Position numbers and translations under genes: made by a program | Notes under the pieces: model-generated | Told to the model about the DNA's origin: nothing | The model's database searches: none | The model's input: the letters and a program-made list of their open reading frames with translations, nothing else | Assembly: GCA_963930775.1 (NCBI GenBank) | Contig: OZ005696.1 | Span: 7,130,001-7,194,000, forward strand | Source: Cliona cf. orientalis | Lineage: Eukaryota > Porifera > Demospongiae > Clionaida > Clionaidae | Length of the DNA: 64,000 nucleotides | Direction: 5' to 3' | Shown: positions 1 to 64,000 of the stretch, piece by piece | Layout of the letters: each line of letters begins with the position of its first letter | Position numbering within the stretch: position 1 is the stretch's first letter

Positions 1-560
1 TCATCCCTCACGTGCACTCCCTAGCCCTGCATCTGGCTAATGATGAATAATTTCTTTGGTGAATGGTTTTAAATATAATATATATATAATTATATCACTG
101 CAAAAAGCGGTGGGTCATATATCAACCTAATATGTGGGTCATCTGAGTTGCACTTGCTTCTAGCACATGCGAGTCAACAAAATGCTGACAAGAAATCAGC
201 AGATCCTTTCCTTCAATTGCCATTGTTAAGTGATAGCAATTGTTTTCATAGTATTGATCAGTAATCAGTCCATAAATTATATTTCAGTTCCAAAAAAACA
301 TGTGAATTCTTTTAAGATAAGTCACGTACTTTTCAGAACTTAGATTAGATGATGCCAAGTGTAGAAAGTAGTATTGTGCTTATCAATCAATACTACGGAA
401 CAATCACTATCATGTAACAATGGTAGGTGTACAATGAATTAAAGAATATGGTGATTTCTCATTATTTTTGTTGATTTGCATGACATTGTGACTATAGTAT
501 AAAAAGTGAGTACAACTAAGATAACCCATATTAGACCTGCAGCGTGCTATATTGGCTCCG
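1..560. other. AT-rich intergenic start of window
   Basis: No gene is visible. The first ~55 bases closely resemble 43390-43445, upstream of receptor copy 5 (shared core TCCCTAGCCCTGCATCTGGC). The region is therefore probably upstream flank shared by copies 1 and 5 of the receptor array, not unique sequence. Confidence 0.5.
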
Positions 561-628
561 TGCTGGAATGGCTCAGCCGATCCTATGAGAACTTATGTCA
601 ATAAGTGAAAAAAAAGAAAAAAATCAAA

Positions 629-702
629 GCATAGAGCGAGATTTGAACCCGCTACATTCTGTTCCACACACAAGAACCCCAACCACTACACCATCGATAT
701 CG
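629..702 (-). tRNA. tRNA-like sequence, probably pseudogene or SINE head
   Basis: The minus strand shows an A-box-like TGGTGTAGTGGTTGG, a B-box-like GGGTTCAAATC and a T-arm stem GCGGG/CTCGC around loop TTCAAAT. Downstream on the same strand is a T-rich run that could stop Pol III. An anticodon stem GTTCT/GGAAC can be drawn, but loop position 33 would be G instead of U, and the acceptor stem pairs only partly (about 4 of 7). This suggests a decayed tRNA or a tRNA-derived SINE. No anticodon is assigned. Confidence 0.35.
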
Positions 703-805
703 CTGTTGTCGCTGCTGCCAATCATTATTTCTCCCCTTTCGTAGACAAACCCTAGAGACTATCCCTGCTATATAACCATTGGCAACCCATCCCCAACCTA
801 GTATT

Positions 806-1145
806 GGGTACCAGCCCCTTCGCAAGAGAGAGGAAGGGTCTGGTAACATCCCTATACCCGCGTTGTGCTCATGTCTGGAATGTGGACATGGCCAATCAGA
901 TCACAGTGTGGTCTAGCGCGTGACCGCCATGTGCAGTACTTGCTCGCGCTATGCGCGATCGGCTTTGAATCGCGCCAGTACATAGTACTATGATCATTGG
1001 CGCGTGCGCGATGATTTTGGTTAGAAGCCACATGAGTTGCGGTCCACAACGTAGTAAAGATTACATTCACAACATTCCACTTGCACAAAAGTTGTATAGG
1101 GATGTTACCAGACCCTTCCTCTCTCTTGCGAAGGGGCTGGTACCC
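806..1145. repeat. foldback MITE with 51-nt perfect inverted arms
   Basis: The arms at 806-856 and 1095-1145 are exact reverse complements over 51 nt, beginning GGGTACCAGCCCCTTCGC. They are separated by 238 bp, and weaker complementarity continues inward (TGGAATGT on both sides). There is no coding capacity. The structure fits a foldback or MITE-type element. Target duplication not resolved. Confidence 0.75.
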
Positions 1146-1244
1146 CAGACTATCCCCACCCCCCCAGCCCCTCCCATCCATGCATACCGCGTATACGCAT
1201 AATATTATTATTAGGGTCGTGGTGAAAATTACATAAAATGGAAG

Positions 1245-1345
1245 AAAATCCCATGAGTGACTCATGGGAAGGATTTACGTCACCAAACCCATGAGTGACT
1301 CATGGGATTGATTTACGTCACTTTTCCCATGAGTCACTCATGGGA
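1245..1345. repeat. three palindromic CCCATGAGT(G/C)ACTCATGGG units
   Basis: The 19-nt palindromes at 1250-1268, 1288-1306 and 1326-1344 share the plan CCCATGAGTNACTCATGGG. Each is followed by a GATTTACGT word. The third contains the AP-1/CNC consensus TGAGTCA. Either a subterminal repeat array of a transposon or a regulatory cluster could explain them. The recurring GGGA-GATTTACGT motif also occurs in the foldback element inside receptor intron 3, which favours transposon origin. Confidence 0.6.
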
Positions 1346-1461
1346 AGGATTTACGTCTCTCTTGAATGGCGTCAATTCCCCGAAAGATAATCTCTTAAAG
1401 TTTATATACATGGGAATGATTTACGTACTTTTCATTAAAGAGTAAAATCCCACCTGACTGG

Positions 1462-1795
1462 TATTTAACGAGAAATGCGTAAATCCTCCCCATGTATAGA
1501 CACACATCTAACAAATTACTAAGGGAGGATTTACGCCATGAGGTGCCCCTGTAATTAGGTGAATTTGACGTAATTCATTCCCACGTGTATAACAAAGGAC
1601 CAAGGATTTCCAAGCATAATGCATAGAAACTTTCATAATAAGAAGTGCGTAAATCCTCCCCATGTATAGACACACACCAAGCAGTTTTATTAAGGAAGGA
1701 TTTACGCAATGAGGAGCCCCTGTAATTAGGTAAAGTTGACGTAATTCATTCCCATGTATCATCACAAAGGAGCAAGGATTTACAGGATACAACAT
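1462..1795. repeat. tandem ~185-bp duplication with TTACGT motifs
   Basis: Two near-identical units begin with GCGTAAATCCTCCCCATGTA at about 1468 and 1647. Each continues through an AGGATTTACGC word, a GCCCCTGTAATTAGGT block and a TGACGTAATTCATTCCCA block. No coding signal is visible. Motif content links it to the palindromes just upstream. Confidence 0.7.
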
Positions 1796-1859
1796 TTTAG
1801 TATGCACAGAAAGCACATTAAACTAATACAATCATTATGGAGATAGCCAATTAATTATA

Positions 1860-2260
1860 GATTGAATTAGATAAGCATAATTATTACATTATGACAGGTT
1901 TGCTTATTAAATAACATTGTATGGCTTAGTCGAATCCAAATGAGGCCGAGTCCGCTTCTTTGCTGTATTTTATCGCCGTTATAACCCACCGTGCCCAGAT
2001 GCCTATCAGCGGCATATCGTGCGGACGATGCATACAAAGACAGACCGACAAACTGGCCGCTTGCGCATGAGTGCGGGATAATAGTCTAGTTAACCATTCA
2101 TATAAGCTAGAGAATCAATTTTCAAACAGATTGGCGGGCGCGGCTGAGCCGCAGCCGATGGGCGGCTCTTTGGCGGCCAACGGCGGCTTTCGGGCGGCCC
2201 ACAGCGGCCTTGGCCGCCGCGGCAGTGTCCTTCTCGGCCACTGTATAAAAGTTAGCATTA
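1860..2260. other. upstream region of receptor copy 1, GC-rich block
   Basis: AT-rich sequence is followed by a GC-rich block at about 2128-2240 built of CGGC/GGCGG words. No gene recognised. It ends next to the conserved copy 1/copy 5 upstream block. Confidence 0.4.
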
Positions 2261-2261
2261 T

Positions 2262-2343
2262 TGCTTAATCTATGAATCCATAGATAGATCAAGAAGTGCA
2301 TGAAAGAGCCAAATTGCATGTGAACTCTGTGTATTCATCCAGC
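2262..2343 (+). promoter_or_regulatory. upstream block shared by receptor copies 1 and 5
   Basis: TATTGCTTAA, then GATCAAGAAGTG and TTGCATGTGAACTCTGTGTA, lead into the start codon here. The same words lead into the start of copy 5 (about 43578-43674). Copies 2 and 4 carry a different upstream block. This is probably a core promoter or 5'UTR that travelled with the duplication. Confidence 0.5.
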
Positions 2344-5264
2344 ATGAAGAATACTGTTCTGATAGTGGGCTCTCTATTCCTATTCAGTCTTGCTTCATTT
2401 GTCCTGCAAGGACAATCTCTGTGTGATCTCTCAGAAGATGTGGCAATTGCTGATGCTTGCTACAAACTAGATGAGCAACTGCAGTATGCGCTGCTGCAAG
2501 ACAAAGGAAATTTATACCGATTGAGAAAGGCCTTTTTTTATGCTCCCAATGCTCATCCAGTTTTGTTGAGAGTTATCTACAACATCACGTACGCTGAAAA
2601 TGCCACACTGCAAGTTGCTTACTGTACCGATGATACAAGTGCTGCCAGTGGACTATCAATCAATGATACTGTTATTGTCCTAGGCTGGACATCCAGCGGA
2701 GTTTTTACTGTTTTCCACCCGTTAACTATAAACTTTATGCAAATTCAAGTGCCATTTGTGCTGATGACTGTGTTCTACCACATATTCAATGCCATAAATC
2801 CTGAGGGGAGTGGACCAGAAGCAGCTACCTTCCTGTGGAATGGAGGCTATGACCTTCCAACTCTTCATCTAAATCTACACTTCACAAATCTGACCTGCAT
2901 TCCCAGCAAAGACATATTTTACTCTGTTCTGAATGATTTCAATTCATTGGTGAGTAAAATTATTAACTTTTTCACACCGTACTCATGTGGCATTAAAGTC
3001 ACGTAGTTTCCTTGCAACAGTTAATGTTAGCTACCATAGTAATGGTTTGCTACACACTAGTGCATGTGCTTTAAGACCACATGCACCTATTAACAGTAAG
3101 TTACAATAGTTATACCACGGTCACCAGGGTGTGCCCTCAGAATAGGGTGGTTAGAGCGCAGTTGAGTAAACTTGTAACGTGATAGGCATAAGTTTTTCTG
3201 AGGAGCCTGGTTTCTCTCTGGGGCACACAGCATGGAAAGAGGTCGTTTGCTATCGTCATTCATGCATTGAAAAATCAGTTATTACACGGACCTTCTCTCA
3301 CGCTACACAGCAGATTTTGGCACGTTGCTTTGTAAGCCCTCGGGCCTGCGGCCCTCATGCTTTATATCACTACTGTACAAGTATGTTTGATGTCACAATC
3401 ATGGGATAATGTGACTGAACACTACTAACAGCATGGTGCCAGTTAGTACAGTGCGCATGCGCAGATGAAGACCACACCCCTCACTGCAGGCCGCGGCAAG
3501 AGTAGCTGCTCAAACTCATCGTGTAATGGCGACGTTCTCATTCCGCTCGAACGTCGAATCTACCACCAGACCATGACAAAGAGCAGACATCGCCTCTCGC
3601 TTCGCTCGAGGCTCGGTGGCCTGCCAAGCAGGCCTGTCGAAACGCGCGGCGCTTGCGCCTCTCGCTCGAGCTCAAGAATGCATCTCTATGGCCCCCTAGG
3701 CCCTGGCAACCTCGTTTGTGCACACGGCACAACATTTCTGACCAATCGTGAGTCTTCTGAATTTGTAGGAGAACGCATCTTTTATGCCCTCCAGGTTAGG
3801 ATACGGACTATATAAGAAAATTGATCGTCTGAAAAGTATTTTTCGTTGTATACAATATCTGCCTTGTGGCACTCAAGCCTGCATGTATAATAACTAATAC
3901 CAGAAGCACATGAAGAGAAGGAGAGTAGCTACATCTAGAAGTTATCGAAAATTATATCAATATCTTGTGATAGTCTCAACAAATAAATCTAACTACACCT
4001 AGGGATAATTGTAGTGGGTGCTATATACTATACCAAGAATAGCGCTATAGTGTAATGTGCCATGAACACTGTAACCACAAGTTATTGGTATGTTCAAAAC
4101 TTCCATAATAATATTATTATGGCAGTTTAATTTCTAACTTTGTTCTAGCTACGAGTCTACGCAGGAATAGATATCACCGGAATTATTCAAGATAGTGGAA
4201 ATACTCGTCTTGTTGGATTCTCGTTACCAAGTTCAAGTGTTTCTCCGGACCATACAACAGCTGAGTCAGATTTTTGGCTGTATATAGTTTATGTACTGAG
4301 CACATTTGTACTGTATGCAACATGTCTCACAACATTATTCTTTCTTGTGTCCAAAAGTGAACAAAAGGGCATAAAATCTTTCACCAAGAGAAACCCGGAG
4401 GTATTGACAGCCACAATCATTGTGATTGGGAGCTTTGTAGTTGTGGAGATTCTTGCAGAGCTAGTTATGGCAATTATTTGGACAGCGAGTGCGAAGCATC
4501 ACTTCATTGGTTTCACTGTATTCATTGCTGCCATTGCATATTATGCTCCTGGCGTATTTTCTGCATACAAAATTGGAAGGAAATGTTATGCATACTATAA
4601 TAAAGTGCGTGGCACTAAAACCCGTAAAATTATTGAAGAGGCGAAGATTGATGCTCTTTTTAAATGTTGTGTGTGGATAACAGCCTACTTTGCGTATGTT
4701 ATTCTGTATTCCTTTTTTCCTGCTTTTGTGCTAGCATTTGCCTATCCAACTAGAGTTATTACTATCTTTGCCTTTATGGCTACATTCTTGGTTTTATCCA
4801 TTGTTTACCTCACCACTTATATAAAGAAAGGTGTCACTTTTAAATGCTTAAAAGACAAAAATCAAGTTTTTATTAGCTTCACAAAAGTTATAATCTCCAT
4901 TGTACTGATTATTTTACTGCTTTACTTTTTTCTGCTAATTTTTGCACTCCTTTATGCTCTCGTGATCGGGAGAGCCTCGGTTGTTAGTTCAGCTCCTCTT
5001 GCTGTTCTCTCTCTCCTTCCTTCCATTTTAATTTCTATTGCAGCCTGGGCGATGAAATCCACCCTGCTAAAAACTGATAATGATGGGAGCAAAGAGGCAA
5101 AACAAGGCATAGAAGTATTAATTAACGAACAGGCTGGGGACAGGGGTGTCATTGAAATGGAAGGGATATCGATTGATCGAGATGGAGAAGCAACTAAGCG
5201 GCGACAACAGGAAGGAGCAAGTTGTGGCGATGAACAGGAAGATAAACAAGATACTAAAGTTTAA
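2344..5264 (+). CDS. orphan 7TM receptor-like protein, copy 1
   Basis: Two exons, 2344-2949 and 4149-5264, joined by a phase-0 intron (donor TTG|GTGAGT, acceptor TTCTAG|CTACGA); 573 aa. The start is placed at MKNTVLIVG, which opens a clear signal peptide; an upstream in-frame ATG at 2296 would only add a polar leader. Exon 1 encodes a ~180-residue ectodomain with cysteines (CDLSEDVAIADACYKL, AYCTDD, LTCIPS) and N-glycosylation sequons (NITY, NATL, NDT, NLT). Exon 2 encodes ~40 more outside residues, then seven hydrophobic segments (the first near residues 244-268) and a charged cytosolic tail. This matches N-out receptor topology, but no DRY or NPxxY motif is visible. Family not recognised; receptor function is inferred from architecture only. 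Confidence 0.8.
2950..4148 (+). other. intron of receptor copy 1
   Basis: 1199 bp. It contains a GC-rich patch at about 3470-3720 with Ser/Arg-rich spurious reading frames and no recognised protein. No transposon ends were resolved. Confidence 0.5.
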
Positions 5265-5889
5265 CAGGCCTATAATAATGTCACTTGATTGAACTTGAAT
5301 AATATTATTAGTCTTACTGTTACTGTATAGCTAAAATTAGTATAGTATTAATCATAATCTTTATTAATTTTTATAATTATTACCATTTGCTTATCCTTTG
5401 TCCTTTAATTTAAATTCTGTTTGTATAGGTACATGCACGCATTAGCTTATTAGCTACTTCATGTATCTACTGCATATTTGCAGGAATATTATGCTAGTGT
5501 GATATATTTCATCGTGGGGGCGAGCGTTCGCGAGTTTGTGTGTGCATGACACACGTCTAAGCTTATAGCGCTGCCGGGCACAAATAATATTATTATGCAA
5601 GAGATGTCGACATCAGCATGCGTGCGTCTCGCATTCTATGGTTCTGGCCGTCCTTTTATTCAACTACTTAGCAATGGACTTGTAAAATTATGTGAGTTTG
5701 TTAGCGTGCCACAAGCTGGAACGTACTGACAAAGCTACTGTGAGTCTGATCCTTTCGTTCGTCGCTTCCATCCCGAGCTCGAGCTCTCTTTTATCGCGCT
5801 CAGTCTCTGTTGCTGTCTTCTCTGTCTATTTCGTTCTCTCTAGCTAATGTTGGATCGTTCTTGGACCGTTCCTCTCGATCTCCTTTGTG
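5265..5889. other. 3' flank of receptor copy 1
   Basis: AT-rich 3' flank, then CG-bearing sequence at about 5510-5830. No gene supported. Confidence 0.4.
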
Positions 5890-8800
5890 ACGGTGGCCCA
5901 GAAGTGTGACTCCTTTTGGTCCTCAACTCAATCCTGATTCTGATTCTCCGACTTGAGTTTGATTTTGATTCAGATTCTCTGACTTGATTCTGATTCTCCA
6001 ACTTGATTTTGATTTTAATGAACACTTGACCATCTCCCCAGTAGCTGCACAGTGTAATGGTGCATGTGGTAAAAGGTCGTCAATAGAATGCGTACACATC
6101 GATCGATGCTGGCCCCAGAAGTCATGGAGATGGCGTCTAAGATCGACTCTCAACCTTGATAGCGACAAGTTTCGAGGCTTCAATCACAGAGACGAACTCG
6201 ACAATACAGTATTCCTTCCGAAGTTCAGGTTGGTCACGCTGCTGCAGTCGCGCGCGGGCCAGCCCCTTGTGGCGCATGGCAGTGATGCGTGCTATATATA
6301 GCGCAAGGCTAGCTTTATTTAATTTATCCATGGCATTACGTAAGCCAAGAAAATACGTGAAGTTCAACCAACAGTACTTCTCAGAGAAAGTAGCGCTCAG
6401 CTTGTAATCTATTCGCTGGATATACGCGTAAGATACTCTACATATTTACTGATTTTCAAGTCTCAGAAAGGCTCCGGCGAGGCCCTGAATTTTCTCATAA
6501 TTACCTCATAGATTACCTAAGAGATTACACCATAGGTTTCATCATAATTACACTATAATTACCTCATAACCACAGAAAAGTAAATTGCTACTGGGGAGAT
6601 AATGAAAAACTTAGAGACTACGTCCAGAGTCCCTCACGAATACGCCGCCATAAATTCCAACTACGACACACTGACAAACTGCGCATGCTCCGTATACGCG
6701 TACAGTATTGGGGCGCCCGGGCGCGCGGCTTGAGCCGGTTGACCCGGACGTGACCTCCACCTGCCCTGGCATGTGCTAGACTGAATAGGGAAATCCCCCC
6801 CGAGTGCGTGCTCGCCAAAGAAAGCCAACTGAGAGATTCGCCATGTCTCATCGATAGTCCACGATCTCTTCTACGCTAGGTTCGAATTTTGGGTCCCAAC
6901 ACCCTGTCATGCGCGCTAAACATTTTGAAGCAGTTTTCACCCCAATTTCATCATAGGTTTCATCATCATTTCATCATAGGTTTTATCATCATTACCTCAT
7001 CGAGCGGCCGAATCGATTTGTTAATTGGGACTCTGGACGTAATGAACAACATAGAGACTACATCCCGAGTCCCTCATAAGTATTGCACCGCGCTTACTGC
7101 ACGCCGCCATAATTCGAACTAGGACACATCGACAAACTGCGCATGCTCCGTACACGCATATATTGGGGCGCGCGGCTTGAGCCGGTTGACCCGAACGTGA
7201 CCTCCACTGCCATGTGCTAGACTGTATAGGGAAATCCCCCCAGAGTGCGAGCTCGCCAAAGAAAGCGAACTGAGAGAATCGCCATATGTCATCGATAGTC
7301 CACGATCTCTTCTACGCTAGGTTCGAATTCTGGGTCCGAACACCCTGTCATGCGCGCTAAACATTTTGAAGCAGTCTTCACCCCAATTTCGTCATAAATT
7401 TCATCATAAATTTCGTCATTACTTTTTGTCATCATTTCATCATCAATTACTCATCGCGCGGCCGAATTGTTTTTTTTTTTTGCGGATTGGGACTCGGGAC
7501 GTAATTATGATTCTCCGACTTGATTTTGATTTTGATTCTCTGACTTGATTCTGATTCTCTAACTTGATTTTGATTTTTATTTCTCTGATTCAATTCTTAT
7601 TTAGATTCTTACTTCGATTTTGTAAGTGGATTCTGATTCTCTAACGTGATTCTCATTGGGCTTTCCATTAATAATAGCTAACTAAAGGACCTGTAGCTAT
7701 AGGGAACCTGCATTTTAATGCCCCCCAAGAATAATTAAAATTGCCAGAAGAGGCCCATAGAACCAATTAATTATTGCCAACTGGATCCTCAAGAAACTTA
7801 TTAAATTGTTTAAAAAAGCCCCCTCTGGATGTACTAATTGTCAATCGGGAATCCTCAATGCATGGGGGGTGTATAATGCCTATTAAATGGAAAAGCCCAT
7901 TACTGGTTTTTAGCAAAGCAAGCCGTCTTAAACTAATGACATACATGCAATTAAGATATTAACCCACTCATGGTACATGATTCTTTTTCTGTAAGATTTT
8001 ACTCCACTGCCGTAAACAGTAACAAGACTGTCTACTACATGGAATAGTACCTCTTACGCTATTACTGCAGTAGGAAATGTTATGCTGTTGTAAATATCTG
8101 TTACCCTTGTGCATTCACTTTCTTTGTTTACTTGCACCCAGGTAGAAACTACCTATAGAGACACCACTGCACCAGCCCCGTGCCGCCGATATGGTATGCA
8201 TGTGATCATGATGGTAGTCTATAGCACCATGAGCATGATGAATCCTTGAATGAATCTTTTGACTTGCATGAAGGCTCGCCCCACACAGATGATTATCACC
8301 ACTAAGTTGGCTACTGACTGAAGGGGAGGATCGGCTGAGGAGGGAGGGGAGGGGGAAGTTTTGGGGCAGATGCACCCTTACGCTGCTTGTGGCCCTAATC
8401 CAGCTGCCATTCTGAAAGGACAGATAGCTATTATTTTGAGTCACCACTAGCTTGTACGTAGAATAAGAATCAAGTTAGAGAATCAAAATCCAGTTACAAA
8501 TAAGAATCAAGTCAGAGAATCAGAATCAAAATCAAAAATCAAAATCAGAATCAAGTTAGAGAATCAGAATCCACTTACAAAGGATCTATTAAAACTGTGA
8601 TGTAGCTAATAATTGTACGAATTATGAATTTGTTTAGAGTTGAGTCACATTTTTGATGAATGATGTTCGTTTGAACTTGTTTATTAAATCTATTCTAATC
8701 CTCGAAGAAACTCTGATTCTTAGGGTGAATTCAAGTTAGATAGCTATATTACAAAAACAAGAATCAAGTCAGAGAATCAGAATCAAAATTAAAAATCAAA

Positions 8801-8915
8801 ATCAAGTTGGAGAATCAGAATCATATCGGAGAATCAGAATCAAAATTAAATCAAGTCAGAGAATCAGAATCAGGATTGAGTTGAGGACCGAACAAGTGCA
8901 CTTTTGGGCCACTGT
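5890..8915. mobile_element. ~3-kb non-autonomous element with inverted GATTCTGATT-rich ends
   Basis: The left end (about 5890-6020) and the right end (about 8790-8915) are inverted copies. GTGGCCCA(G/A)AAGTG is followed by GGTCCTCAACTCAATCCTGA and then by degenerate GATTCTGATTCT/GATTTTGATT repeats. More GATT-rich tracts lie at 7508-7650 and 8466-8580. The interior holds a direct duplication (see 6603-7500) and no transposase. A non-autonomous or foldback transposon is the simplest reading. The target duplication is unclear. Confidence 0.65.
6603..7500. repeat. tandem ~430-bp direct repeat inside the 5.9-8.9 kb element
   Basis: Units at about 6608-7030 and 7043-7500 share successive blocks: GACAAACTGCGCATGCTCCG, GGCTTGAGCCGGTTGACCCG, CATGTGCTAGACTG, CACGATCTCTTCTACGCTAG and CACCCTGTCATGCGCGCTAA. 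Both end in CATCAT-rich tracts. No protein is encoded. Confidence 0.8.
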
Positions 8916-8989
8916 ACCTTTGACTCTGATCATTTGATTTGAGCATACGCAAATAATTACCCCGCGCGCATGCGCAAGGGGTAAAGTAA

Positions 8990-9312
8990 TCGGTTTTGTC
9001 TGTCGTCTGTCGTTAGCACAAAAATCGCCAGATCTGGAGATCTAGGCGTCTAAGTGACTCGTAAGTACAGCATATCCGTCGATATCGTCGAAAAACTAGC
9101 TTCATTATGCTTCGAATCATTTGATAAGGTCCATGAGCGTCGCAAATACTGCATATTGTTGACCACGCCTATCAACACCACCCACCATGTGCTTTGTGCT
9201 CATGCGCACAACCTGGCACAATTTGTAGGTAAAGATCGTCAACAGACTGCATGTGGCATACATGGAGTTCACATCGACGCTGCAGCGCGCGGGGTATGTG
9301 CTCTATAGAGCT
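8990..9312. repeat. segment duplicated at 24690-25015
   Basis: Shared blocks include AAAATCGCCAGAT, TCTAGGCGTCT, GTAAGTACAGC, TCGTCGATATCG-like and CGCGCGGGGTATGT. The second copy lies upstream of the decayed PLOD remnant, as this one lies upstream of the first PLOD remnant, so the two belong to one segmental duplication. Confidence 0.6.
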
Positions 9313-9860
9313 CTAGTTGGCTAAGAGGCGTGGCCCCCAATGGAGAGCACGTGTTATTTTCGCGCGCATGCTCAGTCAGCCAAACTGGACAGACGGACAG
9401 ACGAACTTCCGCCTAACGATCAAATGTGGGGCTCGCTCACGCTCGCCCCCAAATATACTTAATTTTCATGATAATTTTGATCTAGTTTAGAAAAGTATTT
9501 ATTCTACTAGTGGTCAATTGAAAGTTACCAAAATGAAATTTTTTTGTTCATCATAATAATGTCATAATCCAGTTACAGTTTTATAGCACTATGAATAATT
9601 AATTTTATTATCCTAAAATACAAGTTTTTGTTAGACCTCCCTGTGTATATAATTATTATAGCATGCACGCGCATAAAATATTATTATGCATGCCGTGTGT
9701 ATCAGTGTTTCATGCACTTGCTATGATAATAGTATACCAGTAATTATCATGCAGTCCTCAGTTGCATCTGGGTTCACTGATATATCAAATAGCTAAAGCT
9801 TGTGACCTTATGCAATTTTGTGGTATACTTATACTAGGAGATCATGACTATGGAATAATG
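9313..9860. other. intergenic
   Basis: AT-rich. No gene, RNA or repeat end recognised beyond short TATTAT tracts. Confidence 0.4.
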
Positions 9861-10560
9861 AGTTAGTCCTCTTCTTCCACCGCTGCTGTGCCTGCTACCA
9901 CCACTGCTCTGCCGGCCATGGCTCGTATATATAGGAGGGGTGGAGTAGCAGCTTCTTTGGGAAGTACACAATCTGAATAAAAAGGGAGAATGCTATTGGG
10001 GTGGCAATTATTATAGCATCGCTTACTGTTTCTGAAGAGCCTGGGGAGTGCTTTCTGGAGTCAAACTTTAGTAGTAACATGTCCTATGCTGTAGGAGACA
10101 CGAGTTTTAGATTCAAAATAGGATATTACCATCGCCATAGTTACATAAAGTCGGTATCATGGACATACCCATTCTTCCACCTGAAGGTGTTCCATGTGGA
10201 CACTCTTCCTATCATAATGTTGGTTGGAGTACTGGTGCCCTGTAGTACGCAACAACTATATTATATTATTACTGCCCTGAATCAGACACAGTTAAACACA
10301 TGCCCCATTGGCTCCGGAGTGCCTACAGGGGATCATGATGGAGATGCCGACAGAATACCTAATAGTACCATTATCAATCAGACAAAATTATTTCAATTAT
10401 TGCATTGATTATAAAGGGATTTACTCATTTGACACTTCCCATCTCAACAACGACATGTACATGATCTTTGATATCAGGCTGGTATGTTCAAATCTGGATA
10501 ATTATAGGTATTATTTGTCATGCCCTGTGCATGTGTGGTGGCTTGAATACGTAGTTGCAT
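9860..10560. repeat. segment duplicated at 50140-50740
   Basis: Long near-identical stretches are shared with the 3' flank of the RNF212-like gene (for example CTGCTGTGCCTGCTACCACC and GGAGTAGCAGCTTCTTTGGG). One plus-strand reading frame (10001-10408) gives a plausible but unrecognised protein with TVSEEPGE, and frameshifts follow at the 3' side. The 50-kb copy is broken by stops. I treat both as remnants of an unknown exon, possibly a distant ectodomain, carried by segmental duplication. Confidence 0.55.
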
Positions 10561-10580
10561 GTGCCTGTATGCACGTGCAG

Positions 10581-12094
10581 GACTGGGAGAGGAAGTACCT
10601 TCATGAAAACTGGTCAAAAACAATGGATGAATTAAGATTTCAATCTTGAATAGGTACGAAAAGATATCCTCAGTTTACATTAATTTTGGATGTAGAATAG
10701 GTCAGTGATGTTGATCACATTAAAATCTAATGTCTACTAATTTTCTTGATTTGTAACAATATGTATATATATAACTTACTACTCTTTCCATGTGATGTAC
10801 TGTACATCGCCCCATGCATGCCCTCAAATGAGCACCTCACTTGCTTCACACCTCTCTCTGAGACGTGTTGCCAAGGAGCTTGTGGAGGAGATGGAGCACT
10901 ATGGCAAGTGGAGCTCCGGTGACAATGAAGACAGCAGGATAGATGGAGGCTACGAGAACGTACCACCAGGGATATACACATGAACCAGGTATGGAACATG
11001 GAAAATAGCATATCAGCTATAGTTGTCAGCTTTTCAGTTTGACCTTAGCCATTGCAGCCAAACCAGACATTATACCACAATACACATAGTACATGTACAT
11101 GTACATGTACATGTACATGTAGCTCCACTGTGACTCATAGCATCACTTACACTCATATGCAGAGAAGATTCCATAGCTAGCCAATTAATGGGTTTTCCAG
11201 TTGTTTTGCATGTAGATGTCCGTCTTGCATCTCTAAGAACAATATAAATATAATTCGTATTCTCTCTGTGATAGGTTGGTTTTGAGAAGCAGTGGCTGGA
11301 GGTGATCAAGAGCTACGTCGTTCCTGTGCAAATCAAGGTGTTCCCCGGATACTACTCACGAGTAAGTCAGTCTGTGTCGTATGGCAGTGACAATACTTTC
11401 ACTAATGAGTGTGTATTCTTACACACTATTAATAGATTTGCATTAAATTACGCTTCTGCTTTCTTTCGTGATAGGCTAATGCCGTCATGAATTTTGTGGT
11501 GAAGTATCACCCTCAGGGCCAGAACAGCCTCAGGCCTCACCACGACTCATCCACGTTCACCATCAACGTTGCTCTCTCCAGACCTGGAATTGACTATGAG
11601 GTACTGCATGTATGGCAGCTGAGTATTAACACTGTCTTATTCTCTTTCTGTGTGCAGCACTTGCACATGCCACATGTACCAATATTATTATAATCCCATG
11701 ATATTAATGTGATATTAATAATTGGTGTGCACAAGATGATGTAACTGATTTGTTTGTCCATGACCCCTTTCATCATCAGGCTAGCTACCCTAGGCCTATT
11801 TGTGTATGATCATCTACACTCACCTTGTATCCGATTTTGCAAAATAATTAATAAAGTACGATAGATGATTGCAAATTATGTAAATGTACACACACAAATC
11901 ATACACTCTCACACTGACATTGACCGTACACCTTACAGGGAGGAGGATGTCGTTTTGTCCGGTACAACTGCAGCGTGACCCAGACCCGTCTTGGTTGGAC
12001 GTTCATGCACCCCGGACGACTGACCCACTACCACGAAGGACTCACTGTGACCAGAGGTACTCGATACATCATGGTCTCCTTCATCGACCCTTGA
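10581..12094 (+). pseudogene. PLOD: lysyl hydroxylase (PLOD) C-terminal fragment
   Basis: Exons are recognisable at 10581-10653, about 10800-10988, 11275-11361, 11475-11600 and 11939-12094. The last three join in phase 0 and encode the Fe(II)/2-oxoglutarate dioxygenase core: [21 protein letters not shown] (metal H and D), [12 protein letters not shown] (distal H) and [14 protein letters not shown] before the stop, as expected for the PLOD C-terminus. Upstream parts are damaged: a stop after KTMDELRFQS, a frame change before [13 protein letters not shown], and a one-base shift after GGYENVPP. The N-terminal glycosyltransferase domains are absent. PLODs hydroxylate collagen lysines in the ER. 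This copy looks like a truncated duplicate, though its catalytic exons are intact. Confidence 0.75.
11086..11121. repeat. (ACATGT)n microsatellite
   Basis: About five uninterrupted TACATG/ACATGT units within an intron of the PLOD fragment. Confidence 0.85.
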
Positions 12095-12545
12095 CCTCGA
12101 CCTCAATTCACTCTAAAAGAGCAGGCTATCACAGTCACCCAATTGCAATACTGAATCTCAAATCAGGATATTCCACACTGACTATTCTTTGTTGTATATA
12201 GGGTAATTTTGCTGTTTATGATAATGTTTGTGTATATAATATGATTAAAATTTTATGTATAATTATAGTTCCATTTGCATCCACCCTGGCTTTTGTACGC
12301 ATGAATTTTGGACAAAAGGTACAGGATCGTCACACTAATATACCCAAAATCGGCGTATTTACATGCTATAGTACCGGTACCCGCAAAATACGGTTTTCCC
12401 ATTCCCGTTCCCATTTCCGCGATTACCATTATCAATCCGGGTCCCTAGCCTCGTACCCAGGTTCTAATTTGCGGTAGAGGGGTGTAGCTCGAGAGACTTA
12501 TACCGGAACATGATATCATAGATATTATTATAATGTAGAGCGCGG
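12095..12545. other. intergenic between PLOD fragment and receptor copy 2
   Basis: About 450 bp without a gene. No repeat ends resolved. Confidence 0.4.
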
Positions 12546-12547
12546 GG

Positions 12548-12631
12548 GTGATATCTATGATTTCAAGTATATTATTAAATAGCGGGAGCCTATCAGATAG
12601 CTACCAGTACTGCAGTAGTTTGATTTAAAGT
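12548..12631 (+). promoter_or_regulatory. conserved proximal block upstream of receptor copies 2 and 4
   Basis: ATATCTATGATTT, CGGGAGCCTAT, CAGATAGCTACCA and TGCAGTAGTTT precede the ATG here. They recur in the same order before copy 4 (about 35958-36026), and a weaker version sits before copy 3. This is probably core promoter plus 5'UTR, and it splits the family into two upstream classes. Confidence 0.55.
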
Positions 12632-14326
12632 ATGACTCAGAGTACAAGTACCGCTTTAATAGTAGGCACTCTGCTTCTACTGTCTTCATTAGTCCTGCAA
12701 GGACACTCTCTTGTATGTGATAACTCCGAAGATGTGGCAATTGCTGATGCTTGCTACAAATTAGATGAGCAACTGCAACATGCACTGCTGCAAGACAAAG
12801 GAAATTTGCATCGATTGAGAAAAGCTTTTTTCTATGCTCCCAATGCTCATCCGGTGTTGTTAAGAGTTATCTACAATGTGACATATGCAGAGAATGCCAC
12901 ACTGCGAGCTGCTTACTGTACCGACGATACAAACTTTAGTAATGAATTATCTATCAATGACACTATTATCACTCTAGGCTGGACATCAAGTGGAGTTTTT
13001 ACTGTTTTCCATCCATTAACTATAAACTTTATGCAAATACAAGTGCCGTTTGTGCTGATGACTGTGTTGTACCACATATTCAATGCCATAGACCCTGAGG
13101 GGAGTGGACCAGAAGCAGATACCTTCCTATGGAATGGAGGTTATGATCTTCCAACTCTTCGTCTAAACCTACACTTCACATATTTGACCTGCATTCCCAG
13201 CGAAGATTTGTTTAATTCCGTTGTGAATGATTTTAACTCCTTGGTGAGTACATGCATTGCTTACTTTTTGTATAATTATTGGTATTATCCTCTACCACAC
13301 TTAAACAATCATACATGCACATGTACAGTGACATGTTTGAGTATGGTATTATTATTATAGGACAAGTATAAAAAACAATAAAATTGAAGGATGAAGTAGG
13401 GATGGCAGGCTAAAAAAGTATACAAACAAGATTTGTAAGGCATAAGCATCTGCTATACATCCCTTCACTTTCTTTTCTCGTTTAGGCCACTCCAAATAAA
13501 TTTCCTGTTTCCCGTCCTGGAAACAACTAATGTAGTATGCGGGCGGGCGGGCGGTAAATCCCATTATTTACATAGTAGCAAGGCCTACAGGAAACACTTA
13601 AACTAATTAATTATCACTCACTTGAGGCAAGTATACTACGTGTACAAAAGTAAATGTGGATATTGCATACATGCAAAAGTACTAATAATGGAAAATTTCG
13701 TGACATGCAAGAAAAGGATGCGGGCGGTGGACGGGAAACAGGAAATTTATTTGGAGTGGCCTTATTATGCACCTATTAATGTTGAATCAGATGTATTTGT
13801 TGAGTGCGGCATGTGGGAGACATTCAGGTTCTCCTCTGGTTGTCACAATAGTTCAGGAGAGTCAGTTTTGATTCAGTTTCATTATTTTTGCACCCCTCAA
13901 AAAGCAAACGTAGGGATGTATAGCAGATGCTTATGCCTTACAAATCTTGTTTGTATACTTTTTGACCCTCAGTGCCATCCCTAAGTCATCCTTCAATTTT
14001 ATTGTTTTTTATACTTGTTTCTGTTTTTTTTTTCGTTGCTCTTAGCATATTATTTATCAATGCCATCTTATATGGCTTGCTCATTCAACTCTCAGTGTAA
14101 TTAAGTAGCTAGTATATAGATGGGCGGTACCGAAGTTCGCACGTGCGCGCAAAGTCCTATGATCCTATAGCCCCCCCAGCCATGCCCTTCAAGGTGGCTG
14201 ACAAAGAAGGCTGCCCAGGTAGCGGTGTGTCTCCGATTCAAGTTGTGAACTGGCTCACGGTTGGCTGCTGAGGATCCAGCCTCTTGATACCTAGTTCAGC
14301 TTTTACTGGCGCTAAAGCTCAGTGAT

Positions 14327-14357
<31 letters not shown>

Positions 14358-17300
14358 CAAGGCGACCTGAACACTAAGCAGAAAAAAAATTGTCCAAAAA
14401 CCACCATTATAATTGAGCTGGGTGCATAGTGGAGCCATACAATGCAAGCAGGCAGCCTAAATTTCAATTTTGTCAAAAAGTTGGTAAAGGTCGTCACGTT
14501 TATGTGCGCGCGTGGCCCCGCCCCTCACGTAGCGCGTGGGCGGAAACATTGCAAACGCATGGCTTCCCTGTACAAACATATGGGGAAACTTCAAAGGGCC
14601 GTAACTTTGATTCTAAGGCGTGAATCAAAATTCCTGAAGGTCAAATTTCTGCATTCGATCCATTCTGCGCGCCGGTGCAAAAATTATGTCCCCAAGTGCT
14701 CCCAGTTCCCCCCTGAATTAATTAATTAAAAATCTTTTTTTTTTTTCTACTTAGTGTTTAATTAATTAATTTAATTTTTTGTTTTTTTTTTGCTTATAAT
14801 ACTTTATGCATGAATATAATATGCACAGGATACACAATAGTAAATGTATACTAATCGAGTGTGCACCCAGAACATAACTAAAATTAATAGCATGAAATTA
14901 TAGTAACTAAATGACTAATAATAATTAGCTCGCGCGGGAGCCTGAGTCTGGCGTCTAGCTCGAGGCTAGAACTGAGCGCCGCGAGTGTCTGAGCGCTCAG
15001 TGAGCGATCGAGCCAGGCCAGTTTACATCAATGTATCATACATTGTACGCGGTCACCGGTCCGGTGCATTGCGCGCGCCGCGCCCCTGACCATAGTCACA
15101 TAAATGGCGTATCAGACACACCCAATAGTTAATGCGCCGTACACACCCACCATTACATCGAGATAATGCCAAACAAACGTGCCATGGATCTGCGCGCTAC
15201 AAAATAGAGTGGATTTATACGAGAACTAAGGCGAGCGGTCCAGACAGCCTTGAGTTAGCCCTGATAATGAAAAAGAAAGAGAAAGAATGAGAAATGGACT
15301 ATTTTTCAAACACCTGGTTCTGGCATGTACAGTTGTTTTGATGAATGATCTTGGTCTTGCTAGATGCACAATTTGCTGGAGATTCTGATTTTCACACTTA
15401 TTAGAAATTTCACAAAATTACCTATTTTGAGATATTTGGGTGTTTGTAATGTAGAGTAAGGTATGGATTTTCGAACGTACGCGTTTTCGGACATCACCAA
15501 GCCAACTTCGTTCAACCTGATGCTCTGTCCTGAACATCAACTGAGAGCCCCACCCAACAGTAATTAATGTCTACAATTAGTGACGCTGGAAGTTAGTGAC
15601 ATGGGTGTCGTGCTTCATCAAAGGAGTTATGCGAAATATTGATATTTGCCCAGGAGTATGAATTTTCGACTTAGCTTCGTAAAATACAAACAAAAAGTGA
15701 TCAACTGTCTCCAACTCCAGTGCAGCACCGGTACTACCTTGCCGTTCATGACCGGTAATTGTAGCCATCGAAGCCCCGCCCACTGCGCATGCGCAGTGGT
15801 TGTGCTAGGCCGGTTCCGGGTATTAATATTCGTCCGCACAGAAAGTCCGCTCTTTTGGAGAAGAAGGTCTTTACGTTGTTGTGGTCGCTATCAGAGCTTA
15901 CCAAGTCGCCTGTAGCGGTACGGATCAATCCTACAACGTCATTTCACCCCGTAAAAACACCCAATCTACGGTAGCTGTTCCAGCGTTACAGTTTTCCCTA
16001 GTCAATTCAAACGGCAGTGAGTGTAGGTGAGTTAACAGTGATACACAGGACACTTCTATATCGTCAAGAATATTTGACAATCGTTATTAAGGATCCATGG
16101 CAGGGGTGAAATTTAATATTAAAATTTAATATCATTAATAAATCTAGCTATAGTTAGCCATAAGTTTGAAATTCAAGCCAAACTGTTTTGTATAGTGGTT
16201 TCAGATGAATAATAATATTTAGAAGATCTTTATTAACATCATTTTTTATATTAAAGTGGCTATGGATAGCTGCAGATTTGCAGGTGTGCGGTCATCCCCT
16301 TAATTCAAGCCTTGTGTTAATAAGTTACTACTATAATAGCACTTAGTATTATCAAGCCCTAGTTCTTTCCAGTTTTATTTCTAGTTTTGAATTAATAGTA
16401 GTTACTCTTTTAATAATATGGCCTACATGTATACATGTGCATGCATGCATGCATGTCCAATTGGTTAGCTAGCACCATAAACAAGAACTGTCTGTTAGTA
16501 ATCTAATTACATTGAACATGGGTACCTACAAGCTGTACTCTGAGGAAGCCTACCACAGTCCAGACCCTCCTATAGTTTGTATAAGAACATACTATGTACT
16601 GGTTTTTTTTTTTTACTCTTAGCAGGTGTTCACAGTAAACATGCTGAGGAGAAAGAATTCCAAGGAGTATGTACCCTTAGCAAGGAGAGTTTATGCAACA
16701 AGACCTTCCTCCAAGCCTTCTATACCTATCACCGATCGTAAACAGTCCAATCGCCCTGCTGCATACAAATTGTGGACTGAGGAAAAGATCAGACTTGCTT
16801 GTGAGGCTGTAAAATGTGATGAATACACATACAGCAGAGCTGAACTTGAATTTGGTGTCCCTAAGTCTACTATCCGAGACAGAATCAGCGGGAAAACCTT
16901 ACCTGGTGCTACTAGTGGTCCAGAGCGGTACTTAACGGACACTGAAGAGCATGAACTGGTCCACTTTATCAAAGAATGTGCAAGGGTTGGATATGCCAAA
17001 ACTAGGAAGCAAATTATCACTATAGTCGAGTTAGCTTTGAAAACAAAACGTGGTCCTGATGCCTCCATCACACCTGGTTGGTGGTACTCCTTCAAAGGTC
17101 GACACCCAGAGTTAACAATTCGTACAGCTGAGAAACTAGCCTATGCAAGGGCTATCGCTCAGGATCAATCAGTGCTTGACCATTACTTTGACCTACTGGA
17201 ACAGACAATGTTGGAAAATGAGATAATTAGCTTTCCTAGCCGTATCTTCAATGTCGATGAATCAGGATTCCCACTGCAGGCACACAAATCTTGTGTCGTA

Positions 17301-20300
17301 GCTGAAAAAGGATGCAAACACCCTACCACAGTAACTACTGGAGACAAGGCACAAATTACTGTCATTGCCTGTGTTAATGCAAGTGGAGCAAAACTACCAC
17401 CAATGGTAATATTCGACCGTAAAGTTCTTAAAGCAGATTTGACATTGAATGAAGTCCCAGAAACCATTTATGCTCTGACCGATAACGGATGGTCGAATAG
17501 TGAGGTGTTTGACATATGGTTTCACAATCATTTTCTGGCATATGCTCCCACAGCGCGGCCGCTGCTTCTACTGATGGATTGGCACTCATCTCATTACAAT
17601 CCATCCACCATCAAGACAGCTGCAGCTCAGCAAATCATTCTTTTTTGTCTCCCACCTCATACAACTCACATCGCTCAACCTCTTGATGTAGCTGCTTTTG
17701 GAGTTTTGAAGCAGTGTTGGGATGAACAATGTCACCAGTATATGGCAAATAATCCAGGGAAGGTTGTCACTCGATTCCAATTTTCAGATTTATTTTCGCG
17801 TGCTTGGGCTGAAGCAATGATTCCACGAAACATTTGTGCAGGCTTCAAGGCTGCAGGGGTGTACCCTCTTGATTCAGCAGCATTTATTGCTCGTACAGCT
17901 TCCAGTGATGTTACCGACAGTCCGGCACATTCCTCTTCACTAAAGTTTGTGCCGATGTATAGCCCAATTGCTCCCAAAAGTAGACGTACTCAGTCGCTCA
18001 CTCAGGAGGAGGAAAAACATTTTCAACAAAGGTTTGAAGAGGGATATGATCTTTCCAATGATCCCAAATATATTTCATGGCTCCACATTCATCATCCTGA
18101 TGAAGCTAAGCGTCTTTGTGAACTGATTATTGATCCTACTGAAGAATCTCAGAGTCAGCAAACGGCATCAGATGTTGAGGGTGTCATCCGTAAAAGTGGT
18201 CTATCTAAACTTCTACAGCTTCCAAAACTCCCTGCTAAGTGTGTCCCACCAGCCAAGAAATCCTGTGCCAAAGTGCTTACAAGCACGGAGAATCTGAAGC
18301 GAATTGAACAGAAAGAGAGAGAAAAAAGAGAAAAGATAGAATTGAAAGAAGCGAAGCGGCGAGAGCGTGAGGCTAAAAGGGAGAAGAAGATACAAGAAAA
18401 GGAAAAAAAGAAGCAAAACGCTGACACCTCCATAAAGTTTACACCTCAAGAAGTAAAACTCTTCGCAAGACGACACGAGAATGGCTATAATTTGACTATT
18501 GATTCAAGGTACATGCTTTGGCTGAATTCTACATACCCAGATGAAGCTAAGAGGCTTCGTTCAAAGAAGACAATGGAGAGAACAGTGACAAGTAATGAAG
18601 TTGGAGGAACGAAAGATGGATCCACCAGTTGTGAAGAGCTCTCTGATGATGATCAGCATGATACACTTTTGACTAAAAGTAAAAATCCAAAAGATCCTGT
18701 GAGTGCACGTGCCTCCACATGTAATACAGCCAAGAAGGGTAGAAATACTTCTTTGTGCACCACAAAAGGTGCCACATCAAAGCAGCGAAGTACTCAGAAA
18801 AAAGGAGAGCAAGCTAGTGGATCAAGGCTCAAGAAAGGAGGTGGTTCTAAATCTGGAAGTGCCTCTTTGTGCACCACAAAAAGTGCCACATCAAAGCAGC
18901 GGAGTACTCAGAAAAGCGGAGAACCAGCTGGAGAATCTAGGCTCATGAAAGCATCTACTAAATCTGGAAGCTTAAGAGTTACACGTTCACAGACTCAAAA
19001 CAGTAGGAATGCTAAATTGTGTGACAGTAGCACTTCCAGGAAAAAATCTGTAGCTAGTACAGCAGCTAAAGCGTGTACAATAGTGACACGGTCTAAGAAA
19101 GGATGCAAACAATCTCCCAGCCCAGTCCCTGAATCAGACATGTCAGAGAGTTCGGCTATTGGCTCCGACTACGAAGAGGGTGAGTTTCCAATGAGTTGTA
19201 TTATACTGGTAAAACTATTATAGTGGATGCTGGTAGTATCTAACACTATTTCTGCATAAATACACACTGTCACTATCCTTTTATTTTCTTTTTTTTTTTG
19301 CAGACCATCCATGCGATGCTACATTCTGCATAGCAGAGTTCTGCGATGATTCAAAGCTGCAGTGGGTATGCTGTCAAGACTGCAAAGCATGGCATCACCA
19401 AGTCTGTGTTGGGCTCAGTAACATAGAAATTACCAATGATGACGTCTACATCTGCTATGATTGCAAAGAGTAACTTTATGTGTTGAATTTTGTGGAGAAA
19501 CTCCTTGTAAATTGATTTAAAGGTTGTGCGATATTTCATACCGGAAATAATGTTCATATTGGCGCCGCGCGCACAAGATGGGCGGGGCTAGGGGAGCTGC
19601 AATCACTACACAAGGAAGGTGAAGGGGTAGGCTAAGGATATTATGATTATGAACGATAGTCCTCTAGAATATAGCAAGTTACACTACGTGGACGAAAATT
19701 CATACTCCCGTCCATATATCGATATTTCGTTCGTCAACTTCGGTGCTCTACAGCGCCCACGTTCTTAGACGCCATCATCACTCGTTCCAGATGGCTACTA
19801 CTATCAGGCCACCCTACCACTTCATGACTACATTAATGTTTCTGGCATAATACTCGCAACGAGAGGACGTCCGATAATTCCTACGTCCGAAAATCCATAC
19901 CTTACTCTATTACATATATGGCATATCCGGGCCATCCCTACTTATAGAGTCTACCGACTCTACTATGATAATGCCAATAATAAAATTTGCTTCTAAACAT
20001 GATCATGTTGTTCACTATGCATGAAGTTATTACAGATACTGGTCTGGCCCAAGCTGTTACATGATTTCAGATCACTGAACTTACCTGAGTACTATTAGCT
20101 ACATGCATGCCATGGCTAGCTAACTCAGAATCATGATAAATATTATTATAGGATTCAGGTTGGGGAGATTTTATATTATTGATCGCACCTGCCCTCAAAT
20201 ATTATTATTCCTGCGTTTGACACAGTGACGGTCGTGCACAGTATACATAATATAGTACTTGCAGAAAATTATTCAAGGAAATAGCTATTAGTAACTTTAT

Positions 20301-21543
20301 TATTATAAAAATTGTTGTAATACATTTTGGTTGCATGTTTTAGCTACGAATCTACGCAGGAAGAGAAATTACAGGAATTATTCAAGATAGTGGAAATACC
20401 CATTTTGTTGGATTCTCGTTACCAAATTCAAGTGTTTCTCCGGACCATACAACAGCTGAGTCAGATTTTTGGCTGTATGTAGTTTATGTACTGAGCACAT
20501 TTGTACTGTATGTATCGTGTCTCACAACCTTGTTTTTTCTTGTATCTAAAAGTGAAGAAGGTGGCATAAAATCTTTCACTAAAGGTAACCCAGAGGTACT
20601 GAAAGCTACGATCATTGTGATTGGGAGCTTTGTAGTTGTGGAGATTCTTGCAGAGCTTGTTATGGCAATTATTTGGACAGCAAATGCGAAGAATCGCTTC
20701 ATTGGTTTCACTGTATTCATTGCTGCCATTGCATATTATGGTCCTGGTATATTTTCGGTATACAAAGTTACAAAGAAATGTTATCTATATTATCATAAAA
20801 AAGTGTTGCATGACAGAAGACACAATTATACTGCAAATTTAAACCCCCCTATTAATGAAGACAACATAGATATTGAAGAGGTGAAGATTGATGCAATTTT
20901 TAAATGTTTTGTGTGGATAACAGCCTACTTTGCATATGTTATTCTATACTCATTTTTTCCTGCTTTTGTGCTAGCATTTGCCTATCCAACTAGAGTCATA
21001 ACTATTTTTGCCTTCATGGCTACATTCTTGGTTTTATCTATTGTCTACCTCACTACTTACATAAAGAAAGGTATCACTTTGAAATTTTTAAAAGATATTG
21101 AAAATCAAGTTATAGTTATCTTCATAAAGGTTATAATTGCCATTTCATTGATTTTTTTACTGCTTTATTTTTTCCTGCTAATTTTTGCACTCCTTTATGC
21201 TCTTGTTATCGGGAGAGCCTCTGTTGTTAGTTCAGCCCCTCTCGCCCTTCTCTCCCTCCTTCCTTCCATTTTAATCTCTATTGCAGCCTGGGTGATGAAA
21301 TCCACTATGCTAAACAACGATAATGATGTAAATAACCATGGAAAAAACGAGAAGTTATTAAGACGTATCAGCAAAAAGGAATTGAAAAAAAAGGGCACAA
21401 ATGTAGATGAAGAAAATCAAGATGGAGTCAATGCACAAGACAAGGAAAGACGTGGAGGAGAGGAAATTATAGAAGAGGCAGGTCAAAATGAAGATTCTGA
21501 AGTCCAACCGGCTAAAATTGTGCCGGATAACGAAAGGAACTAG
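12632..21543 (+). CDS. orphan 7TM receptor-like protein, copy 2 (transposon-laden intron)
   Basis: Exons 12632-13243 and 20344-21543 (donor TTG|GTGAGT, acceptor GTTTTAG|CTACGA, phase 0); 603 aa. Signal peptide MTQSTSTALIVGTLLLLSSL, then the family ectodomain with NVTY, NATL and NDT sequons. The domain plan matches the other copies. The cytosolic loop between segments 3 and 4 is long and carries unique sequence (CYLYYHKKVLHDRR...NIDIEEVKID). The tail is basic then acidic, with a PKA-like RRIS site. Its 7100-bp intron contains a hairpin element, a Harbinger-like MITE, an ACACTAAG MITE and a full pogo-like element. The splice sites remain canonical, so the gene may still be expressed. Function unknown. 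Confidence 0.78.
13363..14017. mobile_element. hairpin element with ~113-nt inverted arms
   Basis: The arms at about 13363-13475 and 13900-14017 are near-perfect reverse complements, starting CAAGTATAAAAAACAATAAA. A Harbinger-like MITE sits between the arms. It inserted in the copy 2 intron after the segment TGTTTGAGT...ATTATTATAG, which is uninterrupted in copy 5. Confidence 0.8.
13485..13761. mobile_element. PIF/Harbinger-like MITE A (TTA duplication)
   Basis: 277 bp with TIR GGCCACTCCAAATAAATTTC at both ends, flanked by TTA at 13482-13484 and 13762-13764. Subterminal GCGGGCGG tracts match MITEs B-D at 34-36 kb. The three-base TWA duplication and GGCC-type TIR are typical of PIF/Harbinger Tourist-like elements. 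No coding capacity. Confidence 0.8.
14371..14757. mobile_element. ACACTAAG-type MITE, copy A
   Basis: 387 bp; the ends ACACTAAGCAGAAAAAAA and TTTTTTCTACTTAGTGT are inverted repeats. The interior blocks GGTCGTCACGTTTATGTGCG and AAACATATGGGGAAACTTCA are shared with the copies at 29476 and 29879. It is preceded by a long T run. Superfamily not assigned. Confidence 0.75.
15105..15340. repeat. segment related to 41990-42510
   Basis: Blocks ATCAGACACACCCA, GTTAATGCGCCGTACACACC, TTGAGTTAGCCCTG and GAAAGAATGAGAAATGG are shared with 41990-42510. There they are split by a hairpin insertion. Probably an interspersed repeat. Confidence 0.6.
15454..19907 (+). mobile_element. complete pogo/Tigger-like DNA transposon
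   Basis: The TIR GAGTAAGGTATGGATTTTCG is identical at both ends (20 bp) and is flanked by TA at 15452-15453 and 19908-19909. A second inverted block lies subterminally (GGAGTATGAATTTTCG near 15652 and inverted near 19690). It encodes one two-exon transposase on the plus strand and lies wholly inside the intron of receptor copy 2, in the same orientation. TA duplication, a psq-type HTH and DD35D spacing place it in the Tc1/mariner-pogo group. Both ends and the reading frame are intact, so the insertion may be recent. Confidence 0.9.
16641..19473 (+). CDS. pogo-like transposase with C-terminal PHD finger
   Basis: Exons 16641-19179 and 19304-19473 (donor GAGG|GTGAGT, acceptor TTGCAG|ACCATC, phase 1); 902 aa. 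An acceptor-like TTAGCAG lies just before the ATG, so a 5' exon may exist. Domains: HTH_psq near residues 45-90 (AELEFGVPKSTIRDRISG), a CENP-B-like HTH, then a DDE nuclease with D206 (NVDESGF), D313 (LLLMDWHSSH) and D349 (IAQPLDVAAFG), a DD35D arrangement. Next come two copies of a ~40-residue motif (GYDLSNDPKYISWL...PDEAKRL and GYNLTIDSRYMLWL...PDEAKRL), a Lys/Glu coiled coil and a duplicated SLCTTK-ATSKQRSTQK segment. The second exon encodes a C4HC3 PHD finger (WVCCQDCKAWHHQVCVGL...YICYDC). It would cut and paste its own element. Confidence 0.9.
20344..20345 (+). other. exon 2 start of receptor copy 2
   Basis: The splice acceptor GTTTTAG|CTACGAATC is conserved in all intact copies and fixes the phase-0 junction NSL|LR(I/V)YAG. 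Confidence 0.8.
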
Positions 21544-22838
21544 ATACTAAAGTTTAATTAATATAGCTATGCCTATAATATGCATGGTATTAGTATAGTA
21601 GCTAATTACCGTAATATCTTCTATATAATATTATAGGCCTACAATTAATTATTGTGTTGCTTTTAGTATAGTAACTATTAGGCATAGTTTTAGTTCTTAT
21701 TATACAGTTACAGTTTTTTGTTTAGTTTTAGCGTCTATATTCAGGCTAGCTATAATGTACCAAATTTTTCGCATGTATTTTCTTTTTGATTGTCTCAGTT
21801 GCACATATGTACTATCTGTCCCACCATAGTTTTCATAATCCAGTGAATTACAAGAATAATAATTATTATATAAAATTATGTTTGTGAACAAGTATGTTTG
21901 ACGTCACAATAATGGAATAATATTAATGTGGCTAATATGCATGATTACTTACAGTATTAAAGCTCACATAATAATATTATATTAATATGTACATATTCTC
22001 AGAGAAAATCTAGCTGTATGTATGTCAATCTTTAGTACAGTACTAGTGCACATGCAAGCGCAACAGCACGAACTGTTACTGTCTACATTGAGCCATACAA
22101 TAGCACAATTGAGTTGTTTACAATTGGGAATCTGAAAAATTCAGACAATGAGATTAATTTTCCACATGCTAATAGTATTTAATGATCCGTACAAAGGAGG
22201 AAAGAATCTAGACATACCTGTGCATAATCAAGCCATGACTATAATTATACTCGGCTACTGCATTAAATTTCTTCTAAAAATTCGGCATGAAAATAACTTG
22301 AGCTTCATAGCATAATATCACAGTAGAAACAAGTGGATCGTCAATGTGGATTGCTTCAGTTGCACATACTATACCTACTTTCATAGTACTACTATAAGTA
22401 TGCATGCCCTTGCACGTATACCACTTTAATAATTGTCCCATGAGTGTTCTCGAATATAACTGGCATACTACCACTTATCTCATGAGTGTTCTCGAATTTA
22501 TGTAGTTACTGTATACACTCTATGTGCATATAGTTACATTAAGGCTATTAGGCAGAGTACACAAATGCTGCAGTCATACGTCATGAGAGTATGTAGTAGA
22601 ATATTCCAGTTTTGATAGCTATACTCATAAACTGGCAAGTTTGACATACTGCTACTTTAGCACTGGTGGATAGAGATGGCGAGGCAAACTTCTAGATTAT
22701 AGCTAGCTAGCTACTGTCAAGAGCATAATATAAGAGGAGGGAAAGAGAGTGTCCTACTCCGTATTGCTGTGTGCGAACACCCTTTGCCAAGTACAGAGAT
22801 CAATGTGGTCAGCACTACCAGTACAGGTACATGATCTA
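21544..22838. other. intergenic downstream of receptor copy 2
   Basis: AT-rich 3' flank resembling that of copies 3 and 5 (TTAGTTCTTATTA, CATCTATATTCAGG-like words). No gene supported. Confidence 0.4.
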
Positions 22839-22847
22839 GCTCTTATC

Positions 22848-23247
22848 CAGAGGAGGTTTGGTAGGGTCAAAAGGTCACAATTAATTAATCACGTGCTCCC
22901 ATACGTTTGTATGGGAGTACTAATTTCACTGCTATACCCCAGTTATGTTGCTACGACAGTGTCTCTATCATGTTTTTCGTCGTGTCTAATACTAGTTCGA
23001 ACCCTGTACCCTTCGTGAACAACTTTCTAAGCTACCATCTGGCTGACCTGTGCAACCTTGGACAGCAAGCTAGGCAAGCTGCTGTAGTGAGAATGATGGC
23101 ATAGAAAATCTGCCGATTACTTCTGTCACCCACCTTGGAGAAAGCAGCGCCTATCACCACGATAAATCGAGACTGTCTAAATTCGGGGTCAAAGTACAAG
23201 AATGCTCATTAATGGGGGTACCTTTTGACCCTGTCGAACCTCTTCTG
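22848..23247. mobile_element. hAT-like MITE with 9-bp direct flanks
   Basis: 400 bp. The ends CAGAGGAGGTTTGGTAGGG and, inverted, CAGAAGAGGTTCGACAGGG are followed by TCAAAAGG on both sides. GCTCTTATC flanks both ends (22839-22847 and 23248-23256). CAG-type termini with 8-9-bp flanks fit hAT. No transposase. Confidence 0.75.
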
Positions 23248-23299
23248 GCTCTTATCATTGCTCACTACATTAGATAGACCACTACCATGCATGCAAGTA

Positions 23300-23830
23300 T
23301 AAGCACGTGGTTATATGCCAGACGTTTGTGGTACGTTTGTGTGTAAGATTGTGTAACTTAAATATTAAATTTGCACAGTTTATGATAAAATTCTGTAGTG
23401 GCAGGCATTTAGTGCATGATGTCATAGGAATTTACGAAAGGAGTGGATGTTTACAAAAAGACACAGTGGACATTAAAATCAATAGCATGCATATAAAATG
23501 TCATCCCCATAGGTTGTGTGGCCCATACTGCCATACATAAGGGGTGCGATTTGTGTCAAAATATTATTCATTACCAATGCCAATGGACATTTAGGGGGAT
23601 TTATGAAAGTTAAACATACAGTGGACATTTACATAAATTGTATTAGACAATTTTAGTGAATTAAGTAAATTGCAGCCAAGGCCTTGGTTTATGTACAACT
23701 AGAAGACGTTAAATTTTAGAGATACTGTGTAGATTTATGAAAGTAGTGGGCATTAAAATTTATCATAGTAGAGATTTATATAAATCCAGAAGAAATGCTG
23801 CAGTAATGTATGAAAGTATCAACATTGTGA
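23300..23830. repeat. degenerate tandem repeat, GGACATT/TTTATGAAAG words
   Basis: Repeated combinations of AATTTACGAAAG or GATTTATGAAAG followed by AGTGGACATTAAAAT or GTGGGCATTAAAATTTA recur about four times. Not coding. Confidence 0.5.
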
Positions 23831-24299
23831 GCACAAAAATGGCCATATCTCATGTGTCAAGTATAATAAACACACAGATACACATGCACACACACATATT
23901 ATACCATTGGAGGAGCTCTGCCCTGTGCCAGGGAAGATGCGGCATGATCTTGTGGCCTTGCTGAGTCAGCATAGTGAGCACTTTCAAGGATGTTTGCAGG
24001 CCCGTTAACTGTATCAAAACGAGTTGGTAAAAAGTCAACACACACACAGTGCACACATGAGTGCGTGACACATGGGGGAAGGTACATAAAGGATCATCAA
24101 GGCTGTATCGGCAAAAAAAAAAACTCACTAATTTCAGGAATGTAGTCTCTTGATGGTCTCTGGCGCTCCCGCGACGTCGATGCAGCTTGGTGTCTTTGGA
24201 AGGCAGAGCCCACACAAGAACACTCATATATGCTATATCATAAAAATTTTGATATAGCTACATACTATTTTATTAATAGTCATACAATACAGGTACATT

Positions 24300-24620
24300 T
24301 CAATTAGCATACATATACACAATTATACATGTACAGTACAAAGCCCCAAATAATATAATATGAGATTGTGGATATTGTAGTGCACCTATCTCTAGTCTGT
24401 GTACACCAAGAAGCATGATTTGCATAGTCAGCGGATCTGCAGTACAAGTCGCTATAGAGCATGTCAACGATCTTTACCAGTTCATATACTTGGCCACTTA
24501 GTTGTGCGCATGAGGAGAAAGCACAAGCATTGAATGGGCACTGTCGATAGGCGTGGCTACGGTGGCCAACAAATGGCACTATTTGTGACGCTCGTGCACC
24601 GTGTCCCTGGCCCTCTCGAT
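24300..24620. repeat. segment duplicated at 40440-40760
   Basis: Shared blocks include AATACAGGTACA, TTAGCATACAT, GTAGTGCACCT, ATGTCAACGATCTTTACCAG and GGCACTATTTGTGACGCTCG. The other copy precedes the guanine deaminase exon. A minus-strand frame exists in both, but no family is recognised. Confidence 0.65.
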
Positions 24621-24689
24621 TTAGATATTGAATTTATTTAGCCATAGATTTATATATAACTTAACTAGCACTCCGCCAGACTATGTATC

Positions 24690-25015
24690 GTTGTTGTCGT
24701 TGTCGTCGTCGTCGGCACGAAAATCGCCAGATATCGAGTTCTAGGCGTCTGTGCGTACTGTAAGTACAGCCAATCGGTAGATATCGGTGAAAAACTCAAA
24801 AGGGCTTACTAGTGCTACAAATCGTGCATTTTCTGTTCTGCCTGTTATCGACCACACCCACTCTTTTAGCATGCTGATGCGACTGCGCATGCTCAAGCTC
24901 AGTGTTGGAAAGGGTCGTCAGATCATAAAACAGCTATGCCGCAGAGTGTTGCAGTACTACGCTACAGTGGCTACAGAGCGCGCGGGGTATGTACTCTACA
25001 GAGCTCTAGTAATAT
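24690..25015. repeat. second copy of the 8990-9312 segment
   Basis: See 8990-9312. Same order of blocks (AAATCGCCAGAT, TCTAGGCGTCT, GTAAGTACAGC, CGCGCGGGGTATGTRCTCTA), lying upstream of the second PLOD remnant. Confidence 0.6.
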
Positions 25016-25134
25016 GCATGTAGTAGGCATAGTATACTATAGAGTTTGCAGTGTGGTTGGAAAGTTGTATTGAATGTGCTTGCTACATGTCCTGTGATTA
25101 ACTCTGCTGTACATAATGGGTCACTTCGTGTATG

Positions 25135-25740
25135 TTAGTTCTTGTGCAAATTAAGGTCTTCCCCGGATACTACGCATGAGTAAGTCAGTCTGTATCATAC
25201 ATGTATGGCAGCGACAATACTTTCACTAATGAGTGTGTATGAGGTACTGTACGGCAGCTGAGTATAAACACTGTCTTGTTCTCTAAGTTCTGTGTGCAGC
25301 ACTTGCATAATGCCATATGTACCAATATTATTATAATCCCATGATTATTAGTAATTGGTGTGCATGAGAGGATGTAACTGAGTTGTTTGTCTATGACCCC
25401 TTTCATCATCAGGCTAGCTACCCTAGGCCTATGTGATATGTGCCAGTATGATCATCTACACTCACCTTGTAGCCGATAATTTGCAAATAATTAATGAAAT
25501 ATGATAGATGATTACAAATTATGTAAATGTACACACACATATATACACACTCACATTGACATTGACCGTACTCCTTACAGGGTGGAGGATGTTATTTTGT
25601 CCGCTACAACTGCAGCATGACCCAGACCCGTCTTGGTTGCATGGATGTTCATGCACCCCGGGCGACTGACCCACTACCACGAAGGACTCACTGTACCAGC
25701 GGCACTCGATACATCATGGTCTCCTTCATTGACCCTTGAC
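25135..25740 (+). pseudogene. PLOD: decayed PLOD C-terminal remnant, copy 2
   Basis: Remnants align with the 11275-12094 fragment. VQIKVFPGYY ends in a stop at about 25176. The exon carrying PHHDSS is missing, and flanking intron sequence is joined directly to the GAG|GTACTG end of that exon near 25240. The last exon (about 25581-25740) starts GGGCYFVRYNCS, is frameshifted around the distal histidine region, and regains SFIDP before the stop. With metal ligands lost it is inactive. Its position upstream of receptor copy 3 mirrors the first fragment upstream of copy 2. Confidence 0.8.
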
Positions 25741-26029
25741 CTCGACCTCAATTCACTCTAAAAGAACAGGCTATCACAGTCACCCAATACTGAAGCTCAA
25801 ATCATGATATTCCACATTGACTCAGTATTGTATTGTTGTAGGGTTTATAAAATTTAATGTTTGTATAATCGTGCTGTTTATGATGATATTTTCGTTTCCG
25901 TTTTCATCCGTTTCTGCTATATAAATCCATAGTATCTATTGATCAAAACGTCGGCAAGCTAGTTTACCAAACAGCTGAGTTATCCACAGAGAATATTCAC
26001 ATTTCTATAATATACACTACAAAAGATTA

Positions 26030-26300
26030 CAAAGTTTCTTACATATCCTGCTTATCAAAACATTTCTCACTTTTCCCACTTTTATCTGGCAGAGGACAGG
26101 ACGGAAGTTATGAAAGGTGTAGCAAATTTTAACTTATCCTATTAACTTCATAGGGGAGGGAAAAATGCACCACCTTCTCTTCTATGGAATTTGAAATTAC
26201 CGATATAATTGAACCACTAATATAATTCCATCCTATCCTCTGCAGATTGATAAAGTATCATGTTTTGGTAAGCAGGACATGAAGGAAATCTTTAAACCTG
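26030..26300. repeat. hairpin MITE immediately upstream of receptor copy 3
   Basis: Inverted arms: TCCTGCTTATCAAAACAT near 26046 versus ATGTTTTGGTAAGCAGGA near 26262, with TATCTGGCAGAGGA versus TCCTCTGCAGATTGATA further in. About 270 bp, ending some 100 bp before the start codon. Confidence 0.6.
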
Positions 26301-26402
26301 TGCTTTATCTACGATCTGTGTGGTTTCATACCGGAACATACACAGCTTATTAAATTTTAATAGCGGCAATCTGCCAGTTACAACTGTAGCAGTAGTCTAA
26401 GC

Positions 26403-29400
26403 ATGGCGCAGAGTTACACCGCCTTGATAGTAGGGTTACTACTCCTACTTTCTTCATCAGCTCCGCAAGGATACGCTCTATATATATGTGATAACTCAGA
26501 AGATGTGGAAACTGCTGATGCTTGCTATAAACTAGATGAGCAACTCCAGTATGCACTGCTGCAAGACAAAGGAAATTTGCATCGATTGAGAAAGGCCTAT
26601 TTCTATGCTCCCAATGCTCACCCGGTGTTGTTGAGAGTTATCTACAACATCACGTATGCAGAGAATGCCACACTGCAAGCTGCTTACTGTACCAATGATA
26701 CAAACTCTGGAAATGAACTATCTGTCGAAGACACTATGATCGCTCTAGGCTGGACATCAAGTGGAATTTTTACCGTTTTCCACCCATTAACAATAAACTT
26801 TATGCAAATTCAATTGCCATTTGTGCTGATGACTGTATTCTACCACATATTCAACGCCATAAACCCTGAGGGGAGTGGACCAGAAGCAGCTACCTTCCTG
26901 TGGAATGGAGGTTATGACCTTCCAACTCTTCGTCTAAATCTACACTTCACAAATTTGACCTGCATTCCCAGTGAAGACTTATTTAATTCTGTTTTGAATG
27001 ATTTCAACTCATTGGTAAGTAAAATTACTAACTATAGATCACTAAGAATAGTAGCTATAGTATAATAATATTATTACATAAAATTAAAATTATAAGGCAT
27101 GAGCTTGCTTCACTTGATCACCATTAGTCTATTGAACTAGACCCTTTGTCTTGCGGAGATCGCCAGGAAGGGTCTTAGACTAGCTCAATAGACACTATAG
27201 TTCACATGCCAATTGTATGCTATAACGCAATGTCTAGAGTGCCGGCAAATTTATGTACAAATTTATATTGCCATATGCAGGAGGGGGCGGGGACTAGGGC
27301 TACGTAAGAGTACAGCATTTTATATGGACTTACCGGCACTATAACGCTTAAATTGCGGTGCCGGTACCGGCACTGTAGACACAGCGTATTTATAATATGT
27401 TGAGTACATTATGGTACAAAATTTAATAATATACCGTACCCTCGCGAAAGAGGGCCCATGGGCGGTGCACCTTACATTGGGCCAAGATTGGGGGATGGGC
27501 CGATATTCGAGGTATCAGTAGCGCGTTTATACTCGAAAGAGCGCCCAGGTAAGTTATTCACGCTAGCTTCATAATTCGAATAGTAGCAGCGGCTACTATT
27601 GATTTCAGCCTTATTCAAGCACGGTTACGAATCCAGAGCAAGGGCGGCCGCGATACTTCACCGTGTGTCGTTGAGTCCAGCCGTATTCAGTGGGCGTGGC
27701 TACGATCATCAGCCGTGTACGATCGTTTATTTGTGCTGAAACGTGGCCGCGATGATAAAGTTAGCTAGGCTTAGTTTTACGGCTATTTAGCACGTTACTT
27801 ATCGATCTTACATAGATTATTCGAAGTACAGTCCAGCCATTTCATGCATTTGAGCTGCGCTTTCAAGGGCAGCTACGCATGGGCGCATATTCGAGTAAAC
27901 ACTAGACCTCCCAAAGTGGGGGGTGGGCCGACATTCCGTAGTGGGCCCTCTTTCGCGGTCATTTAGATCTTTACGTAAAAGTAGGAAAAATGCCATGATT
28001 CTATCATGGGAAGATTTTACGTGACTTCTCCCTTGGGTTAATCATGGGGAGATTTTACGTGAGTTCTGCCATGATCTAATCATGGGAGGATTTTACGTCA
28101 CATGTAAAGTATTCCCAGTGTTTACATTCGTTACTTTATATGGGAAGATTTTACGTAAGATCAAAGTTCTTACGTAAAATCTTCCCATGCTAATACTGAT
28201 TTACCAACACAATAATCAGGGGGTGATTTATGTGTGACCTCTGACCTCACGTAAAATCTTCCCATGTAATACTGACTTACCAACACAATAATCAGGGGGT
28301 GATTTATGTATGACCTCTGACCTCACGTAAAATCTCCCCAGATATTTACAATGTATAGGTATGTGGGCTGATAATACTGCAACAATACACTGCTCATACA
28401 GATGGACTTTAACCTCACGTAAAACCTTCCCAGATATAGACAATGAATGTATTGTGGGATGACATTAATGCCAGCAAAAGATATGTGCTGTAAGTGAGCC
28501 ATATGTAGGCTGAACTTTGACTCCAGGCTAATATAATAATACTTATGCAGTTGAGAGAAGGAGTAGAGACATAGAAAGATTTTGCATAGGGATAATATTA
28601 TTGACATAAATAATAATAATTATTATTACAGCTATCAAGCTTGTAGCCATATACAGTATGCAGTGATGACCTGTAACCTACTGTTGCAGCATGAATCCTG
28701 CGCCCGCTTAAGGTACCATTAAATTGCGTGGGCGTGAGGTGGGGATATGACACCTAAACCACATCAAAGTCATTAGTGAGGTGCATGTTGTGTAACCACG
28801 CCCTTTTAATTGCACAGGTCTCAGGGGTGTGGCTGCTAGAGCCGGAAGTGTTCATTTAATATCCTCCATGGACCGGAAGCCGAGCCGGAAGGGAGGGGCC
28901 AGGCCGCGCCCAAAACAGCCCCACCCTGTTCCCCAAGGACCACCATTCTCAATCAAGTGCCTACTAACCACCGGATGTCCACCGGAAGCCCACAATCAAT
29001 CCCAATTAAAACACACAGCTTCCTCAAGGCCAAAACACACACAAACACTTGGAGGCCGTTCTGCCACACCGCCCACACAAGAGCTCACCTCATTTCCTGT
29101 GTGGGCGGAGTAACAACACGTCATCGCAACCACATCCGCTTCAAACCATCGTCAGCTTCCGTCCAGCCGTACAGGCCCCTCGATCGCACCGCCGTACAGT
29201 GCCTCATTAACAGACATGGCCTCACCTTTGACCTCCTGCCACGCCCCTAAAGCCTCCTGGACGGGTTCAAACATCCGGGACACGCCCACCTATCGCCGCA
29301 GCCAAGTCCCCGGCCCCGATGTCCAAGCACTGGCCTGTGAAGCCACGCCCAATCGGAAGCGATAAAACCTGCATTAACGCACACGCACACACTCCACACA

Positions 29401-32400
29401 GTGCCAGGAACACGCCCACATGCTTAATTAGGCCTAATTAACCTTTTTTTTTTTTTTTTTTTCAAGGAGACCAGAACACTAAGCAGAAAAAAAATGTCCG
29501 GAAACCACCACATAGTTGAGATGGATGCTTAGTAGAGCCACACAATGCAAAGCAGGTAGCCTGTACTCCAATTTTGACCAAATCAGGTAAAGGTCGTCAC
29601 ATTTATGTGCGCGCGTGGGCGGAAAACATTGCAAATGCATGGCTTCCTATACAAACATATGGGGAAACTTCAAAGGGCCGTAACTTTAATTCTAAGGCGT
29701 GAATCAAAAATCTGTCCGGTCAAATCTCTAGTTTTGACCCATTCTGCGTGCCCATGTAAAAATTGTCCCCGCAAGTACTCCCAAACCCCCCATGAATTAG
29801 ATTATTTATTTAAATTTGCTTTTTTTTTCTACTTAGTGTATAATTAGTGTATAATTAGTGTATAACAAGCTAGCGTGCACACTAAGCAGAAAAAAAATTG
29901 TCCAGAAAACCACATAATACACCTAGGATGCACAGTAGAGCCATATAAAGCAAGCAAACAGCCTATACTCCAATTTTGAGAAAATTTCTAAATAACGCAC
30001 ACCACGGGTATTCCCAGTTTTTCACGTAGCGCGTGGGCGGAAAACATTGCAAACGTATGGCTTCCCTATACAAACATATGGGAAAACTTTAAAGGGCCGT
30101 AACTTTAATTCTAAGGTGTGAATCAAAATTCCGCTTCCTAGAAACTTCTAGTTAAGACCCATTCTGCATGCTCATATCAATTATTTGTCGTGAATGTTTT
30201 CCCAGAGTCTCCAACATTACTTTACTTTAAATTCTTTTTTTTTGTGTGTAATTGTCGTTGCGGTTAATAGTTAAGCAAGAATGCTTTGATCTTGCTTTGA
30301 TGTGGGCAATTACCGGCCTTTTCTTCACGGGCCACTTCCGGTCGCTAATTACACGCGCATAATCATCCCTGGCCGATTCTGGACACGCCCACCTTCGACC
30401 AAAAGCACTCGTATGGCCTCTTCGGCCACGCCCCTTCACGATTCGCTAATTGAATTATCCATTCGGACTGACGCTCACGCCCACGCAATTAAATGGTACC
30501 TTAAACCAATCAACCAATCAATCAGATTTCTGAATGTTTCTGACGAGGGTGGGGCTGATCAATGCAGAGATGCACCGTTGTAGATGCACGCGGGCTATGC
30601 TAATATAGCCAAGTGCGAGTGCGCAGTAAATTTATCAATATTTGCTGAAACATTTGATTATTAAAGACGAGTGCCATCGTCGATCGTTTCAATGAGATCA
30701 ACTCCCAGGCGCTGATCCAGAAAATTTGCATGGAAGGTGGCTGCCCATAGTAAACCATACTGGTACCGGTGCAAAGGAGGTTGCTGGTTAATAATGCCGT
30801 GGACATCTCCTACTACGTTGCATAAACTGAGAACTTGTGAAGTGGGGTGGCTAGCCATCCCCCCCCCCCCCCCCCCCCCAGATCAGCCCCTGACTCCGGT
30901 CCAGCTTTGTTCACAGACCATTCCCATGGGATAAAGCTAAGAACACCTCGTAGCTAGCTACTAGTACAAATCCCTTCCCTCTGACACGGCGACAAGTAGA
31001 TGCTGACTCAGGTATAATATATTATAGCTAGCTATGCAATCATGAATTTATTTGGCTGCCACAAGTCGGATCATTGTTGTGTTTGCAAACTTGAAATTAA
31101 TGTCAATGTGCCTGATGAGTTTATGGTGTGTTCCTAAAGGGAATCCTGGGGTCAAAGGTCAGCCTACATATGGCTCACTTACAGCACATATATCTTTTGC
31201 TGGCATTAATGTCATCCCACAATACATTCATTGTCTATATCCGGGAAGGTTTTACGTGAGGTTAAAGTCCATCTGTATGAGCAGTGTGTTGTTGCAGTAT
31301 TATCAGCCCACATACCTAGCTATACATTGTATATATCTGGGGAGATTTTACGTGAGGTCAGAGGTCATACATAAATCACCCCCTGATTATTGTGTTGGTA
31401 AGTCAGTATTACATGGGAAGATTTTACGTGAGGTCAGAGGTCACACATAAATCACCCCCTGATTGTTGTGTTGGTAAATCAGTATTACATGGGAAGATTT
31501 TATGTGAGGTCAGAGGTCACACATAAATCACCCCCTGATTATTGTGTTGGTAAATCAGTATTACATGGGAAGATTTTACGTAAGAACTTTGACCTTACGT
31601 AAAATCTTCCCATATAAAGTAACGAATGTAAACACTGATAATACTTTACATGTGACGTAAAATCCTCCCATGATTAGATCATGGCAGAAGTCATGTAAAA
31701 TCTCCCCATGATTAACCCAAGGGAGAAGTCACGTAAAATCTTCCCATGATAGAATCATGGCATTTTTCCTACTTTTACGTAAACATACGGTAATACTCTG
31801 CTTTGAATCAAAAATAAAGTTTGTTCCTGAGACCCTGTTGTTAACTCTGGGTATCTCTGAGACACTGATCCGGATCCGGCCCCAAACATAATAAGCTTAA
31901 TTATTTCAGATCTGTGTATGCAGTGCCTCCAAGCTGCTCTCCTATCTTTCAGTACTAGTAAATATTCCCATTTTTCAGTATTTTGCATACATTTTCAGTA
32001 TTTTACAAAGAGCTCCATATATGATGTATGTACCGAATTGTATTTTATGGTCAGAATTCAGTAAATTAAAAGTACTGACAAATCCGTATATACTTGGAGG
32101 CACTGTTTGTATTACTAGCTAGCTATAAATTATACACATTGTAGGAGATTTGATTTATTGTTGTTGTATAGTATAGAACCGTGTGTTGTTACAGTATTTT
32201 CAGCCCACACAGCTATAGTAACTACCTAGGCACCATAATATTATAATAATAATTATATTATTATTATAACTAGCTATAGGAGATTATATATATTATATTG
32301 GCTGCATGCATGCACCTAATTATTGTTCTTGCATCTGCATGGCACACTCTGAAATTGTAGTAAATTATAATTATTATTGTAATCAATTTTGGTTGTTTTA

Positions 32401-33562
32401 GCTACGAATCTACGCAGGAAAAGATATCACAGGAGTTATTCAAGATAGTGGAAATACTCGTTTTGTTGGATTCACTTTGCCAAGTTCAAGTGTTTCTCCG
32501 GACCATACGATAGCTGAGTCAAATTTTTGGCTGTATATAGTTTATGTACTGAGCACAGTCGTACTGTATGTATCGTGTCTCACGACCTTATTTTTTCTTG
32601 TGTCCAAAAGTGAAAAAAGTGGCATAAAATCATTCACTAAAGATAACCCAGAGGTATTGAAAGCCACAATTATCGTTATTGGGAGCTTTGTTGTTGTGGA
32701 GATTCTTGCAGAGCTTGTTATGACAATTGTCTGGACAGTGAATGTGAAGCATCCCTTCGTTGGTCTCACTATATTTGCAGCCGCCATTGTATACTATTGT
32801 CCTGGTATATTTTCTGTATGCCAAATTATAAGGAAATGTTATCGATGCTACTACAAATTTAAAGAAGAAAAAAAATATTCTGTTGAAGAGGCGAAGAATA
32901 AGGCTCTTTTTAAATCTTGTGTGTGGGTATTAGCCTACTTTGCATACATTCTTCTCTACTCCTTTTTTCCTGCTTTTATGCTAGCATTTGCCTATCCAAC
33001 GAGAGTTATCACTATTTTTGCCTTTATAGTTACATTCTTGCTTTTATCCATTGTTTACCTCACCACTTATATTAAGAAAGTTGTCACAGTGACTTTGAAA
33101 ATCTTAAAAGACAAAAATCAAGACGACAGAAACAAAAAAGACAAAAATCAAGAACACAAAAGTGAAGTTAAAATTAGGTTCATAAAAGTTATAACCTCCA
33201 TTATACTGATTATTCTACTGCTTTACTTTTTTCTGCTAATTTTTGCACTCCTTTATGCTCTCGTGATCGGGAGAGCCTCTGTCGTTAGTTCAGCCCCTCT
33301 TGCCCTTCTCTCTCTCCTTCCTTCCATTTTAATCTCTATTGCAGCTTGGGTGATGAAATCCACCCTGCTAAAAAACGATAATGATACATATAACCATGGA
33401 AAAAATGAGAAGTTAAGACGTATCAGCAAAAGGGAATCGAAAACAATGGGCACATCAAATGAAGATGAAGAAAATCAAGATGGAGTCAATGAACAAGATG
33501 AGGAAAGACATGAAATGGAAATTATAGAAGAGGCAGGTCAAAATAGAGATACTGAAGTATAA
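26403..33562 (+). CDS. orphan 7TM receptor-like protein, copy 3
   Basis: Exons 26403-27014 and 32402-33562 (donor TTG|GTAAGT, acceptor TTTTAG|CTACGA, phase 0); 590 aa. Signal peptide MAQSYTALIVGLLLLLSS, then the ectodomain with NITY, NATL and NLT sequons and the conserved GWTSSGIFTVFHPLTINFMQ stretch. Exon 2 has seven hydrophobic segments. The loop between segments 5 and 6 carries a private KDKNQDDRNKKDKNQ insertion and the loop between 3 and 4 is short (KFKEEKKYSVEEAK). The tail has a PKA-like RRIS site and an acidic end. The 5387-bp intron contains a nested transposon complex. Reading frame intact; function unknown. Confidence 0.78.
29476..29839. mobile_element. ACACTAAG-type MITE, copy B
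   Basis: 364 bp; ends ACACTAAGCAGAAAAAAA and TTTTTTTTCTACTTAGTGT. The interior closely matches copy A at 14371, including the preceding T run and TTCAAGG. Confidence 0.75.
29879..30246. mobile_element. ACACTAAG-type MITE, copy C
   Basis: Starts ACACTAAGCAGAAAAAAAAT and shares ACATATGGGAAAACTTTAAA and GGGCCGTAACTTTAATTCTA with copies A and B. Its right end is degenerate. It sits 40 bp from copy B in the same orientation. Confidence 0.65.
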
Positions 33563-34085
33563 ATACCATAATCAACCAGCTATATACAATTAAGGAGAAA
33601 GTTGTGATAACAAAAAGGAACAGTTTACTAGATACTAAAATTTAACTACTGTAGCTATGCCTATATGGTATTAGTATATTCAATAGGCCTACAATTACAA
33701 AATCTCACTTAAAATTAAAATTTAATTATTGTGTTGCTTTTAGTAGTAGCTATTAGGTAGTTTTAGTTAATTCTTATTATGGCGCAGTAGATAGTTTTTT
33801 GTTTAACTTTTAAATTAGCATCTATATTCAGGCTAGCTGTACCAAATTTTTCGCATTAAATTTTACTATATATTGTTAGTGATTGCCTCAGTTGCACACA
33901 TGTACTATCTATCCCATCATAGTTTTCATAATATTGTCTTATGCATGTGACTTCCCATGAGAGATACAATAACTGCATATACACTCTGACTCTACATGCA
34001 CCACAATCATTATAGAGGAGCGGCCGGCATCTGGAGTTAAATTGAATTAAGTAACAATAATTATAGAGATATCAACCTCTTGTTA
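33563..34085. other. 3' flank of receptor copy 3
   Basis: AT-rich sequence similar to the 3' flank of copy 2. No gene supported. Confidence 0.4.
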
Positions 34086-34088
34086 TTA

Positions 34089-34482
34089 GGCCACACAAAC
34101 TAAATTCGCTGTTTATCGTCACCACTTTTTCCATTTTCCATGCGGGCGAGCGGTCATTATTCATTATTCATTGTCCATTTTCTTTATCATTGCGAGCCAC
34201 GCCCCTCACGAAAGGGGCGTGGTTTACCGTTAACGGGCAATGCTAAGGTTAAAGGTCATGCGTACTCGGTTGAGGACAGCGAGTCTAAGGCGAGTTTTCT
34301 ACTTGTTAGTGTGTCGTTATAGAAGGGAAACAAACGCTTTGGACGTGCTGTGCATATATGTCGAACATTTGAAGGTTTTGTGCAGTGTTCATGTGATCAA
34401 TAATGAATAATGAAAATTTTGCTGGATCTTCAAAATAGCATGCGGGCGGTGACGCTTAACAATGAATTTAGTTTGTGTGGCC
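34089..34482. mobile_element. PIF/Harbinger-like MITE B (TTA duplication)
   Basis: 394 bp; TIR GGCCACACAAACTAAATTC at both ends; TTA at 34086-34088 and 34483-34485. Subterminal GCGGGCG and TCATTATTCATTATTCATT tracts are shared with MITE D. Confidence 0.85.
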
Positions 34483-34556
34483 TTAGCTCAGTTTCATTTC
34501 TACATAATAATATATTTAAACATAGGCGGCGGAACCGGGGGGGCCAGGAGGGCCAT

Positions 34557-34599
<43 letters not shown>

Positions 34600-34711
34600 A
34601 CTTTTTCATGGCTGACACACCCACACTTGCCTTATGCTAAGCAAAAAAAAACACTGAACTTGTAATCTTACCTGTCTGCACTAGCCTTCTGCCAGTTCTG
34701 AGTCAAAATGA

Positions 34712-35092
34712 TCAGGGGCGGAGATATAGGGGGTGCAGGGGGTGCTTGAGCACCCCCACTTTAAAACATGGTGGGCAGAGCATCCCCACTTCTAGCCCAG
34801 TTCAAGGCCCTCTGGACAAAGCCCTCTCCCTCCCCTCCCCAGATGTTTTCTTGGAGTAAGAAGTCATGCAACAGCAATAGTAGAATCACCGAGTCTGTGT
34901 ATTTAACTAGGCTAGAAAACGAGTAACTTACTTAGCGTTCTTCATATAGTGTGCTTGCTGAGCATTAATAAGAAACCCCACGGCGACCTTTACCTGTCAC
35001 ACGTAGAGTTTTCATATCACATGCATTCTGGTATGATCACATGCCATGGGCCCACAAGCACCCCCATTTTTGGAGTCCCATCTCCGCCTCTG
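34712..35092. mobile_element. hAT-like element with CAGRGGCGGAGAT ends
   Basis: Left CAGGGGCGGAGAT, right (inverted) CAGAGGCGGAGAT; ATGAT flanks both ends. CACCCCCA-rich sequence lies near both termini. Non-coding. Confidence 0.6.
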
Positions 35093-35198
35093 ATGATGTT
35101 AGTTTCTTTGCTGCTGTCCTTCAATTCGACTATTTTTTCCTGTTATTAATTGTTTTTCTTCATTTTTGGCCATGTTTCACGGACTCGTTTACCGTTAA

Positions 35199-35421
35199 GG
35201 CCCCTCCAAATCAATTAGTAGTTTCTCATCCCCCCTTAATTTCCGCCCGCATGCATTTTGTGATTAGGAGCACAATGCAAAAGTATACCGCATCCTTTTT
35301 TGCAAGCGATTTTGACGACCATTTCCATCAAAAAATTACACATATTGACGACCATTACCACCGCCCGCATCAATTTTGAGTTCAGAGGGGATGAGAAACT
35401 ACTAATTGATTTGGAGGGGCC
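35199..35421. mobile_element. PIF/Harbinger-like MITE C (TAA duplication)
   Basis: 223 bp with exactly matching ends GGCCCCTCCAAATCAATTAG, complementary for over 30 nt into GTAGTTTCTCATCCCC. TAA at 35196-35198 and 35422-35424. Internal CCGCCCGCAT is shared with the other MITEs of this set. Confidence 0.88.
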
Positions 35422-35521
35422 TAATTAGTGGGCGTGGCTTAAATTTTTCGCGCGCAACATGTCGTACTATCTTGGTCCCCTCACCTTCCTTCAGGATGCT
35501 TCCGCCGCCTATGTATTATAA

Positions 35522-35769
35522 GGCCACACAAATTTGATTGTTAGTTTCTCGTCACCGCCCGCGTCTGTTTCAACCTACCGCTTCTGCCTTCATTATTGCC
35601 TTGAAACGCCAGCCACACCTCTTTTTTGCTAATTATTTGGGCGGTTCCAGGAAACCACACCCTAAAAATGCCATAATATTGAACAATGAATAATGAATAA
35701 TGACCGCCCGCCCGCATAGAAATATAAAAACGGGTTGGACGAGAAACTAACAATGTAGTTTGATTGGCC
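35522..35769. mobile_element. PIF/Harbinger-like MITE D (TAA duplication)
   Basis: 248 bp; the ends start GGCCACACAAATTTGATTGT and, inverted, GGCCAATCAAACTACATTGT, both running into TAGTTTCTCGTC. TAA at 35519-35521 and 35770-35772. Contains CCGCCCGC tracts at both sides. Confidence 0.82.
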
Positions 35770-36026
35770 TAATCAACAAAGTGTAGGCAAGTTGCAGCCG
35801 CTATGTGCACTGCGGCTATAGCTATAGACTACTTAATTAATAATCCAGTAAGTACCGGTAACTATAGCTACAAAGAGGGTAAACTGAGGATGTACAATAG
35901 TACAATTAAGGTGTTTACAATTAGGAATCTGAAAAATTCGAGATTATTTTCCGGGGTAATATCTATGATTTTATATATAACGGGAGCCTATACCAGATAG
36001 CTACCATTATTGCAGTAGTTTAAAGT

Positions 36027-38511
36027 ATGACTCAGAGTACAAATACCACTTTGATAGTAGGCACTCTGCTCCTACTATCTTCATTAGTCCTGCAAGGACA
36101 CTCTCTTACATGCGATAACTCTGAAGATGTGGCAATTGCTGATGCTTGCTACAAACTTGATGAGCAACTGCAATATGCACTGCTGCAAGACAAAGGAAAT
36201 TTGCATCGACTGAGAAAGGCCTTTTTCTATGCTCCCAATGCTCGCCCAGTGTTGTTGAGAGTTATCTACAACGTGACGTACGCAGAGGATGCCACACTGC
36301 GAGCTGCTTACTGTACCAATGATACAAATTCTGGAAATGAACTATCAATCAATGACACTATTAGCACTCTAGGCTGGACATCAACAGGAGTTTTTACAGT
36401 TTTCCACCCGTTAATTATAAACTTTATGCAAATACAACTGCCATTTGTGCTGATGACTGTGCTCTATCACATATTCAATGCCATAAACCCTGAGGGGAGT
36501 GGACCAGAAGCAGCTACCTTCCTGTGGAATGGAGGCTATGACCTTCCAACTCTTCGTCTAAACCTGCACTTCACAAATTTGACCTGCATTCCTAGTGAAG
36601 ACTTGTTTAGTTCTGTTTTGAATGATTTCAACTCATTGGTGAGTATTACTAAGAAGAATGAGCCTTCTTCACTTGCTCACATTTTATCGAGTCCAAAACC
36701 CTCGGCGCGTTGCATGGCTATACACGTTTCAGTGTTGCACCCAAAAAAGGGGATAAAGGGCTGGGGTGAGGATATTATGGGCCAGAGATAAGGCTATTGC
36801 AATGTTATACTTGCACACCAGTATAATTGTTCAAGGTTCAACGGTTCACAGCAACAACAACCCTGGTGTGTCGAATCGAACTCTGCACTGTGGTGCAACT
36901 GCCAATATAGCGTGTGATACGGAATGTTCTTACGCCGAGTAAAGTCATGCAAAGTCATAAAGTCAAGAAGCTTTGAATTAGCAAACAGTGATGCCAAAAC
37001 TGGCTAACAAAGCGTTTTTGGCGAAATCCACACAAATCCTGCCTTTTGAACACCATAAGGAACCTTATAACACCGCACTTGACTCGCAAACCGGTGAGGT
37101 ATGTGGCAGCTAAGCTTGGTATAGCAGACAGATACACACACAGAACGACTACGTGGCGTAACCCTGACGTATGTGCCAAAGGTATAATATAGGTAGCAGC
37201 TATATATACCTATGCGTCATAACAGGTACTATTACTATATAAGATTCTGGGGAGATTTGTATTATTGACTGCACCCACCCTTGCATGGTACTACTCGCAT
37301 AAAACTTTTTAAGGAAATAGCAAAATTAATAGCTAGCTAATTTTTTTATTATTGTAATAAATTTATTGTTTTAGCTACGAATCTACGCAGGAAGAGAAAT
37401 TACAGGAATTATTCAAGATGATGGAAATACTCGTTTTGTTGGATTCTCGTTACCAAGTTCAAGTGTTTCTTCAGATCATACAACAGCTGAGTCAGATTTT
37501 TGGCTGTATATAGTTTATGTACTCAGCACATTCGCACTGTATGTAGTATGTCTCACAACATTATTCTTAATCGTGGCCAGTAGTGAACAAAACGGCATAA
37601 AATCTTTCATTAAAGATAACCCAGAGGTATTGAAAGCCACAACCATTGTGATTAGCAGCTTTGTAGTTGTGGAGATTCTTGCAGAGCTTGTTATGGCAAT
37701 TATTTGGACAGTGAATGTGAAGCATCACATCATTGGTTTCACAGTATTTGCAGCTGCCATTGCATATTACGGTCCTGGTGTATTCTCTGTATACAAAGTT
37801 GTAGAGAAACACTATCTATGCTATAAAAAAGTGAATGACAAATTAAACACCCTTAATAACAATAAAGTTAAAGAGATGAAGAATGATACTCGTTTTAAAT
37901 GTTTTGTGTGGATAACAGCCTACTTTGTGTATGTCATTCTGTATTCCTTTTTTCCTGCTTTTGTGCTTGCATTTGCCTATCCAACAAGAGTCATAACTAT
38001 TTTTGCCTTCATGGCTACATTCTTGGTTTTATCCATTGTTTATCTCACTACTTACTTAAAAAAGAATCTCATTTTGAAAATCTGTGGTCACTCCATAATT
38101 GGGTTCAAAAAAGATATATTTTCTATTATATTAATAATTTTACTTCTTTACTTTTTTATGCTTATTTTTGCACTCCTTTACTCTCTTGTGATCGGGAGAG
38201 CCTCTGTTGTTAGTTCAGCCCCTCTTGCTCTTCTCTCTCTCCTTCCTTCCATTTTAATCTCTATTGCAGCTTGGGTGATGAAATCCACTATAATGCTAAA
38301 AAGCAATAATGATACCAATAACCATGGAAAAGATGAAGAAATTCAAGATGGAGTTGATAATATGCAGACAATGGTTGAGGAAAGGCATGGCAGAGAAGAA
38401 ATGGAAATAGAAGGGGCAAGTCAAGATGGAAAAGTAATTACCATAACCAAGCGGTTACGACAGAAAAGAGAAAGTTATGACAATGAAAAGGAACTAGATA
38501 CTAAAGTTTAA
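36027..38511 (+). CDS. orphan 7TM receptor-like protein, copy 4
   Basis: Exons 36027-36638 and 37375-38511 (donor TTG|GTGAGT, acceptor TTTTAG|CTACGA, phase 0); 582 aa; intron 736 bp. Signal peptide MTQSTNTTLIVGTLLLLSSL, almost identical to copy 2, and an upstream block also like copy 2. The ectodomain keeps CDNSEDVAIADACYKL, AYCTND and LTCIPS. The loop between segments 3 and 4 is private (KVNDKLNTLNNNKVKEMKND), as is the one between segments 5 and 6 (NLILKICGHSIIGFKKD). The tail lacks RRIS and ends KELDTKV, similar to copy 1 (KQDTKV). Confidence 0.8.
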
Positions 38512-39830
38512 CTGAGATTATAGGTCCATATACTACTAATATAATAATATTATATAGGCCTATACAATTATGATTGACTGAAAGACTTAGTATTATTGTG
38601 TAGTTTAGTATAGTAGATATATATATTATAGTTTTATAGTTCTTAATTGTTATGGAACTATAGCATGCAGTATATATATTAATTATAGTGGTTAGTTTTA
38701 GCATCTATATTCAGGATAGCTATAATTATTTGCATTTTCTTTTGATTGCCTCAGTTGTACACACTACCTATCCCATCATTGTTCTCATAACTCAGTCTCT
38801 AAATTTGTTTGTGAATAGCGAACTGGCATATTTGCACGTAGCTACTCTATATACTAGTCTTACAATGTCATGTGATTTTTCCATGTCAGAGATAAATTAA
38901 AAGTCTATAATAATTATGATCCACTTGTTTCAGTTTTTTTTTTCATCTGTATATGACACGAATTGAAGCGCTATATATAACGTATGAGTTTTGGTTTAGG
39001 ACCGGTGTATTTGCATTGCATGCATGTGATATTATAATATATAATTATAGCAAGTCAAGTCTGACTCAGTGAGAGATGCATTTGAATCTATAATTATACA
39101 TACATCAGATCCAGATCCTTATGAAAATTATAAATGTGCTAGCTGGAAAGGGGATCACCAAAAAATAAAGCATGAAGAAGTTAATTAATGGCAACTGTAT
39201 AAAAATTTATTATTCTTCTTAGCGTAGTACATGCCATTGCAGCAGACTGAGTGATAGAGCCTATACTATTAGTACGTGTATAGGCAAGTTACAGCCACTA
39301 TGTGCACTGGCTACTGTTTAATTTTCAGCAATTTTTGGATCATTAAGCATGGAGGAAAGTAATTTTATCGTCTGAATTTTTCAGATTCCTAATTGTAAAC
39401 AACTTAATTATTGTATTATTGGGCATGTATATACGTGCTCAATTTATCCTCCTCTGCATCATTCTTGAGCACGTAGCTACAATAATTAGCTACTCACTAG
39501 ATCATTAATTAGAGACTATTTCAATTAGGTAAAGGGTGCTGAATAATTTTAAGAAGGGCCAAATTTTAGAAGTACAATACTAAAACAATAATTATAATCT
39601 CATGCATTGCTACCGAATTGCAGGTTGCATTCCTTTAGTCAGGAGATAGCTAGCAAAGTGTGCATGACTCACCCTGCAAACAGCAATGACTAACATTTCG
39701 GGTGGTTAGTTGGTGCGGGGATTAGATGTAGTCTATATGCACACACATAGCTACCTCTTTATCTCCTGGGCTCCTGCCTCTTGGGCTCTCTCTCAGCCTC
39801 TTGGGACGGCTCTCCGCGCTCTCTATTCAG
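38512..39830. other. intergenic downstream of receptor copy 4
   Basis: AT-rich; 3' flank words similar to copies 2, 3 and 5. No gene supported. Confidence 0.4.
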
Positions 39831-39833
39831 TGG

Positions 39834-40273
39834 CGTAGGAAGATGTTTTTGAGCAGGGGGGCTGAAAGTAAGCAGGTGAAGACTCGCTTTACGCGCGCAT
39901 AGCGCGCGAAAGCTAGCGGGGTATGGGGGCATGCTCCCCCAGGAAAATATTGGAGTTTTAGACCTTCTGAGAGCTTTTTTAGTGCATTTTCGAGGACATT
40001 CTGGACTCTTAGCTTGTCACATGTGAACACAGATCAGTAGTGACTACTGATCTGTGTTCACATGTGACAATTATTGATATCTACACACCGTGGGGCTAAG
40101 ATACACCACAATCATGAATAACTCAACCCTGATTGTGGCAACAGATGAAAAAGAAAAGTGCAAACTTCAGAGGGTGAGCCCCACCCCCTGGCTTGTACAG
40201 CAGTCTAAAAATCAGAGGGGCTCTGCCCCCCCAATCTTATGACTGGGGGGGGCAATTGCCCCCCCAGCCCCCC
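39834..40273. mobile_element. hAT-like non-autonomous element (CAGTGGCGTA ends)
   Basis: Left CAGTGGCGTAGGAA and right, inverted, CACTGGCGTAAGAACC; CTATT flanks both ends. G/C-run-rich termini (GGGGGCATGCTCCCCC; a C run near the right end). Contains the 57-bp palindrome at 40014. No coding capacity. Confidence 0.65.
40014..40070. repeat. 57-bp near-perfect palindrome
   Basis: Arms 40014-40041 and 40043-40070 are exact reverse complements (28 nt each) around a single G. The arm starts TTGTCACATGTGAACACAG and ends ATCAGTAGT. It would extrude as a cruciform with almost no loop. Confidence 0.95.
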
Positions 40274-40439
40274 TGGTTCTTACGCCAGTGCTATTGTCTC
40301 TCTCTATAGCTACTCTCAATCCCTAGAGCTCCTATTAATGACAGGGATGTATGGAATGGCAGTGGGAAAATTGCTGACTCACCCAGTGAGTCACTGGCCC
40401 AATTATGGTGCTAGCTACATTACAAAAATTTTGTACATA

Positions 40440-40760
40440 CCTTGTACTACTCTATTAGATATACAATACAGGTACAGCACATTATTTCAGTTAGCATACA
40501 TGCACAATACATGTACAGTAGCCCCAAATATACATGACATTGTGGATATTGTAGTGCACCTGTCTCTAGTAGAAGTATAGTCAGCGCATCCAACATGTCA
40601 ACGATCTTTACCAGTTCATATACTTTGCCACTCGTACGATCGTGCGCATGAGCAGAAAGCACAAGCATATTATTGTTGTCGCGACGTCGATAGGCGTGGC
40701 TACGGTAGCCAACAAAAGGCACTATTTGTGACGCTCGTGCACCGTGTCCCTGGCCCTCGA
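40440..40760. repeat. second copy of the 24300-24620 segment
   Basis: Same blocks as 24300-24620, lying upstream of the guanine deaminase exon. Confidence 0.65.
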
Positions 40761-41272
40761 TTTGAAGCATACTGAAGCCAGTTTTTTTCGCATTCGATTG
40801 ATTCGTTATGCTTACGAGTCGCTTACTAATAGATGCCTACATCTCGAGATTGGGCCGGTGACGACCTATACCTCGGTATACACCGTGGGAGGGACAACGC
40901 ATAATAGAAAAGATTGACATACTATAGTGGATTATGTGATTGAATTTGATGAGTTTCAGCAAGGGAAGGTATGTGGATATTGAATTTATTTATCCATAGA
41001 TTATATTATAGTATAGAGACTAGGTAGGCGCATGGTGCTGGGTAGGCACAGGTGAATTGTATAAGATCATTAGTCTATAGGATTAGCTAGATTGTTGGAT
41101 ATTTACTATCTATACTGTAGCAGTCATCTGGCAGGGAATGGGGTAGGCTGCCAGTGAATGGGGGGCACATGCATGCACCGTTCACCACAATCTCTTTTCA
41201 ATTTGAAGTATTGGTATATATAAAATGAACTCTATAGGCATTCCTATCATTGATTAATTCACTCTTTTCCAG

Positions 41273-41426
41273 TCAATTTCTCCTCCCTGGCTTGGTGGAC
41301 ACTCACATCCATGCCCCTCAATATGTGAACTCTGGAGTTGGCTATGATAAGATGCTTATGGATTGGTTGGACGCCTACACCTTCCCAGCTGAAGCTAGCC
41401 TAAGGGATGTCTACCCAAAAGTTGTA
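41273..41426 (+). pseudogene. GDA: orphan guanine deaminase exon
   Basis: A single 154-bp exon bounded by CTTTTCCAG|T and GTTGTA|GTGAGC. It encodes QFLLPGLVDTHIHAPQY, then WLDAYTFPAEASL and DVYPKVV, the metal-binding HxH region of guanine deaminase (guanine to xanthine, amidohydrolase family). The reading frame and HxH are intact, but no other guanine deaminase exon is seen on either side within the window. The next gene is a receptor copy. Best read as an exon carried in by duplication. A gene with very long introns is less likely. Confidence 0.7.
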
Positions 41427-41516
41427 GTGAGCCAATCCACCTATGATAATTGCTATGCACGTAGACATGTAATAATTTTTACACATTGAGATAGCCTGCT
41501 GGAAAGAATCAACGGC

Positions 41517-41705
41517 TACCATAAATCGCGAATATTTCGTGTCTAAAATATTTCATGCGATAATTTTTCGCGTTAAATAATTTCGGACAAACGACCCTGT
41601 ACCGCATTGTCGTTAACATTGGGCATGTATTTCATGCCTTTAATTTTCGCACAAACCATGCTGTCTGAAAATATTTTAACATCGAAACATTCGCGATTTA
41701 CGGTA
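41517..41705. mobile_element. 189-bp MITE with TACCRTAAATCGCGAA ends
   Basis: Left TACCATAAATCGCGAATATTTCG is matched by the inverted right end TACCGTAAATCGCGAATGTTTCG; both continue into AAAATATTT. No coding capacity. Confidence 0.8.
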
Positions 41706-42194
41706 CTTCAGTGAGAGTATAATTACATTTATAATCCGTACACTTAATTGCTCCTTCGGAGCCTTCGTATGATAGTATGATATCTATGATCGATCCAGCG
41801 GAGCACTAGCGCTGCACGCGCTAGCGAATAGCTCGCCTATGCCTAGTGCCTTACCGTTCCTCGAGCCTTGCACCTTCATATCCATGATCGATCCAGCGCA
41901 TCGCTGCACGCGCTATAGTAGCTACGTAGCTCGCGATCGCCTAGGGCGCGGCCAAGCGCTGTCACATGACTTCACCATGGCAACACATTATTGTATCACA
42001 AAATGGGGTTATCAGACACACCCATTTGTTGTATACTTAAGACTCATTCCCATAGACTCTGCAATAACAACATAACTGATGTTGCACAGGAAGTGATGTT
42101 GCATATGCAATATATTTTGCCCAAGGGTAAAATGCAGTCACTCCTATAGAAATAAGGTTGAAATGCCCTCATGTTTTTGCCAGAAGGGTAATAC

Positions 42195-42350
42195 AACAAG
42201 TCAGTTATTACCCAAGAATGGTGCAACATGGGTTAGTTGCCCTCGGGCTGATGTTTCACTCGGGCTACGCCCTCGTGACAACATCCAGCCCTTGAGCAAC
42301 ATAACCCATGTTGCACCATTTCTTGGGTAATAACTATTACTTGTTAATGC
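42195..42350. repeat. hairpin insertion, ACCCAAGAATGGTGCAACATGG arms
   Basis: GTTATTACCCAAGAATGG near 42203 is complementary to CCATTTCTTGGGTAATAAC near 42316, and TGCAACATGGGTTA is complementary to TAACCCATGTTGCA. The loop contains CTCGGGCT repeats. It splits the interspersed repeat also seen at 15105-15340. Confidence 0.65.
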
Positions 42351-42939
42351 GCCGTACACACCCACTATTACGTAACTGTTGCCACTGCACTGGATTTATA
42401 TGAGAAGTAAGGTGAGAGGTGCAGACAGTCTTGAGCTAGCCCTGGAAATGAGAAAGAAAGAAAGAAAGAATGAGAAATGGCCATTTTTTTTGAACATCTG
42501 GTTCTGGCATTATATCCAATGATGAAATCTAATATACAATGTCATGTATCACAACATTGATGATTTATCGCTTTGCTTCTTCTATATACATGTTTGGATT
42601 CTAGACGATCACAAATTCACAATACCAGTTCAGTTGTCATATTATGCATGGTGTCGGATATCTGACGAATCCCAAACCAAATTATTCCCTAGCATAGGCA
42701 AATAGAATTCATCACCCTGGATATCAATCCTATCACGGTGTCAGCATTTCAAACTTGGGCCAGGATTAGCACATGTAGTGTTTCTAATTCCCTTTGATCC
42801 TACTCTTTCTTGTACTCGTATTAATTTTGTGAGATTTCCTATATCCACTCATGATCATGCGCCAAACTGAAATATTTTCGAGTATTCTGACTTCTACTAT
42901 AATTAATTGCCTCTATGTTAATAAAGCTTGTGATGACCT

Positions 42940-43190
42940 TATGCAATATGGAATAATGAATTTGCCCTAGCTTCTCTTCTTCCACCGCTGCTGTACTTGC
43001 TATCACCACTGCTCTGCTGGCCATGGCTGCTGACAGTGAACTCAGACTTAAGGGCTGGAGTCTGACTGAAGATGACTATTAGGCTGAAACAGTATAATAA
43101 TAATAATATTATGGTAACCTTATAAGCCCCTATTGTGAATTCTTCATACAGAATTGCAGTATTATTGATCATGCTTTACCACCTTTACCT
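42940..43190 (-). pseudogene. fragment of the RNF212-like gene 3' end
   Basis: GCTGCTGACAGTGAACT, GGCTGGAGTCTGACTG and AGGCTGAAA correspond to the start of the last exon and its acceptor in the RNF212-like gene (50990-51085). Flanking CTTCTTCCACCGCTGCTGT matches 50178-50200. The fragment is short and not translatable as an exon set. It shows that pieces of that gene were duplicated into the receptor array. Confidence 0.65.
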
Positions 43191-43577
43191 CCGAATAAAT
43201 GCATGCATGTGCTAGTATTCGATCAAATTGAAGGGACCATGATAATTATTATGCTTGTGTGTTCAAGCATGCCAAGAGACTTGTACATAGCTCAAACTAG
43301 CTGTCGTAAGGTCCTGGGCATATTAAAATAGCTATAGATAAGGGCTCCAAGCTCCTCCCCCTGCATGCATCCTGGACAAAGCCTGTTCCACCACAGTCCC
43401 CTCATGCACACTCCCTAGCCCTGCATCTGGCTAGCCATGAATAAGTGAAGGTAAGCAGATGTGTCAATAAAAATGTAAGTTTATTCACATTCTCTCAGAC
43501 AAAATATATTATTGTAATTATAATTATGGGACCACCCAAGACAACGTTTTAGTGATCCGTTTATTACACTATAAGTA

Positions 43578-43674
43578 TTGCTTAAGTGCACGAATATATC
43601 TAGATCAAGAAGTGGAAGAGGCAAATTTGCATGTGAACTCTGTGTATCCATCCTGAGTTTAATTTTAAATTAGC
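43578..43674 (+). promoter_or_regulatory. upstream block of receptor copy 5, shared with copy 1
   Basis: TATTGCTTAA, AGATCAAGAAGTG and TTGCATGTGAACTCTGTGTA recur in the same order as before copy 1. A short insertion (GAGTTTAATTTTAAATTA) lies just before the ATG. Confidence 0.5.
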
Positions 43675-45910
43675 ATGAAGAATACTGTTCTGATAGTGGG
43701 CTCTCTATTGCTTGCTTCATTAGTCCTGCAAGGACAATCTCTATGCGATCGCTCGGAAGATGTGGCAACTGCTGATGCTTGCTACAAACTAGATGAGCAA
43801 TTGCAATATGCACTGCTGCAAGACAAAGGAAATTTGCATCGATTAAGAAAGGCCTTTTTCTATGCTCCCAATGCTCACCCGGTGTTGTTGAGAGTTATCT
43901 ACAACGTGACATACGCAGAGGATGCCACACTGCAAGCTGCTTACTGCACCGATGATACAAACTCTGGTAATGAATTATCTATCAATGACACTATTATCAC
44001 TCTAGGCTGGACATCAACAGGAGTTTTTACTGTTTTCCACCCGTTAACTATAAACTTTATGCAAATTCAAGTTCCATTTGTGCTGATGACTGTGTTGTAC
44101 CACATATTCAATGCTATAAACCCTGAGGGTAGTGGACCAGAAGCAGCTACCTTCCTGTGGAATGGAGGCTATGACCTTCCAACTCTTCGTCTAAACCTAC
44201 ACTTCACAAATTTGACCTGCATTCCCAGCGAAGATTTGTTTAATTCCGTTGTGAATGATTTCAACTCATTGGTGAGTATCATAATATTATTGCTTACTTT
44301 TTGTATAAATAAACTTTTATTGGTATTATCCTCTACCACACTTAAACAAACATACAATGTCATGTGCATGTATAGCGACATGTTTGAGTGTGGTATATAA
44401 TAATATTATTATATAGGATAATGCCAATAATAAAATGTTTCTCTGCATGGATCTAAACATGATCATATTGTAGTATATGCATATTACAGATACTAGTACT
44501 GGTCCGGCCCAAACTGTTACATGCACTGAACTTACAGCAATAGTATTATGTTATAGGTACATAGCTAGCTAACTGAGAATCGTGATAAATATTATTATTA
44601 GGATTCAGGTTGGGGAGATTTTGTATTTTTGATTGCACCTACCCTCAAATATAGCTACCTCAGACAATTATTCAAGGAAATAGCTTATTTATTACTATAA
44701 TATAATTGTTGTAATACATTTTGGTTGCATGTTTTAGCTACGAATCTACGCAGGAAGAGAAAATGCAGGAATTATTCAAGATAGTGGAAATACTCGTTTT
44801 GTTGGATTCTCGTTACCAAGTTCAAGTGTTTCTCCGGACCGTACAACAGCTGAGTCAGATTTTTGGCTGTACATAGTTTATGTACTGAGCACATTTGTAC
44901 TGTATGTATCGTGTCTCACAACATTATTCTTTCTTGTGTCCAAAAGTGCTGAAAGTGGCGTAAAATCTTTCGCTAAAGATAACCCAGAGGTACTGAAAGC
45001 TACGATCATTGTGATTGGGAGCTTTGTAGTTGTGGAGATTCTTGCAGAGTTTATTATGGCAATTATTTGGACAGCGAATGCGAAGCATCACTTCATTGGT
45101 TTCACTGTATTCATTGCTGCCATTGCATATTATGGTCCTGGTATATTTTCAGTATACAAAGTTATAAGGAAATGTCATCTATATATATATCGCAAAAAAG
45201 AAAAAATGCATGACGGAATTATGTACGACTTAAATGTACAGTCCTCTATCAATGAAGGTAAATGCAACATAGATATTGAAGAGGTGAAGATTGATACACT
45301 TTTTAAATGTTTTGTGTGGATAACAGCCTACTTTGCATATGTTATTCTATACTCATTTTTTCCTGCTTTTGTGCTAGCATTTGCCTATCCAACTAGAGTC
45401 ATAACTATTTTTGCCTTCATGGCTACATTCTTGGTTTTATCTATTGTCTACCTCACTACTTATATAAAGAAAGGTGTCACTTTGAAAATTTTAAAAGATA
45501 AGAATCCATTTATAGTTAGCTTTACAAAAGTTATAATCTCCATTATACTGATTATTTTACTGCTTTACTTTTTTCTGCTAATTTTTGCACTTCTTTATGC
45601 TCTCGTGATCGGGAGAGCCTCTGTCGTTAGTTCAGCTCCCCTTGCTGTTCTCTCCCTCCTTCCTTCCATTTTAATCTCTATCGCGGCCTGGGTGATGAAA
45701 TCCACTATGCTAAAAAACGATAATGATACAAATAGCCATGGAAAAAGTGAGAAGTTATTAAGGCGTATCAGCAAAAAGAAATCGAAAAAACATGGTACAA
45801 ATGAAGTCGAAGAAAATCAAGATGGAGTTAATGCACAAGATGAGGAAAGACATGGAAGAGAAGAAATGGAAGAGGCAGGTCAAAATAGAGAATCTGATTC
45901 TGAAGTATAA
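43675..45910 (+). CDS. orphan 7TM receptor-like protein, copy 5 (shortest intron)
   Basis: Exons 43675-44271 and 44738-45910 (donor TTG|GTGAGT, acceptor GTTTTAG|CTACGA, phase 0); 589 aa. Signal peptide MKNTVLIVGSLLLASLVLQG, then CDRSEDVATADACYKL, sequons NVTY, NDT and NLT, AYCTDD and LTCIPS. Seven hydrophobic segments in exon 2. The loop between segments 3 and 4 is the longest with that of copy 2 and shares NIDIEEVKID with it. The tail has RRIS and ends ESDSEV. The 466-bp intron has no transposon and aligns with both ends of the copy 2 intron, giving the ancestral layout. Exon 1 is closest to copy 1 at the signal peptide, while exon 2 is closest to copy 2, which suggests exchange between copies. 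Confidence 0.82.
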
Positions 45911-46189
45911 ATACCTTAACCAACTGGCGAAAGTTTTGATAACAAATTTAATAATAATATTATAGCCATGCTTAATATGGTATTAATATAATATATATAG
46001 GCCTACAAAATTACAAAAAAAATTAAATTTAATTAGTAGTAGCTATTATATAGGTATAGTTTTAGTTCTTATTACAGTAGATTGTTTTGTTTTTGTATAC
46101 GTATAGTATATAGTTTTAGCATCTATAATGTATTCAGGCTAGCTACACCGCATTTTCTTGATTGTCTCCGTTGCACATAATAATATTAA

Positions 46190-46358
46190 CGTAAATCTGG
46201 AAATTTTCGTTGTAAAAATATTTTCGTAGTCGATGGTGCCTACGAAAATTAATCTTACGAAAATTAGCATGCACTATTAACGCTAGTGCGGTAAGGGGTC
46301 ATTCCTACGAAAATATTTTTACACGAAAATTTATCATACGAAAGTTTCCAGATCTACG
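46190..46358. mobile_element. ~170-bp MITE, CGTARATCTGGAAA ends
   Basis: CGTAAATCTGGAAATTTTCG at the left is matched by the inverted right end CGTAGATCTGGAAACTTTCG, with CGAAAATATTTTTAC words on both sides. Non-coding; resembles the 41517 MITE in layout but not in sequence. Confidence 0.75.
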
Positions 46359-46794
46359 GCATATCTGTCCCACCATAGTTTTCACAATCCAGTGAATTGC
46401 AAGACTATAGCTAATATAAAATTAATTATGTTTATAAGTAATAAATTGGCCTATTTGCACGTACTATAGCTAGTCTTGTGACTTCCCATGAGAGATATCA
46501 TGAATAAAATAACTGCATACTCCATATACTATGATTATCATGAGACAAAAGATAATAGCTACTTGATGCATGCAAGTATGCCAGTTTGATTGTTACTCAC
46601 CAACTTGACTAATAATATATTATAGCTATATTATGATAACTTAACCCACATTGTGATAATGTCATGACCCATCAGATTCTTATGAAAAATAATGTGAATC
46701 AGAGAAAGGGGACCATGTGCACCCATGCAAAATTAAAAGCATGAGGTTGATTAATGGCAGCTATATATATATATATACAGCCTGCATGCATGCA

Positions 46795-46820
46795 CCCCCC
46801 CCCCCCCCCCCCCCCCCCCC
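46795..46820. repeat. poly-C run
   Basis: About 25 C in a row. Similar runs at about 30860 and 34560. Reading frames through them are artefacts. Confidence 0.9.
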
Positions 46821-47319
46821 CATTGAAAATCCTATGTATTTACTCTTATAGCCTGCATGCACACTGTCAGTGTGGGAGTAGCTACACAATCTGGAGTTGA
46901 AGTAATAATAATAATATAATTTATAGAGATAATATTTTTTATTATTAGCTCAGTTTCACTACTACATAATATTATAATCAACAAAGTGTATAGGCAAGTT
47001 GCAGCCGCTATGTGCACTGGCTATAGATAGCTATATAGACTGTTTAATTAATGATCCAGTGAGTAACTAGCTAAAAATTATGATGCAGAGGAGGGTAAAT
47101 TGGATTGAGCACATACAATAGCACAATTGAGTTGTTTACAATTAGGAATCTAGTAAAAAATTCAAACAATGAGATTAATTTTCCACATGCTAACGATCCG
47201 TACAAAGGAGGCAAGAAATCTAGACATATAGCTACCTGACAGTGTGCATAATCAAGCCATGACTATATAATTATACTTGGCTACCACAATGGCATTCCAA
47301 CACTGACAAAATTGGCAAG

Positions 47320-47580
47320 CTCAAATACATGGTCAGACTTGAGTCAGATATATTATGGTCAAACTCAAATATGTGGTCAAAATTGTTGCTGATATAATAT
47401 GTTCAAAGCCAAATATATATAATATTATGGTCAAATTTTATTATTATCAAACTCAAATACATGGTCAAACGTTAGTTATATAAATTTTGCATTTCATCAT
47501 GTATTTGAGCTACTGAATGCCCATATATGGTCAAACATGCAGCAAATATTATATGGTCAAAATTCAAGAAGATCCCCTTA
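47320..47580. repeat. degenerate repeats of ATGGTCAAACTCAAATA
   Basis: ATGGTCAAA or a close variant recurs about eight times at irregular 25-60-bp spacing, often followed by CTCAAATA. Not coding. Confidence 0.6.
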
Positions 47581-48080
47581 CACAATATAGTCACAGATAT
47601 GACGTATCTATTAGTTAATTGGACCGACGTGACGTCAACAGAATCACAGCCGCGCCGGGCCGTTCGCGAATAAAATTCGCGATCGCGCGCACAAACATCC
47701 ACCCACGATCCTTTACCCGCTAGCTGCAATGGTCCCTATAGTATAGTTGGGCAATGGCAGCCATGTGTTAGTGGCAAAATAATATAATGGCTTACACTTG
47801 ATAATAATATAGGCCACTGCGGCAGTCCATACAATTCTTAATTCATCTTCACATACAAAATTAGCCGGCCCAGTTTGTTATCTTAGAGTTTCAACTTTCA
47901 GGTTGTAGCTATAGTGATTGGTTACTCTTCAGTAGATTAAGATATACTAAGGATGTTGATATATTAAGTCTATAGAAACTGCATTCGATCTGCAAATGAT
48001 GAAGTATAACACACAATATATGTCATTACTTGGCAAAAATTGCTATTCTCATGATTTTGGTTGTTTTATAATACATGCAG

Positions 48081-49407
48081 CTGTGAGTTTATGCTGGCGT
48101 AGATATCACTGGAATCATTCAAGACAGCGGAAACGATAGCATTTCCTTCCAACCTTGTACAAAGAGAATATGCCAGGACCATAATACACAAAGGCTGCTT
48201 CAAATACAGTGAAATCAATGGGAAAATTGTCCACGTTCACTGTCCAAATTTTAATGATCGCCGTAACAAGCTTTGCAATAGCCTCCGCAAGCACAAAGCT
48301 GCCAATCACAATGATTGTGACCATCAATACCTCCGGGTTTCTTTTGGTGAAAGATTTTATGCCCCTTTGCTCATTTTTCGATATTGCAAAGAATATTATC
48401 GTGAGACAGGATGCATACAATACAAAAGTACTCAGGACGTAAACTATATACATAGAGCCAAAAATCAGTTGCATGGTAAGCAGAAACGCTTGAATTTGGC
48501 AAAGAGAATCCAACATAACGAGTAGTACTACCATGGAAAGGATGACATGAGGGATGTTGCAACCCGCTTAAGCACACCTCTTAATGATGTTGATGCAGCA
48601 AAAATTGATGCTGTTTTTAAATGCTTTATGTGGATAATAGCCTATTTTGCGTACGTTCTTCTCTACTCCTTTTTTCCTGCTTTTGTGCTAGCATTTGCCT
48701 ATCCAACGAGAGTTATCACTATTTTTACCTTTATAGTTACATTCTTGATCTTATCTATTGTCTATCTCACTACTTACATTAAGAAAGGTATTACATTGAA
48801 AAGTCTTAAAGATTTTAAGTGCATAAAAATTATAATCTGTATCATACTCATGATTTTACTTTTGTACTTTTTTATCTTTGTTTTTGCACTCCTTTACTCT
48901 CTTGTGATCGGGAGAGCCTCTGTCATTAACTCAGCCCCTCTCGCCCTTCTCTCCCTCCTTCCTTCCATTTTAGTCTCTATCGCGGCTTGGATGATGAAAT
49001 CCACCCTGCTGAACAGCGACAGCGGTAGTGGAAGAAGTGTCACCGAAACTGATTATGGTGTGAAACATGTAGACAGAGAAAACAAGATAGAGTCTGATGG
49101 GAGCGTAACGCTTACTAGCTACAAGAAACTTAAATTGAATGAAGGTAGAGAAACAACTGGGCTAACGCAATATGAAGAAAGTCGCAGCTATGAAGTAAAT
49201 GAGACCGAAAAAGCTTTTCAAGATGGAGGCGTAATTTCCAACGCTATGCTAATACAGAGTGAAGAGGGTTGTGCCGGAGAAGAACATAAAACAAATGGAG
49301 AGGGATCCGGAGATGGAGAGTCGATTGTCTTAAGAATGCGGCTAATACAGAAAGAAGAAACTTATGGCACACAAGAAAGCGAAACAGAGAGTGAAACTAA
49401 GATTTAA
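48081..49407 (+). pseudogene. receptor copy 6: exon 2 only, with internal inversion
   Basis: The acceptor (ACATGCAG|CTG) is followed by a TGA where every other copy has the Arg codon CGA, then VYAGVDIT. From about 48134 to 48535 the sequence is inverted. Read on the minus strand it gives the missing middle (TRYVGFSLPNSSVS, the first three hydrophobic segments, KVGRKCYR) with one 4-base frameshift after DFWLY. From about 48547 the plus strand resumes with segments 4-7 and an unusually long acidic, Ser/Thr-rich tail in one open frame to 49407. No exon 1 is seen upstream. It cannot make a family-type receptor. Confidence 0.88.
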
Positions 49408-50139
49408 TTGACTGACAAAAAGTTTAATAATGGTATATAGAAACCACTAAGTGTACACTAATCTTATAGGCTATGATTGATTATGTACAATGTCATAATC
49501 CTGCATTATGGATTAATTTTGTTGTCATTAGCATGCTCGTGTGCATACATGTGCATGTGTATCAGTGGTGTTGTCATGCTGGGGAGGGGGGTTTCATGTC
49601 TAATCATCCATATGCCAGCGCATCCACCCATTTGCATAATAATAATAATATTGTGTTGTTTACATAATGTGTCATGATCAAGGTAGCCCCACCTGTGCTG
49701 ATGAAATGATCCTAAAAACGTGATTATGTTTTTGTAAGCACTTAATTGAAACATGTACTTGCTTATTGAAGCCACTCTCATAATTATCCTATCCACACTA
49801 TAATGCTACATATCCTTTTTGAAAAATTATGAAAAACAAAATTAATCCACCTTTAGGCTAAGCTAGCTGTCTCTTTCAACAAAAGTCGTGACAGACCTAC
49901 ATTTGTAAGAGAGCTAGCCCCTTAATTATCATTTCAGTAGATTTCCTAGTGAAACTCAATTAAAAATTGCACCTCTGAAGTAGGGATACATTAATTTTTG
50001 GAATCATCACACGTACACATGACGTTGTATTCCTCGAGCTTTTGCATGCACCTGCCAGCTGGCCAGCCCCTCCTTTGTATCACTGATTTCACAAACAAAC
50101 TAGGTGACCTTGTGGAATTTTGTGATAATAAGACTAATA
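49408..50139. other. intergenic
   Basis: AT-rich; no gene supported. Confidence 0.4.
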
Positions 50140-50740
50140 CTAGGAGTTCATGACTATGGAATAGTGAGTTTGTCCTCCTCTTCTTCCACCGCTGCTGTGC
50201 CTGCTACCACCACTGCTCTGCCGGCCATGGCTCATAGGAGGGGTGGAGTAGCAGCTTCTTTGGGAAGTACACAATCTGAAAAAAGGGAGAATGCTGTTGG
50301 GGTGGCAATTATTATAGCATCGCTTACTGTTTCTGAAGAGCTTGGGGAGTGCCTTCTGGAGTCAAAACTTTAGTAGTAACATGTCCTATGTTGTAGGAGA
50401 CATGAGTTGCCAGTTATAAAATTTAATAATCTCATAAAGTGGGTATCATGGACATACCCATTCTTCCACCTGAAGGTGGTCCACGTATGGACACTCTTCC
50501 CATGTTGGTTGGAGTACTGGTGCCCTGCAGTACACAACAACATTAACTAGTACTGCCCCAAATCAGACAGTAAAATGCATGCCTCATATGTACCATTGGT
50601 CCAGGAGTGCCTAGAGGGGATGATGGAGATGCCGACTGGACACCTGCCATTATTTATAAACATTAATAATTATTGCATTGGGTATGAACGGACTTACTCA
50701 TTGGAGTTCTTGGCCTGCTCAAATTTGATTGAGTAGACTT
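50140..50740. repeat. segment duplicated at 9860-10560
   Basis: Lies just beyond the 3' end of the RNF212-like gene. Near-identical blocks with 9860-10480 but with different small deletions. A related piece of its left part also occurs at 42950-43025. Confidence 0.6.
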
Positions 50741-50789
50741 GGGTGTCTAGAGATAAATTAATTATAAAATTCCCCCTCAAATTATTAAG

Positions 50790-53538
50790 TTAAGTTAATG
50801 CTCTCATTACCATCATTTCTACAGGAGATGGAGTCACTTTCGTAATTCCTGTATTCATAGCTGGTATTAAAAAAAAATTAGGGAAAGAATCGATAAAATT
50901 GCATGACTGACTCTGTGAGGAGTGGTGGGTGGTATTCCTAATGAGCTGGTTGGTTGGAGTGGTGCACTGCGTGGGTGTTAGCTGTAGTCCCACGGCTGAG
51001 CCTGTGGCTACACCTGATGCTGCTGACGGTGAACTTCGACTGGGCTGGAGCCTGACTGGGGATGGACTGGCTCGACTAGGCTGAAAAATAATAATGTGAA
51101 CTCCTCACATAGAACTGCAGTATTGGTCCCGCTTTACCAACTTCACCCCAAATTATTTAAAACATGGTTTAGAATTTTTTCAGGAAAATTTCGTATAAAG
51201 GGGACCATAACAATAATATTATGCTTTCAAGTGCGCCAGTTGTCTATATATTATTTTTAAGGAGAAATGCATAAGAATACCCTTACCCCTGGTGCGCTTG
51301 TCTGCTGAGGTGTAAGAAGCTGCTGTTGCCTCTGTGGATTCAGCATTGACTGACTGCCCACTGCAAGGAACAGCATAATGTAGAATTATTATTACCATAG
51401 TGCGTAAAAATTTGAAATAGCTCACAGAACTGCCTACCAGTCTGCTGGCTGGTGAACTGTGGCGACGGAGATTGAGAGCTCCCTGTAGTAGTGATACACA
51501 AGGGCCCCAAGTGGGCGAGTAAAGGATCACCTATGTAGAAGATAAATGACTAGACATAATCATATGGTAACTTACCTTGAGCTTGACCCCTCCTAGAGGG
51601 GGGAAGTCGAGGAGGGGGCTACAGTGGAACACAAGTGCATACAGATGAAGTTACACTGCTGTTGTTTATAACTCACCATTCCATCAGCTCGAGTTGGAGT
51701 ATGCCAAGATATTGGAGAGCATCCTAATGCAATCATCATAATTATAAATTGTGTATTTATTTTAAGTGTTTGAGTCACTGACCTTGGTTTGATGTCATGA
51801 CTGGTGTGGCAGGAGGTCCTTGGGAGAGGTGAGGGGGGAAGGCAGGGGGCGGAGGGGGAGGAGCCAACTAAGTGGAAAAAGTTACAAAGTACTAAATGTA
51901 TGCTGTCAAATGTATTCCGGTCTCTTACCATTTTTTTCATAGCAGGGATAGCAGTACCTGTAGGAGTGCTGATTGAATATTGTGCGGATGGAGTTCCAAC
52001 TCCTACAAATCAATAATGGTATTAATATTATTATACGTAGGCCCAGTGTATTATGACATAAGCTATACTTTGAAACGGAGTGAGTCCAAACTGGTATGGA
52101 GTGACAGTCTGGGTTGCACTTCCATGTGACAGCTGCTGTCGCTGAGGGGTCACCATCTCAGCCGCACTAAACTGGCCACCATGCTGTGCACTCTGAACTC
52201 CACTCGGACCTCCATCTGTCCTCCGGATCCCACCTGCTTGCATTACACCAGTACTAGTCGAAGTCTGTCTTGTATTATTGCTGCCACTAGTAGTTGTGCT
52301 GGGCTGTGGTCTTCCTCCACCATTGAGGACCTTGGCAGCATACTGAAGCGCAGTTCTAGTCTCACATATAGTTTTGATACTAGGCACAGGGTTCCCGTGG
52401 ACATGAATACTTAAGATGTCTTCTTCTCTGTAGCGTAAGCTCTTAAGCTTCATGACGATGGCTTCTATCTCCATAAGTTGCTGATTTTTCTAACAATATT
52501 ACCATCACTTATTATGTAGGTGACAATCATATAGCTACATGCATAAATTACCTCGGAACAGATGGCTCTCTGTTTTTGTAGAGTGAGCTTTCTTCTCTTG
52601 GCCGATTCAGAGTTCTTCTTTTCCAGCTGTCCGATTGGAGCCATGGCCAGTGAGCCAAACTGAGCGACGAGGGATGCTTCATCTGTACCATTCTTTCAAA
52701 GGTAAAGAATCACAACAAATGTAACTGGTGCAGTACAAATAATATTATTGGGATAGTTGAGCACACCTCGTGAAGGAATCGTTTGCTCAGAGTCTTATGG
52801 CGCTGGTGGAATCGAAACAACTGAAATAAAACAATTATTGTGATTGAGTTAGTAGCTTTGCTATTATTCATTTGAGTTACATTTGAGAGTTGACTGCACA
52901 TGTCTGCTAGGTTTTGGAAGAAGACGCCAACTTGAGGATGGCTCTTTAGGGGGTAGAGATCGGAGAATAGGGACAAATATCGTGTGTAGTGTGTGTGTGT
53001 GTGTAGTAAGAGCCGAGTGAATCGTATTCTTGTATGTACAAAAATAATGATAAATTTGATTCCTTGTATGCACATTCCATTAGCAGGGTATAGTTATTAC
53101 TATAAGGAAGGCGATTCCAGCACTGTACAGTGAGCCAGTATTAGCCATATTTAATATACCTTGATGCCATCAGTGACTTCAAGAAACTTCAATCCTTTTC
53201 TTTGGCACATAAAACACTGAGAAGATTCAGCTATGGCAGGCAAAGTACATCAATAAAGATTTATCCTTATCGTACCATTTGGTTTATAGAGACTGACCAA
53301 TTGCTCGGCACTGGCTACAGTATATGTGGCCACAGTCTGTAACGAAATAGGGACTCCTTCCTCCCCCAGCCTCGCTGCCTCGGTGGGTGCGACATTTCAC
53401 GCAGTATATCCAAGTTGAACTCTCTATCCATGAAGGCTTCTGGTGTCCCTGAGAAGCAGCAACAGTCATGGCGTTGGTGGCATTCATATCATGGCAGCTG
53501 CATGGTACTTTTTGAGTTTGGCGCGATATTACACTCAA
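50790..53538 (-). CDS. RNF212/Zip3-like RING protein
   Basis: Thirteen exons (minus): 53538-53298, 53230-53160, 52943-52881, 52820-52767, 52692-52552, 52489-52069, 52002-51929, 51867-51783, 51723-51677, 51618-51576, 51530-51438, 51360-51287 and 51080-50790. All phases agree, giving 565 aa. A RING-type zinc finger spans exons 1-2 (WIYCVKCRTHRG...VTDCGHIYCSQC, CFMCQRK). It is followed by EVTDGIK, SHPQVGVFFQNLADMCSQLSN and LFRFHQRHKTLSKRF, matching the order of RNF212/Zip3/HEI10 SUMO/ubiquitin ligases that stabilise meiotic crossovers. A Lys/Arg coiled coil and a long Pro/Gln/Ser/Thr-rich tail follow, longer than in vertebrate RNF212. The start could be residue 1 or Met18. Head-to-head with RER1. 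Confidence 0.78.
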
Positions 53539-53718
53539 GCGACCTTTTACCGAATATGTATACCGAAAATGTATTTGCTCTAATTAACTGAAATTGCCAC
53601 GTTTCAAAAAGAAAAGTGTGAAACTGGAGGTGCATCCAAAATCAGCATTGTCTCCATTCACAAAGGAGGCATGAACTTTCGTTAACTAGGTTCCTATTAG
53701 AAGAACTAGGACAACAAT
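53539..53718. promoter_or_regulatory. 180-bp divergent promoter region, RNF212-like / RER1
   Basis: The start codons of the two genes are 180 bp apart on opposite strands with no other feature between, implying a shared bidirectional promoter. No clear TATA box. Confidence 0.6.
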
Positions 53719-56091
53719 ATGATGAACGGTGAGCCAGTTTGAAATAATTTTAAATTATATTAATATGTGAAGCTATTGCTACGAATAAAACTAGAAGCTC
53801 CATAAGTTTCTAGAGAGCCTATTACCTACCTATCGTTGTGGACTAGTTTATACCATTCCATTATAGAAACTCTTGAAAGTTCTGGTCCAGCCAAGCCGTC
53901 GATATTCACCATCGTACAAGCGGTAAGTGGGAGGTGCAATGAATATCACTCTAATTAACGCCCATCATGAAACAATCGACTTTTGTCTCTGCAGAAGTAT
54001 CAGAATTTTTTGGACAGTCTAGTGCCACACAAGGTACCTCGATGGGGCACTTCAGTGGTGCTGTTGGTCATCTACACTATTCGAGTGTTCTTACTACAGG
54101 GCTGGTACATTGTCAGTTATGCTCTGGCCATCTACCTGCTCAATCTGTTCATAGCATTCATATCTCCCAAGTTCGATCCAGTGATGGAAGAAGAGGAAGA
54201 AATAGGTGAAGCTCTCCATGCATCTCTTTCCTCCCTCTCTTCCCCCCCCCCCCTCCCTCACTCTCGCTCATATTTGGTTAACTAGTAGTAAGGGTAGATA
54301 TCTGTACATGACATTGTGTATTTAGATTGGACTTGGTATTGTAGTGTCTTGGGAGGGGGGGGGGGGGGGAATATTGTAATAACTTGTGTCCCATTCCAAG
54401 AACACGTTACTCATTACTCTGAACTCCAGTCTGACATAATGCTCTGGGGGATTATATTATTGTGTGGATTTGAGTAGGAGTATATAATTTACTACTAAAG
54501 TGGCCCCATACTAATAGATACCCGGGCAACCTCGATGTCTGCCAAGTATTTGCTCACTGTGGTAGCCCCTGGTGGCAGTCCACAAGGTCTTCTCCCAATA
54601 TTCCACACATAACTAGATGTTTAAAAACAAGAACATAGTTTAGACACTTGTATATCCTTTGATATAATACCCATTGAATTTTCTTTCACTGTTTTTTGAA
54701 GATGCATATTATATAAGATGTTGTATAAGGCTTTTTCAGAAAGACATTTGCATATTATGACATACTAGTGCATTTGGCGACTATTTCTTGTCTTTTCAGA
54801 GGACGGACCTCAATTGCCGACTAAAAGCAATGACGAGTTCAAGCCTTTCATCAGGAGACTACCCGAGTTTAAATTTTGGTGAGCAACACCAGCCTCTCTC
54901 TCTCTCCCCCCCCCCCCCTCTTGTCCTTTGAATTTATCTTCATACCTGCATGCTCCCACCTCTGCAGGTTATCACTGACTCGTGCCACACTGATAGCTCT
55001 ATTTTGTACGTTCTTCTCTTTCTTCAACATCCCTGTCTTCTGGCCCATCCTAGTCCTCTACTTTATCATCCTGTTTAGTATCACAATGAAGAGACAAATT
55101 AAGGTAAGACTACTACTTATATTCACCATAGTCTGTGTTGTATTTGAAAAAATCCTGGAGACCTGGTGGGTAATTACTAAGATTAAGTACTGGCCATGGA
55201 ATATTTAATACATTGTACAATGGTACAAGTATTGGTGCTTTACCTAATGCTTTAGGAAGTTTTATAGGGAGAAAACTACCTCCCTATTGTTAGCCATTTC
55301 ACTGTGTACTGCAGACAATGGTGCATTCCTAGCTTCATAATAACAATATCATTATGTATAATTGAGATCTCTAAAACTAGATCTAATTAGGAAATGTGAC
55401 TGTTGACAAACAACCTTAAAATAGCATTTAATCCAATTACAGGTGTGGGTAGGTTGTTTATCACTACTTGTGTGTGACTCTCCTATTGCTATTTTGTATA
55501 ATTATAATTGGACAGGGTAATTGGACGCCATTGATGTTGTAATTAGCTTCCCACTGCAGTGGTGACCAGATTAGGGTGTTTGGGTGTTGTGGCCTGGTTG
55601 TGGTGACTATAACGAGACCCTTCCTGTAATTGAGTAAACTGCCTATATAGTGAAAGGAAGAGTCAGTGTTTGCTGTGCGTACATGGGTGAGCATTGTCCC
55701 CTGGTGTTTATTGTCTCCATTGGCTTCCAGTTTAAGGGTTTAGCGACATGCCAGTCTTGTAGATTCTGCATTCAGCATCAGATGCCTTCCCTGCCAGGCT
55801 CGCGCCAGAGGCTGTGTAATACTTGTCGTTTACACGAGTAGCAGCTTTATGTTGAATAATAACTGCCTCAAATTTGTCAAAGCAGAAGCATGATGAATTA
55901 TTTTGTTCTTGAAGAAGTGTGGTATTAATGAGATGACACTCTCACACTCACATACACACACCAACTCACAAACATTCATATACACACACACACACACACA
56001 CACGGCATAGCATATGATACGTTTCCGTTACCTTCCGTTCAACTACGGGAAGCGGCGGTACAAGGGGAAGGACGAGGTGACGTCCCAATAG
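53719..56091 (+). CDS. RER1: RER1 Golgi-to-ER retrieval receptor
   Basis: Six exons: 53719-53728, 53867-53922, 53995-54205, 54800-54878, 54968-55103 and 56011-56091. They join in phase to 190 aa, close to the family's ~190-200. The first exon carries only ten coding bases (MMN + G). Recognisable family stretches: [86 protein letters not shown] and the tail [14 protein letters not shown]. Four membrane segments in a W-shaped topology. RER1 returns unassembled or escaped membrane proteins from cis-Golgi to ER in COPI vesicles. Single copy and well conserved. Confidence 0.93.
55104..56010 (+). other. last intron of RER1
   Basis: 907 bp, ending in a (CA)n tract at about 55940-56003 directly before the acceptor GGCATAG. 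No other gene recognised. Confidence 0.6.
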
Positions 56092-57841
56092 CAGCAGCGG
56101 CAGCCTCTCCCAGCGAGACCGACATGCTGCTGTATATAAACCACATAGGAGAGCCATTGATAATGATTAATTAATGTTTAATAATAATATTATTATTATT
56201 TACCACCACACTGCTAACTATTATGCACACCTGTATAATTATTATTATACCTACATAAACCTATTCCTGCACATGCATCAGACCACGGGTCAGTGAGTGT
56301 GTTTTGTGTGTAACATTTTATGTTATGGCTGTTTATCTTTTGTGTAAAGAAAGTTGTATATTAGGGTTTTATTTTGGTATACTGAAATTATTTAAATTTG
56401 GTGAGTATGTTGTTACGATATTATCATGCAAACAGTGATTTGATCTGAAACGAATAGTAACAGTTACTGTTAATGTCAACTAGGAATTCTAGAAAATAAT
56501 TATTATAAATAATTAGTTACCCCAATAATTAATAATTGCAAGTGGATGGGGATTTGTTAGCATACCGGCAATAGTATCATAGATATTTTAGTAGAGTATA
56601 CTCCGTGAATTATGCAGAGGAGTATGGTCATAAAATTACCGTGCATGACATTGTGGGATCTGTGGGCACATGCAGATATTCTCAGGTGAATTAATGAAAT
56701 CATCCCATGCATCATTATTGAGATTGGCCAGCATAGCATCACGAAGTCTTGCATGACCACAATAAGATATTCACTCCAATAATAATATTATTGACCCCAA
56801 TTGCTGCACTGATACTATAGTGATCATGCATACATAACACAATGTCATGCCAGGCCAGCTGCATGATCATTGATGATAATATTAATATTATTGAGTTGTA
56901 ATAATCTGTATGGGCTGGGATAATAATATAAACAGTAATCCTCATAATTGTACTGCCATGCATGTACCTTCTGAAAATATTGTAATTAAGGTAACTGCAT
57001 GAATCGATCGCAAATCCTCAAGAGAATTGAATTATAATAATAGCTCAATAGTGTATACACCATTCACACACAAAACGTTGATACAATTTGCAACCACATA
57101 ACTGAACCACAGAGAGTATAAATACCAGCATAATAATTAGTAACAACATACACAATAATGAAAAAACATTACACAGAGAATAATATTGATAATGAAAATG
57201 TAGAAATATTGTTCAGTAATAATATTATTAATTTTATATACATAATAAAGGTGGAGTGCAGAGTGCACCTGTTGTATTTAACTTCTCTTTGAGTGCTATG
57301 CAAAAATAATTAATGATACAAAAAAGGAAGAAAGATGAGCCAAAATATATATAAATTTATGAGTTTTTTCTTTGACTTGGAATAGTATCTCATTATCACA
57401 ACTATTTCTTTTGAAGAGCCTGTATTGAAAGTACATAGGACATGAATTAGTATTAGCCAAAAATACCGAGGTATGATAGGAACTAATTAGTGGTAATTAA
57501 CAAGGGGTGGAGTGTGGAGCTACATTGATCATAGTGAGTTCCCTACAATGACCTCAGCTAGGGTGAACCCAACAACGGTTGCCATGGCAAAATGGTGGGG
57601 TATGCCTGTAGTTGCTAAGTCAAAAGAACTCTGTTACCATAGCCAGAACAAGCAATAATGCAATCAACACTCGAATCAATGAAGTCCAATTAACCAAGGT
57701 ATTGAGAAACCAACCTATGTAGAATACTTGTAACACCCTATTCCCTACATGGAATAAAGGTGTATTCATCTAGTTTGTAATAAACTAATGCCAGACAAGT
57801 AGCTACAGGATCAGTCGGTTGGTCCTACCTAGTACCTAAAA
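56092..57841. other. convergent 3' intergenic region
   Basis: AT-rich with many ATAATATTATT tracts between the 3' ends of RER1 and the PH-domain gene. No gene supported. Confidence 0.5.
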
Positions 57842-60800
57842 CTACATTTTTAGGGAACTAACTAATCCGAGCATTCGGCTCTCAATTTCACCACACAGCT
57901 CCAGCCCCTTGATACTACAGTCAAGTCACACATATACACACCTACACGTACCTTAATTCTGTCCATGAGGCTGGGGGCACCATCCATGACAGACATCACA
58001 TCCCTATGAGTTGGAGAGCGATTCAAATCACCAGACTGACCTTCCTCTAGGCCATTGTGAGACGGACTAGAATGCGTCAAGTCACTATTAGTGTTCGCCT
58101 TGTGCACGGGTGTGCTCTGTTTAGAGGTAGGCTTCTTAGCGACTGGTGGTGGAGGCGATTTGGCCTTCGCTTCCGCTCTTCTTAGCTCTGTCGTAACGGT
58201 CGTGCTTTGAGCTTGTGTGACGAGAGGGGAAGACACTTTTGCTACAGCTACTGTGCTAGTCTCGAGTTCAATTTGTCCGTTTCCTTTGCTAAAACTACCG
58301 TCGTGAGCGATGGGGCTGATTGGGGGAGACGGGGGACAGGGGGGCTGATGATTTTGATGATGGACAGGGGAGTCATCTGTGGGGGGAGGTGGTGCCGGGT
58401 GCGAGGGGGGAGGGACGGGGGACAGGGGCCGTCGGGGGGAATGAGATGACAGTGACGAGGTGGACGCTTCTAGTGCTGCACTTTCTGGTGTGAGTGTGGT
58501 GTCTTGTACTGATGAACAATCTGGTGACTCCTCGACAATGGTAGAGCACTGCTGCTCCGTTTGTCTGTCTTCTTCGTACAGCTGAGCCACGGTGTCCGGA
58601 GTTAGTATCATATTCCTACCACTGGGGTTGATCTTGACTTCGGAATAGTTGACTGAAGGAGGTCGTACCTTGGCAGCTCCACCACTCTGAGAGAAGTGGA
58701 GCTCAGCGTAGTTACTTGTGGGTTTCCTTTCAGCTTCAGCCGACTGGTTTCTGATTTCAGAGAGTGAAGCGTAGGGATTCTCCTCCTCCCTTGCCACCAC
58801 AACCACTGAAGCAGCTACTCCCTCACCCTCCACCCCATTCCTGTGGTCTCCATTGGTTGCCATGGCAGCCTCACCATTCTCTGTCACTACTACTGCTGAG
58901 TCAGCAATTCTCTCCTCCTCATCTTGCTGCTCCAAGTTTTCGTCCTCCTCCTCCTTAATACCCTCGGTCTTTAACGACTTTGATAGCGGGGACGTCCCCC
59001 TGTGGCCCCTTGGGCTAGGCTTGAGAGCTTCCTTTGCCGGGCTCCTACCGCCGCTAGTCAGTTGTCTCAGTTCCATCGTACAGCTCTCCTTCAGTACAGC
59101 AACTGTTTGCATCTCGGCTTGTCTATTCACGGTGATGTATTTGCTCAGGTAGGGCACAATCTTGTCCAGCTGTTGTAGCTTGACTCTGATATTCTTCAGC
59201 CTCTTTGTTGCTTGAGGGTCTCCGCCATTGGCTAGTTCGACGAGCTTCACAATGTGTCTAGAGAGCTCCTTCTTGAAGTGGAGTAGAGCTGTCTGCTGTT
59301 GTTTCAATCTCTCATCCGTCTGACTGGCCACTTTGCGTGTTTTGCGAATCCTCTTTTCGTACCTCTTGATGATAGCATCTTGCTGAGCCTTGGGGTTTTC
59401 CGATTTTCCAGTGACTGATGTTGGACTGGAATCTGCTGAACCACCTGCCTCCTGGGGTACAGAGAGTAACCATAATATCACATCAAAATAACATACGTGT
59501 ATTATAGTACACAGGTGAATGAGTATTTAACTGTTAGTGGAAGGAGGAAGTTAGTAGAACTTGGCCTCTGAGGGTATAGAACCAGCCAGATTTACCACAT
59601 TTCAAATTTGAAACATATGCATGCACACTAGTTAATCTTTCAGTTTTCAAGATCAGTGATAAACAACAGGGGCTAGTCACTATAAGGCCTATACATGCAC
59701 AAGTACATATCTCAACGTCAGCTATAACAATCTTACCTCTGATGCTTTGACAGTGCCGATGGTGTGGTCTGCCTTCATGGGTCCCTTCTTCTTTGCCGCT
59801 GCTCCAGACTTGGACGATACCTTGTGAGACAACACCTTGACGTTCCCTGTGTCACTAAAGAGAATCTTCGAGGTACTAGCCACCTTCTTCGAAGACTTAG
59901 CGGTAAACTCTGCCTTGGTCCCTCTCTCTAGCACAAACAGCCACATGTTGAGATCCGCTTGGTCGTTAGCAGCCAGCAGGACAGGGGATATCCCCGTGTG
60001 ACTAATCGAGATGGTGTAGGGTCGCTTGGAGACCTGCGGGTCAATGACCTTGAGTTCGTATCCCGGGAGACAGATGGTCTTGACTGTGGCCTCAGAGCTC
60101 TGGTCTTCATAGACGTAGAGGCAGTTATCGGAATGGGACACACACCAGTACCGGGTCCAGGGTTCAGAGATGAACTGAATCTCAGTGAAGCCACAGTGCT
60201 CGGGATTCTTGAGACTAGAAGCCGGTACGTAGCTGACAAGGTTGGCATCCTTCAGCTTCTTGCTTTTGCGCTTCAGTGTGTTCTTGCCCTATGATATCAA
60301 CAGTTAGATTGTTAGTTTTAGCAGGTACATGTACTCAAAATGAAAGAAGAACAAGCATGCCCAGGGAATGTCACGTATGCACTTAAAATTAGAGCAAGGC
60401 TACTATAATGTACATATATATACGTAGAACATAAATCTACGGTAGTTATTGTGTTACAATAATACAAGTAAACTCACAGAGAGAGCAGGTGAGCTATTTG
60501 AGGATCCTCCACTTCCCGTCCCATTCTCTGCAGACGTCTGACTCCTCAGGTCTGGCGAGGCCGGCTTCTCCTGGGAGCTGTCCCGCAGTGCACTCACCCA
60601 GGCAAACATCTCTGTCTCATTGGGCGCCGCAAACGTGTGCGATTTGGAGCCTCCCTGAGGATTCAGCTTGAACAAGTACTGATGCTCGGATCCGGCCTGC
60701 ACGCTCAATAGCTCGAGGGAGCAGCCCTGGAGAGCGATGGAGGTGATGGGACTCTTCTCCGATGCGCTATGATAGATGTTGAGGTGGCCAGATTTGATGA

Positions 60801-63424
60801 CGCAGTAGCGATCCTTCCATTTGCCGGTGTGGGCTTGTTTCTTTAGCTTTCCTCTGTAGAACACGCTCGACGGTGAGGGAGCCTGGACTGTGATGGCAGG
60901 TTGCTGCGTTTGATCATCTGCTGCGACGTTCACTGCCAAATCGTTGAGTCGCGATGTACTGTTTGTGTGTTCCACAACCTGTTTGTCATCGGGAATGTAG
61001 AAAAATCCGATGAATGGCCCACTATTCGAACCAACGGAGACGTTATCGGGAATCGTGTGCTCAGCTCCTTGCGTGACGTGGTTGAACCACTTGAGTAGCT
61101 CGTCAGCATTTTCTGCTGCAAAGAAGAGACACTGCCCACTCTCGATGTGCCAAACTTTGAACGAGTGGTCTCGCTTGCATTCGATCGTTGCCTCGGTGAT
61201 GCGTGACCCCTTGAGGGGGATGGAGAGGGCCAGAGTGAAGTCCCGCCGACTGATGTAACAAGAGATCACCTTCTCCTCCAACAGGCACCAGTATCGTACC
61301 CACATACTATCCGCCCCTTTCCGCTGAACTCTCAAGTAGCCTTGGAACTGCTCCTTACCCTCGGAATTGACACTCTCGTGTGCCTCACAGACCCTTGCTG
61401 GTGACTCCTCGGCCTCAGGTGCGGAGGGTAGAAGCTCGAGGGAGACGCTCTTTCTCATGGGATCTGCCGGATAAGGTGGAAGCGTGTCTGGTGTTGGACT
61501 TTGGATATCGAAGCTCATCTGTGAGATTCTGGGCTGCTTTAGGTTGCCTTGGCTCCCTCCACCACTTTCCGTTTTCTTTCCTTTTCTCTTCATGAGGCCG
61601 GACTTGACCCATGAGAATTTTCTCCGTCGTTTGAGCGTGTCTGATTGGTACTCATCCTGGTGAGAGAATGTCTTTCGCCGTGGCATTGTGCTGGTGCTGA
61701 AGTCCTACAAAACATTAAAATCAACATCATTAATGGGAATTATTAGAGGGTGGGGAGTATATTTTTCTATTCCCAAGATTGATTTTCCCTTTCCAAAAGT
61801 TTAAAAGTATATCGAGAATAGTACTAAAGTATAGGAACATGCCACTAACCAACCAGAAAGTGATAATCATGTAACATAATGATAATTATACGTAATCCCG
61901 TACGAATTTGGCTCTTCTGGTGATGATTTTATTACTCAGAATATCGCAGTGTGGTCTAGACTGTGACACGATTCATTCAAATTCCATACAGAGCTTGATT
62001 CGATTTGCTAACTCCGCTCATGCATCACTCACACTAGCCATCCACTTAAGAGTCTTGTCACTATGCTAATCCTCATACCAAACAAATTCACTGAACCACT
62101 TGGTCAAAATATCGAGTCAAAAACTGCAAATAGCAGTCATGTCGCTATAAGCATAATCCACTTGAGGCCTCAAAAGGATCGTTCACGTGCAGACATAAAA
62201 TATTATAAGTATTCTGGCTGCAATGCAATTTTATAATCTTTAGAATTAATTTTGTCTACATACTGATCAATAATGGCAAATGCACCTAGCATGGTCTGAT
62301 ATCCTGATCACCTCATGCAAAATTAATCCCATTTTAAGATGATAGCATTCGTTTGACAAAATGCAGTGCAATAGCTCTGCTTTTGGCTACCCTTGGGACT
62401 GCTAAGTGTATCCTTGGGTAGCCAGCCTATATACTTCAAGGATGTCCCTCCAGAGGTTGGAGGGATCGATACAAATCATCTATGACATACTGAACATACA
62501 TCCATCATAGGTGAAGGTGAGGGGGTGTGGTCGATGAGGGCGTTGGCCTCCAGGGAGACAAACTTCTTCTGCATGTCCAGGTCAGTGATTCTGATCTGCT
62601 CAACGGTGTGTACCGGTTGGACCTCGATGGAGGATCCAGCCTGGAACGCCCTGATCCACCGATCCAAGTTCTCTCGGCTGTCTGTGGCAAAAGTTAGCAC
62701 ACCATCTCGTCTGGGATGCTTCACCTGGGGTGGAGTGAGTGAGTGTGAGTGTGAGTGTGTATATTTTATATAATGTTCTCACAATAGCTCCTAATCCAAA
62801 ATTCACATTTGCTACTCCAACTAATATTGCTACAAACAATTACATTATAGCCTACCACAACTGGCATAAAACTGTTACACTGGAATACACATTAATGTAC
62901 ATATCTCCACTAGGCAACTACATGTAAGATGGTCATATGACTATTAAGTGCATGCAAATCAAGTACATACTTAATTCACTCCCCAACATGATACCCCTAC
63001 CACCCCACCCCCAAGACTCTCTTACCTGTAGAGCCCATTTCTTCTTTGCATCTCCTCCTCCCTCTTTGATCTCACTGCCGGGCAGGAACAGCTTCAGCAT
63101 GGGTGTGTAGTGATTCCCACTGCTCTTGTGACACTCTAGGAAGTTGTTCCTTATTGTGCAGTAGAGCTTTGTCCACGTCATGAACCTCTCCCTCTTGTAG
63201 AGGTTGCCTCGCATCTGACACTGCCCGTATTCGAGGGGCGTCGTGTCGTTCATCGGTGATTCGAGGTCAGGGGTCATCGTGCCGTGGGCCAGCATCTCGC
63301 GGCTGCCCGACGTGCTGTTATCGACGGGCGGAGGCATGGGACTGGGGATGTACTCGCTGGACACGTTACTCCGAGGGTAGTTGAACACGCTCGTGTCCAT
63401 ACTGATCATAGAGTTGCGAGGACT
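57842..63424 (-). CDS. multi-PH-domain scaffold protein with ITIM-like motifs (5' incomplete)
   Basis: Exons on the minus strand: 63424-63026, 62724-62500 (or to 62491), 61704-60478, 60288-59737, 59451-57952 and 57907-57842. All are phase 0; about 1323 codons seen. Four PH-like domains: one across the first two exons (MRGNLYKRERFMTWTKLYC...NLDRWIRAFQAG), two in the third (GYLRVQRKGADSMWVRYWCL; GKLKKQAHTGKWKDRYCVIK) and one in the fourth (CGFTEIQFISEPWTRYWCV). A Lys/Gln-rich coiled coil follows, then an acidic linker, YxxL/V tyrosine motifs, a Pro-rich stretch and a terminal LMDRIK-GLELCGEIESRM. Probably a membrane- or cytoskeleton-linked signalling scaffold; the multi-PH-plus-coiled-coil layout recalls AFAP-type adaptors, but orthology is not claimed. 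The 5' end lies beyond 63424 or off the window. The last intron is 44 bp. Confidence 0.75.
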
Positions 63425-64000
63425 CTGTACATAGGGGAATGAAATGTACAGTAAATAAATAGGTATCTTATTTGTATGAAAATAATCATAATGTCGTAAT
63501 GGAAGTGTTTGGAACTGCTTAGAGTGTCCTGACAATTTAAAGGAGTTGTCCTCATTTCAATATTGTAACATCTATTCAGCATGCAGCTGCAGGCATACGT
63601 AGGGTATTATGGTTATGCAATTGCCAGTATTAAAAATTTTGATGCTGAAACTGGTCCAAAAGCAGCTGTTACAAAAGACTATCTATAGTTTATCAGTATA
63701 AGTATGTGTTCAAGATTTTTCAGTTCACATTTCCTCTTACCGTGTTTATGCTAATAGAACGCAAGCAAAAAAAATAATTTCAATTCTGGTTTGCGCACAA
63801 TTAGAGTCAAAACAATTCCAGGAAGTGAATTTTCTTGCGTTAATTAGATGTTGCGTTGTAATAGAACAATTAGCATAGCTTTGAGCGACGACGAATAGTG
63901 GCTATCGATGGTATCGTACCTGTGCCCCTGGCCCCGATCATCACGAGGGTAGCCTGAGAAAGGCCTTCTGACAGCCGCGCCGCATGGTTAGCGATGCCAC
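63425..64000 (-). other. upstream intron/edge of the PH-domain gene
   Basis: No exon can be joined in phase to 63424. A short open stretch near 63930-63998 (minus) precedes a GTACGA donor but is out of phase, so it is not called. Confidence 0.4.

Follow-up and report, generated by a model that had tools for sequence, protein, structure and literature searches.

An unrecognised, tandemly expanded family of predicted seven-pass, receptor-like proteins in the sponge Cliona cf. orientalis

Tandem arrays of related genes that match no known family raise the question of what their products are and which of their parts matter. Such an array occurs in the sponge Cliona cf. orientalis, where the window (the whole 64,000-nucleotide stretch of DNA that we analysed) holds five intact two-exon genes, encoding proteins of 573–603 residues, and one broken copy. 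Are these proteins receptors and, if so, of a recognisable kind?

Array layout and distribution of the family

The intact genes, R1–R5, all lie on the plus strand, and each is divided by a phase-0 GT-AG intron with donor GTGAGT or GTAAGT and acceptor TAG (Table 1). A first-pass annotation of this DNA had described five intact copies and a broken one, all plus-strand, with a phase-0 intron between the two exons; we reproduced all five gene models and their junctions. Its extent for the array, 2344–49407, proved too short, as the array starts near C8:7076774, about 53 kb ahead of the window, and comprises eight intact and two broken copies in total. R2 and U1 form a recent duplicate, with an exon-1 dN of 0. 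Upstream of the broken copy in the window, tblastn detected no exon 1.

Table 1. Features of the array within the window
Feature	Position	Strand	Remark
R1 exon 1 (signal peptide and ectodomain)	2344..2949	+	R1 protein, 573 aa
R1 exon 2 (ectodomain end, TM1–7, tail)	4149..5264	+	C-terminus DTKV, class-I PDZ ligand
R2 exon 1	12632..13243	+	R2 protein, 603 aa
R2 intron, open frame with DDE_1 transposase match	16623..19223	+	
R2 exon 2	20344..21543	+	No PDZ end, because 12 residues extend past DSEV
R3 exon 1	26403..27014	+	R3 protein, 590 aa
R3 intron, inverted repeats with 38/76-bp tandem units	27967..31786	.	
R3 exon 2	32402..33562	+	C-terminus DTEV, PDZ ligand
R4 exon 1	36027..36638	+	R4 protein, 582 aa
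R4 exon 2	37375..38511	+	C-terminus DTKV, PDZ ligand
R5 exon 1	43675..44271	+	R5 protein, 589 aa
R5 exon 2	44738..45910	+	C-terminus DSEV, PDZ ligand
Broken copy, overall	48081-49407		
Broken copy, exon 2 start	48081..48135	+	Second codon is a stop
Broken copy, TM1–TM3 segment	48136..48529	-	About 394 bp, inverted in place
Broken copy, TM4–TM7 and tail	48586..49407	+	Tail ends ETKI

The transposase frame in the R2 intron is one that we take to be of pogo/Tigger type, and the repeats in the R3 intron are perhaps a fold-back element. An Rfam search gave no match; scanning the R2 intron for bacterial promoters, which is not meaningful for animal DNA, gave scores at shuffle level.

Across the genome, we counted 33–34 ectodomain loci on seven contigs, fragments included. 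Profile links joined the array to a cluster on C17 (97.8% over 118 columns and 98.1% over 119) and to a C1/C17 pair (95.5% over 130 and 87.8% over 49), with reversed controls at 0.3–5.5%; the reverse search from the C1/C17 pair did not recover the array. Two further genome matches were weak, one at C2:1233306 (E 0.0076), a low-complexity stretch with stops, and the other at C19:688697 (E 0.0058). On viral and prokaryote contigs, searched with the ectodomain alignment only, 35 and 36 stretches matched a pattern and 0 were confirmed. A silicatein motif with a TCN serine gave 0 matches in the genome, and with an AGY serine 3 matches inside 5 kb on C12 (control, 0), a cluster that points to a demosponge genome.

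Predicted architecture and topology

In each of R1–R5, an ectodomain with four cysteines, encoded by exon 1 and by exon 2 for roughly its initial 40 residues, precedes seven TM segments, basic cytosolic loops and a charged tail. Three to five N-glycosylation sequons fall within residues 1–240, one of those in R4 lying inside the signal peptide. An N-terminal hydrophobic peak rises above the cut of 1.6 in four of the five proteins (R3 is below) and in seven of the eight array genes; TM3 of U2 also falls below the cut. These features agree with the signal peptide, glycosylated, cysteine-bearing ectodomain, seven hydrophobic segments and charged tail described previously; glycosylation and signal-peptide cleavage themselves are predicted. 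With segments set by hand, the inner loops carry 16–28 lysine and arginine residues against 3–4 in the outer loops, in all eight array genes. Hydrophobicity and charge distribution together thus predict a positive-inside protein of seven segments with its N-terminus outside. Inspected by eye, TM7 of the eight array genes reads like LALLSLLPSILISIAAWVMK and lacks NPxxY, the TM7 motif of class A GPCRs. A crude Chou–Fasman propensity, too weak to use, gave mixed helix and strand for the ectodomain.

Class-I PDZ ligands end 9 of 23 C-termini where 0.86 would be expected, the nine matches being non-independent since the members are related. By group, they occur in 5 of 10 C-termini in the C8 array, 1 of 4 on C3, 3 of 3 in the C17 cluster and 0 of 6 elsewhere; the remaining 14 C-termini have no such end.

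Conservation of the extracellular side

The array genes are under purifying selection, with dN/dS below 1 in both exons for 28 of 28 pairs among the eight. Because of this result, and because the intron position is identical in all five distant family genes examined, the gene models are not a product of chance. Within the array, dN/dS was 0.24 for the extracellular parts (0.23 without the signal peptide) and 0.23 for the TM segments, rising to 0.53 in the intracellular loops and 0.71 in the tail; the most variable parts, ICL2, ICL3 and the tail, are all cytosolic. ECL2 and ECL3 are identical across seven array genes, though the six-residue ECL1 is less alike, at 63%.

Among distant pairs, the ectodomain exon was more similar than TM1–7 in 15 of 15, a contrast that is inflated by misalignment of the TM region. 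The gap is small for R5 and its distant relative C6a (0.57 versus 0.53), and in close array paralogues the dN/dS values of ectodomain and TM region are equal. In most receptors, the outer part does not change more slowly than the membrane part, and class A pairs of the same genome (few were compared) show a pattern opposite to that of the array, the cytosolic loops being kept while the outside varies. A slower-changing outer part combined with a variable cytosolic side appears, from these alignments, to be a new feature of the array family.

Receptor-like reading and its rivals

Pfam and PDB searches of scanned members, conducted with sequence profiles, returned nothing credible, and none of these members matched a known signalling receptor. 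The strays we rejected include DUF4969 (0.014) and Cytomega_gL (0.025), each in 1 of 15 members, and a PDB match, at an E of 0.025, to cytochrome c oxidase polypeptide II. No description of the family was recognised among the best-ranked open-licence literature on sponge or novel 7TM families; similar uncharacterised ectodomains may occur in cnidarian and sponge proteins.

We favour, at a probability of about 0.5, a tandemly expanded family of PDZ-anchored, N-out 7TM receptor-like proteins that share a single conserved partner outside the cell and vary on their cytosolic sides. Placed in the plasma membrane, such a protein would bind this partner through its conserved ectodomain and outer loops, and the 7TM bundle would relay binding inward; PDZ scaffolds would anchor it in place, and divergent loops and tails would give each paralogue a different output. 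The variable ICL2 and ICL3 speak against a single shared G-protein coupling, for which fast change there is unusual. More tentatively, the family could be a seven-pass receptor class apart from all known GPCR families. Its slow-evolving defining module would then be the ectodomain instead of the membrane bundle, and many paralogues, each with its own bundle, cytosolic loops and PDZ-anchored tail, would read one ancient extracellular signal.

If the family does signal, it would add some 34 loci to the sponge sensory or cell–cell signalling toolkit, and the conserved ectodomain means that a single ligand hunt would serve much of it. Two GPCR catalogues begin, by their own account of the procedure, with known 7TM profiles, the later one adding a general topology model (PMC4302439; PMC12716839). 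Because both start in this way, a family without a profile match can escape them.

An architecture of seven segments with a cytosolic tail is also compatible with GOST cargo carriers, channels or transporters. A divergent GOST-like trafficking chaperone family carrying a conserved cargo is, in our judgement, unlikely, though it is the rival that survives best. GOST proteins (TMEM87, GPR107/108, GPR180, TMEM145, Wntless) and Hi-GOLD receptors, which are reported from sponges (PMC12716839), likewise place an extracellular or luminal domain with several cysteines before a 7TM bundle and lack class A motifs and profile matches. A conserved outer side would be compatible with a conserved cargo, and TMEM87A, on one account, possibly has no G-protein coupling (PMC9711517). 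However, no scanned member matches GOST_TM or GPR180-TMEM145_TM, though such genes were detected elsewhere in the genome. The ectodomain, which has no Pfam match and a crude propensity of mixed helix and strand, may or may not be a GOLD beta-sandwich. TMEM87A is described as having a disulfide that links the ectodomain to the TM6–TM7 loop (PMC9711517), which may not hold for all GOST proteins; because this loop, GRASVVSSAP, has no cysteine in the eight array genes, that second disulfide cannot form in them. The family also differs in its tandem expansion and in the PDZ-ligand tails of many members, which suggest the plasma membrane.

Channels, too, commonly have PDZ ligands and inner loops that vary, and the most conserved array segments are TM4, TM5 and TM7 (88, 89 and 92%). 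TMEM87A itself is reported to be a cation channel (PMC11239671). We nevertheless consider it improbable that these proteins are seven-segment subunits of some unknown type of channel or transporter, as no credible Pfam match points to one: PFF1_TM (7.5e-4, in the single member L054) is below its cut-off and extends past the TM segments into the tail, and Ctr (0.008) and NCA2 (0.053) each appear in 1 of 16 members.

Still less probable is descent from one of the known GPCR classes (A, adhesion, glutamate or Frizzled) with divergence past sequence recognition. The topology is shared, strongly diverged receptors have been reported from sponges (PMC4302439), and the class A receptor GPR15 appeared in one PDB profile search, at a chance-level E of 2.9. 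Against this, no GPCR Pfam match occurred among scanned members; the first-pass annotation had recognised no standard GPCR motif. The 7tm_1 profile matches 0 of 16 exon-2 members, while the genome holds 52 PF00001 matches elsewhere. An hhalign comparison, which covered class A only (eight sequences of the same genome), gave 2.1%, below the 5.5% for reversed class A, with a positive control at 98.9%. Class A arrays of this genome share the tandem arrangement and N-out seven segments, but the array family has an unrelated profile, two exons and a large ectodomain. Adhesion GPCRs share a large ectodomain ahead of the 7TM region, yet 7tm_2, GAIN and GPS found no match among scanned members.

Finally, a chemosensory or allorecognition array diversified on its extracellular side, as the earlier orphan-receptor proposal had hinted, is very improbable: tandem arrangement, pseudogenes and a recent duplicate would suit it, but conservation lies on the extracellular side and variation on the cytosolic one, the reverse of the few class A control pairs. 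What stands of that proposal is an unrecognised family, without a GPCR profile match, of tandemly expanded and predicted N-out 7TM proteins with a secreted ectodomain and a tail in the cytosol.

Extent of the array and of the family

In the window (C8:7130001-7194000), which comes from a genome of 217 Mb in 149 contigs, the five two-exon genes of the first-pass annotation (R1 to R5; 573, 603, 590, 582 and 589 aa) were recovered at the same coordinates. All five introns lie between codons, at the junction of NSL and LR(V/I)YAG that it had described, starting with GTGAGT or GTAAGT and ending with TAG. The sixth copy is broken, as it had also claimed: tblastn detected no exon 1 for it, the second codon of exon 2 is a stop, and TM1-TM3 lie on a segment of ~394 bp inverted in place. 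The window thus holds five intact copies and one broken copy as annotated; the array is not confined to 2344..49407, as further copies lie upstream, giving 8 intact and 2 broken copies within ~103 kb. Array copies are coding: over 28 pairs of the 8 array genes, dN/dS spans 0.14-0.32 for exon 1, apart from the nearly identical R2 and U1 (0.00), and 0.38-0.66 for exon 2. Intron place and phase are the same in the distant family genes C6a, C3a, C3b, C3c and C6b (GT...AG in 5/5).

Array copies and other features of contig C8, which carries the window
Feature	Position	Strand	Remark
U1	C8:7076774/7080364		frames intact
U2	C8:7090775/7091814		frames intact
upstream pseudogene	C8:7109553/7110502		stop in exon 1; exon 2 passes from just before TM4 straight into tail
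U3	C8:7123087/7125292		frames intact
R1	window 2344-5264	plus	intact
R2	window 12632-21543	plus	intact
open frame, 866 aa	window 16623-19223		DDE_1 transposase match (2.6e-21); within R2 intron
R3	window 26403-33562	plus	intact
inverted repeats	window 27967-31786		complementarity 97-98%; contain tandem units of 38 and 76 bp; R3 intron
R4	window 36027-38511	plus	intact
R5	window 43675-45910	plus	intact
broken copy	window 48081-49407
three frames	window 59722-63556	minus	four PH-domain stretches in total, one under Pfam cut-off

Genome-wide we counted at least 33-34 loci with an ectodomain, among them fragments and pseudogenes (C8 9, C17 7, C6 6, C3 6, C1 3, C10 2, C14 1), a lower bound merged by eye from three match sets (26, 26 and 2), in which two pieces on C1, separated by 4.7 kb, may belong to a single gene, four loci at C6:8.58-8.60M are counted on the ectodomain alone, and the nine on C8 exclude the broken window copy, which lacks exon 1. 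Two distant members, C1:6208949-6210699 and C17:5496529-5498279, have an identity of 94% across the ectodomain and 97% across the 7TM part, and are possibly a recent inter-chromosomal duplicate.

Topology and regional constraint

The annotated topology, N-out with seven segments, was borne out by a hydropathy scan (19-residue span, cut 1.6) and by lysine and arginine counts. A signal-like N-terminal peak occurs in 7/8 array genes, R3 falling under the cut, and peaks for all seven segments in every array gene except U2 (TM3 under the cut); R2 and U1 have an additional peak between TM6 and TM7, and R4 one in the ectodomain. The N-out orientation follows because inner loops carry 16-28 K+R and outer loops 3-4 in 8/8 array genes, with segments set by hand. 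Each of these genes has four ectodomain cysteines.

The family's most telling feature, which the first-pass annotation had not named, is a conserved outer and a variable inner side. Over ungapped codons of seven array genes (21 pairs, 60 bootstraps, near-duplicate U1 left out), dN/dS was 0.24 (5-95%: 0.20-0.31) in extracellular parts (254 codons, signal peptide included), 0.23 (0.17-0.30) in TM segments, 0.53 (0.34-0.80) in cytosolic loops (ICL) and 0.71 (0.51-1.13) in the tail, dN and dS of loops and tail both being inflated by alignment error. Without the signal peptide and with loops separated, the values were 0.23 for the ectodomain, 0.16 for outer loops (ECL), 0.59 for ICL and 0.57 for the tail. 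All seven genes share the same two-residue ECL2 and the same ten-residue ECL3; identity is 63% in ECL1 (six residues), 76% in ICL1, 39% in ICL2, 54% in ICL3 and 46% in the tail. The class A (rhodopsin-like GPCR) control from the same genome was small, comprising one pair (L084), in which ICL plus tail are 93% identical, TM 85%, the N-terminus 79% and ECL 74% (dN/dS ~0.09, 0.39, 0.43 and 0.21, respectively), and three related receptors, L004, L005 and L007. In these three, ICL3 keeps 41-43 of 43 residues, and the N-terminus keeps 6/17 in two of three pairs and 30/35 in the third.

The motif [ST]-x-[VIL], which we take to be a PDZ class-I ligand, ends 9 of 23 C-termini (two broken copies included; L051, a frame with a stop, left out) against 0.86 expected from its frequency within the same tails; none of 20000 draws reached 9, a probability not to be read literally, as cluster members share descent. 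The ends fall on 5/10 tails of the C8 array (R1, R3, R4, R5 and the broken copy), 1/4 on C3, 3/3 in the C17 cluster and 0/6 of other members. In R2, 12 residues follow DSEV, and U1 and the upstream pseudogene carry the same DSEVQPA run.

Divergence of ectodomain and membrane part

Among R5, C6a, C6b, C3c, C10 and C3b, the ectodomain exon is 44-60% alike versus 16-53% for TM1-7, and higher in 15/15 pairs, with the C10 exons, ~6 kb apart, paired by assumption and TM1-TM3 possibly misaligned in distant pairs. The R5/C6a gap is small (57% and 53%), and close paralogues have equal constraint on both parts. Aligning the genes pair by pair in a partly shared set, with C3a replacing C10 and loops kept in the membrane part, again gave 15/15, one pair aligning just 59 membrane positions. 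Trees agree in direction, with longer 7TM than ectodomain branches: end branches are 0.44 versus 0.047 for C3a, 1.83 versus 0.73 for C6a and 5.63 versus 1.16 for C6b. Array genes form one group (97/98) in the ectodomain tree and C6a sits among them in the 7TM tree, well-supported inner branches numbering just 2/9 and 4/10, respectively.

Relatives, classification and other features

The family is real and unrecognised. That it is unrecognised, as first annotated, held in profile searches: Pfam gave no credible match for 16 members at exon 2, 15 at exon 1 or another 7 sequences (two of them repeats), nor did PDB, where the sole receptor among the matches listed was GPR15 (E 2.9). With the ectodomain alignment as query, viral and prokaryote contigs yielded no relatives, and none of the best-ranked open-licence papers on sponge or novel 7TM families was recognised as describing it. 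One paper deals with GOST and Hi-GOLD receptors and describes a GPCR catalogue built from 7TM profiles and a topology model (PMC12716839); that of Amphimedon is described as derived by Pfam search (PMC4302439).

Profile-profile comparison joined the C17 cluster to the family (7TM 97.8% over 118 columns, ectodomain 98.1% over 119) and also the C1:6.21M/C17:5.50M pair (95.5% over 130 and 87.8% over 49), 7TM links being confined to the second half of the bundle; for reversed alignments the values were 0.3-2.9%. Single sequences of the C1/C17 pair, used as queries in a search back, found their twin and one weak C19 match and not the array, which counts against that pair's link.

We file the family as receptor-like, not as a GPCR. 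The main rival is a carrier like the GOST trafficking proteins (luminal domain plus 7TM); the TMEM87A structure and a definition of GOST are given in PMC9711517. GOST-type genes were found elsewhere in the genome, so the lack of a GOST match in the family members scanned is not a failure of GOST models. TMEM87A is itself reported as a cation channel (PMC11239671). In profile-profile comparison, class A scored 2.1% against the family, versus 5.5% for reversed class A and 98.9% for a class A positive control.

The three PH-domain frames are likely one multi-PH gene. Units like the 38-bp ones of the R3 intron also occur at window 1250-1357, and C runs of 41 and 27 at window 34559-34599 and 46795-46821. 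Silicateins are known from demosponges; a silicatein-type active site with cysteine replaced by serine (CGASYAF) has three copies within 5 kb at C12:3669638-3674600 (control 0), and the same motif type with a TCN serine had no match in the genome. The source is therefore probably a demosponge. Class A receptors L003 and L008 have long open frames of 1219 and 1340 aa, and by eye the L008 ectodomain resembles leucine-rich repeats.
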